NCBI RefSeq assembly: GCF_009828925.2
Contig: NZ_WUTY02000001.1
Coordinates: 3,688,492-3,752,491 of the forward strand
Direction: 5' to 3'
Length of the DNA stretch: 64,000 bases
Source: Methylicorpusculum oleiharenae
GTDB taxonomy: Bacteria; Pseudomonadota; Gammaproteobacteria; Methylococcales; Methylomonadaceae
The position numbers and the translations under genes are program-made. Positions 1 through 64,000 of this stretch are shown here, piece after piece; within the stretch, counting starts at the first letter, position 1, and the number at the start of each line of letters is the position of its first letter. Under the pieces are notes generated by a model, which saw only the letters and a list, made by a program, of their open reading frames with translations, did no database searches and was not told where the DNA came from.

Positions 1-105
1 TGCCGTCGTAGAAAAACGGGTAGGCTGTGACGGAACTAAAAGTCCGCGCTGGATTCGCAGTGAGGTGCCGGCGGATTGTCCGAAGTTTTCAGGGAGCCAG
101 AAGCA

Positions 106-825
106 ATGATCAAAATCCCATCACTTTGGGCAAATCTTTTATTGACCGCTGGCAAACCTGAGATTCTTGATGCTATTGCTGAAATTGAGAGCATTCTTGA
201 TGGTCTTTCAAAACAAGCTGTGATTTTGCCCACTGCCGATCACCGTTATAGGGCTCTTTCAATCGATCCGGAAAAGGTAAGATGCGTGATCGTTGGCCAA
301 GATCCTTACCACGGCATTGCAGAAATATGCCTTGAATCCGGAGAAACACACTCAGTACCGGAGGCAATGGGCCTGAGCTTTTCGGTACCCAAGGGAATAA
401 AAATCCCGCCTTCTTTACGCAATATTTTCAAGGAACTGAATCAAGATGTTGGCTATCCGGCGCCGGATCACGGCGATTTAACCGCTTGGGCCGATAGAGG
501 GGTTTTGCTTTTAAATCGCATGCTCAGCGTCCAGAAAGATAAACCCGGTTCTCATAGCAAACTTGGCTGGCAACAGGTAACAGAAGCATTGGTATCAGCT
601 CTGTCTCAACAGCATTCGGGCATTGTGTTCATTCTTTGGGGAAACCATGCCAAGTCGGTTCGACCGTTCATCGCTAATAATGAGCATACAATCATCGAAT
701 CGAGCCATCCCTCGCCGATCGGCGGCTCATGCAATAAAGGCTTTTTTGGTTCGAGGCCGTTTAGCCGTGCAAATGAGGCTTTAGCAAACCTTGGAAAACA
801 AACAATCGATTGGAGTCTATCGTGA
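106..825 (+). CDS. ung: Uracil-DNA glycosylase, family 1
   Basis: Removes uracil from DNA as the first step of base excision repair. The family-1 signature GQDPYHG (catalytic Asp) is present, followed by a GLSFSV strand, a LLLNRMLSV segment with SHSKLGW, and the HPSPIG loop near the C terminus that lines the minor groove. About 239 residues, near the family norm. There is an insert of roughly 15 residues between GQDPYHG and GLSFSV, where most homologues have a short loop. ATG 106 is preferred over the upstream TTG at 76 because AGGGAG lies 9 bp upstream. The stop overlaps the next gene's GTG start, so the two are probably cotranslated. An ung gene on an accessory element is unusual but known from plasmids and phages. 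Confidence 0.93.
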   Translation: MIKIPSLWANLLLTAGKPEILDAIAEIESILDGLSKQAVILPTADHRYRALSIDPEKVRCVIVGQDPYHGIAEICLESGETHSVPEAMGLSFSVPKGIKIPPSLRNIFKELNQDVGYPAPDHGDLTAWADRGVLLLNRMLSVQKDKPGSHSKLGWQQVTEALVSALSQQHSGIVFILWGNHAKSVRPFIANNEHTIIESSHPSPIGGSCNKGFFGSRPFSRANEALANLGKQTIDWSLS

Positions 826-1211
826 ACTACTACTTTGCAGCTTTCAGAAAATACGCCGTATTCAAAGGCCGTGCTACCCGTAGTGAATACTGGTACTTCA
901 CGCTGTTCAATATCCTCGCCGTCTTGGGATTTGGCCTAATTGATCAACTAATGGGCACTTTTAACTTTGACGCCGGCTATGGGCCATTGAGCGCTATTTA
1001 TACGCTGGCAATGATTCTCCCTGGTCTGAGCGTTTCGATAAGACGCTTACATGACACGGGACGTTCTGGAGGGTGGTTTTTGATTACTGCCATCCCTGTG
1101 TTAGGTCTACTGGTCTTTTTGTATTTTGCTTTGCTAGATAGTGATCCGAACCCAAACCAATACGGCGAATCGCCATCTTGGAAGTATAACATCCAAAATT
1201 TTTCTCGATGA
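822..1211 (+). CDS. DUF805 family inner-membrane protein
   Basis: Small integral membrane protein. The N-terminal pattern with YYFAAFRKYAVFKGRATRSE and the later SIRRLHDTGRSGGW are hallmarks of DUF805; three to four hydrophobic segments follow. No biochemical role is established for the family. The GTG at 822 overlaps the ung stop (GTGA) and has GGAG 6 bp upstream, so translational coupling is likely; a TTG at 810 is the alternative start. Confidence 0.85.
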   Translation: MNYYFAAFRKYAVFKGRATRSEYWYFTLFNILAVLGFGLIDQLMGTFNFDAGYGPLSAIYTLAMILPGLSVSIRRLHDTGRSGGWFLITAIPVLGLLVFLYFALLDSDPNPNQYGESPSWKYNIQNFSR

Positions 1212-1221
1212 TCGTTCGAGA

Positions 1222-1506
1222 ATGATCGAACTGTTTTTCTTCGAAAGTGAATCCGAAGCCATAGCAGCTGCTCATGCACTTGAAAAGCTTGGCGGGCGGG
1301 CGAAAAAACTTTTGGCTGAATGCATCGAACATCAAGGTATCACTAGAAAATCCGCTTCGGCTGCAGCTCGGGCGTTGGAAAGCGAAGGCTTTTTGTTCAT
1401 TACTGAAAGTGATGATATTTTCGACAAATCGGTCGAAATGAAACCCTCTCTTTGGGGCGAGGAAGCTATGGACTTGCTTGAGTTTCTTTCTCAGAATTCG
1501 ACTTAA
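1222..1506 (+). CDS. Small hypothetical protein (94 aa)
   Basis: Soluble protein of 94 residues, not recognised. It begins with MIELFFFESESEAIAAAHALE and has a middle stretch (GITRKSASAAARALESEGFLF) that could be a winged-helix-like fold. The ATG lies just after the DUF805 stop. The C terminus runs into a decayed TnpB fragment, so the end of the protein may not be original. Existence and boundaries are uncertain. Confidence 0.45.
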   Translation: MIELFFFESESEAIAAAHALEKLGGRAKKLLAECIEHQGITRKSASAAARALESEGFLFITESDDIFDKSVEMKPSLWGEEAMDLLEFLSQNST

Positions 1507-1690
1507 CAAAAACCGCGAAATTCTTCATCCATACTGTATTGACCGGTTTGAACTCAACGCCAAACGCTGCCATGCCTGCGAGCTTTTCGTCGACAAGCGG
1601 TCCTTGTCGGTGCGGATGAGGGATTGTCCACAATGCGGCACCCGGCACGATCGCGATATCAATGCTGCCAACCCACTCGAAAATCTCATC
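1505..1690 (+). pseudogene. Remnant of an IS200/IS605-type tnpB C terminus
   Basis: A short frame encodes the last part of a TnpB protein: a zinc ribbon with CHAC and CPQCG pairs, then HDRDINAAN, which is the final RuvC-like motif of TnpB. Nothing of the N-terminal two thirds is present and the frame runs on into unrelated sequence. It is the 3' scar of an RNA-guided-nuclease-type transposon gene. Confidence 0.75.
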
Positions 1691-1738
1691 AACTTCCTGA
1701 TTTTCAATTCACCAGTGTTGACTTGGTGTTATTCTTTC

Positions 1739-1966
1739 ATGCTTTTTAGAAAAGGTATTGAGGTAGGTTCACCTCATGCCCATGCGTCGATATCCGCATA
1801 TTGTGGTTTCAATTCCGAAAAGGCGCTAATTGATTGCGGGCCCGACACTGAAGACAAAAATCTCATTCTCGCTATAACGTCAGACTTGCCAAAGCTTGCT
1901 GAGTGCGTTTCTGAGATGAAGGAAACACCCTTGAAGTCAGTTCCAATGATCATTTGGGGAATCTGA
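1739..1966 (+). CDS. Small hypothetical protein (75 aa), possibly truncated
   Basis: A 75-residue frame starting MLFRKGIEVGSPH, continuous with the tnpB scrap upstream. It may be the surviving C terminus of a gene cut by the insertion, or a genuine small gene. No motif recognised. Its stop overlaps the start of the next frame. Confidence 0.35.
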   Translation: MLFRKGIEVGSPHAHASISAYCGFNSEKALIDCGPDTEDKNLILAITSDLPKLAECVSEMKETPLKSVPMIIWGI

Positions 1967-2280
1967 TCAGCACGGCATTGACTCCTGAATGCGAATGCTG
2001 CGGGATCAAGAAAAAGAAAAACCAGCCAATTGGCGATCCCGATGAGCTCTATTTTCAGCCAGATGGATGGGTATGCCCGAACTGTGCGTCATCTGAAGAT
2101 GAGTACGACACATGCCTATTTTGTGGTCCGGATGTTATATACCGCGCCGACCAGATCAATGATCGCGGAGAGTGCCCGGATCACGATGGCGGATCTGTGA
2201 TGGACGATGAAGAAAAACAAGATTGGGATGACTATATCGAAAACTTGAACAAGGATCTTTCACATCTTCCCCCGGCTTAA
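1954..2280 (+). CDS. Zinc-ribbon-like hypothetical protein (about 108 aa)
   Basis: Cys-rich small protein with pairs CECC, CPNC and CLFC, consistent with one or two zinc-binding knuckles, and an acidic C-terminal half. The start is a TTG at 1954 overlapping the preceding frame; no better start was found. The last few residues (HLPPA) are encoded by the end of a transposon hairpin, so the native C terminus has been replaced. Confidence 0.5.
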   Translation: MGNLISTALTPECECCGIKKKKNQPIGDPDELYFQPDGWVCPNCASSEDEYDTCLFCGPDVIYRADQINDRGECPDHDGGSVMDDEEKQDWDDYIENLNKDLSHLPPA

Positions 2281-2300
2281 AGGCCGGGGATTCCTCTACC
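2263..2300 (-). mobile_element. Right-end hairpin remnant of a TnpB-type element
   Basis: On the minus strand this reads as AGAGGAATCC, a CCGGCC/GGCCGG-type stem and GGGGGAAGATG. It closely matches the end of the larger tnpB element near 26.36 kb. The element body would lie to the right, where only about 100 bp of unrecognisable sequence remains. Confidence 0.6.
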
Positions 2301-2397
2301 TGAAGGGGCGTTTTACGCCGCTTTTGGATAAATTCAGTGGTTACTTGTTGACGGATGCCGGATTAAGAAAGGTTCTTGGCGAAAATTTCTGATCAAG

Positions 2398-2622
2398 CTA
2401 TTGAAATTGCGTCAGAAAATCATCCAGATACATCCATAACAAAATACCGGAAGTCAGGATAAATATCAGAGGATCAGTGAATACCGCCCCGAACACAGAC
2501 CTTCCGAATGAGGCGACAAAATCTAAACTTGTAGCGGTATATTTCCAAATTTGAGTGATAAGGCTGGGCAATGAAATCGTCTCGACGAAAAAATGCCCCA
2601 TCATCGAAAAAAACTTTCTCAT
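2398..2622 (-). CDS. Small membrane protein, unknown function (74 aa)
   Basis: 74 residues with a hydrophobic segment near the C terminus (DPLIFILTSGILLWMYL), so a single-pass membrane protein is likely. No convincing Shine-Dalgarno upstream. Not recognised; may be a relic in this decayed stretch. Confidence 0.35.
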   Translation of the reverse strand: MRKFFSMMGHFFVETISLPSLITQIWKYTATSLDFVASFGRSVFGAVFTDPLIFILTSGILLWMYLDDFLTQFQ

Positions 2623-2640
2623 TGCCCGATCGCTAATGGA

Positions 2641-2915
2641 CTAAGCGTTTACCGCATCCCGTAATACTTTTGCAGGTGTGATTTTAACTACCTTTTTGGC
2701 CGGCGATTTAAACATCTCACCAGTTCTAGGATTGCGGCGTTCCATTTCCGGCTTGTCGTTTACTTTAATTTGCCGACATCCTGAAGAGTAAACTCGCCTG
2801 AACTAATCACTTCACTTTTGATGGTTTCAGCCAGGCTTTTTAAAACGTCTTCAACCTGTTTCCTGTTCAGACTGGTGTCTTGTGCAATTTTAGCTATCAA
2901 TTCGCTCTTGTTCAT
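2641..2915 (-). pseudogene. HU-family DNA-binding protein, frameshifted
   Basis: Reading leftward from ATG 2915 (with GAGGA upstream) the frame gives MNKSELIAKIAQDTSLNRKQ and continues to FTLQDVGKLK, then meets a TAA. One base lost in the AAA run at about 2770 explains this. In the next frame the sequence continues with NPRTGEMF, KSPAKKVVKITPAKVLRDAVN and a stop at 2641. That is a complete HU/IHF-type histone-like protein of about 91 residues with the conserved RRNPRTG DNA-binding arm. It is a real single-base lesion or a sequencing error. Confidence 0.8.
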
Positions 2916-3019
2916 GTTTTTCCTCACGGTTAAAAAAATTGGTTTTTTGAAGCTTTATTTTGTGCAACCTCTTCGAAAGAAGTCACGTTGAAGAACGCTA
3001 TTTTCTGGCTGTTTCGAAT

Positions 3020-3665
3020 TTAAAGATAACCAAATCTCGACTCTCTGGACCAAAATCCCTGCCAAGCATTACAGCCGATCGATCGGGCAAAGCTGAGATG
3101 CCAGCTGGTTTCGATATGCTCTGCTACCACTGTCATTTTCTTCTTGGAAAAATGGCTGATCATGTGCTGAAGGATTTCCCGGTTTTCAATGCTAGCCATC
3201 GCCAGCTTTAGGAAATTGCCGTCGATCTTGAGTACATCAGGCTGAGTGAGGGTTGTTCGAAGTAATCCGTCCATGCCGGCGCCAATATCATCAACAGAAA
3301 TCAGCACGATATGCTCTTTTCGCCATTCGATAAACCGTTCAGCAGCGTTGTGAAGATCAGCATTTGACGAAAAATCTTCTGTCCATTCGAGGCACAACTT
3401 CCAATTCAATGCAACTGCTTTCACAACTTCATCAGAAATACCCAGAACCGAGCCGTGGACAGGTTGACAGCAATCGTTTTGCATTTCCATTTGTCCGGCG
3501 CATGGTTGTTGGCCAAATACTTAAATGGCTTTCGGTCGACCTCACCCATGTTTCGTCCGCAGATCTTTGTCCTCGAAACAAAGCCTCCCAGAATAAAACA
3601 GGGCGACGATGCTTGACGGCTAAGATTGGTTCGCAGGTGTAATTGGGTATTGGGCAGCTAAACAT
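3020..3665 (-). pseudogene. EAL-domain protein, frameshifted and degenerate
   Basis: Two overlapping leftward frames together resemble an EAL phosphodiesterase domain (cyclic di-GMP turnover). The first has CEPILAVKHRRPVLFWEALFRG, equivalent to the EAL start. The second has SVDDIGAGMDGL, the DVLKIDGNFL strand, VVAEHIET and the final AWQGFWSRE. The EAL triad reads EAL but DDFGTG is altered to DDIGAG. No continuous frame links the halves, so it is probably inactive. Confidence 0.6.
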
Positions 3666-3721
3666 GCTCTTCCATGATGAAGTTCAAAAAGTATAGACCA
3701 CCGCAGCCAGCCGGCAACGAG

Positions 3722-3943
3722 CTAAAACAGCCATCGCCAGACACCGATCGAGCTGGTCACGGTAAAGCCCATTTGCATGGCAACCATCGACCATGTTCTG
3801 GTTTTTACACCGTAGGTAAGCCAAGCAGCATTCGATAGCAGAAAGGCCACAAATCCCCATCCAGAGAATGAGGTGTTGAGCCCCAGGATCAAGCTTCCAA
3901 GAAGCCCAGTAATCGAGCCAAACCATTCAACGAATTTGAGCAT
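3722..3943 (-). CDS. Small three-helix membrane protein (73 aa)
   Basis: Begins MLKFVEWFGSITGLLGSLIL and ends GFTVTSSIGVWRWLF, with three hydrophobic segments. Small proteins of this shape (with NAAWLTYGVKTRTWSMV in the middle) recur on phages and plasmids and have no assigned role. It follows the HD gene by 5 bp and is probably cotranscribed with it. Confidence 0.6.
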   Translation of the reverse strand: MLKFVEWFGSITGLLGSLILGLNTSFSGWGFVAFLLSNAAWLTYGVKTRTWSMVAMQMGFTVTSSIGVWRWLF

Positions 3944-3947
3944 TTGC

Positions 3948-4496
3948 TTACCTGCGCACCTTTGAAAGTTGATTGAATCGATCCAAAAAGGATTTTCTCG
4001 CCTGTTCTGGGGATTGAGGCTTTATTCTGAACGGCGCATGCGGTATATCAGCGATGACGCCCCATTCTTCATCATCGTTTTTTGCATTCATCAAATCCCT
4101 TTGCTCGGTGACCAACATTATCAAATCGGCTTTCTTTACCGACACTGGCATTCCGTCATAAAGGCCGAATTTTTCAAACAGAGAAGTCTCTATCCGCTTT
4201 TCGATGATCTTAAATTCCGGCAACAACTGCTTTAGCGGTGTAGGAACGTCACCAACATAAGCTTCTGCAGCATCGTGCATCAACGCTGCAAATTGATCGC
4301 ATTCGGGTACCAGATAGCTCACCAAAACCGAATGCTGCACCACTGAGTGGAACGACCTTGTGAGCCCGCCAAATCGACAGGTATGTGACAAGGCATGAGC
4401 AATGTCGTGAATGCAAAATACGCTTGGATCAAGCGCTACAAAATTAATGTACCGTCCGGAACGTGCTTGGATTGAGGGGGTGATTTCTGGAGTCAC
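3948..4496 (-). CDS. HD-domain phosphohydrolase (YfdR/YfbR-like)
   Basis: Metal-dependent HD hydrolase, probably acting on nucleotides such as 5'-deoxynucleotides. Visible metal ligands: His in HSVVQHSVLVS (about residues 50-60) and the HD pair in LMHDAAEAYVGD (residues 73-83), with a later Asp in KKADLIMLVTEQRDL. The opening with SGRYINFVALDP and DIAHALSHTCRFGG is typical of the phage/plasmid YfdR group. The GTG start overlaps the rdgC stop (GTGA), so translation is coupled to rdgC. 182 residues. Confidence 0.8.
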   Translation of the reverse strand: MTPEITPSIQARSGRYINFVALDPSVFCIHDIAHALSHTCRFGGLTRSFHSVVQHSVLVSYLVPECDQFAALMHDAAEAYVGDVPTPLKQLLPEFKIIEKRIETSLFEKFGLYDGMPVSVKKADLIMLVTEQRDLMNAKNDDEEWGVIADIPHAPFRIKPQSPEQARKSFLDRFNQLSKVRR

Positions 4497-5422
4497 GCTG
4501 CCTTCCGTTTTGCCTCGCCATCAAACACGGCGACCAGCTTTTCGATCAGTTCTGCCATCCCGCCGGCAAATAGAGTCAGATCAGCCTCGAACAAAGCGGC
4601 GGCTGACTCGTATTCTTCATCCCGGTTTTCATTGAATAGATCGAGCAGCCGGATTCGCTTGATTCCAAGGCTCGCATCGAGGTCGAACGCTACTTTGTCT
4701 TCCTACGTCAGAGCGATTTTTGTTACCCGACCACCGGCATCGATATGTGATCTGACATCTTGCGAGAGCAAATCGATGTTTTTTAGTTTGATCACTCCAC
4801 CTTCGTCCGTCGAAATCGAAGCGCTATTGCCGGGCACAAATCCTTCGGGAAAGTGGTCGCTGACCCAGCCGGTGATTGTGCCAGGCACGTTGTTTTCGAC
4901 AGCCAACGGCACAACCGGAAGCGAGCCTATGGCTTTCCGCAAATGTGACAGCAGCTTTTCAGCAGCACTTGCCGACGAAGCATTAACGACGATCTGATGC
5001 TTCATGCGATCAACGTAAGCCATCGTCACCGATTCTTTACTGAAAGCACGCGGCAACAACTCGTGAATGATCTGGTCTTTCAGATCGGCCCGCTCACGGC
5101 CTTTGACTCGACGCTGTTCTCTGGACTCGATTTCGGTAATTTTCTCGATGAGAATTTTGTTGATCGAAGCAGCAGGAAGCACCTTGGGCTCGGTTTTCAG
5201 TGCGATAAGATCGTACTGGCCAATCCGGTAAACCAGGTTATTTTCCTGAAGGAATTCCGCAGGCTTCGTCCAATCGACGGACATTGAATCTGTCGCAGCA
5301 CAAGGTTTGAATTCTCTCTCATTCAGCTTATCTGCAAGCTGGTGTAAATCGAGTGGCTGGGTTAGTGAATAGACCAAAACATTTTTGAATGGCACCTGCC
5401 ATATCTCCTTATGAATAAGCAC
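4493..5422 (-). pseudogene. rdgC: Recombination-associated protein RdgC with in-frame amber stop
   Basis: RdgC binds duplex DNA as a ring-shaped dimer and inhibits RecA-dependent strand exchange. The frame runs VPFKNVLVYSLTQPL, LLPRAFSKESVTMAYVD, LRKAIGSLPVVPLAVEN and DEGGVIKLKNIDLLSQDVRSH, all matching RdgC, then KIALT and TAG at 4703. Past the stop the same frame continues uninterrupted (EDKVAFDLDASLGIKRIRL to AELIEKLVAVFDGEAKR) to TGA at 4493, for about 309 codons, the normal size. E. coli RdgC has Trp at this position, so TGG to TAG is the likely change. The truncated product would lack about 70 C-terminal residues. It sits between the H-NS gene and the HD gene. Confidence 0.85.
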
Positions 5423-5424
5423 GT

Positions 5425-5760
5425 TTACTGATCTTTCTCGATCAAAAATTCATCCTTACTTCGGCCGGAATCGATTAATTCCTGCATCCATTTCGGCACA
5501 ACGCCGCGTCCTGTCCACGTCTCATCAGGATTGGCTGGGTTTTGATATTTCGGTGCCACTTTGCCTTGTGGGCCGCCGCTCTTTCTGCTTGCCTGTTCGT
5601 CGAACTTGATATTGACTGATGCGCCAATTGATGCCGCCAATTCTTTGATTTGTGCAATCACTTCTTTGCGCATACTCTTTTGCTTTTCAGCCAGTTTTTG
5701 TTCTGCTTCGGCTATGAGCGCTTGTAGTTCGGCCGGGGTTTTATTTTCCAGGTCTAACAT
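5425..5760 (-). CDS. H-NS family nucleoid protein
   Basis: 111 residues. The N-terminal half is a coiled-coil oligomerisation region (AELQALIAEAEQKLAEKQKS). The C-terminal part has the H-NS DNA-binding motif, here KYQNPANPDETWTGRGVVPKW, with the TGRG loop that enters AT-rich minor grooves. Plasmid H-NS proteins silence plasmid and host AT-rich genes and reduce fitness cost. It lies 2 bp upstream of rdgC in the same direction. Confidence 0.92.
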   Translation of the reverse strand: MLDLENKTPAELQALIAEAEQKLAEKQKSMRKEVIAQIKELAASIGASVNIKFDEQASRKSGGPQGKVAPKYQNPANPDETWTGRGVVPKWMQELIDSGRSKDEFLIEKDQ

Positions 5761-5802
5761 GGGTTCAACTCCATTGGGTTAAAAAATAGTTCATTGTCAC
5801 AT

Positions 5803-6918
5803 TCATATTCGCATCGGCATCACGACATACCGAAACAACGATTTAGTCGGCGCTTCGAGAAAACAGGCGCTCGCATTGGCGGCAATGGTCATTTCCACCG
5901 TATCGCTGTCGACGTTATTCACGGCATCCAACACATATTGAGCATTGAAGGAAATTGAAACGGAATCTCCCAGATAGTCGATCACAATATCTTCTTCTGC
6001 CTCATCATTTTCCGGATTATTGCCGCTTAGTTTCATCGAGCAGCTATTGATTTCGAAATTCACGCCTTTGTATTTCTCATTGCAAAGCACCTCAACTCGC
6101 ATCAATGCTTCTTTTAGCGACACTCTATCCACTCTCAGCGGATCCAGAAATGACTGGTTGAAACTTCGACTAAAATCAGGAAAACGAGCATCAACCAGCT
6201 TTGATGAGAACACCGAGTTTTTATACAAAACCTCGATGGAATTATTTGAAATCCGGATCTCCGCGTCCGCCCCCGAATCGTCTAGCAATCGCACCAGTTC
6301 TTGTACTGCTTTTCTGGGCAGGATGATTTTGGCATCGTGATCAGTTTTTGCCCCAATGTCATCCTCATACAGACCGAGCCGATGCCCATCAGACGCAACC
6401 AGCTTGATTTTTGAATTCTTGATGCTTAGCTCCAAGCCGTTGAGGTAGTGCCGGGTATCATTGACCGCCATGCAGAACGCTGTTTTATCCAGACCTTCTC
6501 TCAGCTTTCCGGCATTGACCTTGAAGCTGGATTTCGTCTCGCTGCGGCTAAATTCGGGAAAACTATCGGCTGGCAAGGTATTCAATGTATAACGACCGCG
6601 CCCCGAAGAAACCTTGACCTTATCGTTATCCAGATCGAATTTGATCACGCTGTCAGCTGGCAGTAGCTTGCAAATATCCAATAGCTTTCGTGCTGGCATC
6701 GTGATACTGCCTTCATCACGAATGTCATCCAGATTCAAATGACTGACGATTTGAACCTCTAAATCGGTGCCTGTCAGGATTAGCCGATTATCGCAGCACT
6801 GAACCAGTACATTTGAAAGAATGGGCAATGTTTGGCGCTTATCAATGACACGGGCAATTTGTTGCAGCGGGCCCAGTATTTGTTCGCGGTTAATTGAAAA
6901 TCTCATCGTCTTATCCAT
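5803..6918 (-). CDS. dnaN: DNA polymerase III beta sliding clamp paralogue
   Basis: Ring-shaped processivity clamp, 371 residues, full length. It opens MDKTMRFSINREQILGPLQQ followed by RQTLPILSNVLVQ and TGTDLEVQI, and ends FRYVVMPMRI, the canonical C-terminal strand of the beta clamp that lies beside the client-binding groove. Three clamp domains are covered. AAGGA precedes the ATG by 7 bp. A clamp on an accessory element suggests the element can support its own replication or repair polymerases, or compete for host clamp clients. Confidence 0.95.
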   Translation of the reverse strand: MDKTMRFSINREQILGPLQQIARVIDKRQTLPILSNVLVQCCDNRLILTGTDLEVQIVSHLNLDDIRDEGSITMPARKLLDICKLLPADSVIKFDLDNDKVKVSSGRGRYTLNTLPADSFPEFSRSETKSSFKVNAGKLREGLDKTAFCMAVNDTRHYLNGLELSIKNSKIKLVASDGHRLGLYEDDIGAKTDHDAKIILPRKAVQELVRLLDDSGADAEIRISNNSIEVLYKNSVFSSKLVDARFPDFSRSFNQSFLDPLRVDRVSLKEALMRVEVLCNEKYKGVNFEINSCSMKLSGNNPENDEAEEDIVIDYLGDSVSISFNAQYVLDAVNNVDSDTVEMTIAANASACFLEAPTKSLFRYVVMPMRI

Positions 6919-6973
6919 GTGAAAATCCTTGATAATTCCATTTTATGTGCCGCAAAAATAATGCAAATTAATA

Positions 6974-7249
6974 TCAGACCGTGTTTGAGGCGCGGCTAAG
7001 CTCGCTGACATAACAACCAGAAATCGAGAATCCGCTTTCCCATTGATCATTCAGAAAGCATTCGAACAAATTCTCATGCGGTTTATGAATCAATCGATCG
7101 AGCAGCATGTAAACGATATTCCCCTTGCCGTCCTTTTTGAAATCCAGTGCTTTCGTTTCGATTGCTGAGGAACTTCCCCGAAACAGAATCACCAGATTGC
7201 GGGTTTCTTCGTTGAGACTGATGTGTTTAATGACGCGGTTATTTGCCAT
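6974..7249 (-). CDS. Hypothetical protein (91 aa)
   Basis: 91 residues, soluble, opening MANNRVIKHISLNEETRNLV. It contains a KALDFKKDGKGNIVYMLLDR stretch that looks like a beta-strand pair. Not recognised. Lies between dnaN and the large methyltransferase-helicase, same strand. Confidence 0.55.
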   Translation of the reverse strand: MANNRVIKHISLNEETRNLVILFRGSSSAIETKALDFKKDGKGNIVYMLLDRLIHKPHENLFECFLNDQWESGFSISGCYVSELSRASNTV

Positions 7250-7291
7250 ATTAAAACCAATTTTGAATGGATTATTTTTGAAATGCCTGGT

Positions 7292-7319
7292 TAAAAGGCG
7301 CTATTTTTAGACGCCTTTT
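7292..7319 (-). terminator. Rho-independent-type terminator after the methyltransferase-helicase gene
   Basis: AAAAGGCG and CGCCTTTT form an 8-bp stem around an 11-nt loop, with a T run on the minus strand, 18 bp past the stop codon of the leftward gene. Confidence 0.6.
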
Positions 7320-7336
7320 GATGATTTGTTGGTTTT

Positions 7337-10300
7337 TTACGCAGCCTTTTTTCGGAGAAAATCCAGTTTTTCTTTCAACTCGGGGATAGAGTTGATGAAA
7401 CGATACACAAACGCATCAAAATGCACGAAACCTTCATCGTCGGCTTGTTCGCCATAGTCCAGGCCTGCTTCACTGGCCAGGGTTTTCCATTTGATCAACT
7501 GCCCCATGTATTCGTCGATCGAGCCTTTCAGATGCAGAAAATGACAGGACACTTCGCTTTTTTGCTGTGGACGGATTAGTCGATAAATAGCCTGGAATTC
7601 TTCCCGCGATTTGTAGGATCGATTGTAGAAAATCACCGAATTGAGCATCGGCAGATTCAAGCCGTCTTGTGTCACGCCGAGGCTGGCCAGCATGACTTGA
7701 TCACTTCCGTTGCGGATACGCTCATTCAGCTTTGCCGTCCGTTTCGCAATGGTGTCCTCGCCGGTGAAAACCAGGTTTATGATATTTCGTTTTCTCAACT
7801 CTTCAGAGAGACGCCGCAATACCACGGGGTTTTTCGCAAATACGATCGGTCTTAGTCCCTTGTTGATTTCGCTTTCGATCAGGTCAAGACAAACCTTTTC
7901 CTTACTGGTCAGGGATTGAAACCCTCGACCGTAGCCACTAACCGCGCTGGGCACATTCGCCGCCTTGAAACAGGCTTCAAGCCTAGCCAGGATCATCGTC
8001 AAGTTAAGCGCCTTGCCTTCCTCGCCGCGCTCTTTGGCATATTGCTTGTACCAATTGGCGAACTCTTCCGCAGTTTTCACATAGAGCAGCAAATGATCCA
8101 TTTTCCAATCGACTTCAATCGGATCGCATAAGGTAGGTACCGGGAATTTTACATAGCGACTGACGGCCGGTTCCTGCTGGACACGGCGTTTGATCATCGG
8201 TGCCACCCATGCCCTGTAATCCTGAAGAAATGCAGGCTTGATCTTGGGTACTTCCCGTTTTGCCCCGCGTTCGTGGTTATCTAAAAATTCATTCGTTGCC
8301 CATTCCAGGGTCACGTAACGACGGGTAAACTCATCCCGGCCTGTTGGCTGGAATTCGGCGCTTTTGAACAGCCGCTTTTCAATGAAGCCGCCATTCATCG
8401 AGTATGGTTGATAAGCCCTTTCTTGACCGGCCACAAAAGCCGCCAGATTTTGCATTTCGCGGGGATAGTTAGGGCTCGGCGTACCGTCCAGGATATACCG
8501 GCGTTTAGCACCCAGCGCCCATACTGCGCGAGTCTGCTGAGAAAAATGATTGGCCAGCAAACCACCTTCATCGCACAGCACGTTTTTTATTTTCTTACGC
8601 AGAAATTTAGCCAATGTCAGTTTGGGAAACCGCGGATCGATGGCCATTTTCAGTCGTTCGTAACTGATGATATTGACCTTGCCGAGCTGTTTGGTATCAC
8701 TCAAGGTTTTGATCACCTTGTAATCCGTGACGCCAAGCGATTTCAATTCATTGGCCATTTCTGGCACCAACCTCGATTTCAACACCAACAGCGATTTTCC
8801 ATTGAGAAGTAGAGCGAGCGATAACGCGAGCCTGGATTTACCCAAAGCCATTTGCCAGCCACAAATGGCCCCATTGGGCTTAAACGCCAACTCGCAAAGA
8901 TCTTCGAGCTGATAGTCCCAGGTCAGCCACTGGTCGATCCCAAGTAGCGTGGCCTTTGCTTTTAAGCGGTCTATCTCCTTTGGAAAACAGTTCTTGATTG
9001 GCGGGTAAATATCCTCCCAGTAACCGGCGTCAACAACCGTCTTCTCTGGGGTGAACAACGCGAAAAATGTGTCGTGGTCACAGGCAAATTCACCGCGTCC
9101 GGTTTGGACAATAAATCCAGCATCAACCCGTTTGGCCATGACAGTTTCATTTTTCGATATCGCTGCCCCTTTTTGCGTCCGGTTGATCAAGGCCATCTTG
9201 TTTGCCGTTGCTTTAAATTCCGGTGTGCCTTTCCGAAAAACCGTGCGTCCGAATGGAATCCCCATTTTTTTATTTTCAACAACGATCGATTTAATGCCGT
9301 CGATCAGTTGGCGATTGACGACTAGTTCACCACCAGCCGACCGGATGACATTGCACACTGAATTTAACGCCTTAAAAGGATCGTCCTGCATGCTGATGGC
9401 ATCCAGATTCAATTGGAATTGCCCTGCATAACGCGTCTTCGCTGGGTACTTATGCAGGTGATCGGAATACAAGCGGGATCGATAAAGCGCATTCTTCACG
9501 CGGCCTTCTGTGGCGCCGTCGAAGAAATCCAATTTTATCCAGCGACCAGCTCTTTTCAGAATAACCGTATTATCACCGGTCGCCTCCGTGGCAATCACAG
9601 GCTTTGATTCCTCAATGCCTATGACGCTAATAGGATTCCTGCTATGCCCCAGTTCATCTACCGAACGGCAGCTCAGTTGAAACAGTGTTGGCGGTATCAA
9701 GCTTTCGTTGATCGAGCCAGTTTTGATTCGGATGCTTTCCGGCGCATTGGCCGCTGGGCCTTGAAGCTTTCGACCGAACACCATTAAAACGGTGTTGACC
9801 GACTCGACATTTTCTTCTTTGAATGCGTTGCTTGGCAGATCAAATATTGCTCGCAACCTGCCAGCCATGACGGGCGATTGCTTCACTATCGCTTGGGTCG
9901 ATGCCGGTACGACAGCCGCCACAATATCGCTATGGTTTAAGGCTTGCGCCAAGGCGTATTCGTGAGACACGGCCGACGTGTTAGGGCCGTATTTCCCGTA
10001 ATGGGTAACGCCAGGGTAAGCATTGAGGAATGGACTCGATAGCGGAATAGAGAACGGTGGATTGATGAGCGCCGCACTGAATTTAATCAATTCGACCGAT
10101 TCCATACCGGCATGAACCAAGTCGAACATATACCCGTTTCCGTCAAGGATTTCAGAGACCGTTTCAACCAACTGACCGTCGACATCCAGGCCGCACAAAT
10201 GATACCGCTTGGGATCGGCATAGCGAAACATGCCGGCACTACCGACGCTGTTATCCAGCAGCCGGTACCGGCCTTCATCGCGATCGAATGCAGGCGATAT

Positions 10301-10459
10301 AACCTGCCAAATAAAACGAACCAACCAATCGGGTGTGAAGAATTGCGATAGGGTTTCCTTACGTTTTTCATGCAAAGATGCCAGGGAGCCTGACTTTGAC
10401 GCAGTGCTGCCTTTAGACTGAACCTGATCGAGTTCTGCAGGGAGATAGCGCGTTAGCAT
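7337..10459 (-). CDS. Fused N6-adenine DNA methyltransferase and SF2 helicase (1040 aa)
   Basis: Two enzyme domains in one chain. Residues 39-136 hold the methyltransferase signature: FFTPDWLVRF, motif I LLDNSVGSAGMF and catalytic NPPF (133-136). The C-terminal half is an SF2 helicase. It has an unusual Walker A (GWQMALGKSRLAL, near residue 540), a DEGG box in place of DExH (near 630), a DGTPSPNYPRE motif, and a helicase C domain with ASLGVTQDGLNLP and a final YRLIRPQQ arginine motif. No nuclease domain is seen. Such proteins occur on phages and large plasmids; P1 DarB-type antirestriction proteins and single-chain R-M enzymes are the nearest ideas. Protecting the element against restriction is an inference. 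Overlaps the upstream gene by 1 bp (TAATG), so they form one unit. Confidence 0.85.
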   Translation of the reverse strand: MLTRYLPAELDQVQSKGSTASKSGSLASLHEKRKETLSQFFTPDWLVRFIWQVISPAFDRDEGRYRLLDNSVGSAGMFRYADPKRYHLCGLDVDGQLVETVSEILDGNGYMFDLVHAGMESVELIKFSAALINPPFSIPLSSPFLNAYPGVTHYGKYGPNTSAVSHEYALAQALNHSDIVAAVVPASTQAIVKQSPVMAGRLRAIFDLPSNAFKEENVESVNTVLMVFGRKLQGPAANAPESIRIKTGSINESLIPPTLFQLSCRSVDELGHSRNPISVIGIEESKPVIATEATGDNTVILKRAGRWIKLDFFDGATEGRVKNALYRSRLYSDHLHKYPAKTRYAGQFQLNLDAISMQDDPFKALNSVCNVIRSAGGELVVNRQLIDGIKSIVVENKKMGIPFGRTVFRKGTPEFKATANKMALINRTQKGAAISKNETVMAKRVDAGFIVQTGRGEFACDHDTFFALFTPEKTVVDAGYWEDIYPPIKNCFPKEIDRLKAKATLLGIDQWLTWDYQLEDLCELAFKPNGAICGWQMALGKSRLALSLALLLNGKSLLVLKSRLVPEMANELKSLGVTDYKVIKTLSDTKQLGKVNIISYERLKMAIDPRFPKLTLAKFLRKKIKNVLCDEGGLLANHFSQQTRAVWALGAKRRYILDGTPSPNYPREMQNLAAFVAGQERAYQPYSMNGGFIEKRLFKSAEFQPTGRDEFTRRYVTLEWATNEFLDNHERGAKREVPKIKPAFLQDYRAWVAPMIKRRVQQEPAVSRYVKFPVPTLCDPIEVDWKMDHLLLYVKTAEEFANWYKQYAKERGEEGKALNLTMILARLEACFKAANVPSAVSGYGRGFQSLTSKEKVCLDLIESEINKGLRPIVFAKNPVVLRRLSEELRKRNIINLVFTGEDTIAKRTAKLNERIRNGSDQVMLASLGVTQDGLNLPMLNSVIFYNRSYKSREEFQAIYRLIRPQQKSEVSCHFLHLKGSIDEYMGQLIKWKTLASEAGLDYGEQADDEGFVHFDAFVYRFINSIPELKEKLDFLRKKAA

Positions 10460-11331
10460 TATGCAGCCTCCTGCAGTCCTGTTTTCTCGATAATCCTATC
10501 CGCGGCATCTGCCTCGCCGTTGATCATCAGGAAAGCAATCAATGCATCGAACGCTTGAACACTGAATCGGTACTCGTGTTTATCTTTGAAGCAGAGGATT
10601 TCAAGGTGCCCCCCTTTGCCAAAAACCGTCCTGGAAGCGATTTTTTCCCGAGACCAACTGAGATCCTTGAGCGCCGAAATGTACTCGCTGATAGCAACAC
10701 CGAATGACATCCCAGATTCCTTTTCTAGGATGCCAAATGCATCCAGTAAGGCGGTCAGTTCATTTACTTTAGAATAGGCATCGTGGTAACCAATCGACCA
10801 GGTTTGGCAAATGACGCGTCCTGCCTTTTTGTAAGGCTCGTAATATCCCCGCTCGCACTTCAAATTCAAGCGATCGATGATTTTACATGCCAGCATATTG
10901 AGGCCTTTTTCCTCCAGGCTTTCGACTTGTTCACCAATCGAATCAGCAATCGCATCAAAATTTACTTCGGACAAATAGGCTTCAATCAGCGCCTTGTCTG
11001 CTTCCAGGTCTCCATCAGCATGCGACCAAAACTGTTCGGCGAAACTTTCCCGGCGGCTTCGTCTTGATATAACCTTATACAGACCAGAATCCAACGAAAC
11101 CCTTGCCGGCGTCCCATTGGAATATTGGCTACTTAGTTTCGCGCAGAGATTTTCAAGATAGCTCTCGGCAATTGCTTCAAAGCATTCGCCGATATAAAGC
11201 CTGTAATCCCTGACGGAAATACCCAGGTCAGATAAGAACTGCGCGTGCTTGATTAACTCATGGCGCGATTCCACCATTTCAAGCAGGCGAGATTGAATAG
11301 TTGATTTGATTGATTCGACGGTAATAGTCAT
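10459..11331 (-). CDS. DUF4942-like hypothetical protein (290 aa)
   Basis: 290 residues, mainly helical. It has a conserved-looking segment (FGKGGHLEILCFKDKHEYRF near residue 235) that recalls the DUF4942 family found next to plasmid methyltransferases; the family match is tentative. Its stop overlaps the start of the methyltransferase-helicase, suggesting a partner or specificity role, but no function can be assigned. Confidence 0.6.
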   Translation of the reverse strand: MTITVESIKSTIQSRLLEMVESRHELIKHAQFLSDLGISVRDYRLYIGECFEAIAESYLENLCAKLSSQYSNGTPARVSLDSGLYKVISRRSRRESFAEQFWSHADGDLEADKALIEAYLSEVNFDAIADSIGEQVESLEEKGLNMLACKIIDRLNLKCERGYYEPYKKAGRVICQTWSIGYHDAYSKVNELTALLDAFGILEKESGMSFGVAISEYISALKDLSWSREKIASRTVFGKGGHLEILCFKDKHEYRFSVQAFDALIAFLMINGEADAADRIIEKTGLQEAA

Positions 11332-11348
11332 TTCGGCTTCCTGTTTTT

Positions 11349-11401
11349 GTGTTTTGAAAACACGTTAAAACAGGTTGCCGGTAATGCAACACATTAAAAC
11401 A
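11349..11401 (-). promoter_or_regulatory. Operator-like region of the methyltransferase operon
   Basis: Contains a perfect dyad (GTGTTTT-G-AAAACAC, 11349-11363) and two direct repeats of AACACRTTAAAACA at 11359-11372 and 11388-11401, 29 bp apart. This lies 18-70 bp upstream of the leftward operon start and suits a dimeric repressor. Confidence 0.45.
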
Positions 11402-11464
11402 AGTACAAATAACCAGCGCACGCGCGGGAAAGACCTCCGACATATAGTTACAAGGACCATGAAA

Positions 11465-11953
11465 CTATACTGCCGGCTGTGTTTTTTGCATTCGTGACCA
11501 TTCAACGATTAGTTGGAACAAATTGGCATAACGCTCCAATTGCAGTAGTTCTGCATCGTTAGGCGGATTTTGATAGTCCTGATAAAGCGCAAAAATCCCC
11601 AGCGTCTCCTCGCGGTTATTCTTGACAGGGTATGACCAACACGATTTGAAGCCAACTCCTTTGGCCGACATTTCCATCTTTCTTTCAAGAAAACCGACAA
11701 TGTTATCGTTTGCTCCGGAAGCAAATTCTTCATGAAACATCGGGCATAGCATTGATTCGGGATAAGCAGCCGGTGCTTTTTCAAAAATCTGAAAACGACA
11801 CTCGGAGTCTTCATGGATCCTTTCGATGTCTCGACAAAGGCAGTCAATCAACACACTTAAAGGTTTCTCTTTGTTTAGAAGCTCGACAATGCGGCCATGC
11901 ATCTCAAGCTCTTTGTTTCCAAGCACGCAAGGTAATTGTTCACAACATCCCAT
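11465..11953 (-). CDS. GAF-domain protein
   Basis: 162 residues forming a single GAF-type sensor fold. The C-terminal half carries the usual signature: SCWSYPVKNNREETLGIFALYQ followed by a helix (ELLQLERYANLFQLIVEW). Several Cys residues (CC at 3-4, CLC, C in the middle) could bind a metal or cofactor. No output domain is attached, so it may act through a partner. Confidence 0.75.
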   Translation of the reverse strand: MGCCEQLPCVLGNKELEMHGRIVELLNKEKPLSVLIDCLCRDIERIHEDSECRFQIFEKAPAAYPESMLCPMFHEEFASGANDNIVGFLERKMEMSAKGVGFKSCWSYPVKNNREETLGIFALYQDYQNPPNDAELLQLERYANLFQLIVEWSRMQKTQPAV

Positions 11954-11962
11954 ACCTTAGAA

Positions 11963-12085
11963 CTAAAATAATTCGTCGAAAAATTTATCGATTTTTTGGC
12001 TCAGTTTTTCTTTTCCGAAAAAAATGAGGGTGGCCGCACCAAAACAGACCAGCAAAAACATTGAGCCCGCGAGAAAAACCAGCAT
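11963..12085 (-). CDS. Single-pass small membrane protein (40 aa)
   Basis: A 40-residue frame with one hydrophobic helix (MLVFLAGSMFLLVCFGAATL) and a charged C-terminal tail (KEKLSQKIDKFFDELF). No clear Shine-Dalgarno. Shape is that of a small membrane-anchored protein; existence is uncertain. Confidence 0.35.
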   Translation of the reverse strand: MLVFLAGSMFLLVCFGAATLIFFGKEKLSQKIDKFFDELF

Positions 12086-12174
12086 GGAACAACCGATCAG
12101 AACAATAAGCTCAAAATTCGTAGAGAACTAACGATTTTTTGAGAAGCATGAGAGTCCTGGATTTGTTTGGGTAA

Positions 12175-12558
12175 CTAGGAGTTTTCTAACTCACTCGTCG
12201 ATTCGTTTGCGACCGGCAATGACGAATCTAACGAGCTTCGAATGACCGCTTCAGGAATCCTGAGTGCCGCCATATTTTCAACGTCGTCTTCAGTAATCTC
12301 TGGGGAATGCGGAAAAACCACCGCGGCATGCGCAAGCAACAAGACCGTAAAAGCCGACATCTCGCCCAATAACATGAGTTTGACTAACCCATCAATGCCG
12401 TTAAATACTCCAATGCCCAAGGGTATGAGTCCGAAAACCATCAAGATTGCAGAACCAATGAACATAGTTTTGTGCATTCCATAACGTATTCCGGCATCTC
12501 GGAAGGCTCTAGTTGCTCGCAATGTGATGACTGTTTCTTTACGCCTGTAAATTTCCAT
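12175..12558 (-). CDS. Two-helix membrane protein, unknown (127 aa)
   Basis: Starts at ATG 12558, which overlaps the upstream stop (TAATG). Two hydrophobic segments (TMFIGSAILMVFGLIPLGIG and a second one around LLGEMSAFTVLLLAHAAVV) separate a basic N terminus from an acidic C terminus. The longer upstream extension of the frame is out of register with the real gene and was not used. Not recognised. Confidence 0.6.
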   Translation of the reverse strand: MEIYRRKETVITLRATRAFRDAGIRYGMHKTMFIGSAILMVFGLIPLGIGVFNGIDGLVKLMLLGEMSAFTVLLLAHAAVVFPHSPEITEDDVENMAALRIPEAVIRSSLDSSLPVANESTSELENS

Positions 12559-13268
12559 TACCTTGCTTCCTGCATTGGTTTTTCGTTTTTTTCCTTCTCG
12601 ATGACGAAATCGCAATCGAAGGACAATGGTCTCGACGCTGCTTTCTCGCACAGGCATTCGTCTGCTTTCATGTTGCCTTTTTCTTCGTTGGTCACTTTGT
12701 ACAGCCATTCCTCGTCCAATGACCGAAGGCATATCGTAATGCCATCGCACCGGCATTTTTCGAAAACCGCCAAAGTTTTCTCTTTCTCCGCTTCAAGCTC
12801 TTCTTTTTCTTCCCGGTCGATTCTTTCCCAGACTTCCTGGTAGTCAACATCGGCCCCACTAAGATCGACAAGTATATTGTTTCCATCGCGCACTTGAGCA
12901 AGCATCAATCGGTTCATGCAAGCTGAAATGATTTTTTCTGAAGCCTGATCTTGATCCCATTTTTGGTTTGTTAAGGCGGCGTAGTCCGTTCTCAACGGAT
13001 TGAACAGCTCCCTTAACTCAACATCGTTGACACCATCATGCATATAATAGTTAGCTAATGCGTTGATAACGCAATCCACCATATCTGAGAGCCGGATGTG
13101 ATTAACATACGCGCCTGAATACAAGGCCAGGGCAAAGCGGACATTGTCTTTATGCGAAAACTCAGGATCAGCTACCGCAACTTTCTTTGCAGCCAGCCAA
13201 AAAAGGCGGCCTAGTTCGCTTGGTTTATAAGGGATGTTGTTTAAGGATGAGGCGTCGTTCGATTGCAT
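12558..13268 (-). CDS. Hypothetical protein (236 aa)
   Basis: 236 residues, mostly helical, with a highly charged coiled-coil-like region (EEKEELEAEKEKTLAVFEKC). Not recognised. AGGAGA lies 8 bp upstream of the ATG. First gene of a leftward unit with the membrane protein that follows it. A CGGGGTGAAAGGCGC box lies about 60 bp upstream. Confidence 0.6.
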   Translation of the reverse strand: MQSNDASSLNNIPYKPSELGRLFWLAAKKVAVADPEFSHKDNVRFALALYSGAYVNHIRLSDMVDCVINALANYYMHDGVNDVELRELFNPLRTDYAALTNQKWDQDQASEKIISACMNRLMLAQVRDGNNILVDLSGADVDYQEVWERIDREEKEELEAEKEKTLAVFEKCRCDGITICLRSLDEEWLYKVTNEEKGNMKADECLCEKAASRPLSFDCDFVIEKEKNEKPMQEAR

Positions 13269-13323
13269 TTCAGATTCTCCTGATTGTGTCTGGGTGATGC
13301 TACAAGGAGAATTTGATTTGTAT

Positions 13324-13341
13324 CGGGGTGAAAGGCGCTGT
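13324..13341 (-). promoter_or_regulatory. CGGGGTGAAAGRCGC box, copy 1
   Basis: The sequence CGGGGTGAAAGGCGC upstream of the leftward 236-aa gene is matched (one difference) by CGGGGTGAAAGACGC upstream of rep near 14.99 kb. Both lie ahead of leftward genes, so a shared operator or promoter element is likely. Confidence 0.4.
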
Positions 13342-13429
13342 TTTTCTGCTTCTTTCGAGCAATCGGTTGCCTAAGCACGATAACTGGGGCGCCCGTCGGC
13401 ACGGTCAACCGCCAGGATGTTTAAGAAAT

Positions 13430-13843
13430 TGTGAGATTTTTTCATTAATTATGAGATCCGACAGACAATGACGGCAGGGATAATTTTTGGATAAAAATAA
13501 GGTTAAAAGGATAATAGCAAAAAAATTGAATTTTTATTCATAGAAATCATTGTCTTATATTTTAAGCCCGTACCCTATACCTACCGAGCAACCAAAAGTT
13601 ATCCACAGATTTAGCCAAAATCAGACTTAAATTTGATCGGGTGTACCCTATACCTACCGCATTTTTTAATACCTGTACCCTATACCTACCGCATTTTTTG
13701 ATGTCCGTACCCTATACCTACCGACAACTTTTTCAAAAAATGCCTACTTTCCCAACCATTGAACCCCTCCGTACCCTATTCCTACCAAGGGTCGTACTCT
13801 ATACCTACCGAAAAGCGCGAGAACCCGTACCTTATACCTACCG
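13430..13843. other. Plasmid replication origin (oriV) with iterons, DnaA box and AT-rich region
   Basis: Seven 17-bp iterons, consensus GTACCCTATACCTACCG, all in the same orientation, begin at 13570, 13643, 13675, 13707, 13771, 13794 and 13827. Several are spaced 32-33 or 64 bp apart, close to three or six helical turns. A perfect DnaA box TTATCCACA lies at 13599-13607, and an AT-rich tract without genes occupies about 13430-13565. Iterons 5-7 carry one mismatch each or more. The array abuts the stop codon of the rep gene. This is the classic layout of an iteron-controlled theta origin. Confidence 0.88.
13570..13843 (+). repeat. Iteron array (7 copies of a 17-bp repeat)
   Basis: Copies at 13570-13586, 13643-13659, 13675-13691, 13707-13723, 13771-13787, 13794-13810 and 13827-13843. 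The first four are identical. The others differ at one or two positions (TATTCC, TACTCT, CTTATA). Presumed binding sites for the adjacent Rep protein. Confidence 0.92.
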
Positions 13844-14956
13844 CTATTTTTCCAACAATCGGTTCAGGTTTGCATTTGCCTGTTTGGATTCACTCGAAAA
13901 TTTTCCCGCAGGATAGAGGGTGTAAATAACATCTTCGGTTTGGCCTCTTTTCCCAAGAATCTTGGCTTCTTCGAATGGGATTAGATTTTCTTGGCCATCA
14001 ATGCTCAAAAGTTTCGGTTCCAAAATCCCTTTATACGCTAGCTCAGTTAGCGCTTTGCGCACGTATTGCATCGCTTTTCGATGGTTCCCGAAACTCTCAA
14101 GCAAGCCGCTGTCACGTTTGATGGTGCTGTACCGGATCTCAAATTTTTGGCCTCTTCCTGCGTAGGTAAATTTGGCTATAAGGTATTTGTGAAGCCATCG
14201 AGTGAGCTGCGTATCATGCGACATCATTAATTCGTAATTGAACTGCCGGTAATCAATGGCCTTTAGGGCTTTTGTGATGAGTGGATGGAATTCAACATAC
14301 CATCGCGCATGCGGGTCTTCTTCGATATCAAAACGAGAAACGGATGACAAACGGCTAAAATAATTACTTACATCGTAAATCTTGGTTTTGTTGTTATTCG
14401 CCGTAATCTCTATCGAACTGCGGGCCAGGATTCGTAGACTTAGCACTATTTCTTGGTAGGACCGCGCATGCCCTCTGTTTTTCAGTTCTTTTCTAAGCTG
14501 ATAAATTGAAAAATTAACGCCATACCTAGGAGTCGACTCGTCGTAATACCCGTGGTTTTGTATAGTGGCGATCTTTCGAAGGGCTGCCTCAATCAATTCT
14601 TCGTTTGCCCCAGGGTAATATTCAGTTACAAGGCCGTTCTCCAATATCCTTGCCGGCTGAATTTCGATCCTGATTTTGCCCCCTTTGTACAGACAATCCC
14701 TTATCAATAACTGAGGAAAATTTCCTTCCTTCCTCATCTTGTGCGCCCATTGCCTTGAGACGGAATAAAGGGGCAGGCAATCCCATAGTGGAATCGCATT
14801 GGAAAGCTTTTCTCGCTGCTCATCTCCGTTGCACAAAAAGGTCTGAAATAGATCAATTTGTTTGCAGATGTAAGCATCTTGATCTGGTGGCTCGAATTTG
14901 GTTTCTTTTTCAGGTTTATCGGGTGAAGTCATGACCAATCCGGTTGGCTCTATCAT
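13844..14956 (-). CDS. Plasmid replication initiator protein (Rep)
   Basis: About 370 residues with the two-winged-helix layout of iteron-binding initiators. The central part contains IPLWDCLPLYSVSRQWAHKM, TPRYGVNFSIYQLRKELKNR, and a later helix set with HDTQLTRWLHKYLIAKF. Position next to the iteron array strongly supports the role: Rep would bind the iterons, load host DnaB helicase and limit copy number. Start is uncertain: ATG 14956 is used, ATG 14932 is also possible, and the frame is open to 15079 but that region belongs to the 200-bp repeat. The CGGGGTGAAAGACGC box lies about 35 bp upstream. Confidence 0.85.
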   Translation of the reverse strand: MIEPTGLVMTSPDKPEKETKFEPPDQDAYICKQIDLFQTFLCNGDEQREKLSNAIPLWDCLPLYSVSRQWAHKMRKEGNFPQLLIRDCLYKGGKIRIEIQPARILENGLVTEYYPGANEELIEAALRKIATIQNHGYYDESTPRYGVNFSIYQLRKELKNRGHARSYQEIVLSLRILARSSIEITANNNKTKIYDVSNYFSRLSSVSRFDIEEDPHARWYVEFHPLITKALKAIDYRQFNYELMMSHDTQLTRWLHKYLIAKFTYAGRGQKFEIRYSTIKRDSGLLESFGNHRKAMQYVRKALTELAYKGILEPKLLSIDGQENLIPFEEAKILGKRGQTEDVIYTLYPAGKFSSESKQANANLNRLLEK

Positions 14957-14985
14957 GCACCCAATACTATTTACATTTCCGAAAA

Positions 14986-15003
14986 CGCAACGGGGTGAAA
15001 GAC
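14986..15003 (-). promoter_or_regulatory. CGGGGTGAAAGRCGC box, copy 2 (rep upstream)
   Basis: CGGGGTGAAAGACGC, matching the box at 13.33 kb. Shares the GAAAGACGC core with the first hairpin of the three 200-bp repeats, hinting at one regulator for rep and the right arm. Confidence 0.4.
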
Positions 15004-15037
15004 GCGAAAAAAACGCCCCTTTTGCCTTGCCACCACT

Positions 15038-15239
15038 GAAAGACGCGCTAAAACAGGCGTCTTTCGAATGAAAAAACATTGACGGTATTTGGCATACTGC
15101 CGGTACCGTCTTTCCAGAACGCTTGGCTTGAGTATTGTGGAAAGACGGATTTTTGTAGTTCTCTAAGAGGACTCAAAAGCAAGTGCCAGTTCAGCACTCT
15201 AAATAAAGCAACCAGTTAAACGCTTCGGCGTGATTTTTA
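15038..15239 (+). repeat. Hairpin-rich 200-bp repeat, copy 1 (operon head)
   Basis: Opens with inverted repeat GAAAGACGC/GCGTCTTTC, then stem GACGGTA/TACCGTC, then CGTCTTTCCA/TGGAAAGACG. The last two stems share CGTC and so exclude each other. Further hairpins follow (AGTTCTC/GAGGACT, GTGC/GCAC) and an ACGC-TTCG-GCGT stem before a T run. It ends at the leader of the first right-arm gene. Copies 2 and 3 head the next two blocks. Likely a promoter plus structured, attenuator-like RNA; no function is known. Confidence 0.8.
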
Positions 15240-15243
15240 CTTT

Positions 15244-15312
15244 ACCCACTGGGGAAACATCTTCTCCCCAGTATGGGCGTTGGTGTTTCCCTTTTCTTTT
15301 AGGAGAAGCACT
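15244..15312 (+). promoter_or_regulatory. SD-pairing leader of the 46-aa gene
   Basis: Hairpin ACTGGGG/CCCCAGT, then GGTGTTTCCC (15282-15291), able to pair with the Shine-Dalgarno strand GGAGAAGCAC (15302-15311). The hairpin loop side carries GGGGAAACA, an imitation of the Shine-Dalgarno strand. Confidence 0.7.
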
Positions 15313-15453
15313 ATGAGAACGTTCATTGTAATTGCTGTATTTTTGTACGGCATCGGAACCGCATTGTCTGCAGCCAAGGATTCCTTGGATACAGGCAAAT
15401 CCTTGCTTGCGAACCGGCATGCTCAAATCGAAGCCGTTTTGGCTTCTAACTAA
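15313..15453 (+). CDS. Small exported or membrane peptide (46 aa)
   Basis: 46 residues with an N-terminal signal-like segment (MRTFIVIAVFLYGIGTALSA) and a short polar tail. Its start is fixed by AGGAG at 15301 and by a leader shared with about 20 other genes of the arm, which argues it is a real gene despite its length. Not recognised. Directly upstream of ssb. Confidence 0.6.
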   Translation: MRTFIVIAVFLYGIGTALSAAKDSLDTGKSLLANRHAQIEAVLASN

Positions 15454-15528
15454 ACCCTTTGGGAGATCTTTCACTCCCTGCGGGTGTATTGGTCTTCTTT
15501 TTAATTTTTTTCCTTTAGGAGATTCAAC
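15454..15528 (+). promoter_or_regulatory. SD-pairing leader of ssb
   Basis: CCC-TTT-GGGAG / CTCCC hairpin followed by TTGGTCTTC, partly complementary to the AGGAGATTCAAC Shine-Dalgarno strand. Weaker pairing than other members. Confidence 0.6.
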
Positions 15529-15954
15529 ATGTACAACAAATCTACAATCATCGGCCGTTTAGGAACTGATCCAGAAGTTCGTTTTACTCAAGATCAAAAG
15601 GCGATTGCCAATTTGAGAGTGGCTACTACGGAGACCTGGAAAGATCGCCAATCGGGTGAGCGTAAAGAAAAAACGGAATGGCATCGTGTCGTTCTGTTTG
15701 GAAAACTTGCTGAAATTGCTCGTGATCACCTTAAAAAAGGTGCCCTCGTTTTGTTTGAAGGTCCATTACGCACACGTAAATGGCAAGATAAAGATGGTAA
15801 AGATCAGCACACCACTGAGCTTCACGCTGAAGAAATGAAGATGCTTGGTTCTAAATCAGGCTCTAATTCTTCCTCTGGCTCATCTGCATCAGCCTCTCAA
15901 TCAGCCGATTATCCGTCTAACAATTATGACGATTTCGATGATATTGATTTTTGA
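15529..15954 (+). CDS. ssb: Single-stranded DNA-binding protein
   Basis: 141 residues. OB fold in residues 1-105 (MYNKSTIIGRLGTDPEVRFT, WHRVVLFGKLAEIA), then a Ser-rich linker and an acidic tail YDDFDDIDF. The tip resembles the DDDIPF partner-binding end of bacterial SSB but with Asp instead of Pro. Neighbours bet and exonuclease suggest it coats DNA processed by the element's own recombination system. Preceded by an SD-pairing leader. Confidence 0.95.
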   Translation: MYNKSTIIGRLGTDPEVRFTQDQKAIANLRVATTETWKDRQSGERKEKTEWHRVVLFGKLAEIARDHLKKGALVLFEGPLRTRKWQDKDGKDQHTTELHAEEMKMLGSKSGSNSSSGSSASASQSADYPSNNYDDFDDIDF

Positions 15955-16005
15955 TGTTAATAATGGCGTTGCTCCGTCATTTTGAGCTTCGCTAATTCTT
16001 AGCTT

Positions 16006-16077
16006 TTCCCTTTGGGACACCATTTGTCCCTTGGGGCTCTTGGTGTTCCTTTTAAATTTATTTTTTGGAGAAACACC
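16006..16077 (+). promoter_or_regulatory. SD-pairing leader of bet
   Basis: GGGACACCA in the first hairpin and the Shine-Dalgarno strand GGAGAAACACC can each pair with the middle segment TGGTGTTCC. A clear example of two competing partners. Confidence 0.75.
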
Positions 16078-17055
16078 ATGACTGCTAATGCTAAAAATCA
16101 ATCCAATACCCTGGTAAAAAAATTCGCCGATAAATTCAATTTTCCGGACGAAAAAAAATTGATCGACACCTTGAAGGCCACTGCTTTCAAGATCAAAGAT
16201 GGCGTGGTGACTGATGAACAGATGTCTGCTCTTTTGATCGTTGCCGATCAGTACGGTTTAAATCCGTTCACCAAAGAGATATTTGCTTATCCAGATAAGC
16301 AGAATGGCATCGTACCCGTTGTATCTGTTGACGGCTGGTCTCGTATCATCAATCAACATTCCGATATGGATGGGCTTGAATTCGTTTATTCAGACGAAGT
16401 CATCACCGATTTGCCTGACGCAAAACCTTGTTCTTCTTGGATTGAATGTGTGATCTATCGTAAAGGTCGATCCCATCCCGTTCGAGTCAAAGAGTTCTTG
16501 GATGAGGTTTATCGGCCGCCATTTGAAGGTACCAGTAAAAACAACGGTTCTCCCTACAAAGTCAGCGGCCCATGGCAATCTCATACCAAGCGTATGTTGC
16601 GTCATAAGTCCTTGATTCAGTGCTCACGTATTGCATTTGGCTTCGTCGGTATTTACGACCAGGATGAAGCTGAGCGCATCATTGAAGGCCAGGCAGAAGT
16701 CGTCATTGATTCTGTCGTATCTCAAGAGCCCAGTGACAATGCCAAACGCATTCTTCCAAAGCTTGTTAAAAGAGCGACCGAAAATGCTTCATGGCAAGCG
16801 GCGCTTGATTATGCCGGCGAAAACTTTTTCGGCATCGATTTGAATTTCATTACGCAGGAACTCAATAAGGCCAAAGCTGCTGCTGAAGTCGCATTACCTT
16901 CTGCTAAAAATGAAGCCAAATCACCTCAATCAAGTGCAACCGCACCTGTCCATGAGGAATCCGCTCTTAATGAGGCTGCTACCCAAGCTGCACCGGGAGC
17001 AACTGTCAATAACAAGCCGCACAGACAGCATTTGTCTGAAGCTCGAAACTCTTAA
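16078..17055 (+). CDS. bet: Phage-type single-strand annealing protein Bet/RecT
   Basis: Anneals complementary single strands during homologous recombination, normally after 5'-3' resection by a partner exonuclease. 325 residues. The core has ALLIVADQYGLNPFTKEIFA, VSVDGWSRIINQ and GPWQSHTKRMLRHKSLIQC, the RecT/Bet family signature. The C-terminal quarter is Ala/Ser-rich and likely unstructured. The partner exonuclease lies 0.5 kb downstream. ATG 16078 is fixed by GGAGAAACACC. Confidence 0.93.
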   Translation: MTANAKNQSNTLVKKFADKFNFPDEKKLIDTLKATAFKIKDGVVTDEQMSALLIVADQYGLNPFTKEIFAYPDKQNGIVPVVSVDGWSRIINQHSDMDGLEFVYSDEVITDLPDAKPCSSWIECVIYRKGRSHPVRVKEFLDEVYRPPFEGTSKNNGSPYKVSGPWQSHTKRMLRHKSLIQCSRIAFGFVGIYDQDEAERIIEGQAEVVIDSVVSQEPSDNAKRILPKLVKRATENASWQAALDYAGENFFGIDLNFITQELNKAKAAAEVALPSAKNEAKSPQSSATAPVHEESALNEAATQAAPGATVNNKPHRQHLSEARNS

Positions 17056-17078
17056 GGCTAATTTGTCTGCTTTCGTTC

Positions 17079-17147
17079 AACCCTAATGGACATCATTTAT
17101 GCCCATTTTGGGGATTCTGGTGCCTCAACTTTATTTGGAGAGTCATC
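17079..17147 (+). promoter_or_regulatory. SD-pairing leader of the 39-aa gene
   Basis: ATGGACATCA/ATGCCCAT-type hairpin, then GGTGCCTC facing GGAGAGTCATC. Member with weaker complementarity. Confidence 0.5.
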
Positions 17148-17267
17148 ATGATCAGAAACTTAATTTTGGCAGTATTCGGCTATTTCTCTGTCGCAATCCT
17201 TTTGCTGGCAGGCATGCTTGGAAACAAATTTGCACTGAACTCTGGAATGACATGTTCCGAGTCTTGA
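17148..17267 (+). CDS. Single-pass small membrane protein (39 aa)
   Basis: 39 residues with one hydrophobic helix (LILAVFGYFSVAILLLAGML) and two Cys-containing C-terminal residues. Start follows a leader of the arm family with GGAGAG 7 bp upstream. Not recognised. Confidence 0.5.
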   Translation: MIRNLILAVFGYFSVAILLLAGMLGNKFALNSGMTCSES

Positions 17268-17291
17268 TGCAGTAATTTTCCATTTTTTTTC

Positions 17292-17362
17292 ACCCACATG
17301 GGCGTCCTTGATGCCCAATGGGGTCTCGTGACGCCCTTTATTTTTCCTATTTGGAGGCCGTT
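17292..17362 (+). promoter_or_regulatory. SD-pairing leader of the 56-aa gene
   Basis: GGGCGTC in the hairpin pairs perfectly with GACGCCC in the middle segment. The same middle segment partly matches the Shine-Dalgarno strand GGAGGCCGTT. Confidence 0.65.
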
Positions 17363-17533
17363 ATGAGTTCTATCGTTTTAAATTCGCTTTTTTATTCTCG
17401 TGATTACAGTGAATACGACAAGCCAACGTTTTTGCGTAAACACGGAAGTGTATTCCGGGAAAGATTCTGGAAACCCATTTACCAGCCACGCAAAAGCCGC
17501 TTTACTCGTATTCATTCCGGGGATCTCCAATGA
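17363..17533 (+). CDS. Small basic protein (56 aa)
   Basis: 56 residues, rich in Arg, Tyr and Phe (FRERFWKPIYQPRKSRFTRI). Not recognised. Its stop overlaps the exonuclease start (ATGA), so it is the leader gene of a coupled pair. Confidence 0.55.
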   Translation: MSSIVLNSLFYSRDYSEYDKPTFLRKHGSVFRERFWKPIYQPRKSRFTRIHSGDLQ

Positions 17534-18582
17534 AAATTGTGGACATTCCCCAGAGAACACCCGAATGGCATCAATGGCGAAACTTAGGTGTTTCAGCTTC
17601 TGAAGCCGATATTGTTCTTGGGTTAAGTCCATACAAGACACGGTATCGGCTTTATGCTGAAAAGAAGGGACTTATCCTCCCTGATAATCTCGATCGAAAT
17701 CCGCACGTTCAGCGCGGTATTCGATTAGAACCGGTTGCCAGGCGTGCATTTGAAGGTCGTCACAACACGATGCTGTTACCCGTGTGTGCCGAATCCGATG
17801 GCTATCCGTTCATCCGGGCATCGTTTGATGGTATTGACGACAACGGTATTCCTGTTGAAATCAAGGCGCCAACGGAGAAAAATTTTCGTGACGCTCAATC
17901 TTCAGAGGATCAAGAGGCTTTTTTATCTGAAGAAGACTTTCGCGATGTTCAACAAAATCGGACTGAATCCAAACTTTACAAGCGCTATTACTTTCAGATT
18001 CAGCAGCAGATATTGGTTGCCAATTCTGACCGAGCTTGGCTTTCGCTCTATCTCAACGAGCGCGAGTATCTGGACGTTCCGATCCCTCGTGATGACGCGA
18101 TCATCAACACGATCATTTTCGAAGCAAGAAAGTTCTGGGAATGCTTAAAAACCAATATGCCTCCTGAAAGAGATCCAGACCGAGATATTTTTATTCCCTC
18201 TGGTTTGCAACTTGATCAATGGAATGCATTGGCATCTTCATACCACCATGCCGAGGAAATGATTTTGGACTACAAGTCGAAAATCAAAGCGTTCGAACAA
18301 GAGCAGTCTCACGTTGAAAGCAGTATTTTGCAATTGATGGGAGATTTCGCTCATGCTGAAAGCGCTGGACTTCGTGTCAGTCGCTATCTACAGCAAGGCA
18401 GTATTGATTACAGGGCTGCCCTGAAATCTTTGGTTCCTGATCATGATCCTGTTCTTTTGGAACAATTCAGGAAAGCGCCAACCGAGCGATCGCGATTTAC
18501 GCTCAAAGAGGAAGATAAGGCTTCTGTGCCGTATTCCATAGAAGACATTATGTCTTCAGTCAAAGACGATTTTTGGTTTTAA
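17530..18582 (+). CDS. YqaJ-type recombination exonuclease (lambda Exo fold)
   Basis: 5'-3' resection nuclease partner of Bet. 350 residues. Catalytic landmarks: RTPEWHQWRNLGVSASEADI at the N terminus, then RGIRLEPVARRAFE, IRASFDGIDDNGIPVEIKAP (Asp and Glu-x-Lys of the PD-(D/E)xK core) and YFQIQQQILVA. The last third is a helical extension. The protein ends KDDFWF, a tail also found at the ends of two other proteins of this arm. Translated by coupling to the 56-aa gene; it has no leader of its own. Confidence 0.9.
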   Translation: MKIVDIPQRTPEWHQWRNLGVSASEADIVLGLSPYKTRYRLYAEKKGLILPDNLDRNPHVQRGIRLEPVARRAFEGRHNTMLLPVCAESDGYPFIRASFDGIDDNGIPVEIKAPTEKNFRDAQSSEDQEAFLSEEDFRDVQQNRTESKLYKRYYFQIQQQILVANSDRAWLSLYLNEREYLDVPIPRDDAIINTIIFEARKFWECLKTNMPPERDPDRDIFIPSGLQLDQWNALASSYHHAEEMILDYKSKIKAFEQEQSHVESSILQLMGDFAHAESAGLRVSRYLQQGSIDYRAALKSLVPDHDPVLLEQFRKAPTERSRFTLKEEDKASVPYSIEDIMSSVKDDFWF

Positions 18583-18604
18583 CGACCCAAGAATCACGCC
18601 TGTT

Positions 18605-18670
18605 AACCCACCGGGGAACACTGTCCCCGCCTGGGTGCATGTGTTCCTCACCTTTTTTTGGAGGTGCACC
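18605..18670 (+). promoter_or_regulatory. SD-pairing leader of the 118-aa gene
   Basis: GGGGAACAC in the first hairpin can pair with GTGTTCC in the middle. The Shine-Dalgarno strand GGAGGTGCACC faces GGGTGCATGTG and CCTCACC. Confidence 0.6.
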
Positions 18671-19027
18671 ATGCGCAAAACCTACCTCAAAGGCCACGAT
18701 CGCACGTTCAATCTCGATTGGATTGACGATAAATGGCTTTGGTTATATGAACCAGAACCCATCATCGAGGAACTTCCCTCCTGGTCCGAACTAGACATTT
18801 TGCATATTTGCGAATGTCTTTTAGAGGATTCCTTACGGAATTTGTTTGATGGTCGATGCTCGTTGGAAACCGCTGTTGAAATATACAAGTGGATGACCGA
18901 CATCAAAGATCCAAACCCTTTCAGCTTTATCAACTGTTGCAAGTTGACTGGCCTCGATCCTGAACAAGTTCGCGACTCGATTATCTTTCGGCTGCAAAAA
19001 ACGCGTCGATTGAGTCTTTTACATTAA
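18671..19027 (+). CDS. Hypothetical protein (118 aa)
   Basis: 118 residues, opening MRKTYLKGHDRTFNLDWIDD, with several Trp and Cys. Not recognised. Supported by a strong Shine-Dalgarno and the shared leader. Confidence 0.6.
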   Translation: MRKTYLKGHDRTFNLDWIDDKWLWLYEPEPIIEELPSWSELDILHICECLLEDSLRNLFDGRCSLETAVEIYKWMTDIKDPNPFSFINCCKLTGLDPEQVRDSIIFRLQKTRRLSLLH

Positions 19028-19100
19028 CCCACATGGGGGGACATCTTTTCCTCATTTGGAGGCATTGGTGTTTCCTCATTTTTCATTTTGGAGAAACACC
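19026..19100 (+). promoter_or_regulatory. SD-pairing leader of the IS21-split gene
   Basis: Middle segment TTGGTGTTTCC is the reverse complement of the Shine-Dalgarno strand GGAGAAACACC apart from one base. Confidence 0.7.
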
Positions 19101-19485
19101 ATGTCTGATTCAAAAAAATTTGCAGTCACTTACACCATCGACTATCAACACCGTGTTGTTGTCGGTGTTACCGCTTCAGATCAGAGCACTGCTATTCAAA
19201 TTGCCAGCAATGCCTTTGATGAAGGTGTGATTTGGGATGATACGTCCGAGATGCCGTTGCTGTTCGATGACTATGAGGAAGTTGAAGGTGAAACCCTGGA
19301 ATTTACCGCTGAAGAAATTCAGTCGTTTCCAGAGCCTGATTCTTCCGTCAAACAACTAAATGCCAATCAGTTCGCCTTTTATTGCGCACAGGCATTGTTA
19401 ACCGGCGAAATGGATTCTGCCTTTGAGTTTGCGAAAAAGGCTTTGCCTCAGTTAGCTGCATCTCAACCGGAAGAATCTATTTGGA

Positions 19486-19494
19486 GCGTTAAAA
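19486..19494 (+). repeat. IS21 target-site duplication, left copy
   Basis: GCGTTAAAA, repeated at 21917-21925 directly beyond the right IS end. Confidence 0.85.
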
Positions 19495-19607
19495 TGTTAA
19501 AAAGCGTGCAAAACTTTCCAGGGTCCTGGGGAAAAGAGCGTTGAAAAGTTTCCACCCCAGGTTGTTTAATGTCCGGTTTTTTGCCGGAGAATCCTGGAGT
19601 GTTAGTA

Positions 19608-21116
19608 ATGGACGTTATAGCCGAAATCAGACGGCGTCATTTTATAGAGAAAGAATCGATCACCTCTTTGGCGGAAGCTTATAAGCTATCCCGCCCCACC
19701 ATCCGCAAGCATCTCAAGACGGTCGAAGTCCCGGTTTATCATCGTAACGATCAGCCACACCCCAAGTTGGGTTCCTACCGCGAGCGGTTGGACACTTGGC
19801 TGGAGCAGGAGGCCCCTTTGCCGCGCAAACAACGACGTAGTGCTCAACGCTTGTATGAATGTTTACAGGTCGAGGGTTATCGTGGGGGTTACACCGCCGT
19901 ACAGCGCTATGTCAAGCGCTGGAAGAAAAAGCGAGCCAGCAGTCCTACGATCAAGCAAGCCTTTGTCCCGTTAGCTTTTCCAGCGGGCGAGACGTGCCAG
20001 TTTGACTGGAGCCAAGAAACCGTTGAGCTTGGCGGCGTGGTGCAGACCATTAAAGTCGCACATTTTCGCTTAGCCTACAGTCGGCAGATGTTCATCGTGG
20101 CCTATCCGCGTGAAACCCAGGAAATGGTGCTGGATGCCCATAACCAAGCCTTCGCTTTCTTCGGCGGTGTGCCGAAACGCATGGTGTACGACAACCTAAA
20201 AACGGTGGTTGATGCCATTTTTGTTGGCAAGGAACGGCGCTTTAACCGTCGTTTTTTGGCTTTGGCCAATCACTATTTATTTGAGCCGGTGGCCTGCACA
20301 CCCGAGTCCGGTTGGGAAAAAGGCCAGGTGGAAAATCAGGTGGGCAATATCCGGGAGTGGCTGTTTACGCCCCGGGCCAAATTCGAAGACTTTGCCGCCC
20401 TTAACGCCTGGTTAGCGACGCGTTGCCGTGAATTGGCTGGGCGCCTTCATCCTGAACAAGCTTCACGCACCATTGCCGATTGCTTTGCTGAAGAACAACC
20501 ACGGTTAATGCCGGTCAAGGCCGTATTCGATGGTTATGTGGAAGAGATGCGGCGAGTATCGCAACTCTGCCTGATTCGCATCGACCGTAACCGTTACAGT
20601 GTGCCAGCGGAATGGGCCAATAGCGTGGTGTCGGTGCGTTTAACCGCAGATTGCGTGCGCATGGTCGCCGAGGGACAGATCATCGCTGAACACAGTCGCC
20701 AATGGGGCCGTGATCAACTGGTTTGTGATCCTTGGCATTATCTGCCGGTTTTAGAGAAAAAGCCCGGCGCACTCCGGCATGGTGCACCGTTTCGGGCATG
20801 GGATTTGCCGGTGTCGATCAAAGTGGTGCGCGATCGCATCCTCAAGCAAGACAAGGGCGACCGGGCCTTTGTCGATCTGTTGCTGATGGCCAGAGACCTG
20901 GGTGATGGCGGGCTGGATGTCTTGGAAGTCGCCTGCGATCTGACTTTGCAAACCGGCGTCATCAGCGCGGCCATTGTACTCAATGAAATGCGCCGATTAA
21001 CCGAAGCGGCTCAGCCTAAAACACTGGACGAAACGCCAGCACCGATTCTGACCTTGGAGCCTGTGGCCGATTGCAGCCGCTACGATGCCTTACGGAGCGC
21101 GCGCCATGTCCATTGA
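19608..21116 (+). CDS. istA: IS21-family transposase IstA
   Basis: DDE transposase of 502 residues. N-terminal helix-turn-helix ([20 protein letters not shown]). Catalytic core with Asp in CQFDWSQE, Asp in [10 protein letters not shown] and Glu in [14 protein letters not shown] 19608 has GGAG about 9 bp upstream. Appears intact. Confidence 0.95.
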
Positions 21117-21852
21117 TCGTACCGCGCAACTGAAAACCCTGCATCTGTTCGGCATGGCCGCTGCCTGGAGCGAATGGCAAGCCGAATACGCCCAGAAAAA
21201 ACCGGTCATGCCGGAAGTCTGGCTGGATCGCTTGATCGAAGCCGAACAGGCCGACCGGCAGGCACGCAGCTTGAATTACCAACTCAAAGCGGCACGTTGC
21301 CCAATACATCGGGATTTGATGAGTTTTGACTGGCAGGAAACGCCGTTACAGCAAGCCAGGATTGAACAACTGGCCACCGCTGGCTTTATGGATCAAGCCT
21401 ACAACTTGATACTGGTCGGCGGCACCGGTACCGGTAAAACCCATTTGGCGACCGCGCTGGGTATTGCCGCGATTCATCAAGGCAAACGCATTCGCTTCTA
21501 CAACGCTGTTGATCTGGTCAATCAACTGGACAAGGAAAAACAACAGGGCAAAGCCGGCAATCTGGCCAAGCAACTGTCCTCTATGGATGCCGTCATCCTG
21601 GATGAATTGGGCTATCTGCCATTCCCAGCATCGGGCGGCGCCTTGCTATTTCACCTCATCAGCCATCTGTACGAAAAAACCTCGCTGATCATCACCACTA
21701 ATCTTAATTTCGGAGAATGGGCACAGGTATTTGGCGACGCCAAGATGACCACAGCGCTGCTGGATCGCATTACCCATCACTGCGATATTTTGGAAACTGG
21801 CAACGATTCTTATCGGTTTAAACAACGTAAAAAGGCGGCTAAAATGCAATAA
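21106..21852 (+). CDS. istB: IS21-family ATPase IstB
   Basis: AAA+ helper of IstA, 248 residues. Walker [10 protein letters not shown], Walker [12 protein letters not shown], and [19 protein letters not shown] at the C terminus, typical of IstB. The start overlaps the istA end by 11 bp. Appears intact. Confidence 0.95.
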
Positions 21853-22058
21853 CCTTACAAGTCAACTGGAAACTTTTCAACGCTCTTTACTGGAAAGTTT
21901 TCAACGCCGTTTGACAGCGTTAAAAGCGGTAACGGCTGCGATCCTTTTGAAATGATTGCTGCTAATCGTGAAGATGCTCTTCGAGATGCCTTATATGCGA
22001 TTGGTTGGAGCGTTTCACCCAAGAAAACGCCTTCGCCATCTGACCTGTAACTTTTAAT

Positions 22059-22127
22059 TACCAATCAAGGGAGATTCATGCTCCCTTGTGGGCTTGCATC
22101 TCTCTTTCAATTCTTTGAGAGAAAATC
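22059..22127 (+). promoter_or_regulatory. SD-pairing leader of the 156-aa gene
   Basis: GGGAGATTCA in the hairpin matches TGCATCTCTC in the middle. The Shine-Dalgarno strand GAGAGAAAATC matches the same middle segment. Confidence 0.65.
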
Positions 22128-22598
22128 ATGCAAAACGAAAGCAACGAAAACATTGAAAGTTCTTACACTTATCGTGCTTGCCAATCTATTTTGGCCGGCG
22201 ATCAAAAATCCGCCTTGGAATACGCTAAAAAAGCGTTTCCTTCGTTGGTTGATGAACCTGAAACCTATTGTTTGACGACCCTTGAGTTGCTTGATCTTGC
22301 CAAAGATCATCATCTCGATATGTCTTTGTCGTTTAACGGATGTTTTCGCACGGGGCTTTATTTAGGCGCCACATCAACGCTTGGTCTTCATCTTCATAGA
22401 GGTACTGTTGGAAGATCTCATCGGATACTGCCGGTGGAGTTTTTGCGCTTTTATCCGAATTCTCTTGGAAAGGTATGGCGCATCGATCAAAAAACGCCTG
22501 CAAAATCTGTTTATCGGACTTTTTGCAATATCCGTCAAACCATTGTTAAACAAATGATCAACCTGTCGTATTTTTCACCGCTGGTTTATTTCAATTAA
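22128..22598 (+). CDS. Hypothetical protein (156 aa), paralogous N terminus
   Basis: 156 residues. Residues about 14-42 (YRACQSILAGDQKSALEYAK) repeat a motif seen in the IS21-split gene upstream, so the two share a small helical domain. The rest is basic and hydrophobic. Not recognised. Confidence 0.55.
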   Translation: MQNESNENIESSYTYRACQSILAGDQKSALEYAKKAFPSLVDEPETYCLTTLELLDLAKDHHLDMSLSFNGCFRTGLYLGATSTLGLHLHRGTVGRSHRILPVEFLRFYPNSLGKVWRIDQKTPAKSVYRTFCNIRQTIVKQMINLSYFSPLVYFN

Positions 22599-22615
22599 CT
22601 GGATTAATTTTTTTT

Positions 22616-22685
22616 AACCCACAAGGGGGATGTCCCATTCCCTCTTTGGGGAATTGGCATCTCTCTTCACTTTTGGAGAGATGTT
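22616..22685 (+). promoter_or_regulatory. SD-pairing leader of the 152-aa gene
   Basis: Middle segment GGCATCTCTC pairs with Shine-Dalgarno strand GAGAGATGTT, and also with GGGGGATGTCC in the first hairpin. Confidence 0.75.
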
Positions 22686-23144
22686 ATGAACAAAAAAGTA
22701 TTGGTAACAGTAAGCGGTGGTGTACCAACAGTCTTTGCTGATCACGGTGTCAATGTCGTCGTTCTCGATTACGACGATGCGAAGGTCATGCATCCCGATG
22801 ACATGGTTCCCATTCATCTTGATTTTTTACCTTTGATGGAGTTTGCAAAGGCTATTGATGACTGGCCTCTGACGGATGACGGCAGATTCAATGATGCCAA
22901 AAATCTTTCGGATATCACCTGGAAGCTTTTATCGAAAGAACGCCCGCCGATCGCTGTACGTGTCGAATGCGTCATGAAGCCTGAGTTCGCTAATGGTTTG
23001 CTCGGTAGAAAATTCCTGTGGCTTCACAATGATGGGTATTGGAAAGGCGAAAGCATTTCCAATCAATCCCAGATATTTCCGATAGGAAGTGTATTGGCTT
23101 GGGCGCCCATTCGTGACTTTTCAGGAGAGCATTGTGTCGGTTAA
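22686..23144 (+). CDS. Hypothetical protein (152 aa)
   Basis: 152 residues. The N terminus (VLVTVSGGVPTVFADHGVNV, then VVLDYDD) is a beta-rich motif common to small plasmid proteins. A related motif opens the zinc-ribbon protein at 40417. Function unknown. It ends by overlapping the next start. Confidence 0.6.
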   Translation: MNKKVLVTVSGGVPTVFADHGVNVVVLDYDDAKVMHPDDMVPIHLDFLPLMEFAKAIDDWPLTDDGRFNDAKNLSDITWKLLSKERPPIAVRVECVMKPEFANGLLGRKFLWLHNDGYWKGESISNQSQIFPIGSVLAWAPIRDFSGEHCVG

Positions 23145-23397
23145 TACGCAGACTTCTGTTGCTTCAAAAACGGTCGGATCATTTCTCATTCGGAAAATAC
23201 CCAGTATTTTTACGAATCGTGATGGCAAGCTCGATATCGTCATTCACAAGGCAACCGGTGAAAGCTGGGGTGCTTTGTATGATGGCAAGCGCTATACCAT
23301 TGCCATGATTCTTGAAGCCGATACCTATCGTCCGATCCGCTCCAATCTCACGGTTCCTAAAGAATTGTTGGATAACCTTGTTGCATGTGGATTTTGA
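23134..23397 (+). CDS. Hypothetical protein (87 aa)
   Basis: 87 residues from GTG 23134, which has AGGAG 8 bp upstream and overlaps the preceding stop. A beta-rich sequence (IFTNRDGKLDIVIHKATGES) suggests a small barrel. Not recognised. No leader; probably coupled to the gene before it. Confidence 0.5.
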   Translation: MSVNTQTSVASKTVGSFLIRKIPSIFTNRDGKLDIVIHKATGESWGALYDGKRYTIAMILEADTYRPIRSNLTVPKELLDNLVACGF

Positions 23398-23399
23398 CC

Positions 23400-23633
23400 A
23401 TGTTGGCCAAGTTAGAAGACGGCTCGATCGTTACCTTGGAAAAAGACTGTAGCTGCACAGATCATGATGGACCTCATTGGCTCCATTCCGATCGATTGTT
23501 CCGACAACTGAATCTTCAGTTGCTTGGGTCAAATAATCTTCAGACACAGGCTTTTGCCATGGAAGAGCAAGCCAGGTTAACGCGCAAACTTTCGATAATG
23601 AAAGCCAAGCGTATTGCTGAACTGCTCCAATAA
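23400..23633 (+). CDS. Hypothetical protein (77 aa)
   Basis: 77 residues with a CSCTDHDGPHW cluster that could bind a metal and a helical C terminus. The ATG follows the preceding stop directly. Not recognised. Confidence 0.45.
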   Translation: MLAKLEDGSIVTLEKDCSCTDHDGPHWLHSDRLFRQLNLQLLGSNNLQTQAFAMEEQARLTRKLSIMKAKRIAELLQ

Positions 23634-23662
23634 TCACTATTCCTTTCCAGGAGTAGTTTTTC

Positions 23663-23730
23663 AACCCTCGCGGGCTCATTTCCGCCAGGGAATGACTCCG
23701 CGAATTTTTAATTTTTCAAGGAGTCATTTA
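23663..23730 (+). promoter_or_regulatory. SD-pairing leader cut off from its gene
   Basis: AATGACTCC pairs perfectly with the Shine-Dalgarno strand GGAGTCATT, a completely different sequence from other members but the same pairing. A tnpB element follows directly, so the leader no longer has its gene. The original start was probably the ATG at the element's far end near 26.39 kb. Confidence 0.75.
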
Positions 23731-25021
23731 TCCAAATCGCGGCGAAAAACCCCTCCCTTCAGGCAGGGGATGTAAGCCGCCCGGGGAAGCCAGTGAAGGG
23801 ATTGCATATCTCGCAAGCCGTGCTCGAATAAAGGCATGAGCACCAAAAATACTACCATACGCCACCAAAGCTACCGATTCCGCCTGGAACCCAAGGCCAA
23901 ACACCTGGATCATTTGAACCGATCCCTGGGTGTCAATCGCTGGGTCTGGAACAAACTGCTGGCCGCTAACCTGCACCGATTACGAAACGGCATGTCTTTG
24001 CTGGTACGAGGAAATGGCCTGGTGGATTCAATTCTGGAAGCAAACCGAAGACTACGCCTTTCTGCGTGAAGCACCCGCCCAATCCTTGCAACAAACCGCC
24101 AAGGCCCTCGAACGCGCCTTCAAGGACGCCTTCGACAAAACCAAACCGAACAAACGGTTGCCGAAACCGAAAAAGCTCGGCAAAAACGAAGCCGGTATCA
24201 AATACCCGCAGGGTTTTAAGCTGGATGAAAACAACCGTGTCATCAGGCTGCCCAAGCTCGGATGGGTGAAATACCGCAACAGTCGCCCGATCAAAGGCGT
24301 GATCAAAAACGTCACCGTATCCCGGCATGGCTGCCACTGCTGGCTGTCGATCCAGACCGAACGCGCAATCGAAAAACCGGTTCACCCGGCGTCCGGTGAA
24401 ATCGGCCTCGATCTGGGCGTCAAGCGCTTATACACGCTCTCGAACGGCGATTACCACGAACCTTTCAACATCGAACCGTTGGCAAAGCAGTTGATCCACA
24501 CACAGCGCACGCTGTCGCGCCGGGTCAAGTTCTCTGCTAACTGGCACAAGCAGAAAAAACGCATCAACCGCCTGAATACGCGAATTGCCCATGCCCGTTT
24601 GGATACCCTTCACAAAGCCACGACACGGATCAGCCAAAACCACGCCATGATCTATGTGGAAGACTTGAAGGTGAATCATATGACGCGCAGCGCCAAAGGG
24701 ACACTGAACGATCCCGGTCGTCAAGTCCGGCAAAATCCGGACTCAACAAGGCGATATTGAGCCAGGGCTGGGGGCTTTTTTGTGACCAGTTGACCTACAA
24801 GCAGCAATGGCAAGGCGGCGATGTCATACGGGTAGCGCCGCATCACACCAGCCGGACGTGCCCATGTTGCCGCCATGTCGCGAAGGATAACCGGCAAACC
24901 CAGGCCGAATTCCGTTGCGTCGAATGCGGCTACGAAAACCATGCCGATCTGGTAGGTGAAGTGGCTACACTAAACCGGACACACAATCTAAAATAACCTA
25001 AAAATAGAGAGTGTGTCGAAA

Positions 25022-25324
25022 ATGGATCAAGAAAAACAAAAAGTAAAAGTATATAGTGCCGAATTTAGAGAATCCTCCGTGAAGCTGGTGATAGGCTCCG
25101 ATCAGCCGATCACCCAGACAGCAAAGGATTTAGGTGTTAATCCCAATACGCTACATACCTGGATCAACAAATATAGCCAGCCAAAGGGGCCCAATAAAAT
25201 TGTGCGAACCGATGAGCATCTCTATGAAGAATTGAAGCGACTAAAGAAGGAAAACGCCCGATTGACAGAGGAACGTGACCTATTAAAAAAAGCAGCGGCG
25301 TACTTTGCCAGGGAACAACGGTGA
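25022..25324 (+). CDS. IS3-family OrfA
   Basis: 100 residues. Helix-turn-helix ([20 protein letters not shown]) and a leucine-zipper-like C terminus ([20 protein letters not shown]). An A7 run at 25285-25291 is followed by an open -1 frame leading into orfB, so a programmed frameshift producing the OrfAB transposase is likely. Confidence 0.92.
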
Positions 25325-26184
25325 AGTACGCCTGGATCAAACAACATGAGCCCGAATTTTCGGTTAAGTCGATGTGCCGTTTCATGAGCGTTTCTCGTAG
25401 CGCTTACTATGGTTGGCGAGAACGCCCTCAGACAGTCATTGAAAAAGACGATGCTGAGCTGGCTGAGGTCATTAAGGCCTTGTTTAAAAAAAGTCGAAAA
25501 AACTATGGAACGCGTCGTCTCAAAGAAGCCTTAATCAAACGGGATCGGCAGGTGAGTCGCCGTCGCATTGGCCGGTTAATGGGAACTGCGGGTTTAGCCT
25601 GTAAAACCAAGCGCAAATTCAAAGCGACTACGAATTCCAAGCATAATTTACCTATTGCGCCCAATCACTTGGATCGGCAATTCACGGCGGCACAACCGAA
25701 TCAGACCTATGTCGGCGACATCACTTATATTCATACACAGGAAGGCTGGTTGTACTTGGCTGTCGTAATCGATCTCTATTCGCGGCAGGTGGTGGGCTGG
25801 TCAATGGCCGAGCATATGAGGGCTAAATTAGTGAATGATGCGTTATTGATGGCCGTTTGGAAACGCAAACCTGGTAAAGGCTTGATTTGGCATACCGACA
25901 GAGGCAGTCAATACGCCTCCGACAGTCATCGTGCCCTATTGAAGGATCATGGCATCATCCAGAGTATGAGCCGCAAAGGCAACTGCTGGGACAATGCCGT
26001 CTCAGAAAGCTTCTTTCATACCCTGAAAACAGAACTGGTTCATCATCAGCGTTATCAAACCAAAGCTGAGGCTAAGCAGGAACTTTTTGAATATATCGAG
26101 GTGTTCTACAACCGTGAAAGGCTTCATTCTGCCAATAACTATTTGTCGCCAGTGGACTACGAAATGCAGCTAAAATCTGCTTAA
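25321..26184 (+). CDS. IS3-family transposase OrfB
   Basis: 287 residues with the rve DDE core: [20 protein letters not shown] (first Asp), [10 protein letters not shown] (second Asp), and [18 protein letters not shown] (Glu). Overlaps orfA by 4 bp (GTGA). Appears intact. Confidence 0.94.
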
Positions 26185-26462
26185 CTTTGTGTCCGGAAAA
26201 GTGTTGACACATCAAGGCGCTATGAATGTATTGGCGAAAGGCCAAGCCTTGCTCGCCGCAACCAAACAACCGCAGGGCATGCGGGGTTCGCCTGTCAAGT
26301 GAACGGTGCAGGAATGCCGTCAGCAGCAGGAACCAGCTCAGTGTCATAAGACGCCAGAGGAATCCTCGGCCTTTAGGCCGGGGAGGATGTCAAATTCGTC
26401 GAGTTCGAAGTGTCTTGTCTGCACCTGTGTCTGCTACTGAAGCAAATCATTGGAGGATTTCA

Positions 26463-26729
26463 TTGCAGGTTCAGCTCGATCAAAAGCTTCTCAAAGACGC
26501 ACCGTATGCGATTGACTTGCTCAATAAGCATGCTGCTTCATGGGATGAAACCGATGCTGGCGAACGCTATTGGCGACTGCATCCATTAACTTCCTTAAAG
26601 GATGCGGCCATCTTGTTCAAATTCCGCTTTTTGCCGCTGTCTACCTGGAGCTTCATCGCGACCAGCGGACCTTGTTTTGAACATGAAGCACGCGAACTTT
26701 TGATGCCATCAAAATCTCGTGCAGCCTGA
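26463..26729 (+). CDS. Hypothetical protein (88 aa)
   Basis: 88 residues from TTG 26463, with GGAGGA 7 bp upstream. Not recognised; it ends in a basic tail. The sequence just before it (from about 26385) is probably the stub of the gene whose leader is stranded at 23663, so this may be the second gene of that unit. A 16-residue frame starts at the ATG inside GGATGTCAAA but is not convincing. Confidence 0.4.
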   Translation: MQVQLDQKLLKDAPYAIDLLNKHAASWDETDAGERYWRLHPLTSLKDAAILFKFRFLPLSTWSFIATSGPCFEHEARELLMPSKSRAA

Positions 26730-26867
26730 TGCTTGCGTTTTCAACTTTCTGTTTGATCCTATCAGTGATTTAGTCGTTATTTTTACTACGGGATCGTTGT
26801 GCTTTGCGCCTCAATCCCGTGCATTCTTTTTGGAGCTGTTTTTTGCGGCCTTTTCTAGAGAATTTCT

Positions 26868-27236
26868 ATGCAAACCCAATTACCTGATCGCCGCCAACTG
26901 GTTACTGAATTAGCCGAATTTTGCGGTACTTCTCAGTGGTATCAACATCATCTTGTCAAAGATATGACCTACACCGACGGCATCAAATACTTTGCCGATA
27001 GGACAGGAAGTTTCTGGCTGATTGATCTTGTTGCAACAGAATTTTTCCCTTTGCTGACTGAACAACCACTTTTGGTGATCATTGCTTCTTCTGAGGGAAA
27101 ATCTTGCGAATTAACCGTCACCGATGGCAATGACGCCCAAATAACGGCAAGGAATTTTTCCTTTTCCACAATGCCTGCCGGTGAGTGGAAGTTCTATTTG
27201 ACGGATGACGTTTTGCTTTTGCCGTCTGAATACTGA
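26868..27236 (+). CDS. DUF6876-like protein
   Basis: 122 residues. The pattern LAEFCGTSQWYQHHLVKDMT, YTDGIKYFADRTGSFWLIDL, then a C-terminal VLLLPSEY fits DUF6876, a family of small phage/plasmid proteins of unknown role. The upstream region (26730-26867) has an ACGGGAT/ATCCCGT stem but does not follow the leader rule seen elsewhere. Confidence 0.7.
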   Translation: MQTQLPDRRQLVTELAEFCGTSQWYQHHLVKDMTYTDGIKYFADRTGSFWLIDLVATEFFPLLTEQPLLVIIASSEGKSCELTVTDGNDAQITARNFSFSTMPAGEWKFYLTDDVLLLPSEY

Positions 27237-27258
27237 TTTTTTTTTTGGAGATTTTTCA

Positions 27259-27711
27259 ATGGATACTGTTGAATTGATGTGTGAGCCAGAAGCTGTTATT
27301 ACCGAAGATGGCTATTTGTTTTTCCGTCTTCCGGATGGCCGTTATGTCGACAACCCAGATAATGCCGATCTTGCTTACGATTCATTGGGGCAAATCACCG
27401 AAACGTGTGACATATTGTCCCCCTCTAAAACGGCAATCCGTTTGGCTGGATATTTCAGCTGGAGTGATGAAGAGCTCGCTCACGCACTCAAGACTTTGAG
27501 CTTTTCATACATCAATGAGAACTCGGTTATGTTAAAAAATGGCCGCGAAATTCGCTGGCCATCTTCGCCGCAAACCTGCACCTATGTTCGTGTTATGCAG
27601 GACGGATTTGAGTTAGGTTATTGGGCGTGTGACGATGAACATCATTGGTTCGAAGATGTAATGGGAGCAGTGTTGACTTGTTGCGCAGGACAAAGTATTC
27701 CAGCAAGTTGA
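27259..27711 (+). CDS. Hypothetical protein (150 aa)
   Basis: 150 residues, acidic, with several Trp and Cys (LGYWACDDEHHWFEDVM). The ATG is 11 bp after TTGGAGA. Not recognised. It is the last gene before the second 200-bp repeat. Confidence 0.55.
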   Translation: MDTVELMCEPEAVITEDGYLFFRLPDGRYVDNPDNADLAYDSLGQITETCDILSPSKTAIRLAGYFSWSDEELAHALKTLSFSYINENSVMLKNGREIRWPSSPQTCTYVRVMQDGFELGYWACDDEHHWFEDVMGAVLTCCAGQSIPAS

Positions 27712-27912
27712 AAGACGCGCTAAAACATGCGTCTTTCGAATGCAAAAAGGTTGACGGTATTTGGCATACTGCCGGTACCGTCTTTCCAGAACGCTTGTAT
27801 CGAGCATTGTGGAAAGACGAATTTTTGTAGCCCTCTAAGAGGACTCAAAATAAAGTGCCAGTTCAGCACTCTAAATAAGGCAACCTGTTAAGCGCTTCGG
27901 CGTGATTCTTAT
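27710..27912 (+). repeat. Hairpin-rich 200-bp repeat, copy 2 (operon head)
   Basis: Same order of hairpins as copy 1 (GAAAGACGC/GCGTCTTTC, GACGGTA/TACCGTC, CGTCTTTCCA/TGGAAAGACG, GTGC/GCAC, CGC-TTCG-GCG). The final T run is shorter (TTCTTATCTTT), so termination may be weaker. Ends at the leader of the MoxR gene. Confidence 0.8.
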
Positions 27913-27916
27913 CTTT

Positions 27917-27994
27917 ACCCACCGGGGAAACAACTTCTCCCGGTATGGGCGTTGGTGTTTCCCCTTTTTTCTTTTTGAAATTCGGAGAAACATC
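27917..27994 (+). promoter_or_regulatory. SD-pairing leader of the MoxR gene
   Basis: Hairpin ACCGGG/CCCGGT; compared with the first leader (ACTGGGG/CCCCAGT) both sides changed together. Middle GGTGTTTCC faces Shine-Dalgarno GGAGAAACATC. Confidence 0.75.
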
Positions 27995-28972
27995 ATGACT
28001 CAAATTACTAAAAAATTCCCAATCGGTTCCACTTTCAACATTGCTGCACCTGCTGCAATGATGGTTGAAGGTTTTGAGGATGAAACTCATCCATCCATTC
28101 CAACCCGGAAAGAGTATGTGTTTCGCAATGAACATCTTCGTGATGTGATTGCGTTCATTTCCAATCCACTTGGCGATGCGCTTTATTTGACTGGTCCTAC
28201 GGGTTCCGGCAAAACCTCGCTGATCTGCCAAGTTGCAGCCCGTTTAAATTGGCCAGTTCACCAAGTCACCTGTCATGGTCGCCTTGAGCTGAACGATTTG
28301 ATCGGTCAATTCATGCTGGTTAACGGCTCTATGTCTTTTGTTCACGGGCCTTTGGCTCAGGCCGTCCGAGACGGACATCTTTTGATCTTGAATGAGATCG
28401 ATTTGATGGACCCCTCAGAGCTCGCTGGTTTGAACGATATTATCGAAGGGCAACCTTTGGTAATTCCTCAAAACGGTGGCGAAGTCATCAAGCCTCACCC
28501 TAAATTCCGTTTGATTGCTACCGGCAACTCTGCTGGTCAAGGTGATCAATCCGGTCTTTATCAAGGCGTCATGCAACAAAACCTGGCCTTTCTTGACAGG
28601 TTTCGCCTGATGGAAGTCAGTTACTCTGAAGCATCTATCGAGCAATCCATTCTCAAGTCTGTTTTAACGGGAATGGGTGTCCCTTTTGATTCTGTCATGG
28701 AAAACTTGACGGAAAAGATGATTCAAGTGGCCAATGAAATTCGTCGACTCTTTGTCGGTGGTACTGACGGTGCCGGCGAGTTGAGCGTTACCATGTCTAC
28801 TCGGACACTGGTTCGCTGGACAAATCTGATGATTGCCTATAAACGTGCTCCCAATGCATTGGCCTATTCGTTGGATCGTGCGCTGACATTACGTGCCGAG
28901 CCCGCTCAACGCGAAGCCATTCACAGGATCGCCAAAGACGTTTTCGGTGATGCCTGGGGAGATGATGCGTAA
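27995..28972 (+). CDS. MoxR/CobS-type AAA+ ATPase
   Basis: 325 residues. Walker A GPTGSGKT (67-74), Walker B LLILNEIDL, sensor-like ATGNSAG, and an arginine-finger region around LDRFRLMEVSY. The CobS-like group works with a CobT-like VWA partner; the partner here is at 31927. CobS/CobT proper insert cobalt in B12 synthesis, but no B12 genes are present, so a chaperone or remodelling role with the recombination genes is inferred. SXT/R391-type elements carry a similar gene beside bet and exo. The stop overlaps the next start (TAATG). Confidence 0.88.
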   Translation: MTQITKKFPIGSTFNIAAPAAMMVEGFEDETHPSIPTRKEYVFRNEHLRDVIAFISNPLGDALYLTGPTGSGKTSLICQVAARLNWPVHQVTCHGRLELNDLIGQFMLVNGSMSFVHGPLAQAVRDGHLLILNEIDLMDPSELAGLNDIIEGQPLVIPQNGGEVIKPHPKFRLIATGNSAGQGDQSGLYQGVMQQNLAFLDRFRLMEVSYSEASIEQSILKSVLTGMGVPFDSVMENLTEKMIQVANEIRRLFVGGTDGAGELSVTMSTRTLVRWTNLMIAYKRAPNALAYSLDRALTLRAEPAQREAIHRIAKDVFGDAWGDDA

Positions 28973-29712
28973 TGCCTGCTTTAGCTTACGATCTTTATCG
29001 TTTTACTAATTCGGATCGCTCAACCAAAGATTGGGCTGTTCGTGTTAATGGTGATGGCACTTATACCTCACGATGGGGTAAAACAGGTACCAAACTGCAA
29101 TCTAAAACCTTTGATAAGAACATGCTTTCCATGAATGAGCATATTCGTTCAAAGACTGATAAAGGATACAAGCTAATTGGCCAAGTATTGATTGATGACG
29201 ATGGCAAGATTACATCTGCTTCTCAAACGTCAAAACATCAAGGTCAAGACCCTCATCCAACCGATGATCCGCCTTGTCTATTCTGGCGCCTGAGAATCAA
29301 ACAGTCTGTTTTGTCTGATACTCAAGCCATTGGACAATTCCATGCAAACGTTTTATCTATGAGCAAGACGATTACTGGAATTTTTGGTGCATCTGCTTTT
29401 TTGGAAAATTTCCTGCATGCCTTGATTAATGATAAGGCCGTTTCTGCAGGTAAGTTGTTCAAGGAACAAGGAGTCGCCTCATTGTTGCTGTTCATGGCTA
29501 TGATGAAAGTGGCCCCGTCACAAGTCAGCGTCCATTTGTCGCATGATGACGGTGTTGAAATCAGTAACAAGCTCAAGCTCGAATCCAAAGCGCTGTCGTT
29601 TTTTGATACGGATTTGGAAACAGTGCGACCTGTTGCTGAAGCTTTGGGTCTTCTTGAGAAGCGGCTCGATTTATCGGCCGTAGCATCATCTCAGGACGAT
29701 TTTTACTTTTAA
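28972..29712 (+). CDS. WGR-domain protein
   Basis: 246 residues. The N terminus (YDLYRFTNSDRSTKDWAVRV, then YTSRWGKTGTKLQSK) is a WGR domain, a nucleic-acid-associated fold also found in PARP enzymes; here WGK replaces WGR. The rest is unassigned. Ends SQDDFYF, near-identical in type to the exonuclease tail. Coupled to the MoxR gene. Confidence 0.75.
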   Translation: MPALAYDLYRFTNSDRSTKDWAVRVNGDGTYTSRWGKTGTKLQSKTFDKNMLSMNEHIRSKTDKGYKLIGQVLIDDDGKITSASQTSKHQGQDPHPTDDPPCLFWRLRIKQSVLSDTQAIGQFHANVLSMSKTITGIFGASAFLENFLHALINDKAVSAGKLFKEQGVASLLLFMAMMKVAPSQVSVHLSHDDGVEISNKLKLESKALSFFDTDLETVRPVAEALGLLEKRLDLSAVASSQDDFYF

Positions 29713-29719
29713 ATTTTCT

Positions 29720-29790
29720 AACCCTAAAGGGGCAGTCTATCGCCCCCTGGGTCGTGTGCTGCCTCTTTTTTTTATTTTTTGGAGGTAGTT
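29720..29790 (+). promoter_or_regulatory. SD-pairing leader of the DUF3150 gene
   Basis: GGGGCAG pairs with CTGCCTC in the middle; the Shine-Dalgarno strand GGAGGTAGTT pairs with GCTGCCTC using G-U pairs. Confidence 0.7.
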
Positions 29791-31086
29791 ATGTCACACA
29801 ATGCAGAAATGATTTTGGACCAAATCGATGTTGTCAAACTCGACATCAACCTTTGGACAAGTTCAAAAAAATTAAGACCAGAGGATCTCGTTTTAGCCGA
29901 TGGTTCCAAACTTCCACCGGAAGATTTGGCTTATCTCGGCACCAAAAAGACCATTGATCCCGACAAGTTGAAAGAATTCAACCGCATCAAAAAAGAAGCG
30001 GAAAGAATTTGTCTTCAATCCGGAACTCGATTTATCGGTGGTTTTGCTAATCCGCGGGCTGAAATTCCTCGTATTACGCAAGAGCTGGATGAGTTATCGA
30101 AGACCTTTTACGAGGCTCGCGATCAACTGCTGGCCACTTATCACGAGGACACTGAAGAATGGATCGCTCGCCATGCTGAATTTGGTGATGCCATTCGTCG
30201 TGCGATTGAGCCAGTTGAATCCGTAGCATCCAAGTTGCGATTCGATTACGTTGTGTTTCGCGTAACCGTACCCCAGGCAGATACTTTATTGCCTGATGCA
30301 ACACCAGCTGCCGTCGATTCCCTGCATCGTCGTACCAATTCCATGAGTGATCAGCTTTTTCATGAAATCGCTCAGGAAGCCAGTCAACTTATCGATCGAT
30401 CGTTCGTGGGTAAGGATACTGTCACCGGCCGATCTCTCAATGCTTTTCGGAGAATGCGGGATAAGCTAGACAGCCTGGGTTTTCTTGATCATCGGTGCAT
30501 GCCAGTTGTTGATAAGATCGATGCTGTTTTGGACGCCTTGCCCAAACAAGGTCCCTATAATGGTATTGCATTCAACAGCCTTTTCACGCTTGGTTTGCTG
30601 TTGTCAGATCCTGACAAAATCAAACGTCATGGCAGTGGTTTGTTGCAAATGGAATCAATCTCGGTTTCTGATGCTATAGCCGCAGTTGAATCCGATGAAG
30701 AAGATGTCGATGTAGAAATGCTCGACTCATCACCTGCTGTACCCGTTGCGGTTGCGGAAGAACCTGTTGAAGCACCTGTTGCTGATACTTCTGCTGTCAA
30801 TACCGATGACGACAATGATCTTCCCGGTTTTGACGACTTCCTGTCCAACTACAATCCTGCAAAAGATGTTTTTGATACCGCACCTTTAGTCGATGTTTCA
30901 ATTAACCTCGATAATTTTGCTCAAGATGTTTTTGAACCGGCTCTCGAAGCAACAAGCTTTATGGCTTCTGTCAAAGAAACTGTACAAGTTGCCGCGGAAA
31001 CCGCTTCAACATCAATTCCTGTTCAATCTAAAGATGAGTCTGAAACTCCAGCTACTGAAGAAGTAGTCGAAGATTTCTGGTTCTAA
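29791..31086 (+). CDS. DUF3150 family protein
   Basis: 431 residues. The first 270 (starting MSHNAEMILDQIDVVKLDIN) fit DUF3150, a family usually found beside CobS-like and CobT-like genes on conjugative elements. The rest is an acidic, low-complexity linker (DSSPAVPVAVAEEPVEAP) ending VVEDFWF, the third [DE]DF[WY]F tail in this arm. Role unknown. Confidence 0.75.
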   Translation: MSHNAEMILDQIDVVKLDINLWTSSKKLRPEDLVLADGSKLPPEDLAYLGTKKTIDPDKLKEFNRIKKEAERICLQSGTRFIGGFANPRAEIPRITQELDELSKTFYEARDQLLATYHEDTEEWIARHAEFGDAIRRAIEPVESVASKLRFDYVVFRVTVPQADTLLPDATPAAVDSLHRRTNSMSDQLFHEIAQEASQLIDRSFVGKDTVTGRSLNAFRRMRDKLDSLGFLDHRCMPVVDKIDAVLDALPKQGPYNGIAFNSLFTLGLLLSDPDKIKRHGSGLLQMESISVSDAIAAVESDEEDVDVEMLDSSPAVPVAVAEEPVEAPVADTSAVNTDDDNDLPGFDDFLSNYNPAKDVFDTAPLVDVSINLDNFAQDVFEPALEATSFMASVKETVQVAAETASTSIPVQSKDESETPATEEVVEDFWF

Positions 31087-31093
31087 TTTTTCT

Positions 31094-31167
31094 ACCCGGC
31101 GGGTGCAACTTCATCCCGCGTGGGATGATTTGCCTCCGCCTCCATTTTTTTCTTTTTTGGAGGCTTT
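31094..31167 (+). promoter_or_regulatory. SD-pairing leader of the 221-aa gene
   Basis: GCGGG/CCCGC hairpin, then GCCTCC facing Shine-Dalgarno GGAGGC. Confidence 0.65.
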
Positions 31168-31833
31168 ATGGCTAACAACTATTCGCAGGCAACTGTTTCA
31201 CCTTGTTTACCGCTGGATCTCGTCACTAATTTCGAGCAAATCCTACTTAATGAGTATGGATTTCAATACGAGTTATACGGATCACTGGATGAACGTAAGA
31301 TTTATTTTTATGTTCCGGATAGCGAAAGAGATTCAGTCGAAGACTTCGAACTTGAATTGATCGAGGAATATGCGAGCCAAGGTGATGAAATTGCCAAGGC
31401 CTTGCAACAGTACATCAACGAAAACGGTGATGACGAAATCGACCAATTTATTTCGTTTCAATACAGCTGGGTTTCAATATTCCAGCACATCCTCAATAAA
31501 CCAGGATGTCAAATTGACGAAATCGTCGTTGAAGGCTGTTATTTTTGCGACAGGCTCCGGCAAGGTGAATTTGGTGGCTGGATTACCAGAATCACAAAGT
31601 TCACTGTCCAGTATGGAGGAACTCAGGCAATGCTTATTCAGATGCAACAGGAGCCGGCCTTCTTGGAAGCCCTTGACATTGTTTATCAGTTGGCATCAGC
31701 CAATTGCGCTGACAATGAACATGATCCTGATGATCCACTTCTGGATGAACGTCTAGCTGAGGAATGTCGCAAACAACGGGCAGCGCTCAACTTGATCCAT
31801 GATTACTGCGCTAATCACGAATTGAATCGATAA
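31168..31833 (+). CDS. Hypothetical protein (221 aa)
   Basis: 221 residues, strongly acidic and helical (DSERDSVEDFELELIEEYAS), with a possible zinc site (GCYFCDR). Not recognised. Lies between the DUF3150 and CobT-like genes, so it may belong to that complex. Confidence 0.6.
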   Translation: MANNYSQATVSPCLPLDLVTNFEQILLNEYGFQYELYGSLDERKIYFYVPDSERDSVEDFELELIEEYASQGDEIAKALQQYINENGDDEIDQFISFQYSWVSIFQHILNKPGCQIDEIVVEGCYFCDRLRQGEFGGWITRITKFTVQYGGTQAMLIQMQQEPAFLEALDIVYQLASANCADNEHDPDDPLLDERLAEECRKQRAALNLIHDYCANHELNR

Positions 31834-31860
31834 GATTTAACTTTTCTACTTAATTTTTTT

Positions 31861-31926
31861 AACCCTTGAGGTGAACCTTTGCCTCTCGGGCTCATGGTTT
31901 GCCTCTTTTTTTTGGAGATACAAATC
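31861..31926 (+). promoter_or_regulatory. SD-pairing leader of the CobT-like gene
   Basis: GAGGTGAACC pairs with GGTTTGCCTC, which can also pair with the Shine-Dalgarno strand GGAGATACAAATC. Confidence 0.7.
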
Positions 31927-33741
31927 ATGAAAAACCAAACCTTGAATAACGCTTTTCCAATTGTTGCTGCAGCATTGGGCAATAAGTTTGGCGTTAAAGT
32001 CTCTGTAGGTGGAGAAGACGCCTATACAACAGGTGATCGTATTCATCTGCCGGCATTAGACACTGATGATTCCAATATCAAGGATGTTGCCTGGGGTTAC
32101 CTGGCACATGAAGCTGCTCACGTTCGGTTCACTGATTTTGGTGAATTTCGCAATGCTGCTACCAGTCCTCTACGGAAGCATATTGTCAATATCCTGGAAG
32201 ATATCCGCATCGAAAAAGCGATGCAGGAACCCTATCCAGGTACAAAACGTACAACTGAGAAAGTGACTGAATACTTGGTTCAAACGGATGCTTATGGTTT
32301 TGTCACAAAAGACCAAGAACCGCATCCTGCCAGCGTTCTTTCACAATTTCTGTTATTTCGTTTGAGACACGATGTTCTTGGCCAAAAAGCCTTGTCGTCG
32401 CTTGCTGATTCTGCTGAGTCTCTGTTGGAAGATACTTTTCCTGCAGGTGCCATTACTCGCTTATTTGGCCTCTTATCCGATGTCCCTTCGTTGCGTGAAA
32501 CCCGTGATTGCGTTCGGCTTGCCGATCAAATCTTGCGGATGATCCAAGAAGAGCAGGAAAAGGCTGAAGAACAAGCCCGGCAACAAGCTCAGCAACAACA
32601 ATCTTCAAGCAGCAACGCCGGTGGACAATCAAATTCGTCTGATGATGCCGACGCAGATGATCAAAGTGATGACACGTCGTCTGGTGATACCGATGATTCT
32701 CAACCGAATCAATCGAGTCAACCCGATGATGCTATTCCACAAACCGATACTTCTGATGCTGATGACGATAACGCCGATCAACAATCTGGACAGGGTGCAA
32801 CATCATCCCGTTCCGGTGCTGATGATCAATCTCAGGATGCCGATCAATTGGCGCAAATCTTGTCATCGGCGCTCTCTGCCGGTCAAGATGACTTACCTGA
32901 TGATTTGTTTGAAGCGGCCCAGAAGCTGTTAGGCAACCAGCCAAGAAATAGTTACGATTCTGAAATCCATTTGCCCCAGGCGATGGAACCGAACCGTAAT
33001 CCATCGACTGGTAATGCAATATTGAATCGAGCACTTTCGGAATCCGGCAAAATCCGGGCTTCCTTACAAGGCCTTATTCAATCCAGTCGTTATGAACGTC
33101 CTGTTAATAAACGATCTGGTAATCGTATTGATGGTCGTAAATTGGTTCGTTTGTCTCAAGGGGATTCTCGCGTTTTCGAACGCAGAACTCACAAGCAGGC
33201 GCCAAATACGGCTTTACACTTGTTGGTCGATGCATCGGGTTCAATGAACAACCGTATCAGCCCGTCTTCCATGATTACCTGGGCTCACATTGCCATGGAT
33301 TCGGCGGTTGCTTTGGCTTTGGCGCTTGAAGGTATTTCAGGTGTCAATCCGGCAATTACTCGATTCCCTCATGGCGATACTGATAACGTCAATCCATTGT
33401 TGAAACACGGCCAAAAGGTTCGCCCTCATGCGTCCGCGTTTTCTGCAATTACCAATGGAGGCACGCCGCTTCATACCGCACTGTGGTATTCCGCTGCGAG
33501 TGTTATAGCGACCAGGGAAGAACGCAAGGTCATCATGGTTCTTACCGATGGTGAGCCTGACGACTATGATGCTGCTAAATCAGTGATCCGCCGCTGCGAA
33601 GCAACTGGCATTGAATTGGTTGGTGTTGGAATCTGTATCGATACCAGTCATTTGTTTGACAATTCGATCTGCATCAGCAATGTGTCCGACCTGCGTTCTG
33701 AGCTTTTCAGAATCAGTAAGGATTTGTTGTTGGCCGCATAA
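31927..33741 (+). CDS. CobT-like VWA-domain protein with HExxH motif
   Basis: 604 residues. An N-terminal domain has a metal-site motif HEAAH (61-65). A middle Asp/Ser/Gln-rich linker (about 220-310) is low complexity. A C-terminal VWA domain has the MIDAS sequence DASGSMNN (about 434-441) and LTDGEPDDYD. CobT-type proteins act with MoxR/CobS ATPases. The HEAAH site suggests a zincin-like domain, but the activity is unproven. The natural partner is the ATPase at 27995. Confidence 0.85.
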   Translation: MKNQTLNNAFPIVAAALGNKFGVKVSVGGEDAYTTGDRIHLPALDTDDSNIKDVAWGYLAHEAAHVRFTDFGEFRNAATSPLRKHIVNILEDIRIEKAMQEPYPGTKRTTEKVTEYLVQTDAYGFVTKDQEPHPASVLSQFLLFRLRHDVLGQKALSSLADSAESLLEDTFPAGAITRLFGLLSDVPSLRETRDCVRLADQILRMIQEEQEKAEEQARQQAQQQQSSSSNAGGQSNSSDDADADDQSDDTSSGDTDDSQPNQSSQPDDAIPQTDTSDADDDNADQQSGQGATSSRSGADDQSQDADQLAQILSSALSAGQDDLPDDLFEAAQKLLGNQPRNSYDSEIHLPQAMEPNRNPSTGNAILNRALSESGKIRASLQGLIQSSRYERPVNKRSGNRIDGRKLVRLSQGDSRVFERRTHKQAPNTALHLLVDASGSMNNRISPSSMITWAHIAMDSAVALALALEGISGVNPAITRFPHGDTDNVNPLLKHGQKVRPHASAFSAITNGGTPLHTALWYSAASVIATREERKVIMVLTDGEPDDYDAAKSVIRRCEATGIELVGVGICIDTSHLFDNSICISNVSDLRSELFRISKDLLLAA

Positions 33742-33782
33742 TTAAACCCTTGGCGATTCTCCGGAATCGCCATTTTTCTTCT

Positions 33783-33848
33783 ACCCAGACAGGGAGCCTT
33801 TCCCGCTGGGAATGCTCTTTGTCTGATTTTCTTCTGGAGATTTTTGCA
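33783..33848 (+). promoter_or_regulatory. SD-pairing leader of the 40-aa gene
   Basis: CAGGGAG/TTTCCCGCTG hairpin, then CTCTTTGTCTG near Shine-Dalgarno GGAGATTTTTGC. Pairing is weak in this member. Confidence 0.5.
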
Positions 33849-33971
33849 ATGAGCAAAAAAAACGATTTGACCCAACAATTGGTTTCTGTGTTGCAGGAAA
33901 TGGTTAATGACTATGGCTATAACCGCTGCGACGAAAAGCGATTGGAAACGATTGGTGACGCTAAAAACTGA
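33849..33971 (+). CDS. Small hypothetical protein (40 aa)
   Basis: 40 residues, amphipathic helix likely (NDLTQQLVSVLQEMVNDYGY). Supported by Shine-Dalgarno and leader. Not recognised. Confidence 0.45.
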   Translation: MSKKNDLTQQLVSVLQEMVNDYGYNRCDEKRLETIGDAKN

Positions 33972-34345
33972 TCGAGAATGCCAATGCAATACTCGGTCAA
34001 TGCAGGATGAATTCAAATGCTAATCCATCTTTGAAGCTGATTTCATTATCTTCTGGCGATTGCGGTTTGGTTTTTAATGATCGAGTCATTGTGACGGCCG
34101 ATCCTAATTTTGAAACTGTCGACCAAGTTGAGACTACCGGTTTCAATTTGGCTAACGCATTGGCTTGCGATATTCGCGTTATCAAAATGCAAACACCGCC
34201 TAAAGATGATTGGAATTGGAGTGATGTATTGATGCTTCATCTTAATCCTGACCTCAAGCTTTTCCGCGTTTCTTATCAGGATGAAGCTGGTGACAAAACG
34301 ATCTTGCATTTCGATTGTTTTGCAACGGATGCTGAACACGCTATG

Positions 34346-34512
34346 TGTAGCGGCTTGCAATCAAAAACCCTCAAACCAGCAATCAGCGCAATTTTCGACC
34401 GGAATTAAATGCAACTGAAGGCCATTCAAACCGAGATTATTTGCAACTGAACCTGCAATCATTCATACCGACCTGCAATCATCCGCCGCAAACCAGGATT
34501 ATTTGCAACTGA
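34346..34512 (+). repeat. Terminal inverted repeat, left
   Basis: 167 bp. Contains repeated blocks TTATTTGCAACTGA and CTGCAATCAT that probably bind the transposase. The right copy is 39828-39994 with about two mismatches. Confidence 0.9.
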
Positions 34513-34598
34513 AATATGTCGATGGCCATCGGCGGCAGCCGTCCATTGGTCTGTTATAAATAAAAAAATCAGTTCTCCGAATGACTGGTTTATAGCGA

Positions 34599-35051
34599 TC
34601 ATTTGACATCTGTTTTGCGCTCATTTTCTAAACGCTTGAAATTCGCTAAACAGCATTGGCCTGACGGGTTTCTAATTTCACACGCACATTCCCCGGCTTG
34701 AGTTCGTTGCATGACGAAAGCTTTGATCGGCTCTGCCCGTTGATCTTTTAACGCCGTTAAATACTGCTCGGCGTCAATATCAAAACAGTAACAAAGCCCG
34801 TCGTTTTGAATGGCTCGATAACTTCGGAAATGCTGTTTTGGAATAATGATGTTGCCCGCACTGGAAAAGTACCCAACTGAGCATGTTTTGGCAGGGCAAA
34901 AAAAATAGCTGTCAGTGATAATTGCCTCATTCTCGGGAAACCTGACCTGATGATAAAGCGTAGGCATACCGACACTTTTACAAGTGGAGCCGCATTCAGG
35001 ACAAATCTGTTTGGTTTTAGTAGGTGTATTTGGGCTGCAACAATCAGACAT
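34599..35051 (-). CDS. Putative CopZ-type metallochaperone (zinc/iron-sulfur N-terminal domain)
   Basis: 150 residues with ten or more Cys: CC near the start, CPECGSTC, CPAKTC, CYC and CACEIRNPSGQCCL. This layout matches the Cys-rich N-terminal domain of CopZ-like proteins, which hold a zinc and an iron-sulfur cluster. Located in the mer operon after merP, so it may hand on the imported metal. Assignment is moderate. Confidence 0.6.
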   Translation of the reverse strand: MSDCCSPNTPTKTKQICPECGSTCKSVGMPTLYHQVRFPENEAIITDSYFFCPAKTCSVGYFSSAGNIIIPKQHFRSYRAIQNDGLCYCFDIDAEQYLTALKDQRAEPIKAFVMQRTQAGECACEIRNPSGQCCLANFKRLENERKTDVK

Positions 35052-35068
35052 AGACCATATCCTCGACT

Positions 35069-35395
35069 TTATCGAGAAACAGGTGTGGCTATGGAACCCG
35101 GATAGCCAGCATCCGTCGTGGCTTTGATCAGGGCTGCACTATCGGTTTTTGTGCCATCGAAAGAGATCACCGCCGTTTTGGAATCGTAATCGACAGCTAC
35201 TGCTTGTACGCCTTCGACTTTCTGTAAGGCTTTTTTGATGGTGACTGTACACATTGCGCAAGTCATGTTTTCTATATTCAGCGTCACCGTTTGCTGTTGG
35301 TTTGGCTGTGCAACAGTGGTTTCAGCATAGGCTGTCGGCATCCACAGTGTGCTTGATGACAAGCTCAAAATTAACAAACTGGTTTTAATTGTCAT
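35069..35395 (-). CDS. merP: Periplasmic mercury-binding protein MerP
   Basis: 108 residues with a signal peptide and an HMA domain. The metal site is MTCAMC (44-49; consensus GMTCxxC). It would collect Hg(II) in the periplasm and pass it to MerT. Confidence 0.88.
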   Translation of the reverse strand: MTIKTSLLILSLSSSTLWMPTAYAETTVAQPNQQQTVTLNIENMTCAMCTVTIKKALQKVEGVQAVAVDYDSKTAVISFDGTKTDSAALIKATTDAGYPGSIATPVSR

Positions 35396-35405
35396 ATCGA
35401 TTCTC

Positions 35406-35774
35406 TCAAGCTATAAAAAAGGGTGCTACCCACGGAAAGGCAAGTAGCAGCAAAATGAACGCAGAGCCAAGCCAAAACACTAGGCGTTGTTTGCGTTGGA
35501 TGTTGGCTATGGCGCAGCTCGCACCTTCTTCACAACAGGAAGGTGTCCGATAAAGTTTGCGATACCCTAATGCCATAAAGACTAGGGTCAGGGTGATAAA
35601 AAAAGGACGGGCCGGTTCCATTGCCGTAAGCGTACTCATCCATGCCCCACCAATGCCTAAAGATAAAAATAGAAAAGGCCCGACACAGCAGGCCGAAGCC
35701 CCTATAGCGGCTAAAATGGCGCCGATACCTAACCATGACGGGGTGTTAATAGGTGTTTCAGGGTCTGTATTCAT
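35406..35774 (-). CDS. merT: Mercuric ion transporter MerT
   Basis: 122 residues, three membrane helices. A vicinal Cys pair in the first helix (GASACCVGP, 29-30) and a second cytoplasmic pair (PSCCEEGASC, 80-81) are the MerT Hg relay. Imports Hg(II). Confidence 0.9.
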   Translation of the reverse strand: MNTDPETPINTPSWLGIGAILAAIGASACCVGPFLFLSLGIGGAWMSTLTAMEPARPFFITLTLVFMALGYRKLYRTPSCCEEGASCAIANIQRKQRLVFWLGSAFILLLLAFPWVAPFFIA

Positions 35775-35815
35775 GTGAATCTCCTAAACCAAACAATTAC
35801 CAATGTTGGTCAGAA

Positions 35816-35846
35816 GTCTAAACCCTGTTCTTTAGAACAGGGTCAA
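35816..35846 (-). promoter_or_regulatory. MerR-type promoter and operator of merTP
   Basis: On the minus strand: -35 TTGACC, 19-bp spacer, -10 TTAGAC. The spacer holds a 9-bp dyad ACCCTGTTC/GAACAGGGT (35822-35843). A long 19-bp spacer over a dyad is the hallmark of MerR-activated promoters. It lies between merR and merT. Confidence 0.85.
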
Positions 35847-35869
35847 GTGGGCGGCAATGTCATTATGAA

Positions 35870-36277
35870 TCAGGGCTTGGTTGAAGCATCATCGCTAAAC
35901 GCATCGAGAATGGCGCAACGCTCGAATGATGCTGTCTCCTGACAGTCATTGACCAGGGTTACCAATACCTGACGGAGAGCCGTTAAATCCTTAATCTGTT
36001 GATTGATCTGCTGGCATTTCTGCTCGGCGAGTTGTCGTATATCCGTGCAATGAGCTCCATCGAGAGATAATAAAGTGGCAATTTCCTTCAAGGTAAATCC
36101 AGCCTGTTGAGCGCGCTTGATAAAGCGGATTCGAGTAATCGCATCATCTGAATAACATCGGTAGCCACCCTGGGGTTTCTCTGGTTCCGTCAGTAAACCA
36201 ATGCGTTGATAGTGGCGGATAGTCTCAATGGTGACTTCGGTTTGCTTGGCAAGTTTGCCGATGGTTAAAGGCGACAT
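35870..36277 (-). CDS. merR: Mercury-responsive regulator MerR
   Basis: 135 residues. MerR winged helix (MSPLTIGKLAKQTEVTIETI, RHYQRIGLL) and three Cys (77, 112, 121). The spacings of 35 and 9 match those of Hg(II)-binding MerR. It faces the same way as merT, whereas in Tn21/Tn501 merR is divergent. Confidence 0.9.
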   Translation of the reverse strand: MSPLTIGKLAKQTEVTIETIRHYQRIGLLTEPEKPQGGYRCYSDDAITRIRFIKRAQQAGFTLKEIATLLSLDGAHCTDIRQLAEQKCQQINQQIKDLTALRQVLVTLVNDCQETASFERCAILDAFSDDASTKP

Positions 36278-36429
36278 TTCTTTGAATTAAATGTTGAAGG
36301 GGTTTTATTGTCCCTCAGTTTTCCAATCATCAGCTATTTATAAACAACCATAAATATTATCTTGAATGGTGGCTTGGGCTCAGATGCCTGCCAATTAAGT
36401 AATTGAGGCAAATGGACAAGTATGGGTTG

Positions 36430-36628
36430 TGTCTTTGTCGGCCAAGTTGCTGCTGACACCGACTTCGAAAATTGTCCAGTCCAGAATACGTCCGTTTTCT
36501 GGACTTTTTAATCTTCCATATCATGACACCGTTCCATATGGCTTCCAGAGTCCATAAAACTATTCCACAAAACAAATTCCAGATATACTCCGTTCTTGAG
36601 ACTTATTGGACTAGAGGATAGAGAAATA
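36430..36628 (+). other. Probable resolution (res) site region
   Basis: The gap between merR and the resolvase has several short inverted repeats, such as GTCCAG/CTGGAC around ATACGTCCGT, CCATAT/ATATGG, and a TTGGACTAG copy near the resolvase start. This placement directly upstream of tnpR is typical for res. Subsites cannot be fixed by eye. Confidence 0.45.
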
Positions 36629-37204
36629 ATGTTGATCGGTTATGCCAGGGTGTCCACTGATGATCAGAATCTGGACTTGCAACGGGACGCGCTTGAAAAA
36701 GCGGGTTGCGAAAAGATTTACACGGATCAGCAGAGCGGTGCTAGTACCGACCGTCTTGGTCTGGCCGGTGTTCTGGAAATAGCCCGCTCAGATGACACGC
36801 TGGTGGTTTGGCGTCTGGATCGACTGGGGCGCTCTTTGAAACATCTGATCCACCTGGTTGAAAAACTGGAACAGCAAGGCATCGGACTCCGAAGCCTGCA
36901 AGAGAATATTGATACCACCACCAGTGGTGGCCGATTGGTGTTTCATCTGTTCGGCGCTTTGGCTGAGTTCGAACGCAACCTGATTCGCGAACGCACCCAG
37001 GCGGGATTGTCGGCAGCGCGTGCACGAGGACGGCTAGGCGGTCGGCCAAAGCTACTTGATCCGAAAAAACGCGAGCTAGCGTTACGCCTTTATAAAGAAC
37101 GCCAACACAGCATCGTGGAAATCTGCCAAATCATGGGGATTTCCAAAAGCACTCTGTATAACTATCTCGCGGAGCAGGGTGTCAATGCCCGCGACGCGGC
37201 ATAG
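36629..37204 (+). CDS. Serine resolvase/invertase (TnpR/TniR-like)
   Basis: 191 residues. Catalytic Ser in GYARVSTDDQNLDLQ, then VVWRLDRLGRSLKHL, LFGALAEFERNLIRERT and a C-terminal helix-turn-helix (VEICQIMGISKSTLYNYL). It would resolve cointegrates formed by the transposon. ATG 36629 has AGAGGA about 11 bp upstream. Confidence 0.95.
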   Translation: MLIGYARVSTDDQNLDLQRDALEKAGCEKIYTDQQSGASTDRLGLAGVLEIARSDDTLVVWRLDRLGRSLKHLIHLVEKLEQQGIGLRSLQENIDTTTSGGRLVFHLFGALAEFERNLIRERTQAGLSAARARGRLGGRPKLLDPKKRELALRLYKERQHSIVEICQIMGISKSTLYNYLAEQGVNARDAA

Positions 37205-38855
37205 CCCCATTCCAACTGACTCGCTGTTGGCATTGCGCCAACGGCTGGATCGATTGCCCCCAAAAAGTCCGGAACGAGCTGCCCAGGTCAAATCCATCGC
37301 CGAACTCTACGCCGTTTCCACCGACACGGTTTATCGCGCACTCCGGGATTTACACAAACCCAAGGCCGCCCAGCGCGGCGACCGTGGCAAACCGCGTGTG
37401 CTACCGAAACCAGAACTGGAGCACTACTGCGAACTGATCGCGGCATTGAAACTGCGGACGACTAACAAGAAGGGCCGCCATGTTTCCACTTGCCGGGCCA
37501 TCGAACTGATGGAAAAATATGGCTTAGAAACCCCACAAGGATTGATCCGTGTTCCCAAAGGTTTATTAACTGCCAGTACAGTAAATTATTACCTGAGCTA
37601 CTGGAAACTCGATCAACCGCGATTGACCCGACAACCCCCCGCAGTGCGGTTCCAGGCCGAATTAAGCAACGCTTGCTGGCAATTCGATATGTCGCCTTCC
37701 GAGCTTAAACATGTTAAAGCACCCTTGTGGATTGAACCCAGCCGAGGTGCGCCCACCCTGATGCTATACAGCATTGTCGATGACCGCAGTGGAGTAGGGT
37801 ATGAGGAATATCGTTGTGTCTACGGTGAAGATGCCGAATCGGCGTTGCGGTTTCTGTTCAATGCCATGGCGCCCAAACCCTACATGCCGGATTTTCCGTT
37901 TCAAGGCATTCCGGAAATGATCTACATGGATTGTGGCCCGGTGTCCAAGAGCCGGGTTTTCCAGAATGTGATGGATGCATTGGGTACCAATTGGCAAACC
38001 CACATGCCAGCGGGAAAAGATGGCCGCCGCGTCACTGCTCGTGCTACCGGCAAAGTTGAACGGCCGTTTCGTACCGTGAAAGAGGTACATGAAACCCTGT
38101 ATCATTTCCATCAGCCGCAGAATGAGGCCGAAGCCAACTTGTGGTTGCAAAATTATTTGTTGGACTACAACCGGAAGCCACATCGGAGCGAACCACACAC
38201 ACGGCTGGAGGACTGGCTCGCCAACTTGCCGGCAATTGGTTTTCGCGAAATGTGTTCCTGGGAACAGTTTTGCCGGTTTGCTCGGGAGCCAGAGCGGCAC
38301 AAGGTCGGGGCCGATGCGCGGGTTTCGGTGGATGGTACCGCCTATGAGGTAGCGCCGGAACTGGCCGGTGAAACCGTGTTGCTACTATGGGGGTTATTCG
38401 ACACCGAACTCTATGTCGAATACGATGGCGAACGTTCCGGGCCATACGCTCCTATTTCAGGCCCCATTCCCCTTAATCGGTACCGGGCCTTCAAGAAAAC
38501 GGCAATAGACGAAAAGGCTGATCGCATCCGGCAACTTGCCGATCAACTCGGGCTTCCCATCGCCGCATTAACCGGTGAAACGGATTTCCAACTGACGGAA
38601 CCGGCGATATTAAAGGAAGATCTGCCGCGGCAGCCCTTCATCACCGACCTTCAGGAATACCATTATCCTAGCAAGATCGCGGCTAAGCTGGCTATCGCCG
38701 ATGAAATTGCCAAGCCATTAGCTAAGCTTACACCCAATGATCGCGCATTCATCGACAACGTGCTAGCCGAAACCCTCGCGCGAAGTATCGTACTTACACG
38801 CATCCGGGAATACTTTAGACACCAAGAAACCCAAGGGGGTCAACATGCGGGTTGA
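37185..38855 (+). CDS. DDE transposase, TniA/IS481-like
   Basis: 556 residues with a rve-type core. Visible acidic residues are Asp in CWQFDMSPSE, Asp in IYMDCGPVSK and Glu in GKVERPFRTV. An N-terminal helix-turn-helix (SIAELYAVSTDTVYRALRD) precedes it and a Mu-type C-terminal region follows. The ATG overlaps the resolvase end. Paired with the ATPase that follows. Confidence 0.9.
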   Translation: MPATRHSPIPTDSLLALRQRLDRLPPKSPERAAQVKSIAELYAVSTDTVYRALRDLHKPKAAQRGDRGKPRVLPKPELEHYCELIAALKLRTTNKKGRHVSTCRAIELMEKYGLETPQGLIRVPKGLLTASTVNYYLSYWKLDQPRLTRQPPAVRFQAELSNACWQFDMSPSELKHVKAPLWIEPSRGAPTLMLYSIVDDRSGVGYEEYRCVYGEDAESALRFLFNAMAPKPYMPDFPFQGIPEMIYMDCGPVSKSRVFQNVMDALGTNWQTHMPAGKDGRRVTARATGKVERPFRTVKEVHETLYHFHQPQNEAEANLWLQNYLLDYNRKPHRSEPHTRLEDWLANLPAIGFREMCSWEQFCRFAREPERHKVGADARVSVDGTAYEVAPELAGETVLLLWGLFDTELYVEYDGERSGPYAPISGPIPLNRYRAFKKTAIDEKADRIRQLADQLGLPIAALTGETDFQLTEPAILKEDLPRQPFITDLQEYHYPSKIAAKLAIADEIAKPLAKLTPNDRAFIDNVLAETLARSIVLTRIREYFRHQETQGGQHAG

Positions 38856-39816
38856 AGTGATGGACTATTATGGGCTAACCAAACCACTGAATCGCGCCGG
38901 TTATTACGAAACCGAACATCACAGTCAATTGTTCAAGAATATTCGCGGTGCTATCCATGAAGGCCGGATTATCGTTCTCTACGGCGTCATTGGCAGCGGC
39001 AAAACCGTCACTTTACGGCGATTGCAGCAACAACTGAAAGACGAAAATAAAGTCACCGTCTCCCGCTCACAGGCGGTAGAAAAGCACAACGTTAAACTGA
39101 ACACACTGATGGCGGCACTGTTCTACGATCTGTCAGCCGGAAAGAAGGTCAGGATACCTTCCCGATCCGAGGACCGTGAACGGGAATTACAGGAGTTGGT
39201 CAAAAAGGGCAAACGCCCGGTGGCTTTATTTATCGACGATGCCCATGCCTTGAAAGATGACGCTTTAACCGGCATCAAACGGCTTATGGAAGTGATTGAA
39301 AGCGATGGCGGATGTTTGTCAGTAGTCCTTGCGGGTTGGCCCAAGCTGCGTAATGATTTGCGCCGCCCCAAATTGGAAGAAATCGGCTTACGTACCGATA
39401 TGTTTTCAATGGATGGTATCACGGGCAGCCAACGTGAATACATTCGATGGTTGCTCACTACCTGCACCGGACGCCAGGAAGGGATAGAGGCATTGATGAC
39501 CGCCGATGCCATCGATCTCTTGGCAAGCCGGTTACGGACAGCCTTACAGATCGAATGGCATCTCACTCAGGCTTTTGAAGCCGGTTATCAATCAGGCGAA
39601 TTACCGGTAGATGCTGAATTGGTCGAAACGGTACTCTCCAAGCATTTGGATGATATGGAGGCCACCATCACGCGGCAAGGCTATGGTCTGCGGGAATTGG
39701 TGCAGAACTTTGATGCAAAACCGGCAGAAATCAAAGCGCTATTTGCCAACCAGCTCGATCCAGTCCGTGCCAGCGAGCTACGAGATCGTATGCGCCTGGC
39801 TGGATTACCAATTTGA
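38845..39816 (+). CDS. AAA ATPase, TniB/ExeA-like transposition helper
   Basis: 323 residues. Walker A YGVIGSGKT (47-55), Walker B VALFIDDAHAL, then SVVLAGWPKL. Such ATPases (ExeA/TniB/TnsC family) activate the transposase and choose targets. Overlaps the transposase gene by 11 bp. Confidence 0.9.
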   Translation: MRVEVMDYYGLTKPLNRAGYYETEHHSQLFKNIRGAIHEGRIIVLYGVIGSGKTVTLRRLQQQLKDENKVTVSRSQAVEKHNVKLNTLMAALFYDLSAGKKVRIPSRSEDRERELQELVKKGKRPVALFIDDAHALKDDALTGIKRLMEVIESDGGCLSVVLAGWPKLRNDLRRPKLEEIGLRTDMFSMDGITGSQREYIRWLLTTCTGRQEGIEALMTADAIDLLASRLRTALQIEWHLTQAFEAGYQSGELPVDAELVETVLSKHLDDMEATITRQGYGLRELVQNFDAKPAEIKALFANQLDPVRASELRDRMRLAGLPI

Positions 39817-39827
39817 ACTATCTGCGG

Positions 39828-39994
39828 TCAGTTGCAAATAATCCTGGTTTCCGGCGGATAATTGCAGGTCGGTATGAATGATTGCAGGTTCAGTTGCAAA
39901 TAATCTCGGTTTGAATGGCCTTCAGTTGCATTTAATTCCGGTCGAAAATTGCGCTGATTGCTGGTTTGAGGGTTTTTGATTGCAAGCCGCTACA
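39828..39994 (-). repeat. Terminal inverted repeat, right
   Basis: Inverted copy of 34346-34512, ending ACA at 39994 directly before the duplicated GCTATG. Confidence 0.9.
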
Positions 39995-40343
39995 GCTATG
40001 GAACAAGCCGAAGACGCTTATCCTGGTGCAGAGATTCTTCACGCTGCGACTTTGGGTGTAAATACTTCTCAATGGTCTATTCGTGAAGCGATTGAACAAG
40101 CACGTGCAGCTTTGCCTGATTGGTCTTTTGCAAAGTCTGAAGGAGTTGATCCAGCTTTAATTCAACGCATCAATGATGCTTTGTCGTCGGATGTTTCTGA
40201 TGATCAACAGTTCAAATCTCTGTTGATTGAATGCAGAAGCGCATTGCTGATTGCTTGGCAAAATCACGGTGGTTGTTCTGAAGAGTTGCTTAATTCGATT
40301 GATTTGGCGCTCCAAGGCTAACACCCACATCACTTTTTCTTTC

Positions 40344-40416
40344 ACCCTTCCGGGAAACACTTATCCCGGCATGGGCTTTGTGTTTCCCGTTTAATTACTT
40401 TTATTGGAGAAACACC
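40344..40416 (+). promoter_or_regulatory. SD-pairing leader of the zinc-ribbon gene
   Basis: TGTGTTTCCC matches both GGGAAACAC in the first hairpin and the Shine-Dalgarno strand GGAGAAACACC. Confidence 0.75.
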
Positions 40417-40956
40417 ATGACTACCAGTCAAAAAACCATCAATTTGGTCATTCACGTTGAAGGCGGTTTAGTTCAAGCCGTTTACACCGATTCACCTCTC
40501 AATATTTGTGTTGCTATACAGGACTTCGATATTGAGGGCGCTGATTTAGACGAATTGGCAACTTTGTCCAATGGAACCGAGTTTCTCGGACACATTGAGC
40601 AAGCCATTACCAATAATCAGCGTGTTGAGGAAGTGTTCGCCGCTTTTGATCAGCCCGTTGAATGCGACCATAAAATCGATGTTCAACAGGAAAATTACCT
40701 TAGAACGCACGGTAAATTCTGTCCAAACTGCGGCTCTATGAACATTGAGTCTCATGGAGCAATGGAAGCGGATGGCGATCTTGCATGGTCATTCGTGACC
40801 TGCATGGATTGTTCATCTACCTGGCAAGATAATTACCGTCTCGAATCATTTTCTGATCACGATGATACAGCACTAAAGGTCATCAATTCTGATTCTGAGC
40901 GATGTTATTGGTCAAATGAGGCTGGTTTAGAGGCTGAAGTTTTGCCCACGAACTAA
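40417..40956 (+). CDS. Zinc-ribbon hypothetical protein (179 aa)
   Basis: 179 residues. The N terminus (NLVIHVEGGLVQAVYTD, then VAIQDFD) belongs to the same small family as the protein at 22686. A four-Cys zinc ribbon follows (FCPNCGSMN and TCMDCSST). Function unknown. Last gene before the third 200-bp repeat. Confidence 0.65.
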   Translation: MTTSQKTINLVIHVEGGLVQAVYTDSPLNICVAIQDFDIEGADLDELATLSNGTEFLGHIEQAITNNQRVEEVFAAFDQPVECDHKIDVQQENYLRTHGKFCPNCGSMNIESHGAMEADGDLAWSFVTCMDCSSTWQDNYRLESFSDHDDTALKVINSDSERCYWSNEAGLEAEVLPTN

Positions 40957-40970
40957 GCTAACCACCAACC

Positions 40971-41174
40971 GAAAGACGCGCTAAAAAAGGCGTCTTTCGA
41001 TTTAAAAAACCTTGACGGTATCTGGCATACTGCCGGTACCGTCTTTCCAGAATGCTTGGCATGAGTGTTGTGGAAAGACGGATTTTTGTAGTTCTCTAAG
41101 AGAACTCAAAAGCAAGTGCCAGTTCAGCACTCTAAATAAGGCAACCTGTTAAGCGCTTCGGCGTGATTTTTTAA
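40971..41174 (+). repeat. Hairpin-rich 200-bp repeat, copy 3 (operon head)
   Basis: Same hairpin order as the other copies. Here AGTTCTC/GAGAACT is a perfect stem, whereas copy 1 has GAGGACT. The last stem is followed by GATTTTTT. Ends at the leader of the 97-aa gene. Confidence 0.8.
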
Positions 41175-41240
41175 CCTCTGGGGAAATCTTTATTCCCTGG
41201 CTGGGCAATGATGATTTCCCTCTTTTTTAGGGAGATTGTC
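41173..41240 (+). promoter_or_regulatory. SD-pairing leader of the 97-aa gene
   Basis: GATGATTTCCC matches GGGGAAATC in the first hairpin and GGGAGATTGTC around the start. Confidence 0.75.
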
Positions 41241-41534
41241 ATGTGTAAATTCTATTTTCAAATTTCGCCCGCCAATAGCGGCGACAATATCGATTTCGGA
41301 CTTGTTTTTAACGAGGATGAATCCAGCTCCTTGGTCAAGGTATTTTCTGTTTCGGATGATTCCGAATTCATCAATACCACCGACCATAACACTTGCCGCA
41401 TTCTGCTCACATCGCTGAAAGAATACGCGCAAACCCGCAGATTTTTTAAGTTTGAAAGCTTTCTTCAGGATTGCCTCTTCAGCCTGAAAGACTGCAAACC
41501 GTCAGGATTAAGTTACTCGCTTAAACTGATCTAA
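41241..41534 (+). CDS. Hypothetical protein (97 aa)
   Basis: 97 residues, opening MCKFYFQISPANSGDNIDFG, beta-rich N-terminal half. Not recognised. First gene of the third block. Confidence 0.55.
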   Translation: MCKFYFQISPANSGDNIDFGLVFNEDESSSLVKVFSVSDDSEFINTTDHNTCRILLTSLKEYAQTRRFFKFESFLQDCLFSLKDCKPSGLSYSLKLI

Positions 41535-41557
41535 TTCATAAAGACACGTCTTAACTT

Positions 41558-41630
41558 AACCCAACTGGGAACAAAATTTCCCATTGGGATTGTTTTGTTT
41601 CCGGTGATTTTTCTATATTGGAGACAAAAC
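41558..41630 (+). promoter_or_regulatory. SD-pairing leader of the GHKL ATPase
   Basis: GTTTTGTTTCC faces GGAGACAAAAC (10 of 11 pairs) and also GGGAACAAAAT in the first hairpin. Sequence differs from other members at the same positions in all three segments. Confidence 0.8.
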
Positions 41631-43239
41631 ATGAAACAAGTATCAATGAAAGTTAATCAATCCAACCTGGTCAAAAGCTTGAAGTTCAGCTTTACCAATA
41701 AGACCACGGTTTTGGGTGAGCTCATGCAAAATGCCCGTCGTGCAGGCGCAACTTCGGTAAATTTCGAATTTGCTCCCGAAACCAAGATACTTCGCGTGAC
41801 TGATGATGGCTGTGGTATCGATTCTATCGAGACCCTGCTTACCGTCGCCGAATCCGGTTGGGACGCCGATGTGGTTGCTCAAGAACATCCTTTTGGCATT
41901 GGTTTTTTATCTGCATTATTTGCCTGCCGTCATATCACTGTCGTCAGTAAAAGCGGAAGAATTTCCGTTAATACCGATGATGTTCTGTCATTCAAGCCGG
42001 TCAATATTACTCCTGTCCCAAAATGGGACAATGTAACAATCATTACTATGGTTGCTGTTGATCTTGAATTGGGTCGTATCGAGCACGAACTTAAACGTCT
42101 TGCCACTGCATTTCCAATTCCCGTTCTATTCAATGGCGCTGAACTCAATCGTCCTCATGCGATGGATTCAGGTCTTGAATTTGATAATACAGAAATTGGT
42201 TATGTTTGCCTGGCTGGTTTTTAACAAGCCAGATCAGCATAACAAGAACTACTTGATGTATTTGCAGGGCTTGCCAATCTACAAGTCTTCAAGCTATGGA
42301 TCATTTGGTTCGCCTGGCTATCATATTATTCATCTTGACTCTTCGAAATTTTTTGGTCGATTGCCAGACCGCGACGAATTGGTTGATAAGCAAGATGTGC
42401 TAAAGCAAGTTGAAGGTGTTTTAAGATCCCAGATCGAAAAGCGCCTTATTGAGATGAAATCAAGTTTGTCTGCTTTGGATTTTGTCGCTTATTACGACAT
42501 CATCAATGACTGGAATTTGCTTTATCTTCTCAATGATGTGCCAGTTATCCCCTGGCATGTTTTGTGCGAGATAACCGGTTATCCAAATTGCAATGATGAA
42601 AACTTCGGTGATTATGAGTCTCGTCTCGAAAAGCCAGTGCACCGCGATGAAATTCTAGCCGGTCGCCAAGTGGTTTCTTTCGATGAGTACATGCAAGATG
42701 AAGGCTCTGCGTTGTCGATGTATGTATATATGAACGAGTTCTACATCTACTATCACTCCAGTTCGAACAAACTCGATTCAGAACACTGGCTGCATGCACA
42801 TATTCGCAACCTTAATGGTGAAAAAGTTTCCATTGAACTGATCAATGAATCTCATACGGCTTATTTTTCTGGTCAATGGGCATGTCTTGATTCGGTTTTT
42901 TGTGATGCTTATCGAATTCATGTTGGCAATGATTTTGTTGAGATTGATGGCAATTCCATGTTCGATGGAGAGAAAGCAATTGTCCTTAAAAGAGATGGTT
43001 CTGGCTCTGTTCTCACTCAGTCGAATTCATTCAGAGATGAATACGATTTTCAACAGTCAGCTTATGAAGCGGATGAGTTTGATTTCTCGCAATTTGTGGT
43101 TGCGAACACATCATCTGATATCACTGAAGCACTGAAACGATTGCTGCCGAACTTTAGCGGCTGTCCTTCTCTGTTTGGGAAATCATTTGTCATTACATTG
43201 GATGAAAATGGTCATGTTGCTACCGTAACACCATCCTGA
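41631..43239 (+). pseudogene. GHKL (Hsp90/HATPase-type) ATPase, frameshifted
   Basis: The first frame (41631-42224) has the ATP-binding boxes: ELMQNARRAGAT (30-41), DDGCGI (58-63) and HPFGIGFLSA (86-95). At about 42219-42223 a run of five T ends it with TAA. Skipping one T continues the protein as NKPDQHNKNYLMYLQGLPIY and on to a stop at 43239. Total about 535 residues. One extra T, a sequencing error, or a translational frameshift could explain it. The C-terminal half is not recognised. Confidence 0.8.
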
Positions 43240-43254
43240 TTCATCTTTATTTTT

Positions 43255-43323
43255 AACCCGGCCGGGAAACATTTCCCGTTCGCGGATTGTGTTTCCTGGT
43301 TTCTTTCTTAGAGGAAACACACT
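43255..43323 (+). promoter_or_regulatory. SD-pairing leader of the 43324 gene
   Basis: TGTGTTTCC pairs perfectly with GGAAACACA over the Shine-Dalgarno; GGGAAACA/TTTCCC forms the upstream hairpin. Confidence 0.8.
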
Positions 43324-43690
43324 ATGACTATTGGACAACCTTACCAAAACCCTAACGGCGATACCCAATGTGATGCCAAAGGTATTTTGGGCGATTACCA
43401 TCCGCAAAACGGCTGACCACACCTGGATTGCTATTCAGTTGTTCGGCGCAGTTGGAAGCATTGCTGCAACGGCTTTAACTCCTGAATCAGCATTTAAAGA
43501 AGCCGAAAGTCATTACGGTGCCAAGAACAAAAAGCGTATGAAAATGACGCTTGAAATTGAAGGCGTCGAAACCTTCGATCTGGAATTGGCTTTGAATGAA
43601 GCACTGAAACTTGTCAGCGAAGGCTATACATCCGGTTTCGATAAAAATGAAACTGGCTCATATAACTTTTCGATTGACGCTATTAATTAA
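43324..43690 (+). CDS. Hypothetical protein, probably frameshifted
   Basis: The leader and AGAGGAAAC point to ATG 43324, but that frame (MTIGQPYQNPNGDTQ) stops after 30 residues at 43416. The neighbouring frame, open from 43331 to 43690, gives a better protein (ITIRKTADHTWIAIQLFGAV, then LTPESAFKEAESHYGAKNKK). Either a one-base change joins them, or a 30-aa peptide overlaps a second gene starting at TTG 43331 or ATG 43373. Not recognised. Confidence 0.5.
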
Positions 43691-43698
43691 ATTTACTT

Positions 43699-43778
43699 AA
43701 CCCCTGCGGGAAATTTCATTTTCCCCACGGGATTACTGATTTTTCCCGCTTTTTTGCTTTTTAAGCAGGAGAAAAATC
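43699..43778 (+). promoter_or_regulatory. SD-pairing leader of the 281-aa gene
   Basis: TGATTTTTCC matches GGAGAAAAATCA at the start; GCGGGAAA matches TTTCCCGC. Confidence 0.8.
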
Positions 43779-44624
43779 ATGTCTAATTTCTTTTTTCAAA
43801 AGAAAGTTGACCGTCGCAGCCGTTCCGCCATGGTTGATTTTTTAAAATCTCATTACCGCTATAACACAATGAGTTCTTGGAATCGTTCTTCGTCATACGC
43901 CCATTGCATCAAGATCCATCGTCTCGGTTTAACCTCTGAGCAATCAGATAAAGCCTATGAATCGCTGGATACTGATTTTTGGGATGAAATCAGATGGCCA
44001 ATTGACGAGTTCACTACTTCTCAAGGTGGTTGTTACACGATTGGCACGAACGGTCGTTCAGGTGGATATTTGGTCTTGTATCAATCTCGCCGTGAATTAA
44101 CTGGTCATCTCAGCTACTGTCCTTCTTGTGGTCAACGGAGCTTCAAAAAAGTGCCACCGACTTTCGAAGATGCTAACGAGAATGTCATTGCTCAGGAAAT
44201 ACTCAGAAGTCAGAAATCTTGGCTTCCTGATGTTTATTTGAGTCAGCCTGCAATCGAGGCTTTACCGCTTTCAATAGATGAGAAATTGTCATTGATTGTT
44301 CGCATAAGATCTCAATTGGTTAACCTTAATTGCACAGTTACTGATGCCTGTGGTGTTTGCAGTAAACCACGTCGAAACTTCGATGTGTCGCCTTCGCAAT
44401 TATCCGTTTATCCGGGCAAAAGCATCGATCAGCATGAGGATTTTTATGCCGAAGACTGGTCAATGGATGCTTTACGCGATCGTGTTGATCTCGTCTGCGC
44501 TTTTGATGCCGCTTGCGACGATATTCGTAGCAACTTCATCGCGCTGCTTGATGATTTTGACGTTGTCGAGGAAACGATACAACGTCCGGTCAAAGTAAAA
44601 AAGCTTATTGCTCGTGCAGCTTAG
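43779..44624 (+). CDS. Hypothetical protein (281 aa) with zinc-knuckle pairs
   Basis: 281 residues. Cys pairs CPSCG and CGVC are about 70 residues apart and may form one zinc site. Rest unknown. Followed after 9 bp by the next gene, whose GGAGG lies at the stop codon, so the two are probably coupled. Confidence 0.6.
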   Translation: MSNFFFQKKVDRRSRSAMVDFLKSHYRYNTMSSWNRSSSYAHCIKIHRLGLTSEQSDKAYESLDTDFWDEIRWPIDEFTTSQGGCYTIGTNGRSGGYLVLYQSRRELTGHLSYCPSCGQRSFKKVPPTFEDANENVIAQEILRSQKSWLPDVYLSQPAIEALPLSIDEKLSLIVRIRSQLVNLNCTVTDACGVCSKPRRNFDVSPSQLSVYPGKSIDQHEDFYAEDWSMDALRDRVDLVCAFDAACDDIRSNFIALLDDFDVVEETIQRPVKVKKLIARAA

Positions 44625-44633
44625 GAGGTAACT

Positions 44634-44891
44634 ATGTGTTTTGAAGAAGTTGATGAAATTTCTGATGAAGACCTGGAAGCCGCTTCTGAGTTTTACGACC
44701 GACTTTTGAGTGGCAATCATCCTTGTCAACAAGCCAGACGGATAGCTTTAGAGCAGTTTAATATCTCTCTTCCAGATAATGTGCTGAATCATATTATAGG
44801 GATGTATGACTGTACGCTTTCTTCGATGGATGATTGTGTTCGAGCCTGCTTAACGAAAGCTGGTTTGTTTCATTCCACCAATGTCGAGTAG
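44634..44891 (+). CDS. Hypothetical protein (85 aa)
   Basis: 85 residues, acidic N terminus (MCFEEVDEISDEDLEAASEF), helical. Strong GGAGG 8 bp upstream of the ATG. Not recognised. Confidence 0.5.
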   Translation: MCFEEVDEISDEDLEAASEFYDRLLSGNHPCQQARRIALEQFNISLPDNVLNHIIGMYDCTLSSMDDCVRACLTKAGLFHSTNVE

Positions 44892-44905
44892 ATAGTTTTT
44901 AAAAT

Positions 44906-45001
44906 AACCCATCTGGGAGAATTCATCTCCCTTTGGGCGCATGGTTTCTCTCGGGTGGTTTTTCCATCCCTGCCTGCCGGGACATTACTAGGAGAAAAAC
45001 C
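44906..45001 (+). promoter_or_regulatory. SD-pairing leader of the 75-aa gene
   Basis: TGGTTTTTCC pairs with GGAGAAAAACCA. Longer than the other leaders because of an inserted CCTGCC-rich stretch. Confidence 0.75.
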
Positions 45002-45229
45002 ATGCAATACACCAATATCAAAGTTGGAACCCATGTACGTCCCGTCTGTGAAGATGCTCTTCCTGATGTGAATAAACAATCCGTTGGCGAAATCGTTAAT
45101 CTCAAAGAGGTTGGCCGTTATCGTCGGGATTTTTACGTCACGATTCGTTGGGACAATGGCCGTGAATCTTTCTTGAATGCGTTGTTTTTCGTCAAGACTG
45201 TAGCCATTGTTGATGAGGTGCTCGCATGA
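45002..45229 (+). CDS. Hypothetical protein (75 aa)
   Basis: 75 residues, beta-rich (FYVTIRWDNGRESFLNALFF), probably a small barrel. Overlaps the primase start (ATGA). Not recognised. Confidence 0.55.
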   Translation: MQYTNIKVGTHVRPVCEDALPDVNKQSVGEIVNLKEVGRYRRDFYVTIRWDNGRESFLNALFFVKTVAIVDEVLA

Positions 45230-46296
45230 ACGCCTCAGCCATTGAATCCAAAGATGTAAGAGATGCTGTTCGTGGCTCATGGTTGTCTGTTTTAGATGAC
45301 CTTGCCCCTGAAATCAGCCAAGCAATCGAAAAGCCAGGACTCCGGCATATTCCTTGCCCTGTCCATGGTGGAAAAGATGGCTTTCGTTTATTTCGAGATG
45401 CCAACTTGTCGGGTGGAGGTTGCTGCAACACATGCGGACCTAAACCAGACGGCTTTTCATTGCTGATGTGGCTGAGAGGTTGGAGTTTTCCGGAAGCGCT
45501 ATCGGCCGTAGCTGATGCGCTTGGAATATCTTCAAGTTTCAGACGCGCGAAACCAGCCGTAAAAAAGCAACCGCAATTTGATCAGTCAAAATCCTCTGTG
45601 AACGATGACAAACTCAGATTGCTTTTACGATCAGTCTGGCAGGAGTCGACATCGATCCATCATCCCGATGCCGAACCTGTAAGGCTTTACTTACAATCGC
45701 GCGGTTTGGATAGCTGGCTACCCAATTGGCCAAGCCTTCGGTTTCATCCGAAGATGCAGTATCGGAACGAAGACAACCATGTGGCTGGATACTTTCCTGC
45801 AATGCTGGCTTTGGTCGAAAAAAACAACCAGGCCGTTACGATCCATCGCACCTTTTTGACGGATGATGGTCGCAAGGCGCCGGTTAATTCTCCCAAGAAG
45901 TTAATGCCCGTACCCGCGGATAGATTGATTGTGGGATCTGGTATTCATCTTGGAAAGCCTGGTCGTGTTCTATCTGTTACAGAGGGCATCGAAACAGCCT
46001 TGGCTGTTATCGAAGCAACGGGAATGGTGGCATGGCCATTGATCAGTTCCACGTTGATGAGTCACTTTATCATTCCGCAAGGCGTGGAAAAGCTCATCAT
46101 TTGGTCGGATCTGGATCGATCGCTTGCAGGAACCTTCGCGGCTCAAAAACTTGCCGAACGCGCTAAAGCACAGGGCATTCAAGTTGAAATCCGTGAACCG
46201 TCAGGGCCTTTGCCTATTGATGCCAAAAGCATCGATTGGCTGGATGTCCTCAATCAAAGCGGGCCGAATGCGTTTGTCTTTCGGTCTGTAAGTTAG
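45226..46296 (+). CDS. Toprim primase (zinc-finger and Toprim)
   Basis: 356 residues. An N-terminal zinc-binding part (IPCPVHGGKDGFRLF, then GGGCCNTCG) and a C-terminal Toprim (VLSVTEGIETALAVIEATGM, IIWSDLD) match the primase half of plasmid/phage primase-helicase proteins. It would make primers for plasmid replication or transferred strands. No helicase domain. Coupled to the 75-aa gene. Confidence 0.85.
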   Translation: MNASAIESKDVRDAVRGSWLSVLDDLAPEISQAIEKPGLRHIPCPVHGGKDGFRLFRDANLSGGGCCNTCGPKPDGFSLLMWLRGWSFPEALSAVADALGISSSFRRAKPAVKKQPQFDQSKSSVNDDKLRLLLRSVWQESTSIHHPDAEPVRLYLQSRGLDSWLPNWPSLRFHPKMQYRNEDNHVAGYFPAMLALVEKNNQAVTIHRTFLTDDGRKAPVNSPKKLMPVPADRLIVGSGIHLGKPGRVLSVTEGIETALAVIEATGMVAWPLISSTLMSHFIIPQGVEKLIIWSDLDRSLAGTFAAQKLAERAKAQGIQVEIREPSGPLPIDAKSIDWLDVLNQSGPNAFVFRSVS

Positions 46297-46309
46297 GCTG
46301 GAGGTTGCT

Positions 46310-46576
46310 ATGTGTCAGTATGTTTTCGACGCTAGTAGAATTGATACCTCTCCAGGCATTCCTCGGTCTCCTTTTTCACCGCCCCATGGATGGGAGGGTG
46401 GCAAGGAGCATTATCGCGACTGGCTCCGCAGCGAATTCCGTGTAAACCCGAATCTTCGGCAAAGACTTGGAATTGCTGTGCGTGCCAGAAGCTTGAATAG
46501 GGATATCCATGTTTTCGGCAGCTTCAGAACGGAACTGCTTGAGATCATCGAAACTTTCGGAAAAAAAGGATGTTAA
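46310..46576 (+). CDS. Hypothetical protein (88 aa)
   Basis: 88 residues opening MCQYVFDASRIDTSPGIPRS. GGAGG precedes the ATG by 7 bp. Last gene before the terminator at 46603. Not recognised. Confidence 0.5.
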   Translation: MCQYVFDASRIDTSPGIPRSPFSPPHGWEGGKEHYRDWLRSEFRVNPNLRQRLGIAVRARSLNRDIHVFGSFRTELLEIIETFGKKGC

Positions 46577-46602
46577 CTGCCATGTTGACGCCAATTCCAA
46601 CC

Positions 46603-46645
46603 AAAAAACCGGACTCTGATTTTGTTTCAGCGTCCGGTTTTTTTT
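46603..46645 (+). terminator. Rho-independent terminator ending the right arm
   Basis: AAAAAACCGGAC and GTCCGGTTTTTTTT form a stem followed by eight T. Closes the rightward arm before the giant genes. The rest of the gap to 46911 holds no gene; TATACT at 46752 is the only -10-like match seen. Confidence 0.85.
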
Positions 46646-46911
46646 GCCAATAAAGAAATCTCGCCTTTCCGCCGATGATTATCCAAAAGCAGCGCAAAAC
46701 CCAACAGTCTCTTTCCCTCTCACCTTTGGCGCCAAAATTGTCAACCCACCATATACTCTAGCAGTTAATTCTCAAGCTCAAATATTCTCTAAATGCAACA
46801 CCGCTAACTCTGGAAGCTGATCAAAAGACACGCCTATTTCATAGCCTTTTGAAGTTATCAAGCGGCTTTAATTTTGTGTTAATAGTCAAAAATTCTGGGC
46901 GGAAAATCCTC

Positions 46912-49900
46912 ATGCGCATTTTTACTTTTTTGACGTTATTTTCTTTTTTCTTGACCGCATGGGGAGCCCAGCCTGCTCCGTCTCAGGTAACAGGTGTAAC
47001 GGCAACTCAAGGTACATTATTACAGCGCGTAACACTTTCATGGTCATCGGCGCCAAGGGCCACTGCATATGATGTCTATCGATCTACAGCATATGGAACA
47101 AAAGGTTCTGCTCTTGCTTCGAATTTAACCGTTCTTACTTTTGATGATATTACTAATAATGCCACCCACTATTTCTACACATTAGTTGCCAAGAATGCGT
47201 CAGGAGCTTCACCTGATTCCGTTCAGGTTGAAGGATGGGGAAACATAGTATCGCCCGTGAACACATTAACAGCCACGCAAGGTACCGTTATTGATGCAGT
47301 TCATTTGACATGGAGTCCTATAGTAAATGCCACGGGTTACAACATCTATCGAGCAACCAGCTCAGGGGGAGCGCTAAGTCTTCTTGGTTCGACGGTAACA
47401 ACTTCCTATAACGACGCATCATCAGGGTTTGGAACGGCCTATTATTACAAAGCAACAGCAATTGTCGGCGGGGTTGAAGGTCCACTGGGCAATGAGGCAA
47501 CAGGCTGGGGACAGCAGCCCACTCCGTCTCAAGTGTCAGGCGTCTCGGCCTCTCAAGGAGTCTACTATGACAAGGTGACGGTTTCCTGGTCTTCGTCCAC
47601 CGGCGCTCTTGCTTATGATGTCTATCGATCCATTACAGCCGGTTCCAAAAGCAATACCGTTGCAATCGACCTGACAGGCAATAGCTACGATGATACCGCC
47701 ACAACTGTCAGCACTCACTATTTCTATACGGTTGTAGCTAAGAATGCCACGGGCAATTCACCAGACTCAACCCAATCCGAAGGGTGGATAAAAGTTCCTG
47801 GGACTATTAGCACTCTCTCAGCGACGAAAGGCACCGTACTCAATGCTGTCGATCTGAGTTGGTTACCCGTTGCCGATGCTACAAGTTATAACGTTTACCG
47901 TGCTTCCAGTTCAGGCGGAGCATTAACACTGATAGGAAGTGCGACAACCCCAACTTTCACTGACTCTACTTCGGGTTTTAGTGCCGCTTATTATTACAGG
48001 ACGACAGCCATTGTTGGCACGATTGAAGGGCCGCAAAGTAATGAAGCAGTCGGATGGGGAAAGCAGCCTGTTCCTGATCAAGTTACCGGTGTTACTGCTT
48101 CTCAAGGAGCCTATTATGAAAAGGTAAGCATTGCTTGGTCTGTTGCCGCAAATGCCAGCTCTTACGACATTTTCCGTTCATCGACTGCAGGCGACAAAGG
48201 TTCGCTAATAGCATCCAATCTGGCGGCCCTCAGTTATGACGATACAGCTGCTACAGGAGGAAGCCCCTTCTTCTATATAGTGGTGGCAAAAAATGCCGCT
48301 GGTTATGCTCCCGATTCCAGTCAGTCAGAAGGATGGGGCAAAATTCCAGGTACGGTAGGCGGGCTATCGGCTACCCAAGGTACTGTCGTTAATGCTGTCA
48401 CGTTATCATGGTCAGCCACTCCAGATGCCACGCGTTATAACATTTACCGTGCTTCCAGTTCAGGAGGTTCTCTTACTTTAGTTGCCAATTCCACCGTCCC
48501 TGGTTTCACAGACTCAACTACTGGTTTTGGAAGTGCTTTCTACTACAAAATCAGTGTGATGGTAGGCGCTGTGGAGGGGTCTGCAAGTGTCGAAGTTGCT
48601 GGGTGGGGAAAGCAGCCAGTTCCTGATCAAGTAACAGGTGTATCGGCCTCCCAGGCAACATATTACGACAAAGTTTTAGTTTCTTGGGCTTCGACTACCA
48701 ATGCGGATACCTATGATGTGTATCGATCATCAAATTCTGGAACAAGAGGATCGATCATTGCTTCGGATTTATCCGTTCTCACCTATGACGACACAACCGC
48801 AACGGGTGGCACTCACTATTTTTATACGATTGTGGCCAAGAACGGCACCGGCAGCTCTCCCGATTCTTCACAAGTTGACGGTTGGGGCAAGTTACCAACG
48901 ACGATCAATGCTCTTTCAGCCAGTCAAGGGACAGTAATCAATGCTGTAGAACTCACATGGTCGCCCGTTGCCGATGCTACGAGTTATAAAATTTACCGTG
49001 CTCCCAGTTCAGGTGGCACATTGACTCTGATAGGTAATTCATCAACACCAAACTTTACTGATTCGACATCTTCCTTTGGTCTGGCCTTTTATTACAAAGT
49101 ATCAGCTATGGTCGATATGGTCGAAGGTCCTAAGAGTAATGAGGTAGTAGGCTGGGGACAACAACCCGCCCCCCTTCAAGTCACGGGCGTTACTGCAACT
49201 CAAGATACTTTCTATGACAAGGTAAAAGTTTCCTGGTCATTTTCCATCAATGCAGCGTCTTTTGATCTTTATCGCTCGACAGCATTTGGTGCCAAAGGAT
49301 ATCTAATTGCATCCGGACTATCTATTCTCACTTACGATGACACAGCTGCAATGGGTGGTGGCACTCACTATTTCTATACGGTGGTCGCGAAGAATGCCAC
49401 AGGTAGTTCTCCCGACTCCACTCAAGCCGAAGGCTGGGGCAAGTTGCCGGCAACCATCAACACCCTTACCGCCACTCAAGGCACAGTAATCAATGCCGTC
49501 CAATTATCCTGGTTAGCCGTACCCGACGCGACTAGCTATAAAGTTTATCGTGCGAATTCATCCGGTGGCGCACTCACGTTGGTAAGCACTTCGTTAGCAG
49601 CAAGCTACACCGATTCCACATCTGGATTTGGTAATGCGTTCTATTACAAAGTTACCGCCCTCGTGGGCACTGTTGAGGGTCCGGTTGGAAACGAAGCAGC
49701 GGGCTGGGGAAAGCAGCCGGCTCCGGTCCAGGTAACTGGCGTTACCGCCTCACAAGGCACCTACTATGACAAAGTAACGGTTTCCTGGTCTTCGTCCACC
49801 GGCGCTCTTGCTTATGATGTTTATCGTTCCTCGACGGCCGGTACCAAAGGTAATACTGTTGCAACCGACCTGACAGGCAATAGCTACGATGATGGCACCG

Positions 49901-52900
49901 CAACGGGTGGGGCTCACTATTTCTATACGATAGTGGCAAAGAACGGCACCGGCAGTTCCCCCGATTCTTCACAAGCTGAAGGCTGGGGCAAGTTGCCGGC
50001 GACAGTCAATACGCTTTCTGCCACTCAAGGCACTTTAACCGCCAAGGTTAAGTTAACTTGGGTCGGCCTTCCTGATGCTACCGGGTATGAGATTTATCGA
50101 GCAACCTCTTCCGGTGGCACCGGTTCTCTAATAGCAACCGTCGGCACGACTACCTCTTACGATGATAACAACGCGCTACCGGGGAGTGCGTTTTATTACA
50201 CCGTCAAGACAAAAGTCAGTTCGCTTGTTGGGCCAGCAGGGAATGAAGCTGCAGGGTGGTCCAAGCAGCCAGCGCCAATTTCCACCTTAACCGCAAGTCT
50301 TGGGACCGTCACCAGCGCCATATCATTAAGTTGGACAGCAGACCCCGAGGCTTCGAGCTACGAGGTTTGGAGAAGCACATCAAGCGGTGGTTCAGCGTCT
50401 CTGATAGGAAATCCAACATCGTCAAATTTTGTTGACTCAACAACCCAGGGGGTTGCCTATTACTACTACACCGTTAAAACAAAGGTAGGAGGAGCCGTTG
50501 GGCCAGTAGGGAATGAGGCAAAGGGATTCGCCAATGCAGCTCCAACTTCGGCATCGGTTACTCTAGCCACAACATCCTATGTTCCCAGTGCGGAAACATT
50601 GCCCATCGTCGTCGACCCTAATATCGATGCTGGACAAGGGGAAAATCTTTCGTTCGCTATTACCGAACAAACCACTTCCGGAATGGTAAGTATTAGTAAT
50701 GGGAAGTTTAAATATACACCTCCTGTGGACGGCTCTTTTTCAGGGCCATTGTCGTTTAAATTCGTTGTTACTGATCGAGGTGATCAAACTTTTACCGCGA
50801 ATGGTTCTGTAAATGTTTCGTGTACAGCGCCTTCTATTTCAGCGCTTTCACCAACAACACCTGTTCTGATTGCAACGGAATTTTCTTCTTCAATAACTTA
50901 CTCAATCCCGGCATGTTCAAAAACAAAACAGATTGATATCAATATCCTTGATAATAATAATGTTTCCGTGTCGTCTACGGTTTTACAAAATATAACCACT
51001 GGCATAGGTAATGTTGCCTTATTCAATACTAAAGGCTTATCTAAATCAGGTACTTTTTCTGTTAAGGCTCATATAGCAACAGATATAGGTGAAGACGTAA
51101 AATCCGCTCAACTGGTTGTGAAACCGGTTAATTTGCCGGTTATGGGCATATTGCCGTCAACCTCGGTAATTGATGGACAGGATACTATTGATGTTACCTT
51201 GCAGAACCCATCAGTTGTTAATTGCCAATTTACAAGTGATAAGTCTACTGCTCTGGCAGATGCATCGAAATGCTTGGTTGAGTTATCAACTCCTCCTTAT
51301 GGATTAACGATAGATAATTCCGGCGCACTTCCTTCGCTTCACGGCATTATCCAAAATTCAGGTCAATATACTATTGATGCCACGGTTAGTAAGTTCAACG
51401 GCCAAGATTTATTAGTCGTCGGAAAGGTGTCAAAAACTATAATCGCTTCTTGTCCTCAGTCAACAATTAATTCGTTTTCAACGACATCGAACTTACTGCC
51501 ATATATTAAACCTACCTATAAATTTAATTATGACGCGCTGGCTTGTAATGGTGCTTTATCAGCTAATTTTGTTATTACAGCCAATAAGGATGGAAGTACC
51601 GTTGAATCGCGCCCAATCACTCTCACAGATTTTGGTAGTGATCTCGAATATTCATTGATTGGTCAAGGATTGTCAGAAGGGGGTTATACCGCCAACTTAT
51701 CAATTCAAGGTGCGGAAGGGACAGCAACGAAGACATTTGCTTTCAATGTCAAACAGACACCATTGCCTTCTATTTCAATTTCACCTTCACTTATTGATCA
51801 AGGGGAAACAAAAATTTCAATTGGGGTGGTTCCTTCTCAGGATAAGAACTGCCCGCTTACCTCGACACAAAGCGATGCGGAAAACGATCCGAGAAAATGT
51901 TTTGTTTTCTTCAACTATTCGGTTCCAGGGCTTCAAACTGTTATCGATAGCAATGGGTTGCCGTCAGTAATTGGATACACTTCGCTGTCGGGGAGTTTTG
52001 ATATTGGCCTGAATGTGTCACGTTGGCTTGATGGTCAACGATACGATTTAAAGCCTGTAACAAAAACGCTTGTAGTTAGAGATTATAGCATTCCAGTCTT
52101 TGCATTTTCTGGAGCCACAGAAATGTTTACTGGCGTTTCCAAGTCTGATTTAGAGCTTAAACAGACTGACGGTACCAATTGTTATTTGTTTTTGAACTAT
52201 AACGATGCATTAAAAAATGCCATTGCTGGCAAGAAATCTTGTCTCGCAACCTTCACGATCCCTTCTGATTTAACACCAGCAGTTAACTTAAACTCTGTCC
52301 AACTGAATGGAACTTTTGCAACAGTTGGCGAAAAATCAATTTCTTATTCAGTAAGCAGAATATATGCGGATGGAATGGCTCTTCAATTGGGGACTGGTTC
52401 TCATACTGTTCAGGTGACAGAACCACCAGCTCCTGGAATGGCTTTTTCCGGAGGCTCCAAAATTGCTGAGGACAAATATTTCCTTCAGTCCGGTTCTGCC
52501 TTCACTCGACTAACCGTATCCACAAATCCAATTCTTTCAGCCAAGGTAAAAATTACTTCCGATGATACCGTTCAACCCATCACAAGAAATAACGTAACTA
52601 ATGGCAGTTCCTTTTGGTTAGCCACAGAAAATCTACCGTTACTTCAGGAACGTGAGGTCAAAGTTCGAGTTGCATGGATGGATTACCCATCTGTCTTCAG
52701 TGAAAAGTTGTTAAAAGTTGTTGGTGGGCCACAAGGAACTCCGAAGCTCCATGTCGAAGTTCCGCAGACAGCCAATAGCACAGACGAATTAGTAGCCAAG
52801 GTAAAAATTGGGCAATACACCGCTGCCGGATTTGTTTATGACAAAACAATGCTGAGTGATTGGAAAGGTCAATTATTCGTTGAAACAAATAATTCAGCTA

Positions 52901-54750
52901 GATCACCTGTATCTGATGTCGTTGATTTAGTGAATGGCGAGGCCGAGTTCAAATTAAATCCAGCTAATAAACTGTTTATGAAGATATCAGCGTCAGCCGA
53001 TATTGTCTCGTCAATCGATGGATTACATTACCCAATTCAGTCACCAACTAAATATGTTGGCATAGTCAATACTGCGCCTTTGGTTGGAATCATTATCGCG
53101 AAACAACTCGAAGCGCCTGCTCCGAAGGTGTTCACGCTCGATCTTGATTTGTCTGTCGATAACAAGGTCGCATTAAAAGAAACCCACTGGGAAGAAAGTA
53201 TAGATAACGGCGACACGTGGCAAGAAATTGAAGCGTTGAGCCCTGTTAGAGTTAGAGTCAGTATCGGAATGCGAACACCCGGCCGCAAATTGATTCGGGT
53301 AAAAATGGCCAGTAAAACTGGCATTGAAAGTTACACCACACCTGTAGAGGTTTGGGCATACTCTAAGCTCGACGTAAACATTATTGGCCCAAGCCATGTT
53401 GCACCTGGTTACCCAGTAACAATTGGTGCTGAACTCTATCGCGATGGAAAAGCAACCGCCGCCGCAATTTATGACTGGGTTGTTGAGTATCACGATAGAG
53501 CCGAAACAACGTCTGGACCAACCGTAACCATCAATGACAGCACTGAAAATAAAATCCTTATTTCGTTAAGAGCCAGACCGTCTGATACCAATGCAAATGA
53601 TAAATACGCATGGACTATTGATCGCCACGTCATAACGACAAAAATCCCCAGTTATCCCTCTGTTTCAGCAAGTGGTCCACGAGATGTGGAAGTTGGAAAG
53701 ACCTATCACTATGTAGGTACAACACGTCCTTCCTGGGGCAATGTTCCTAGTGTTCACACGATCGGGTCGGAATGGGAGTTGCCTGATGGTCGCATAGTTA
53801 CTGGTAATGAAGTTGATTGGTCGCCTTCGCAATCTGATTTGGTCGATCCAAAGCCTTTGAAATTTAGAGCTTGGGTTAATGAATTCAAGGAATCCACAAT
53901 CAGGGAATCCACCGTTTCCTATGTGCCTTGGGAATATGTTTGGCCTAACTTCTCGGTTGCGCTTAAACAATTAACTGTCCAGGCGCCGGCGGATTTGTTC
54001 TTCATCGTAAGTCATGATCGTCCTGAAATGAATAGGCGCTTTGAGGATTTGAAGTATGAATGGATTTTCCCTACCAATGTCAATGCCCGCCAAAACGAAG
54101 CATTCCCAAACCGTGCGGCTGGGCAGGCGGTATACGCAGGTGAATATGACATCACGATCAAGATTAGCGATTCCAGAGGGAACCAAACTCAATTGACCCA
54201 ACATGTCGTTGCAGAGCCAGCCGTTCCCTATGCACCGACAATTAAAGTTGGAAAGTCCAATTACTATGATCGTGTACCAATGACTGTAACAGTCCGTCCA
54301 ACCATTTATGGAGGACATCCTCTTGATTCAGTTGTTGGCCAAATATGGAAAGTCGATGGCTTGCAGATTGATGATTACACCAATCGAAGCTATATGGTCT
54401 CCACCATTACCGAACCAGGTGATCACACCATCAGTTACACGCTGAATAGCAAGATGGGTGAAACAGCTACCGTGAGCCACTCGCTGCATTTAGTCGCCAA
54501 CCAAAAGCCCTCCTGCCAATTAACTGCCATTCCAAACGCCTATGTGGTTTATGCGGAGGCCAAGTGCACGGATGCGGATGGAAAGATTGTTGGCTATGCC
54601 TGGCGGGTCAATGACCAGCCAATCAGCGCGACATCTTACCGAATAAGCTTTGGCAAAACCGGTACGCCTCAATCAGCCAAAGCCACTATTACCGCCATTG
54701 ATGATGCGAAAGACCCATCGGTCCCAGTATCCATCACTATCGACTACTAA
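46912..54750 (+). CDS. Giant secreted FN3/Ig-type repeat protein (2612 aa)
   Basis: A signal peptide (MRIFTFLTLFSFFLTAWGA) is followed by 13 fibronectin-III-like repeats of about 92 residues (each with a TATQGT/SASQG opening, SYDVYRS centre and GWG end, alternating between two subtypes). A cadherin-like domain (YTPPVDGSFSGPLSFKFVVT) and several Ig-like domains with paired Cys follow. There is no membrane anchor. Large Ig-like plasmid proteins such as RSP of IncHI1 plasmids affect conjugation, but a shared role here is inference. ATG 46912 starts the signal peptide; the frame is open upstream to 46849. The 3' end is nearly identical to that of the next gene. Confidence 0.88.
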   Translation: MRIFTFLTLFSFFLTAWGAQPAPSQVTGVTATQGTLLQRVTLSWSSAPRATAYDVYRSTAYGTKGSALASNLTVLTFDDITNNATHYFYTLVAKNASGASPDSVQVEGWGNIVSPVNTLTATQGTVIDAVHLTWSPIVNATGYNIYRATSSGGALSLLGSTVTTSYNDASSGFGTAYYYKATAIVGGVEGPLGNEATGWGQQPTPSQVSGVSASQGVYYDKVTVSWSSSTGALAYDVYRSITAGSKSNTVAIDLTGNSYDDTATTVSTHYFYTVVAKNATGNSPDSTQSEGWIKVPGTISTLSATKGTVLNAVDLSWLPVADATSYNVYRASSSGGALTLIGSATTPTFTDSTSGFSAAYYYRTTAIVGTIEGPQSNEAVGWGKQPVPDQVTGVTASQGAYYEKVSIAWSVAANASSYDIFRSSTAGDKGSLIASNLAALSYDDTAATGGSPFFYIVVAKNAAGYAPDSSQSEGWGKIPGTVGGLSATQGTVVNAVTLSWSATPDATRYNIYRASSSGGSLTLVANSTVPGFTDSTTGFGSAFYYKISVMVGAVEGSASVEVAGWGKQPVPDQVTGVSASQATYYDKVLVSWASTTNADTYDVYRSSNSGTRGSIIASDLSVLTYDDTTATGGTHYFYTIVAKNGTGSSPDSSQVDGWGKLPTTINALSASQGTVINAVELTWSPVADATSYKIYRAPSSGGTLTLIGNSSTPNFTDSTSSFGLAFYYKVSAMVDMVEGPKSNEVVGWGQQPAPLQVTGVTATQDTFYDKVKVSWSFSINAASFDLYRSTAFGAKGYLIASGLSILTYDDTAAMGGGTHYFYTVVAKNATGSSPDSTQAEGWGKLPATINTLTATQGTVINAVQLSWLAVPDATSYKVYRANSSGGALTLVSTSLAASYTDSTSGFGNAFYYKVTALVGTVEGPVGNEAAGWGKQPAPVQVTGVTASQGTYYDKVTVSWSSSTGALAYDVYRSSTAGTKGNTVATDLTGNSYDDGTATGGAHYFYTIVAKNGTGSSPDSSQAEGWGKLPATVNTLSATQGTLTAKVKLTWVGLPDATGYEIYRATSSGGTGSLIATVGTTTSYDDNNALPGSAFYYTVKTKVSSLVGPAGNEAAGWSKQPAPISTLTASLGTVTSAISLSWTADPEASSYEVWRSTSSGGSASLIGNPTSSNFVDSTTQGVAYYYYTVKTKVGGAVGPVGNEAKGFANAAPTSASVTLATTSYVPSAETLPIVVDPNIDAGQGENLSFAITEQTTSGMVSISNGKFKYTPPVDGSFSGPLSFKFVVTDRGDQTFTANGSVNVSCTAPSISALSPTTPVLIATEFSSSITYSIPACSKTKQIDINILDNNNVSVSSTVLQNITTGIGNVALFNTKGLSKSGTFSVKAHIATDIGEDVKSAQLVVKPVNLPVMGILPSTSVIDGQDTIDVTLQNPSVVNCQFTSDKSTALADASKCLVELSTPPYGLTIDNSGALPSLHGIIQNSGQYTIDATVSKFNGQDLLVVGKVSKTIIASCPQSTINSFSTTSNLLPYIKPTYKFNYDALACNGALSANFVITANKDGSTVESRPITLTDFGSDLEYSLIGQGLSEGGYTANLSIQGAEGTATKTFAFNVKQTPLPSISISPSLIDQGETKISIGVVPSQDKNCPLTSTQSDAENDPRKCFVFFNYSVPGLQTVIDSNGLPSVIGYTSLSGSFDIGLNVSRWLDGQRYDLKPVTKTLVVRDYSIPVFAFSGATEMFTGVSKSDLELKQTDGTNCYLFLNYNDALKNAIAGKKSCLATFTIPSDLTPAVNLNSVQLNGTFATVGEKSISYSVSRIYADGMALQLGTGSHTVQVTEPPAPGMAFSGGSKIAEDKYFLQSGSAFTRLTVSTNPILSAKVKITSDDTVQPITRNNVTNGSSFWLATENLPLLQEREVKVRVAWMDYPSVFSEKLLKVVGGPQGTPKLHVEVPQTANSTDELVAKVKIGQYTAAGFVYDKTMLSDWKGQLFVETNNSARSPVSDVVDLVNGEAEFKLNPANKLFMKISASADIVSSIDGLHYPIQSPTKYVGIVNTAPLVGIIIAKQLEAPAPKVFTLDLDLSVDNKVALKETHWEESIDNGDTWQEIEALSPVRVRVSIGMRTPGRKLIRVKMASKTGIESYTTPVEVWAYSKLDVNIIGPSHVAPGYPVTIGAELYRDGKATAAAIYDWVVEYHDRAETTSGPTVTINDSTENKILISLRARPSDTNANDKYAWTIDRHVITTKIPSYPSVSASGPRDVEVGKTYHYVGTTRPSWGNVPSVHTIGSEWELPDGRIVTGNEVDWSPSQSDLVDPKPLKFRAWVNEFKESTIRESTVSYVPWEYVWPNFSVALKQLTVQAPADLFFIVSHDRPEMNRRFEDLKYEWIFPTNVNARQNEAFPNRAAGQAVYAGEYDITIKISDSRGNQTQLTQHVVAEPAVPYAPTIKVGKSNYYDRVPMTVTVRPTIYGGHPLDSVVGQIWKVDGLQIDDYTNRSYMVSTITEPGDHTISYTLNSKMGETATVSHSLHLVANQKPSCQLTAIPNAYVVYAEAKCTDADGKIVGYAWRVNDQPISATSYRISFGKTGTPQSAKATITAIDDAKDPSVPVSITIDY

Positions 54751-54774
54751 TTTCTCATCAAAGGTTTATCGGCT

Positions 54775-57700
54775 ATGCCATCTAAAATCAGAAAAGTTTT
54801 TTCTGCTTTACTGCTACTGTTTGCAATACTGTTTGCTGGGAATGCAAAGGCGATTATTAACTCCACTGCGACTGATGGAACCCAGATTAATAAGGTTATT
54901 CATTCGTTTGTTTCAGGAGGTAGTTGTACCTATGTGAGTTACAACCATTATGAGTTGCATTATAGGAAGCTCCCTACAGCCTCTACGTGGACGCTTTATT
55001 TCTCTAGATATGTTCCCGGTGGATATTATTACCTGTATGCGGAAGATACCGGTGGAACTCCTGGTCAAAGTTACGACTATTACATGGAAGTTGCAAGTCC
55101 ATCACTCTATTTATGGTGCAATGGCTATACCGACCGTGGTTGGGCCAACAATCCTCCAACGGCATTAAGTGCCTCAATGCCGGGGTCTACTATTGGTGGC
55201 GGCACGGTATGTACTACGATAAGCGTCTCTGATCCAAACCAGTACCAACCAAACACTTCAGTTCCAGAAGTCCTTACTTACTCTTTGGTTTCTCAACCGG
55301 CCGTTGGTAGTGCATACGTATCCGGCAATCAGGTTTGTTATACCCCTCCCGCTTCAGGCCCAACACAGAGTTACAGTTTCACCATCAGGGTCACTGATAA
55401 AGCGGGTAGCGTTTTGAATGGAACGGCTTCCGGAACGGTGACCAATCCAACACCGCCACCCTCGCAAATCTCAAATCTTAGTGCGACTGACGGAACAATT
55501 ACCAATGCGATCAATTTGTCGTGGTCACCATCAACTTCGACTACAAGCTATGACATTTATCGCTCGATAGCATCTGGGACACTTGGGGCTCTGATTGCAA
55601 ATACGACTACCAATAGTTACTCCGACACGCAATATACAGCTACGCTTTACTATTACACCGTTATCCCAAAGAACATTAATGGCCCCGGCCCTTGGAGTAA
55701 TCAAAACGTTGGCCATGCCAACCTTGCTCCAACCGCATCTTCTGCAAATATTTCCACTGTGGTCGGCGGTGCACGGCAGTGTGTGACACCATCCGTCACG
55801 GATGCTAATACTTCGCAAGGCGATACATTCACATTCTCGATTATTACTCAGCCAACTGTGGGTACGGCTTCAATTGTTTCAAACAAGGTTTGCTACACCC
55901 CTATTTCGAGCGGTACCGGCGGCAGTTACTCATTTACCTACCGCGTAACTGATATGGCAGGTGCTACATTTGTTGCTTCTGCGACCGTTAGCGTCCTTGG
56001 CCAACCTCAAAATGTAACCGCAACCCAAGGTACGCTTTACGGGAAATCAACGGTTAGCTGGACTGCCGTTGCTTCTGCTACCAGTTATGACATTTACCGG
56101 TCTACTTCGGCTGGAACCAAGGGCAGCATCATCAGCGCCGGCTTTACTGGAACGGCATACGACGACACGACCGTTTCTGGATCAACCCATTACTTCTATA
56201 CGGTTGTAGCAAAGAATGCTTTGTTCACGTCTCCTGACTCGGCTCAGACAGAAGGTTGGGGGAAAGTTCCAACCAACATTACCGACTTAACGGCCACAAA
56301 AGGCATTTTGCAGAATAAGGTCGGTTTGAGTTGGTCTAAAAATCCAGATGCCACCGGCTATCAAATCTGGCGAGCAACAACGTCAGGCGGTGTTGCCACT
56401 CAAATTGGCACAGTCGGTGCTATGGCTGTTGGTTATTACGAAGACACGACGACTGTCGGAATGACGCGCTATTACTACACGGTTAAAGCCGTAGTTGGGA
56501 CTACGGTTTCGGCTCCAAGTAATGAAGCGATGGGGTATGCGATCGTCCCAGTCTCACAAGTAACCGGCGTTACGGCAACACAAGGGACTCTCTACGGAAA
56601 ATCTACAGTCAGCTGGAAAGCCGATTCCGCTGCGGCAAGTTACGACATTTACCGTTCTACAACCTCGGGTACCAAAGGGACACTTTTTGTTACCGTTGGG
56701 ACGAATACCTACGACGATACATCCGTCTCCGGATCAACCCATTACTTTTATACCGTCGTTGCTAAAAACCTGATCAGTACAGCGCCCGATTCCGCCCAGG
56801 CCGAAGGCTGGGGGAAAGCTCCAACAACAATTACCGATTTGACGGCAACGAAAGGTACGCTTCAATCAAAAGTTGGGTTGACTTGGACTAAAAACGTCGA
56901 TGCTACCGGCTATGAAATCTGGCGAGCAACGTCGTCCGATGGAACCGCAACGCTGATCACTACTACCGGTGTCCTGGCGACAGGTTATTATGAAGATACC
57001 ACGACTGTTGGCATGACCCAGTATTTCTATACGGTTAAGACTGTTGTTGGTACTGTCAAATCACTACCCAGTAATGAGGCCATGGGTATTGCGGTAATTC
57101 CGGTTTCTAAAATTACCGGGGTAACGGCTACTCAAGGTACTCTGTATGGCAAATCGACTATTACCTGGAATGCTGATTCTGCCGCATCAACCTATGACAT
57201 TTACAGGTCTGCTTCTGCCGGAACAAAAGGCTCTCTCATCGGTTCTTCCACATCGCCAACCTATGATGACACGACCGTTTCAGGTATTACCCATTATTTT
57301 TATACGGTAGTAGGTAAAAACATCTTGGGTGTCTCGCCTGATTCAGATCAGGCCGAAGGCTGGGGAAAAGTTCCTGGTGTTGTATCGGACTTGGTGGCAA
57401 CTCAGGGGACGGTTACCGATCTAATTAAATTGGATTGGTCTGCCGTTGCCGATGCTACATCCTATGAAATTTGGCGTTCAGCAACATCAACAGGTGCCAC
57501 TACTAAATTAGGCACTGTCACCGCGCCATCCATCACCTACGCTGACAACAGCGTATCCGGTGTTCCCGTTTATTACTACACTGTAAGAGCCACTGTTGGA
57601 GCTCTAGTCGGCGCTGACAGCAATCAAGTATCTGGTTATGCCAATCGAGCGCCAACAGTGACATCGCTGATATTGACATCGCCAACCTCGACCACTGCAA

Positions 57701-60700
57701 GTTCAGCTCAAGTGCCTGCAGTAACAGATCCTAATAAAGAGGCGGGACAGGATGATAATTTCACCTTTGCAATTCTGACGCAGCCCAGTAAGGGGCTAGT
57801 GTCCATAAGTGGTGGCGACAAATTTACCTATACCCCGCCAAGTGATGGTGCAACATCAGGTCACTTCACATTTACTTATAGTGTCAGTGATAAAGTCGGG
57901 GCAATGCTTAACGGAACTGGGGATATTTATATCTACTGCAAAAATTACATCAACGGTGTCAGTCTTGCCTCTAGCAATTTAGAGCAAACACCCATAAATG
58001 TCATTGTCGACTATAGTGTTCCGCAATGTGCTACGGGCGTTACTACTAATCTGGATATAAAAGATGGAAACGGTACCCAAGTTTTCTTGATTGATAATCT
58101 TTTCTTGCCTGGAATTGGGAATAACCTTACCAAGACGTTTACGATCAATCCTTTGCCTGTTTCGGTGGGTGGGCCATATATCTTTAATCTGAATATGGTT
58201 AATGATGTGATTACCTATGCAGATGGTGATTCATGGCAGCAAAGTTTTTCTGTCGATCCAGTGGCTTTGCCGATCTTAACTATTACGCCTAGCCTAAATA
58301 TTACAGTAGGCCAGGATACTCAGGTTAAGGCTTCGCTTTCTAATCCTCCAGCGGCTAATTGTCCATTCACGACCGATCTTGCTGCAGCCCTAGCCGATCC
58401 AAGTTTGTGTTATGTCAAGTTCACGAGCATTCCTCCTGGAATGACCGAGAATAATTCCGGTTCCTTACCTTATTTGACGGGCATTATCACCGACGGTGGC
58501 AGTTTTCCTGTCACTGCGGAAATCCAAAAATCGAATGGAACGCAAATGCTCAAAATGGGCGTAGTTACTCAAACCATTGAAGTTGCATGTGTCCCAGCTG
58601 TTATCGCTTCCCTAAATGTCCCAAGTGTCTTGTCATATGAGGACATAACCTTTGATACAACCTATAAGGGGTATGGTTGTAATGCGCCAATGACTAGTTC
58701 CCTGGTCATAAAAAAAGGAACATCAGTTGTTGATACGAAAGATCTCGGTTCGCTTGTTCCAGGCCTCGATCTGCCGATATCAGTTACCACAAATGGTTTG
58801 CCTGGAGGTTATTACACTGCAGAGCTAAGCATTACAGGAAACAGCGGCACGAAAGTTCAAGCCAAATCATTTTTGGTCAAAGAACCGCCTATGCCTAATT
58901 TGATGGTTTCCCCAACTTCTGTATTCCAATCTGAAGGTCGTGTCGATGCATCATTACAACCATCAGCAGATACGGCTTGTCCTCTCACTGTTATACAAGC
59001 AGAAGCAGAGGCAAACCAGAGAAAATGCTATGTGGTTATGACCACGACTTTATCAGATATGGCGCCGGGGATAGACACCAACGGATTGCCAACGTTATCA
59101 GGTCATCCTGGTACTCCAGGTGATTTTGAGGTCAAGGTCATAATATCGCGTTGGATAAAAGGGACTCGTTACGATTCGGAGCCTTTGGTTGAAACTGTCC
59201 ATGTTGATCCCTTGATCCAGCCGACATTCAAATTTACAGGCGATACCAACATTTATGTTGGCGTTGAAAAGCTAAGTCTTGTTTTTACCCAAGACTCGGG
59301 GACTACTTGTACCTTGTATTCTGATGTATCAGCTGCACAAGCTGAAGCGGCAAAAAGTAAAAGGACTTGCATCGCCGAGTTCCAGGATGACTTCGGATTA
59401 ACGAAAACTTTGGCGTTCAATCAGTACAAAGTTACCGGCACGATTGGGACAATTGGTACTCAGACCATTTCATACGCTGTCAGTCGTGTTTTCGCCGACG
59501 GCCTGAAGTCTGCTGTTGTATCAGGCGAACAGCTCATCACTGTCAATGATATTCCTCCGCCTACCATCAAGCTGAAGGGTGGATATCCGATCAGCGACGG
59601 CAAATATTACGTTCCGTTAAATCAGCCGATTACCAGAGCCACAATTTCTGCCGGTGTGCCGACAAACGCCAAAATTAAGCTTACGGTCACTGATACGCAA
59701 CAAGACTTTGTTCGTAACGATATTGTTAGCGATAGCTCATATTGGATCTATACGCCAAACCTTGGCCTACTGGAACAAAGGCCGGTTACGCTTCGGATTG
59801 CCTGGCAAGATTATCCGTCGGTTTACACCGAAAAAGTGATCACCGCGGTTGGTGGCGCCGAGAGCAATATGAAGTTAACCCTAGATGCGCCTAAAGTTAC
59901 TCCGGATACCGAGAACATCACAGTGCGCGTCAATGTCGGTAAATACATCAATAACGTGATGAGTTATTCCGCTGCTACGATGGGCCAGTGGCGTGCCCAA
60001 ATTGTTGCTCAGACTAATACGCAAAGCGTAAAAGTCCCTGTTACAGACATGCTGGACTTAACAGATGGGGTGGCGGAGTTTCAAATCAATCCTGCCGGCA
60101 ACCTCTTTATGAAGCTGACAGCTATAGCCGAATTAGTGACTAATGTGAATGGTCTGAATACTACATTAAGCTCACCAACTCGCTATATTGAAGTTGTTAA
60201 GGGTTCGCCCATTGAGGGTCAAATTACGAGCAAGTCGCTGGATGGCCCCGCCCCCAAAACGTTTACCTTGAACCTTGTCCTGACGCAGGATAACCGCGTT
60301 GCCTTGAAAGAGATTGCTTGGGAAGAAAGTGAAGACGGTGGTTTGACCTGGACAGCGATCGAAAAGTCCAATACGACTCGCAGAATAGTGTCTATGCAAT
60401 CGCCTGGCAAACGTCAGGTCCGCGCCAAGATGATCAACAAGAATACGCTATTGGAAAGCTATACCACGCCTGTCGAAGTTTGGGCTTATTCGAAGCTGGA
60501 ATCAGCGATAACAGGGCCTCGACACGTATCGCCAGGCTATACCGCATTGCTTACAACTGAACTATTTCGAGATGGACAGCTTACAAATGACACAGTGAAT
60601 GAATGGATTATTGAAGCGCCAAGCGGCAAAACCACAGCCGATGGTTCATCTGTTGCTATTACCGAAGAGCTGGAAGGCAAGGTAAATATAACCTTGAGGT

Positions 60701-61878
60701 CTAGACCTTCAGATACGCGTGCAGATGACAAGAACGCCTGGTCCGTAGCTCGACATTACTTGGTGGTTAAAACCCCTGATGCCCCTGCAGTAATGTTAAA
60801 AGGTCCTCGTGATGTCGAAGTTGGAAAAAACTACCAATACGAAGGCGTTGTAAAACCTTCCTGGGGGGCGATGGAAAGTGTTCACGCCATTAAGTCAGAA
60901 TGGCAATTACCCAATGGCAGTACCGTACCAGGGGATACTTTAAGTTGGTCTCCTTCCCAATCTGATTTGGCCAATCGCAAGCCCCTCTTGTTCAGAGCTT
61001 GGGTTGATGGGTTTAAGGACACAACGACCAAGGAAGCCACGCTCAACTATGTCCCTTGGGAATACGTATGGCCGAATTTCTCGATTGCGCTCAAACAGCA
61101 AACGATACAGGCTCCATCGGATATCAATCTGATCGTTACACATGATCGGCCTGATATGGGACGTCGTTTTGAAGGTCTAATTTATGAATGGTCTTTCCCG
61201 AAAAATGTAGATGGACGCCAAAACGATGCATTCCCAAATCGTGCAACTGGACAGGTAATCTTTGCCGGAGAATATGATGTGACAGTAACGATTCGCGATA
61301 CTCGTGGACATCAAACCCTATTGACCCAGCATGTCATTGCAGAGCCTGCCGCTCCTTATGCGCCAACGATTAAGATTGGGAAATCGAACATCTATGAACG
61401 TGCCCCAATGACTGTGACTGTTCGCCCGACCATTTACGGTGGACACCCGTTGGATTCGGTAGTAAATCAGATTTGGAAGATCGATGGTACAACGATCGAC
61501 GAGTACACCAATCGAAGCTATATGGTCTCCACCATTACCGCGCCAGGTGATCACACCATCAGTTACACGCTGAATAGCAAGATGGGTGAAACAGCTACCG
61601 TAACGGAGCAGTTGCAACTAGTGCCGAACCAGCCACCTTCCTGCCAGTTAACTGCCATTCCAAACGCTTACGTGGTTTATGCGGAGGCCAAGTGCACAGA
61701 TGCGGATGGAAAGATTGTTGGCTATGCCTGGCAGGTCAATGACCAACCGATCGGGGCAACATCTTACCGAATAAGCTTTGGCAAAACCGGTACACCTCAA
61801 TCAGCGAATGTCACTATCACAGCTCTTGATGATGCCAAGGTAGAGTCAACCCCAGTTTCAATTGTCGTTAATTATTAA
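54775..61878 (+). CDS. Giant secreted FN3/Ig-type repeat protein, paralogue (2367 aa)
   Basis: Signal peptide (LLLLFAILFAGNAKA), a short unique Cys-containing N-terminal domain, cadherin-like and FN3 repeats (fewer than in the first protein), then the same Ig-like C-terminal half. Both genes share the C-terminal Ig architecture and end ITA-DDAK-x-VS-I--Y. It starts 24 bp after the first gene, so they form one operon. Two large related proteins may form a surface complex. Confidence 0.88.
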   Translation: MPSKIRKVFSALLLLFAILFAGNAKAIINSTATDGTQINKVIHSFVSGGSCTYVSYNHYELHYRKLPTASTWTLYFSRYVPGGYYYLYAEDTGGTPGQSYDYYMEVASPSLYLWCNGYTDRGWANNPPTALSASMPGSTIGGGTVCTTISVSDPNQYQPNTSVPEVLTYSLVSQPAVGSAYVSGNQVCYTPPASGPTQSYSFTIRVTDKAGSVLNGTASGTVTNPTPPPSQISNLSATDGTITNAINLSWSPSTSTTSYDIYRSIASGTLGALIANTTTNSYSDTQYTATLYYYTVIPKNINGPGPWSNQNVGHANLAPTASSANISTVVGGARQCVTPSVTDANTSQGDTFTFSIITQPTVGTASIVSNKVCYTPISSGTGGSYSFTYRVTDMAGATFVASATVSVLGQPQNVTATQGTLYGKSTVSWTAVASATSYDIYRSTSAGTKGSIISAGFTGTAYDDTTVSGSTHYFYTVVAKNALFTSPDSAQTEGWGKVPTNITDLTATKGILQNKVGLSWSKNPDATGYQIWRATTSGGVATQIGTVGAMAVGYYEDTTTVGMTRYYYTVKAVVGTTVSAPSNEAMGYAIVPVSQVTGVTATQGTLYGKSTVSWKADSAAASYDIYRSTTSGTKGTLFVTVGTNTYDDTSVSGSTHYFYTVVAKNLISTAPDSAQAEGWGKAPTTITDLTATKGTLQSKVGLTWTKNVDATGYEIWRATSSDGTATLITTTGVLATGYYEDTTTVGMTQYFYTVKTVVGTVKSLPSNEAMGIAVIPVSKITGVTATQGTLYGKSTITWNADSAASTYDIYRSASAGTKGSLIGSSTSPTYDDTTVSGITHYFYTVVGKNILGVSPDSDQAEGWGKVPGVVSDLVATQGTVTDLIKLDWSAVADATSYEIWRSATSTGATTKLGTVTAPSITYADNSVSGVPVYYYTVRATVGALVGADSNQVSGYANRAPTVTSLILTSPTSTTASSAQVPAVTDPNKEAGQDDNFTFAILTQPSKGLVSISGGDKFTYTPPSDGATSGHFTFTYSVSDKVGAMLNGTGDIYIYCKNYINGVSLASSNLEQTPINVIVDYSVPQCATGVTTNLDIKDGNGTQVFLIDNLFLPGIGNNLTKTFTINPLPVSVGGPYIFNLNMVNDVITYADGDSWQQSFSVDPVALPILTITPSLNITVGQDTQVKASLSNPPAANCPFTTDLAAALADPSLCYVKFTSIPPGMTENNSGSLPYLTGIITDGGSFPVTAEIQKSNGTQMLKMGVVTQTIEVACVPAVIASLNVPSVLSYEDITFDTTYKGYGCNAPMTSSLVIKKGTSVVDTKDLGSLVPGLDLPISVTTNGLPGGYYTAELSITGNSGTKVQAKSFLVKEPPMPNLMVSPTSVFQSEGRVDASLQPSADTACPLTVIQAEAEANQRKCYVVMTTTLSDMAPGIDTNGLPTLSGHPGTPGDFEVKVIISRWIKGTRYDSEPLVETVHVDPLIQPTFKFTGDTNIYVGVEKLSLVFTQDSGTTCTLYSDVSAAQAEAAKSKRTCIAEFQDDFGLTKTLAFNQYKVTGTIGTIGTQTISYAVSRVFADGLKSAVVSGEQLITVNDIPPPTIKLKGGYPISDGKYYVPLNQPITRATISAGVPTNAKIKLTVTDTQQDFVRNDIVSDSSYWIYTPNLGLLEQRPVTLRIAWQDYPSVYTEKVITAVGGAESNMKLTLDAPKVTPDTENITVRVNVGKYINNVMSYSAATMGQWRAQIVAQTNTQSVKVPVTDMLDLTDGVAEFQINPAGNLFMKLTAIAELVTNVNGLNTTLSSPTRYIEVVKGSPIEGQITSKSLDGPAPKTFTLNLVLTQDNRVALKEIAWEESEDGGLTWTAIEKSNTTRRIVSMQSPGKRQVRAKMINKNTLLESYTTPVEVWAYSKLESAITGPRHVSPGYTALLTTELFRDGQLTNDTVNEWIIEAPSGKTTADGSSVAITEELEGKVNITLRSRPSDTRADDKNAWSVARHYLVVKTPDAPAVMLKGPRDVEVGKNYQYEGVVKPSWGAMESVHAIKSEWQLPNGSTVPGDTLSWSPSQSDLANRKPLLFRAWVDGFKDTTTKEATLNYVPWEYVWPNFSIALKQQTIQAPSDINLIVTHDRPDMGRRFEGLIYEWSFPKNVDGRQNDAFPNRATGQVIFAGEYDVTVTIRDTRGHQTLLTQHVIAEPAAPYAPTIKIGKSNIYERAPMTVTVRPTIYGGHPLDSVVNQIWKIDGTTIDEYTNRSYMVSTITAPGDHTISYTLNSKMGETATVTEQLQLVPNQPPSCQLTAIPNAYVVYAEAKCTDADGKIVGYAWQVNDQPIGATSYRISFGKTGTPQSANVTITALDDAKVESTPVSIVVNY

Positions 61879-61888
61879 GGGGATGTTG

Positions 61889-62368
61889 ATGAGCAAAAAC
61901 TTGTCCTTCTTGATTCTATTGTCAACAGCCTTAGCCTTGACTCCTGATTGTGTGGTTTATGCGGGCTCATCGAAATTGGTTATTCATGAAACTAAGCAAG
62001 ACGTTGGCTCGAACAATAGCTGGGGAAAGAATGCCCAAAATCAAAATCAGGGCGAAACTGGAAATCAATTTGATCCACCGGGCAAAAATGCTCAGGGAGA
62101 AATAGAGCAGGCCGCCGAAAGTTTTGATGCCTTTGCCTTACTTATGCCAAAGGTAATTAGAGCAAGATTCCAGGCGTTCATGACACACGGATTTAAGGCT
62201 GTACTTTTGCCAAATAACGAAACAGAACCCAATGAAACTCGGATGATTGATGCGCTAATTAGAGGCCTGCAGGCATTGGGCAATTCATTGGCTCAGGACA
62301 TGCCTCCAAAATCTCAGCCGCTAGATGAGCAGCATTCTACTGAAAAACAGATTCGAGCAAGACATTAA
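61889..62368 (+). CDS. Small exported protein of the giant-protein operon (159 aa)
   Basis: 159 residues with a signal peptide (SFLILLSTALALTPDCVVYA). The mature part is Asn/Gln-rich near its start (NNSWGKNAQNQNQGETGNQF). GGGG lies 6 bp upstream of ATG 61889. Not recognised; probably accessory to the giants. Confidence 0.65.
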   Translation: MSKNLSFLILLSTALALTPDCVVYAGSSKLVIHETKQDVGSNNSWGKNAQNQNQGETGNQFDPPGKNAQGEIEQAAESFDAFALLMPKVIRARFQAFMTHGFKAVLLPNNETEPNETRMIDALIRGLQALGNSLAQDMPPKSQPLDEQHSTEKQIRARH

Positions 62369-62486
62369 TAATAGAGGTCCCCTGAATACAATCCATTTGC
62401 GAAGGATAGCTTTAAAACAATATGTTTGATGTCAAAAGGCCGATGTGGTAGTGTAGATCACTCAGTTTTCACGGTATGATTCCTTT

Positions 62487-62918
62487 GTGCTGATTCGGTT
62501 GCGTTCCCCCAAAAACCGACCTTATTTGGTCTCACTCATCCTCGTATTGATGGTGAGCTGGCTTTCTATGCTGATCTCGAATACCTGCATGATGCCGGAA
62601 CCGGTCTTCAAAAGTTCAGTCAGTACTATGCCTGCGGGATGCGGGGAAATGGACTCATCTGCTATGCACGATGGCAGTCACACAGCCATGCCCCATCAGG
62701 ATTGCTCTTTCAAACCCTGTCTTGATTCTCATCCTAATCCGGTTTTTGAGGTTAAGATCGATAAACCGCAAATACCGATCTTCGTTCTCTGCCTGATTGG
62801 GCTGATCGGCTACCTTTTTCAGTGCCTTTTTTCCACTCCACTTATTCCGCGCGCGAAAGCGCCGCCGATCGGCAGACGCGTTCTGTTGATCTATCGTTTC
62901 TGTACGCTTCTGAATTAG
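62487..62918 (+). CDS. Small metal-locus membrane protein (143 aa)
   Basis: 143 residues, two hydrophobic segments, and a periplasmic middle rich in His, Met and Cys (CGEMDSSAMHDGSHTAMPHQ). Proteins of this kind often lie upstream of CusCBA-type copper or silver efflux genes. GTG start assumed. Role in metal binding is inferred. Confidence 0.55.
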   Translation: MLIRLRSPKNRPYLVSLILVLMVSWLSMLISNTCMMPEPVFKSSVSTMPAGCGEMDSSAMHDGSHTAMPHQDCSFKPCLDSHPNPVFEVKIDKPQIPIFVLCLIGLIGYLFQCLFSTPLIPRAKAPPIGRRVLLIYRFCTLLN

Positions 62919-63010
62919 CCATTCACTCAAAATCAAACCGCGCTTTTTAAAGCGTTAGGGCGGTTCCGCGCCGTGCGGGGCCTTATTTTCGTTTGTGAAA
63001 GGAAAATCTC

Positions 63011-64000
63011 ATGGTTTCCGTGATATTTCGGCGACTGCGGCGCATCTTGATGATGCCGGCAGTCTGCTGGTTCGTACTATTTTCAAATTTCCCCTTGGCC
63101 GATGAGCCCCTTACGCCTGAGCGGGCGGTCGGCATTGCTCTGGAAGACAACCCTGGTCTTGCCGAGATCAAGGCACGCGCCGAAGCCATGGCTGCAATTC
63201 CTTCGCAGGAAGGCAGTTTGCCCGATCCGACAGTCAGTTTTGGAGCGCTCTGGCTGCCGGTCGCGTCCGGACTGAATCTTCACAAAGACGATTTCACCAT
63301 GATGGAGGTCGGCATCAGTCAGGCCGTGCCGTTTCCGGGCAAATTGGCGCTAAAGGAAAAAGCCGCGGTCTTCGAGGCGGAAGCGATAGCGGAAACGGCG
63401 GAGGAAGCTCGGCTTCAACTTGTTCGCGAGGTCACCCTGCAATGGTGGCAACTACTTTTCATACACCGTTCGTTGCTAATTATCGACGACACCGAACACC
63501 TGCTAAAGCAACTGGCCGAGATTGCCGATAGTCAATATCGGGTGGGAAAAGGACTTCAGCAGGATGTTCTGTCGGCGCTTCTGGAACAGACCAAACTGGC
63601 CAAAGAAAAGGCGCGACACATCGGCTTGCATCGTGCCTCCATGTCGCGCCTGAACGCCTTGCTCAACCGGCCTGCGGATCATGGTATTCGGCTGCCTGAC
63701 GAGGTAGCGACTGAGTTACCGGATATCCGATCTGCCGGGGACTTGCAAACGCAAAGCGAGCAATCGCGTCCTCTGCTGGCCGAGCGCAAGAAAGCCATCG
63801 ACGCCGCACAAACCCGGCTAGAGTTGGCTAAGAAAGATTATTATCCGGATTTCACGGTGGGTACTGCCTATTCGTTCCGGCAAAACAATCCGAACGGCCA
63901 AAGCCGCAGCGATTTTGCCAGTTTTCAGATCGCTGTGACGTTGCCGATTTATACCGACCGTAAACAAGCCAAAGCCGTCGATCAGAGGCAAAGCGAATTA
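63011..64000 (+). CDS. TolC/CusC-type outer-membrane efflux factor (partial)
   Basis: The first 330 residues of an outer-membrane factor, cut by the window end. Signal-like N terminus, then LTPERAVGIALEDNPGLAEI, QAVPFPGKLALKEKAA, and coiled-coil hairpin segments with ADSQYRVGKGLQQDV. It later repeats the pattern with LAKKDYYPDFTVGTAYS and LPIYTDRKQA. CusC-like proteins form the outer channel of an RND heavy-metal pump; the inner parts would lie beyond 64 kb. AAAGGAAAA precedes the ATG. The frame has no stop inside the window. Confidence 0.88.
   Translation, partial: MVSVIFRRLRRILMMPAVCWFVLFSNFPLADEPLTPERAVGIALEDNPGLAEIKARAEAMAAIPSQEGSLPDPTVSFGALWLPVASGLNLHKDDFTMMEVGISQAVPFPGKLALKEKAAVFEAEAIAETAEEARLQLVREVTLQWWQLLFIHRSLLIIDDTEHLLKQLAEIADSQYRVGKGLQQDVLSALLEQTKLAKEKARHIGLHRASMSRLNALLNRPADHGIRLPDEVATELPDIRSAGDLQTQSEQSRPLLAERKKAIDAAQTRLELAKKDYYPDFTVGTAYSFRQNNPNGQSRSDFASFQIAVTLPIYTDRKQAKAVDQRQSEL

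Follow-up and report, generated by a model that had tools for sequence, protein, structure and literature searches.

A leader RNA of common architecture was found in 21 copies on the forward strand of the window (the whole 64,000-nucleotide stretch of Methylicorpusculum oleiharenae DNA that was analyzed), all of them within positions 15243-45004. Each copy is probably an RNA with two states through which translation of the downstream gene is regulated, belonging to a family carried by conjugative elements and predicted to be OFF by default. The best reading of this family is that of uncatalogued translational switches of large conjugative elements.

Six strands were recognized in each leader, namely 1 (AACCC), 2 (A), 3 (CCC), 4 (GGG), 5 (B) and 6 (C, the Shine-Dalgarno strand). 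Strand 1 is followed by a GC hairpin, the B segment, a mostly T-rich spacer (median length of 15 nt in 74 leaders) and the Shine-Dalgarno strand, an order that had been proposed in an initial annotation of this DNA. The motif (A/T)ACC was present at the start of 20 of the 21 copies, the recT/bet leader at 16006 having TTCCC, and a start codon followed 20 of them. The 21 positions given in that annotation hold, yet the genes number 20 and not 21, since the leader at 23663 lacks a start codon: sequence resembling an insertion of the IS200/IS605 type begins immediately 3' of its Shine-Dalgarno strand. The parts that are conserved across leaders are AACCC, GGG, CCC, GGG, the Shine-Dalgarno sequence and ATG. 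A covariance model built from 12 window leaders recovered 19 of the 21 (the 12 seeds and seven of the nine non-seeds), missing those at 23663 and 33783 at E ≤ 1. At the same threshold and on both strands, the model gave no match in the window outside 15243-45004, in agreement with the earlier remark that leaders are absent from the left arm and from the giant genes.

The first leader (15244..15315; A GGGGAAACAT, B GGTGTTTCCC, C GGAGAAGCAC) precedes a 46-codon ORF at 15313, the first of operon 1. The ssb leader (15454..15531; gene 15529-15954) begins directly behind the upstream stop codon, and is followed by those of recT/bet (16006..16080; gene 16078-17055), of a 39-codon ORF at 17148 (17079..17150) and of a 56-codon ORF at 17363 (17292..17365). 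Other leaders precede ORFs at 18671 (118 aa; leader 18605..18673), 19101 (147 aa; 19026..19103, with AACCC overlapped by the upstream stop codon), 22128 (156 aa; 22059..22130) and 22686 (152 aa; 22616..22688), and the leader without a start codon occupies 23663..23734. The first gene of operon 2, at 27995, encodes a CbbQ/CobS-like AAA ATPase (leader 27917..27997). Downstream are the leaders of the DUF3150 gene (29720..29793; gene 29791-31086), for which orthologues were compared, of an ORF at 31168 (221 aa; 31094..31170) and of CobT/VWA (31861..31929; gene 31927-33741), in which a GAGG:CCTC stem core replaces GGG:CCC and B ends in CCTC. The weak leader at 33783..33851, before a 40-codon ORF at 33849, shows strong A:B and weak B:C complementarity; leaders of this type look degenerate. 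An ORF at 40417 (179 aa; 40344..40419) is followed by one at 41241 (97 aa; 41173..41243), the first of operon 3, and by a HATPase gene at 41631 (41558..41633; A GGGAACAAAA, B GTTTTGTTTCC, C GGAGACAAAAC). The last three leaders precede a 30-codon ORF at 43324 (43255..43326), behind which lies an ORF whose WGR match stays below threshold, and ORFs at 43779 (281 aa; 43699..43781) and 45002 (75 aa; 44906..45004). Five of the ORFs behind leaders are thus tiny (30 to 56 codons). The YqaJ exonuclease ORF at 17530 overlaps the end of the 56-codon ORF and the primase ORF at 45226 overlaps the end of the ORF at 45002; neither has a leader of its own, as the initial annotation had remarked.

In order to evaluate complementarity, a permutation (swap) test was used, in which the pairing of each strand with its own partner is compared with its pairing to strands from other leaders. 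For the 21 window leaders, z values were -10.2 for A:B, -7.1 for B:C and -4.5 for strand 2:3, and those of the controls were -0.6 (A:C) and -0.7 (strand 3:B). Covariation among the leaders is therefore present by this test, and two earlier observations were borne out: B is complementary to C and changes together with it, and B has two possible partners, A:B being the stronger pairing. The value for A:B was -10.8 in 33 further leaders (from a Methylobacter plasmid and the second contig of the genome), found with a covariance model from which the A:B pairing was absent. Loci from other families within the class gave 27 matches, and the value for the best 20 of these was -7.9, with unclean controls (A:C -2.1, strand 3:B -3.5). 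It was -8.9 in the best 23 of the 40 found in pRA1 and pCAR1.2, where the controls were also unclean (strand 3:B -2.4, reversed B -3.6) and the B window included strand 4.

The pooled set comprised 92 non-redundant leaders (66 of the Methylococcales type and 26 others) and overlaps the window set and the set of 33. In this dataset A:B reached z = -21.8 and B:C z = -15.7, the latter biased upwards because B:C belongs to the model that selected most leaders, a bias of which A:B is free; controls gave -1.8 for A:C (near chance), +1.2 for strand 3:B and -0.8 for reversed B. Among 69 non-overlapping pairs of leaders, own pairing exceeded crossed pairing in 58 for A:B (6 ties, 5 reverse) and in 48 for B:C (10 ties, 11 reverse). 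At positions of B paired in both states, A differed and gave a Watson-Crick pair in 65 of 93 cases of G-U pairing with C, and C gave a Watson-Crick pair in 103 of 131 cases of G-U pairing with A. Since A differs from C at such positions and both nevertheless complement B, A is more than a copy of C. The OFF helices showed two-sided changes in 14 of 16 pairs across 126 distinct rows, with 93.9% of cells paired, and a score of 0.407 vs. 0.163 in shuffled and ≤0.069 in slid alignments, the alignment itself having been fitted to the OFF structure. When A:B was scored column by column in a fixed register, values were little above those of shifted registers, which is attributed to differences in register from leader to leader, and register-free swaps were used instead. 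Strands 3 and 4 hardly vary, so there is no covariation support for a 3:4 helix. Taken at the level of sequence, the results indicate that both pairings of B are maintained by selection.

In the proposed OFF state, strand 1 would pair with strand 4, strand 2 with strand 3 and B with C (5:6), hiding the Shine-Dalgarno sequence so that ribosomes would be unable to load. In the ON state, strand 2 plus its loop (A) would capture B, strands 3 and 4 would pair, strand 1 would be released and C would be left free. The anatomy, the three-way covariation, the distribution of the leaders and their placement at start codons are seen in the sequences themselves; OFF as the default in the cell, the direction of the switch and the 3:4 pairing are inferred. 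Folding computations predicted that the full-length RNA rests in OFF (B:C in the best structure of 83 of the 92 leaders) and that the RNA prefers the ON pairing before C is transcribed (A:B in the best structure of 76 of the 92 prefixes ending before C). Together with covariation and swap tests, these predictions favor the translational on/off switch masking the Shine-Dalgarno sequence that had been suggested for the DNA-metabolism arm. With the Shine-Dalgarno strand forced open, A:B formed in only 53 of the 92. In 18 of the 92, at least one of the states could not be constructed with five pairs; among the 74 leaders that allowed both, ON lay at or below OFF in 8.

A static attenuator, in which only the B:C hairpin matters and sets a fixed decrease in translation for each gene, A being a passive 5' hairpin, would explain why 83 of the 92 full-length RNAs rest in B:C, and the SXT site is characterized solely as an attenuator in the accessible part of a review (PMC4542580). 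It is nonetheless quite improbable, as the A:B swap z was larger than that of B:C in each set and the complementarity of A to B is independent of that of C. The ON state could also be an H-type pseudoknot, in which pairing with B is confined to the loop of a first hairpin that remains closed; the A loop alone pairs specifically with upstream B (z = -12.1 in the pooled leaders) and would be a natural toehold. However, the A stem core and linker also match the 3' end of B (A core, z = -5.8), which would be superfluous with a closed hairpin, and at 31861 GAGG matches CCTC, making this form of the ON state unlikely. Even less is to be expected of an erm/cat-kind ribosome-stalling attenuator with a leader peptide, or of plain translational coupling to the preceding gene. 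For 19 of the 21 leaders, the nearest upstream stop codon (of an open frame of at least 40 codons) is 0-29 nt away, but the full range of distances is -2 to 37 nt, and some of these frames probably do not represent genes. Moreover, an ATG preceded by a Shine-Dalgarno-like motif occurs in only one of the 21, and a leader peptide inside the leader was rejected on this basis.

For the two-state switch preferred here, the contribution of P1 was 4.8 kcal/mol. Masking of strand 1 raised the number of leaders with ON at or below OFF from 10 to 42 of 92, and left the Shine-Dalgarno sequence mostly open in only 16 (3 when unmasked). Since masking brings the states near equal energy, an AACCC-binding factor is one possible trigger; how fast the spacer is transcribed is another possible one. 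It may tentatively be considered that a protein or RNA binds the shared single-stranded AACCC, opens P1 and turns on all leaders of an element. In four groups, 87-100% conservation was seen for the A(-1) that precedes CCC, and positions -6 to -1 seldom hold G, yet the T-run upstream is not common to all groups. CsrA and ProQ were rejected as the trans factor: a genome search found no ProQ in the window's genome, and the single CsrA copy (C1:4785740) lies outside the window and the second contig. This copy is 17 kb from two weak leader matches (4764903-4768425, in the genome outside the window), so an element near CsrA is possible. pCAR1.2 encodes csrA. GGGTTAA, considered as a possible trace of an sRNA complementary to AACCC, occurs three times in the window, and TTTTTAACCC is the RNA considered as bait for an AACCC-strand factor.

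According to the timing explanation, nascent A:B would form before C, so that the young RNA would be translated before it becomes locked in OFF, and slowing or pausing of the polymerase over the spacer would yield more ON molecules. The predictions for prefixes and full-length RNAs and the spacer length given above fit this sequence of events, yet the calculated direct barrier from the first hairpin to A:B is ~18 kcal/mol, and timing is at most a tentative candidate for the trigger. Direct-path barriers between the states had medians of 17.5 to 18.3 kcal/mol in a calculation that disallowed pseudoknotted paths, so spontaneous switching may be slow. A, B and C are private to each gene, and strand 1 is common to the leaders. 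One speculative extension is a common-address, private-lock regulon, in which one factor or condition acting on AACCC (or RNA polymerase speed) might open up to ~20 leaders together, while the private strands might prevent cross-pairing or recombination in elements with their own SSB, Bet and exonuclease.

A search of plasmid sequences with the covariance model, as envisaged in the initial annotation, gave matches in several conjugative plasmids; those found were in the Methylobacter plasmid, pRA1 (IncA), pCAR1.2, pKLC102, and Vibrio, Alcanivorax and Desulfovibrio loci. The family occurs on large conjugative plasmids and on integrated elements, where the genes behind leaders include those for DNA metabolism and anti-restriction, and the relaxase was MOBH in all four typed records carrying them. 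Six plasmid regions with annotation gave 49 sense matches at E ≤ 0.05, and 41 of these ended exactly on an annotated start codon. pRA1 had 16 sense matches at this threshold in 41 kb; the 3' end of its leader at 17641-17718 is the annotated bet start, and the annotated start at 28206 falls inside a leader, for which the model indicates an in-frame ATG at 28245. Leaders directly upstream of bet were likewise found in related loci (L040, L043 and L048, the last on the Providencia rettgeri chromosome and possibly an SXT-type element). When SXT was sought in E. coli genomes with bet DNA, two of the 40 matches listed (of 3224) were of plasmid size and contained the query in full, and the other 38 were chromosomes with 9-13% of it. 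No relatives of DUF3150 were confirmed in viral contigs.

No Rfam 15 family matched a leader at the gathering threshold in the window, L021 or L022. Scans by E-value, which covered L010-L020, a portion of the window and two further short stretches, returned HgcC, snoRNA, sot0042 and miRNA matches below curated scores, with 15.3 bits vs. a curated 70 for mir-BART15 on a leader of L013. A known Rfam family was thus discarded as the explanation, with no leader match above the curated score in the window or L010-L022. The earlier suggestion of a correspondence to STAXI found no support either: RF01728, which the Rfam set is taken to include, had no match in the window at the gathering threshold, at E ≤ 5 over 15000-46000, or in L010-L022. 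Both elements lie near SSB and other DNA-handling genes, but STAXI, listed as RF01728, consists according to PMC2864571 of two or three pseudoknots in tandem, often bearing UUCG loops, whereas each leader is a single unit whose loops are different. In the literature within reach, no paper was recognized as describing a general family of such leaders.

Translational riboswitch platforms rely on mutually exclusive pairing of a Shine-Dalgarno sequestor and an anti-sequestor. Sequence covariation indicates both elements in the leaders, which differ in having no conserved unpaired aptamer core (no ligand-binding core was found among the conserved parts) and in switching strands that vary between genes. 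In type I toxin mRNAs, competing structures likewise form around a Shine-Dalgarno sequence as the transcript lengthens, but one toxin gene is concerned, while here a common architecture with private sequences extends over a whole gene block. Metastable structures in those mRNAs are the subject of PMC6733600. The nearest likeness in gene and kind of element is in SXT: a 2015 review citing 2013 work (PMC4542580) describes a strong translational attenuator that lies upstream of bet, reported to lower translation in vivo and said to hinder expression of highly transcribed genes and to be present in IncA/C plasmids. As the leader precedes bet in pRA1, its position suggests that the bet leader of pRA1 and related elements is the SXT attenuator. 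That attenuator is described there as one site, whereas the leaders number up to ~20 per element, include an anti-sequestor strand and occur in many families.

With these leaders, large conjugative elements, including the IncA/C group, would gain an RNA layer that recurs among them. This group is known for multidrug resistance. The bet attenuator of SXT would be placed within a family, and the leader model would predict which genes are held back after transcription and may help to correct start codons, as at 28206 in pRA1. Arrival of the element in a new cell and its induction are the occasions on which the block may be switched on.

The 5.8 Mb genome contains the window at positions 3688492-3752491 of its contig 1 (G000:C1). 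Genes for SSB, RecT/Bet, YqaJ exonuclease, CbbQ/CobS-like ATPase, DUF3150 (90% identical to a protein from a Methylomicrobium MAG), CobT/VWA, HATPase and Toprim primase lie in the rightward arm, and those for RdgC, H-NS, DnaN, an SNF2 helicase and a YfbR-like protein in the left arm. The DUF3150 match points to a host that probably belongs to the Methylococcales. All 21 leaders described in the initial annotation were found in the sequence, with a start codon present for 20. From 5' to 3' they comprise AACCC (strand 1), GGG plus loop (strand 2, A), CCC (strand 3), GGG (strand 4) and strand 5 (B), followed by a spacer, T-rich in the window, strand 6 (C), which contains the Shine-Dalgarno (SD) sequence, and ATG; in the leader starting at 16006, strand 1 is TTCCC, deviating from ACC. 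Minimum-energy folds of most window leaders showed pairings 1:4 (P1), 2:3 and 5:6, with the SD hidden (OFF), and the alternative set with the SD free (ON), 2:5 enclosing 3:4, was frequent when only the first 45 nt were folded.

A module of ~270 bp, present in three copies 88-91% identical (15030-15315, 27709-27975 and 40962-41231), heads each of three putative operons, and full or partial copies were also detected in loci L005-L007 and L023-L029. A promoter-like part comes first; the conserved block that follows it, ~90 nt long, carries small hairpins and a boxA-like CACTCTAAATAA and lies immediately 5' of leaders 15244, 27917 and 41173. The module is possibly an antitermination or operator site. 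Within the leader-bearing arm there is also an IS21-type IstAB pair (19569-21852), and 3' of leader 23663 an insertion (23735-26390) that we take from its ends to be IS200/IS605-like; its far end gave a sub-threshold Rfam match to HgcC (26284-26406).

Replacing a partner strand by that of another leader gave a much poorer fit. In this swap test (more negative z, better own fit), the window leaders (n = 21) scored -7.1 for B:C, -10.2 for A:B and -4.5 for 2:3, with controls at -0.6 (A:C) and -0.7 (3:B). We trained a covariance model, R1, on 12 of the window leaders, giving it the OFF pairs only; its calibration was short, so its E-values are rough. At E ≤ 0.005 it found 33 sense leaders on a Methylobacter plasmid (NZ_CP091425) and on contig 2 of the window's genome, and these scored -10.8 for A:B, a pairing absent from R1, and -7.1 for B:C (controls, +1.2 and -1.3). 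Matches from alignments A3 (63) and A5 (the top 150 out of 234) were pooled; exclusion of minus-strand rows, short rows and rows gapped at anchor columns left 163, and removal of those at least 80% alike left 92 leaders (66 of Methylococcales type, 26 others), with z of -21.8 for A:B and -15.7 for B:C (controls, -1.8, +1.2 and -0.8). For class-level loci, 20 leaders (the best of 27 matches) gave -7.9 and -7.3, respectively, and for plasmids pRA1 and pCAR1.2, 23 leaders (the best of 40) gave -8.9 and -7.5; controls were partly unclean in both sets (A:C -2.1, 3:B -3.5 and reversed B +0.9 in the former; A:C -0.2, 3:B -2.4 and reversed B -3.6 in the latter). A test of A:B in fixed alignment columns failed.

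Strand A might simply copy C. Where B formed G-U with C, however, A was unlike C and Watson-Crick to B in 65 of 93 positions, and the reverse (A G-U to B, C Watson-Crick) held in 103 of 131; A is therefore more than a copy of C. Among 69 non-overlapping leader pairs, compared at a lenient identity threshold of 62%, the comparison favoured a leader's own A:B pairing 58 times and its own B:C pairing 48 times. Both B pairings were maintained at one orthologous position, the DUF3150 leader, across four genomes: the window (A GGGGCAGTC, B GTGCTGCC, C GGAGGTAGTT), Methylobacter sp. KS41 (GGGGCATAT, GATATGCC, GGAGATATTG), Pseudomonas (GGGGGAATC, GATTCCCCC, GGAGAATC) and Stutzerimonas (GGGGGAACTT, AAGTTCCCCC, GGAGAACTT). 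These sequence patterns indicate that both partners of B are maintained.

Best folds of the 92 full-length leaders contained B:C in 83 cases, A:B in eight and neither in one. A:B appeared in the best fold of 76/92 RNA prefixes lacking C, and formed in 53/92 when the SD was forced open. Both states were buildable in 74/92 leaders, ON lying a median of 5.3 kcal/mol above OFF (ON ≤ OFF in 8/74). P1 contributed 4.8 kcal/mol, and masking strand 1 reduced the median gap to 0.5 kcal/mol (ON ≤ OFF in 42/92 vs. 10/92 unmasked); by computation, the shared strand 1 therefore tips the ON/OFF balance. Calculated barriers along direct paths were high. Among distinct stretches upstream of the CCC of strand 1 (116 Methylococcales, 54 IncA/C-like, 15 pCAR1-like, 11 other), A occupied -1 in 97, 89, 87 and 100%, respectively, G at -6 to -1 stayed at or below 7% in all groups except for 11% at -4 in IncA/C-like, and a T-run farther upstream was strong in Methylococcales only.

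In surveys of genomes sampled from each taxonomic group, the window's own included, R1 matched 51/201 genomes of the family (E ≤ 1e-3) and, at E ≤ 1e-4, 21/101 of the order, 20/369 of the class and 12/398 of the phylum, three of the 12 outside the class. Loci around DUF3150 in named genomes had matches at E ≤ 0.1 in 26 of 27 cases, including Methylobacter, Pseudomonas, Stutzerimonas, Azomonas, Alcanivorax, Vibrio, Shewanella, Providencia, Edwardsiella, Paraglaciecola and Desulfovibrio sp. A2; the Mailhella locus was the sole exception. Sense matches at E ≤ 0.05 numbered 16 in pRA1 (IncA), six each in pCAR1.2 and pKLC102, four in a Stutzerimonas megaplasmid and one in Erwinia pEB102; with 16 from the Methylobacter plasmid, 41 of these 49 ended exactly at an annotated start codon. 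For one pRA1 gene, the annotated start (28206) falls within a leader (28188-28247 of locus L021), and R1 indicates an in-frame ATG at 28245. Genes 3' of leaders in class-level loci include ArdC, DUF3577, RecT, CbbQ-like ATPase, DUF932 and helicase. PLSDB lists a MOBH relaxase for pRA1, pCAR1.2, pKLC102 and pEB102, and types the Methylobacter and Stutzerimonas plasmids as non-mobilizable, without a relaxase entry.

Elsewhere on the window's chromosome, four more matches form a cluster (G000:C1:1983279-1993017, E between 1e-4 and 0.21). A weak pair (E about 0.13) lies at G000:C1:4764903-4768425, 17 kb from the genome's sole CsrA gene; both groups are possibly other elements or remnants. pCAR1.2 has its own csrA (29856-30029 of locus L022), which adjoins a gene with a KorB domain and is close to the leader-bearing block. 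Two giant ORFs in the window (46849-61878; 2633 and 2367 aa), matching bacterial Ig, cadherin and GH85_C-like domains, probably encode adhesins, and the R1 search of the window found no leader ahead of either; pRA1, too, carries a gene for a protein with an Ig-like domain.

Rfam 15 gave nothing above curated score at any leader in the window, pRA1 or pCAR1.2 loci, and no convincing match at leaders in the remaining stretches scanned. The Frpo single-strand promoters, as presented in a leading-region paper (PMC11541004), are a different device. A strong translational attenuator upstream of bet in SXT is described in a 2015 review (PMC4542580); judged by position, it would be one member of the leader family. 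The sequence evidence argues strongly that the leaders are a two-state SD switch, which, from folding and the SXT report, would be OFF by default in cells.
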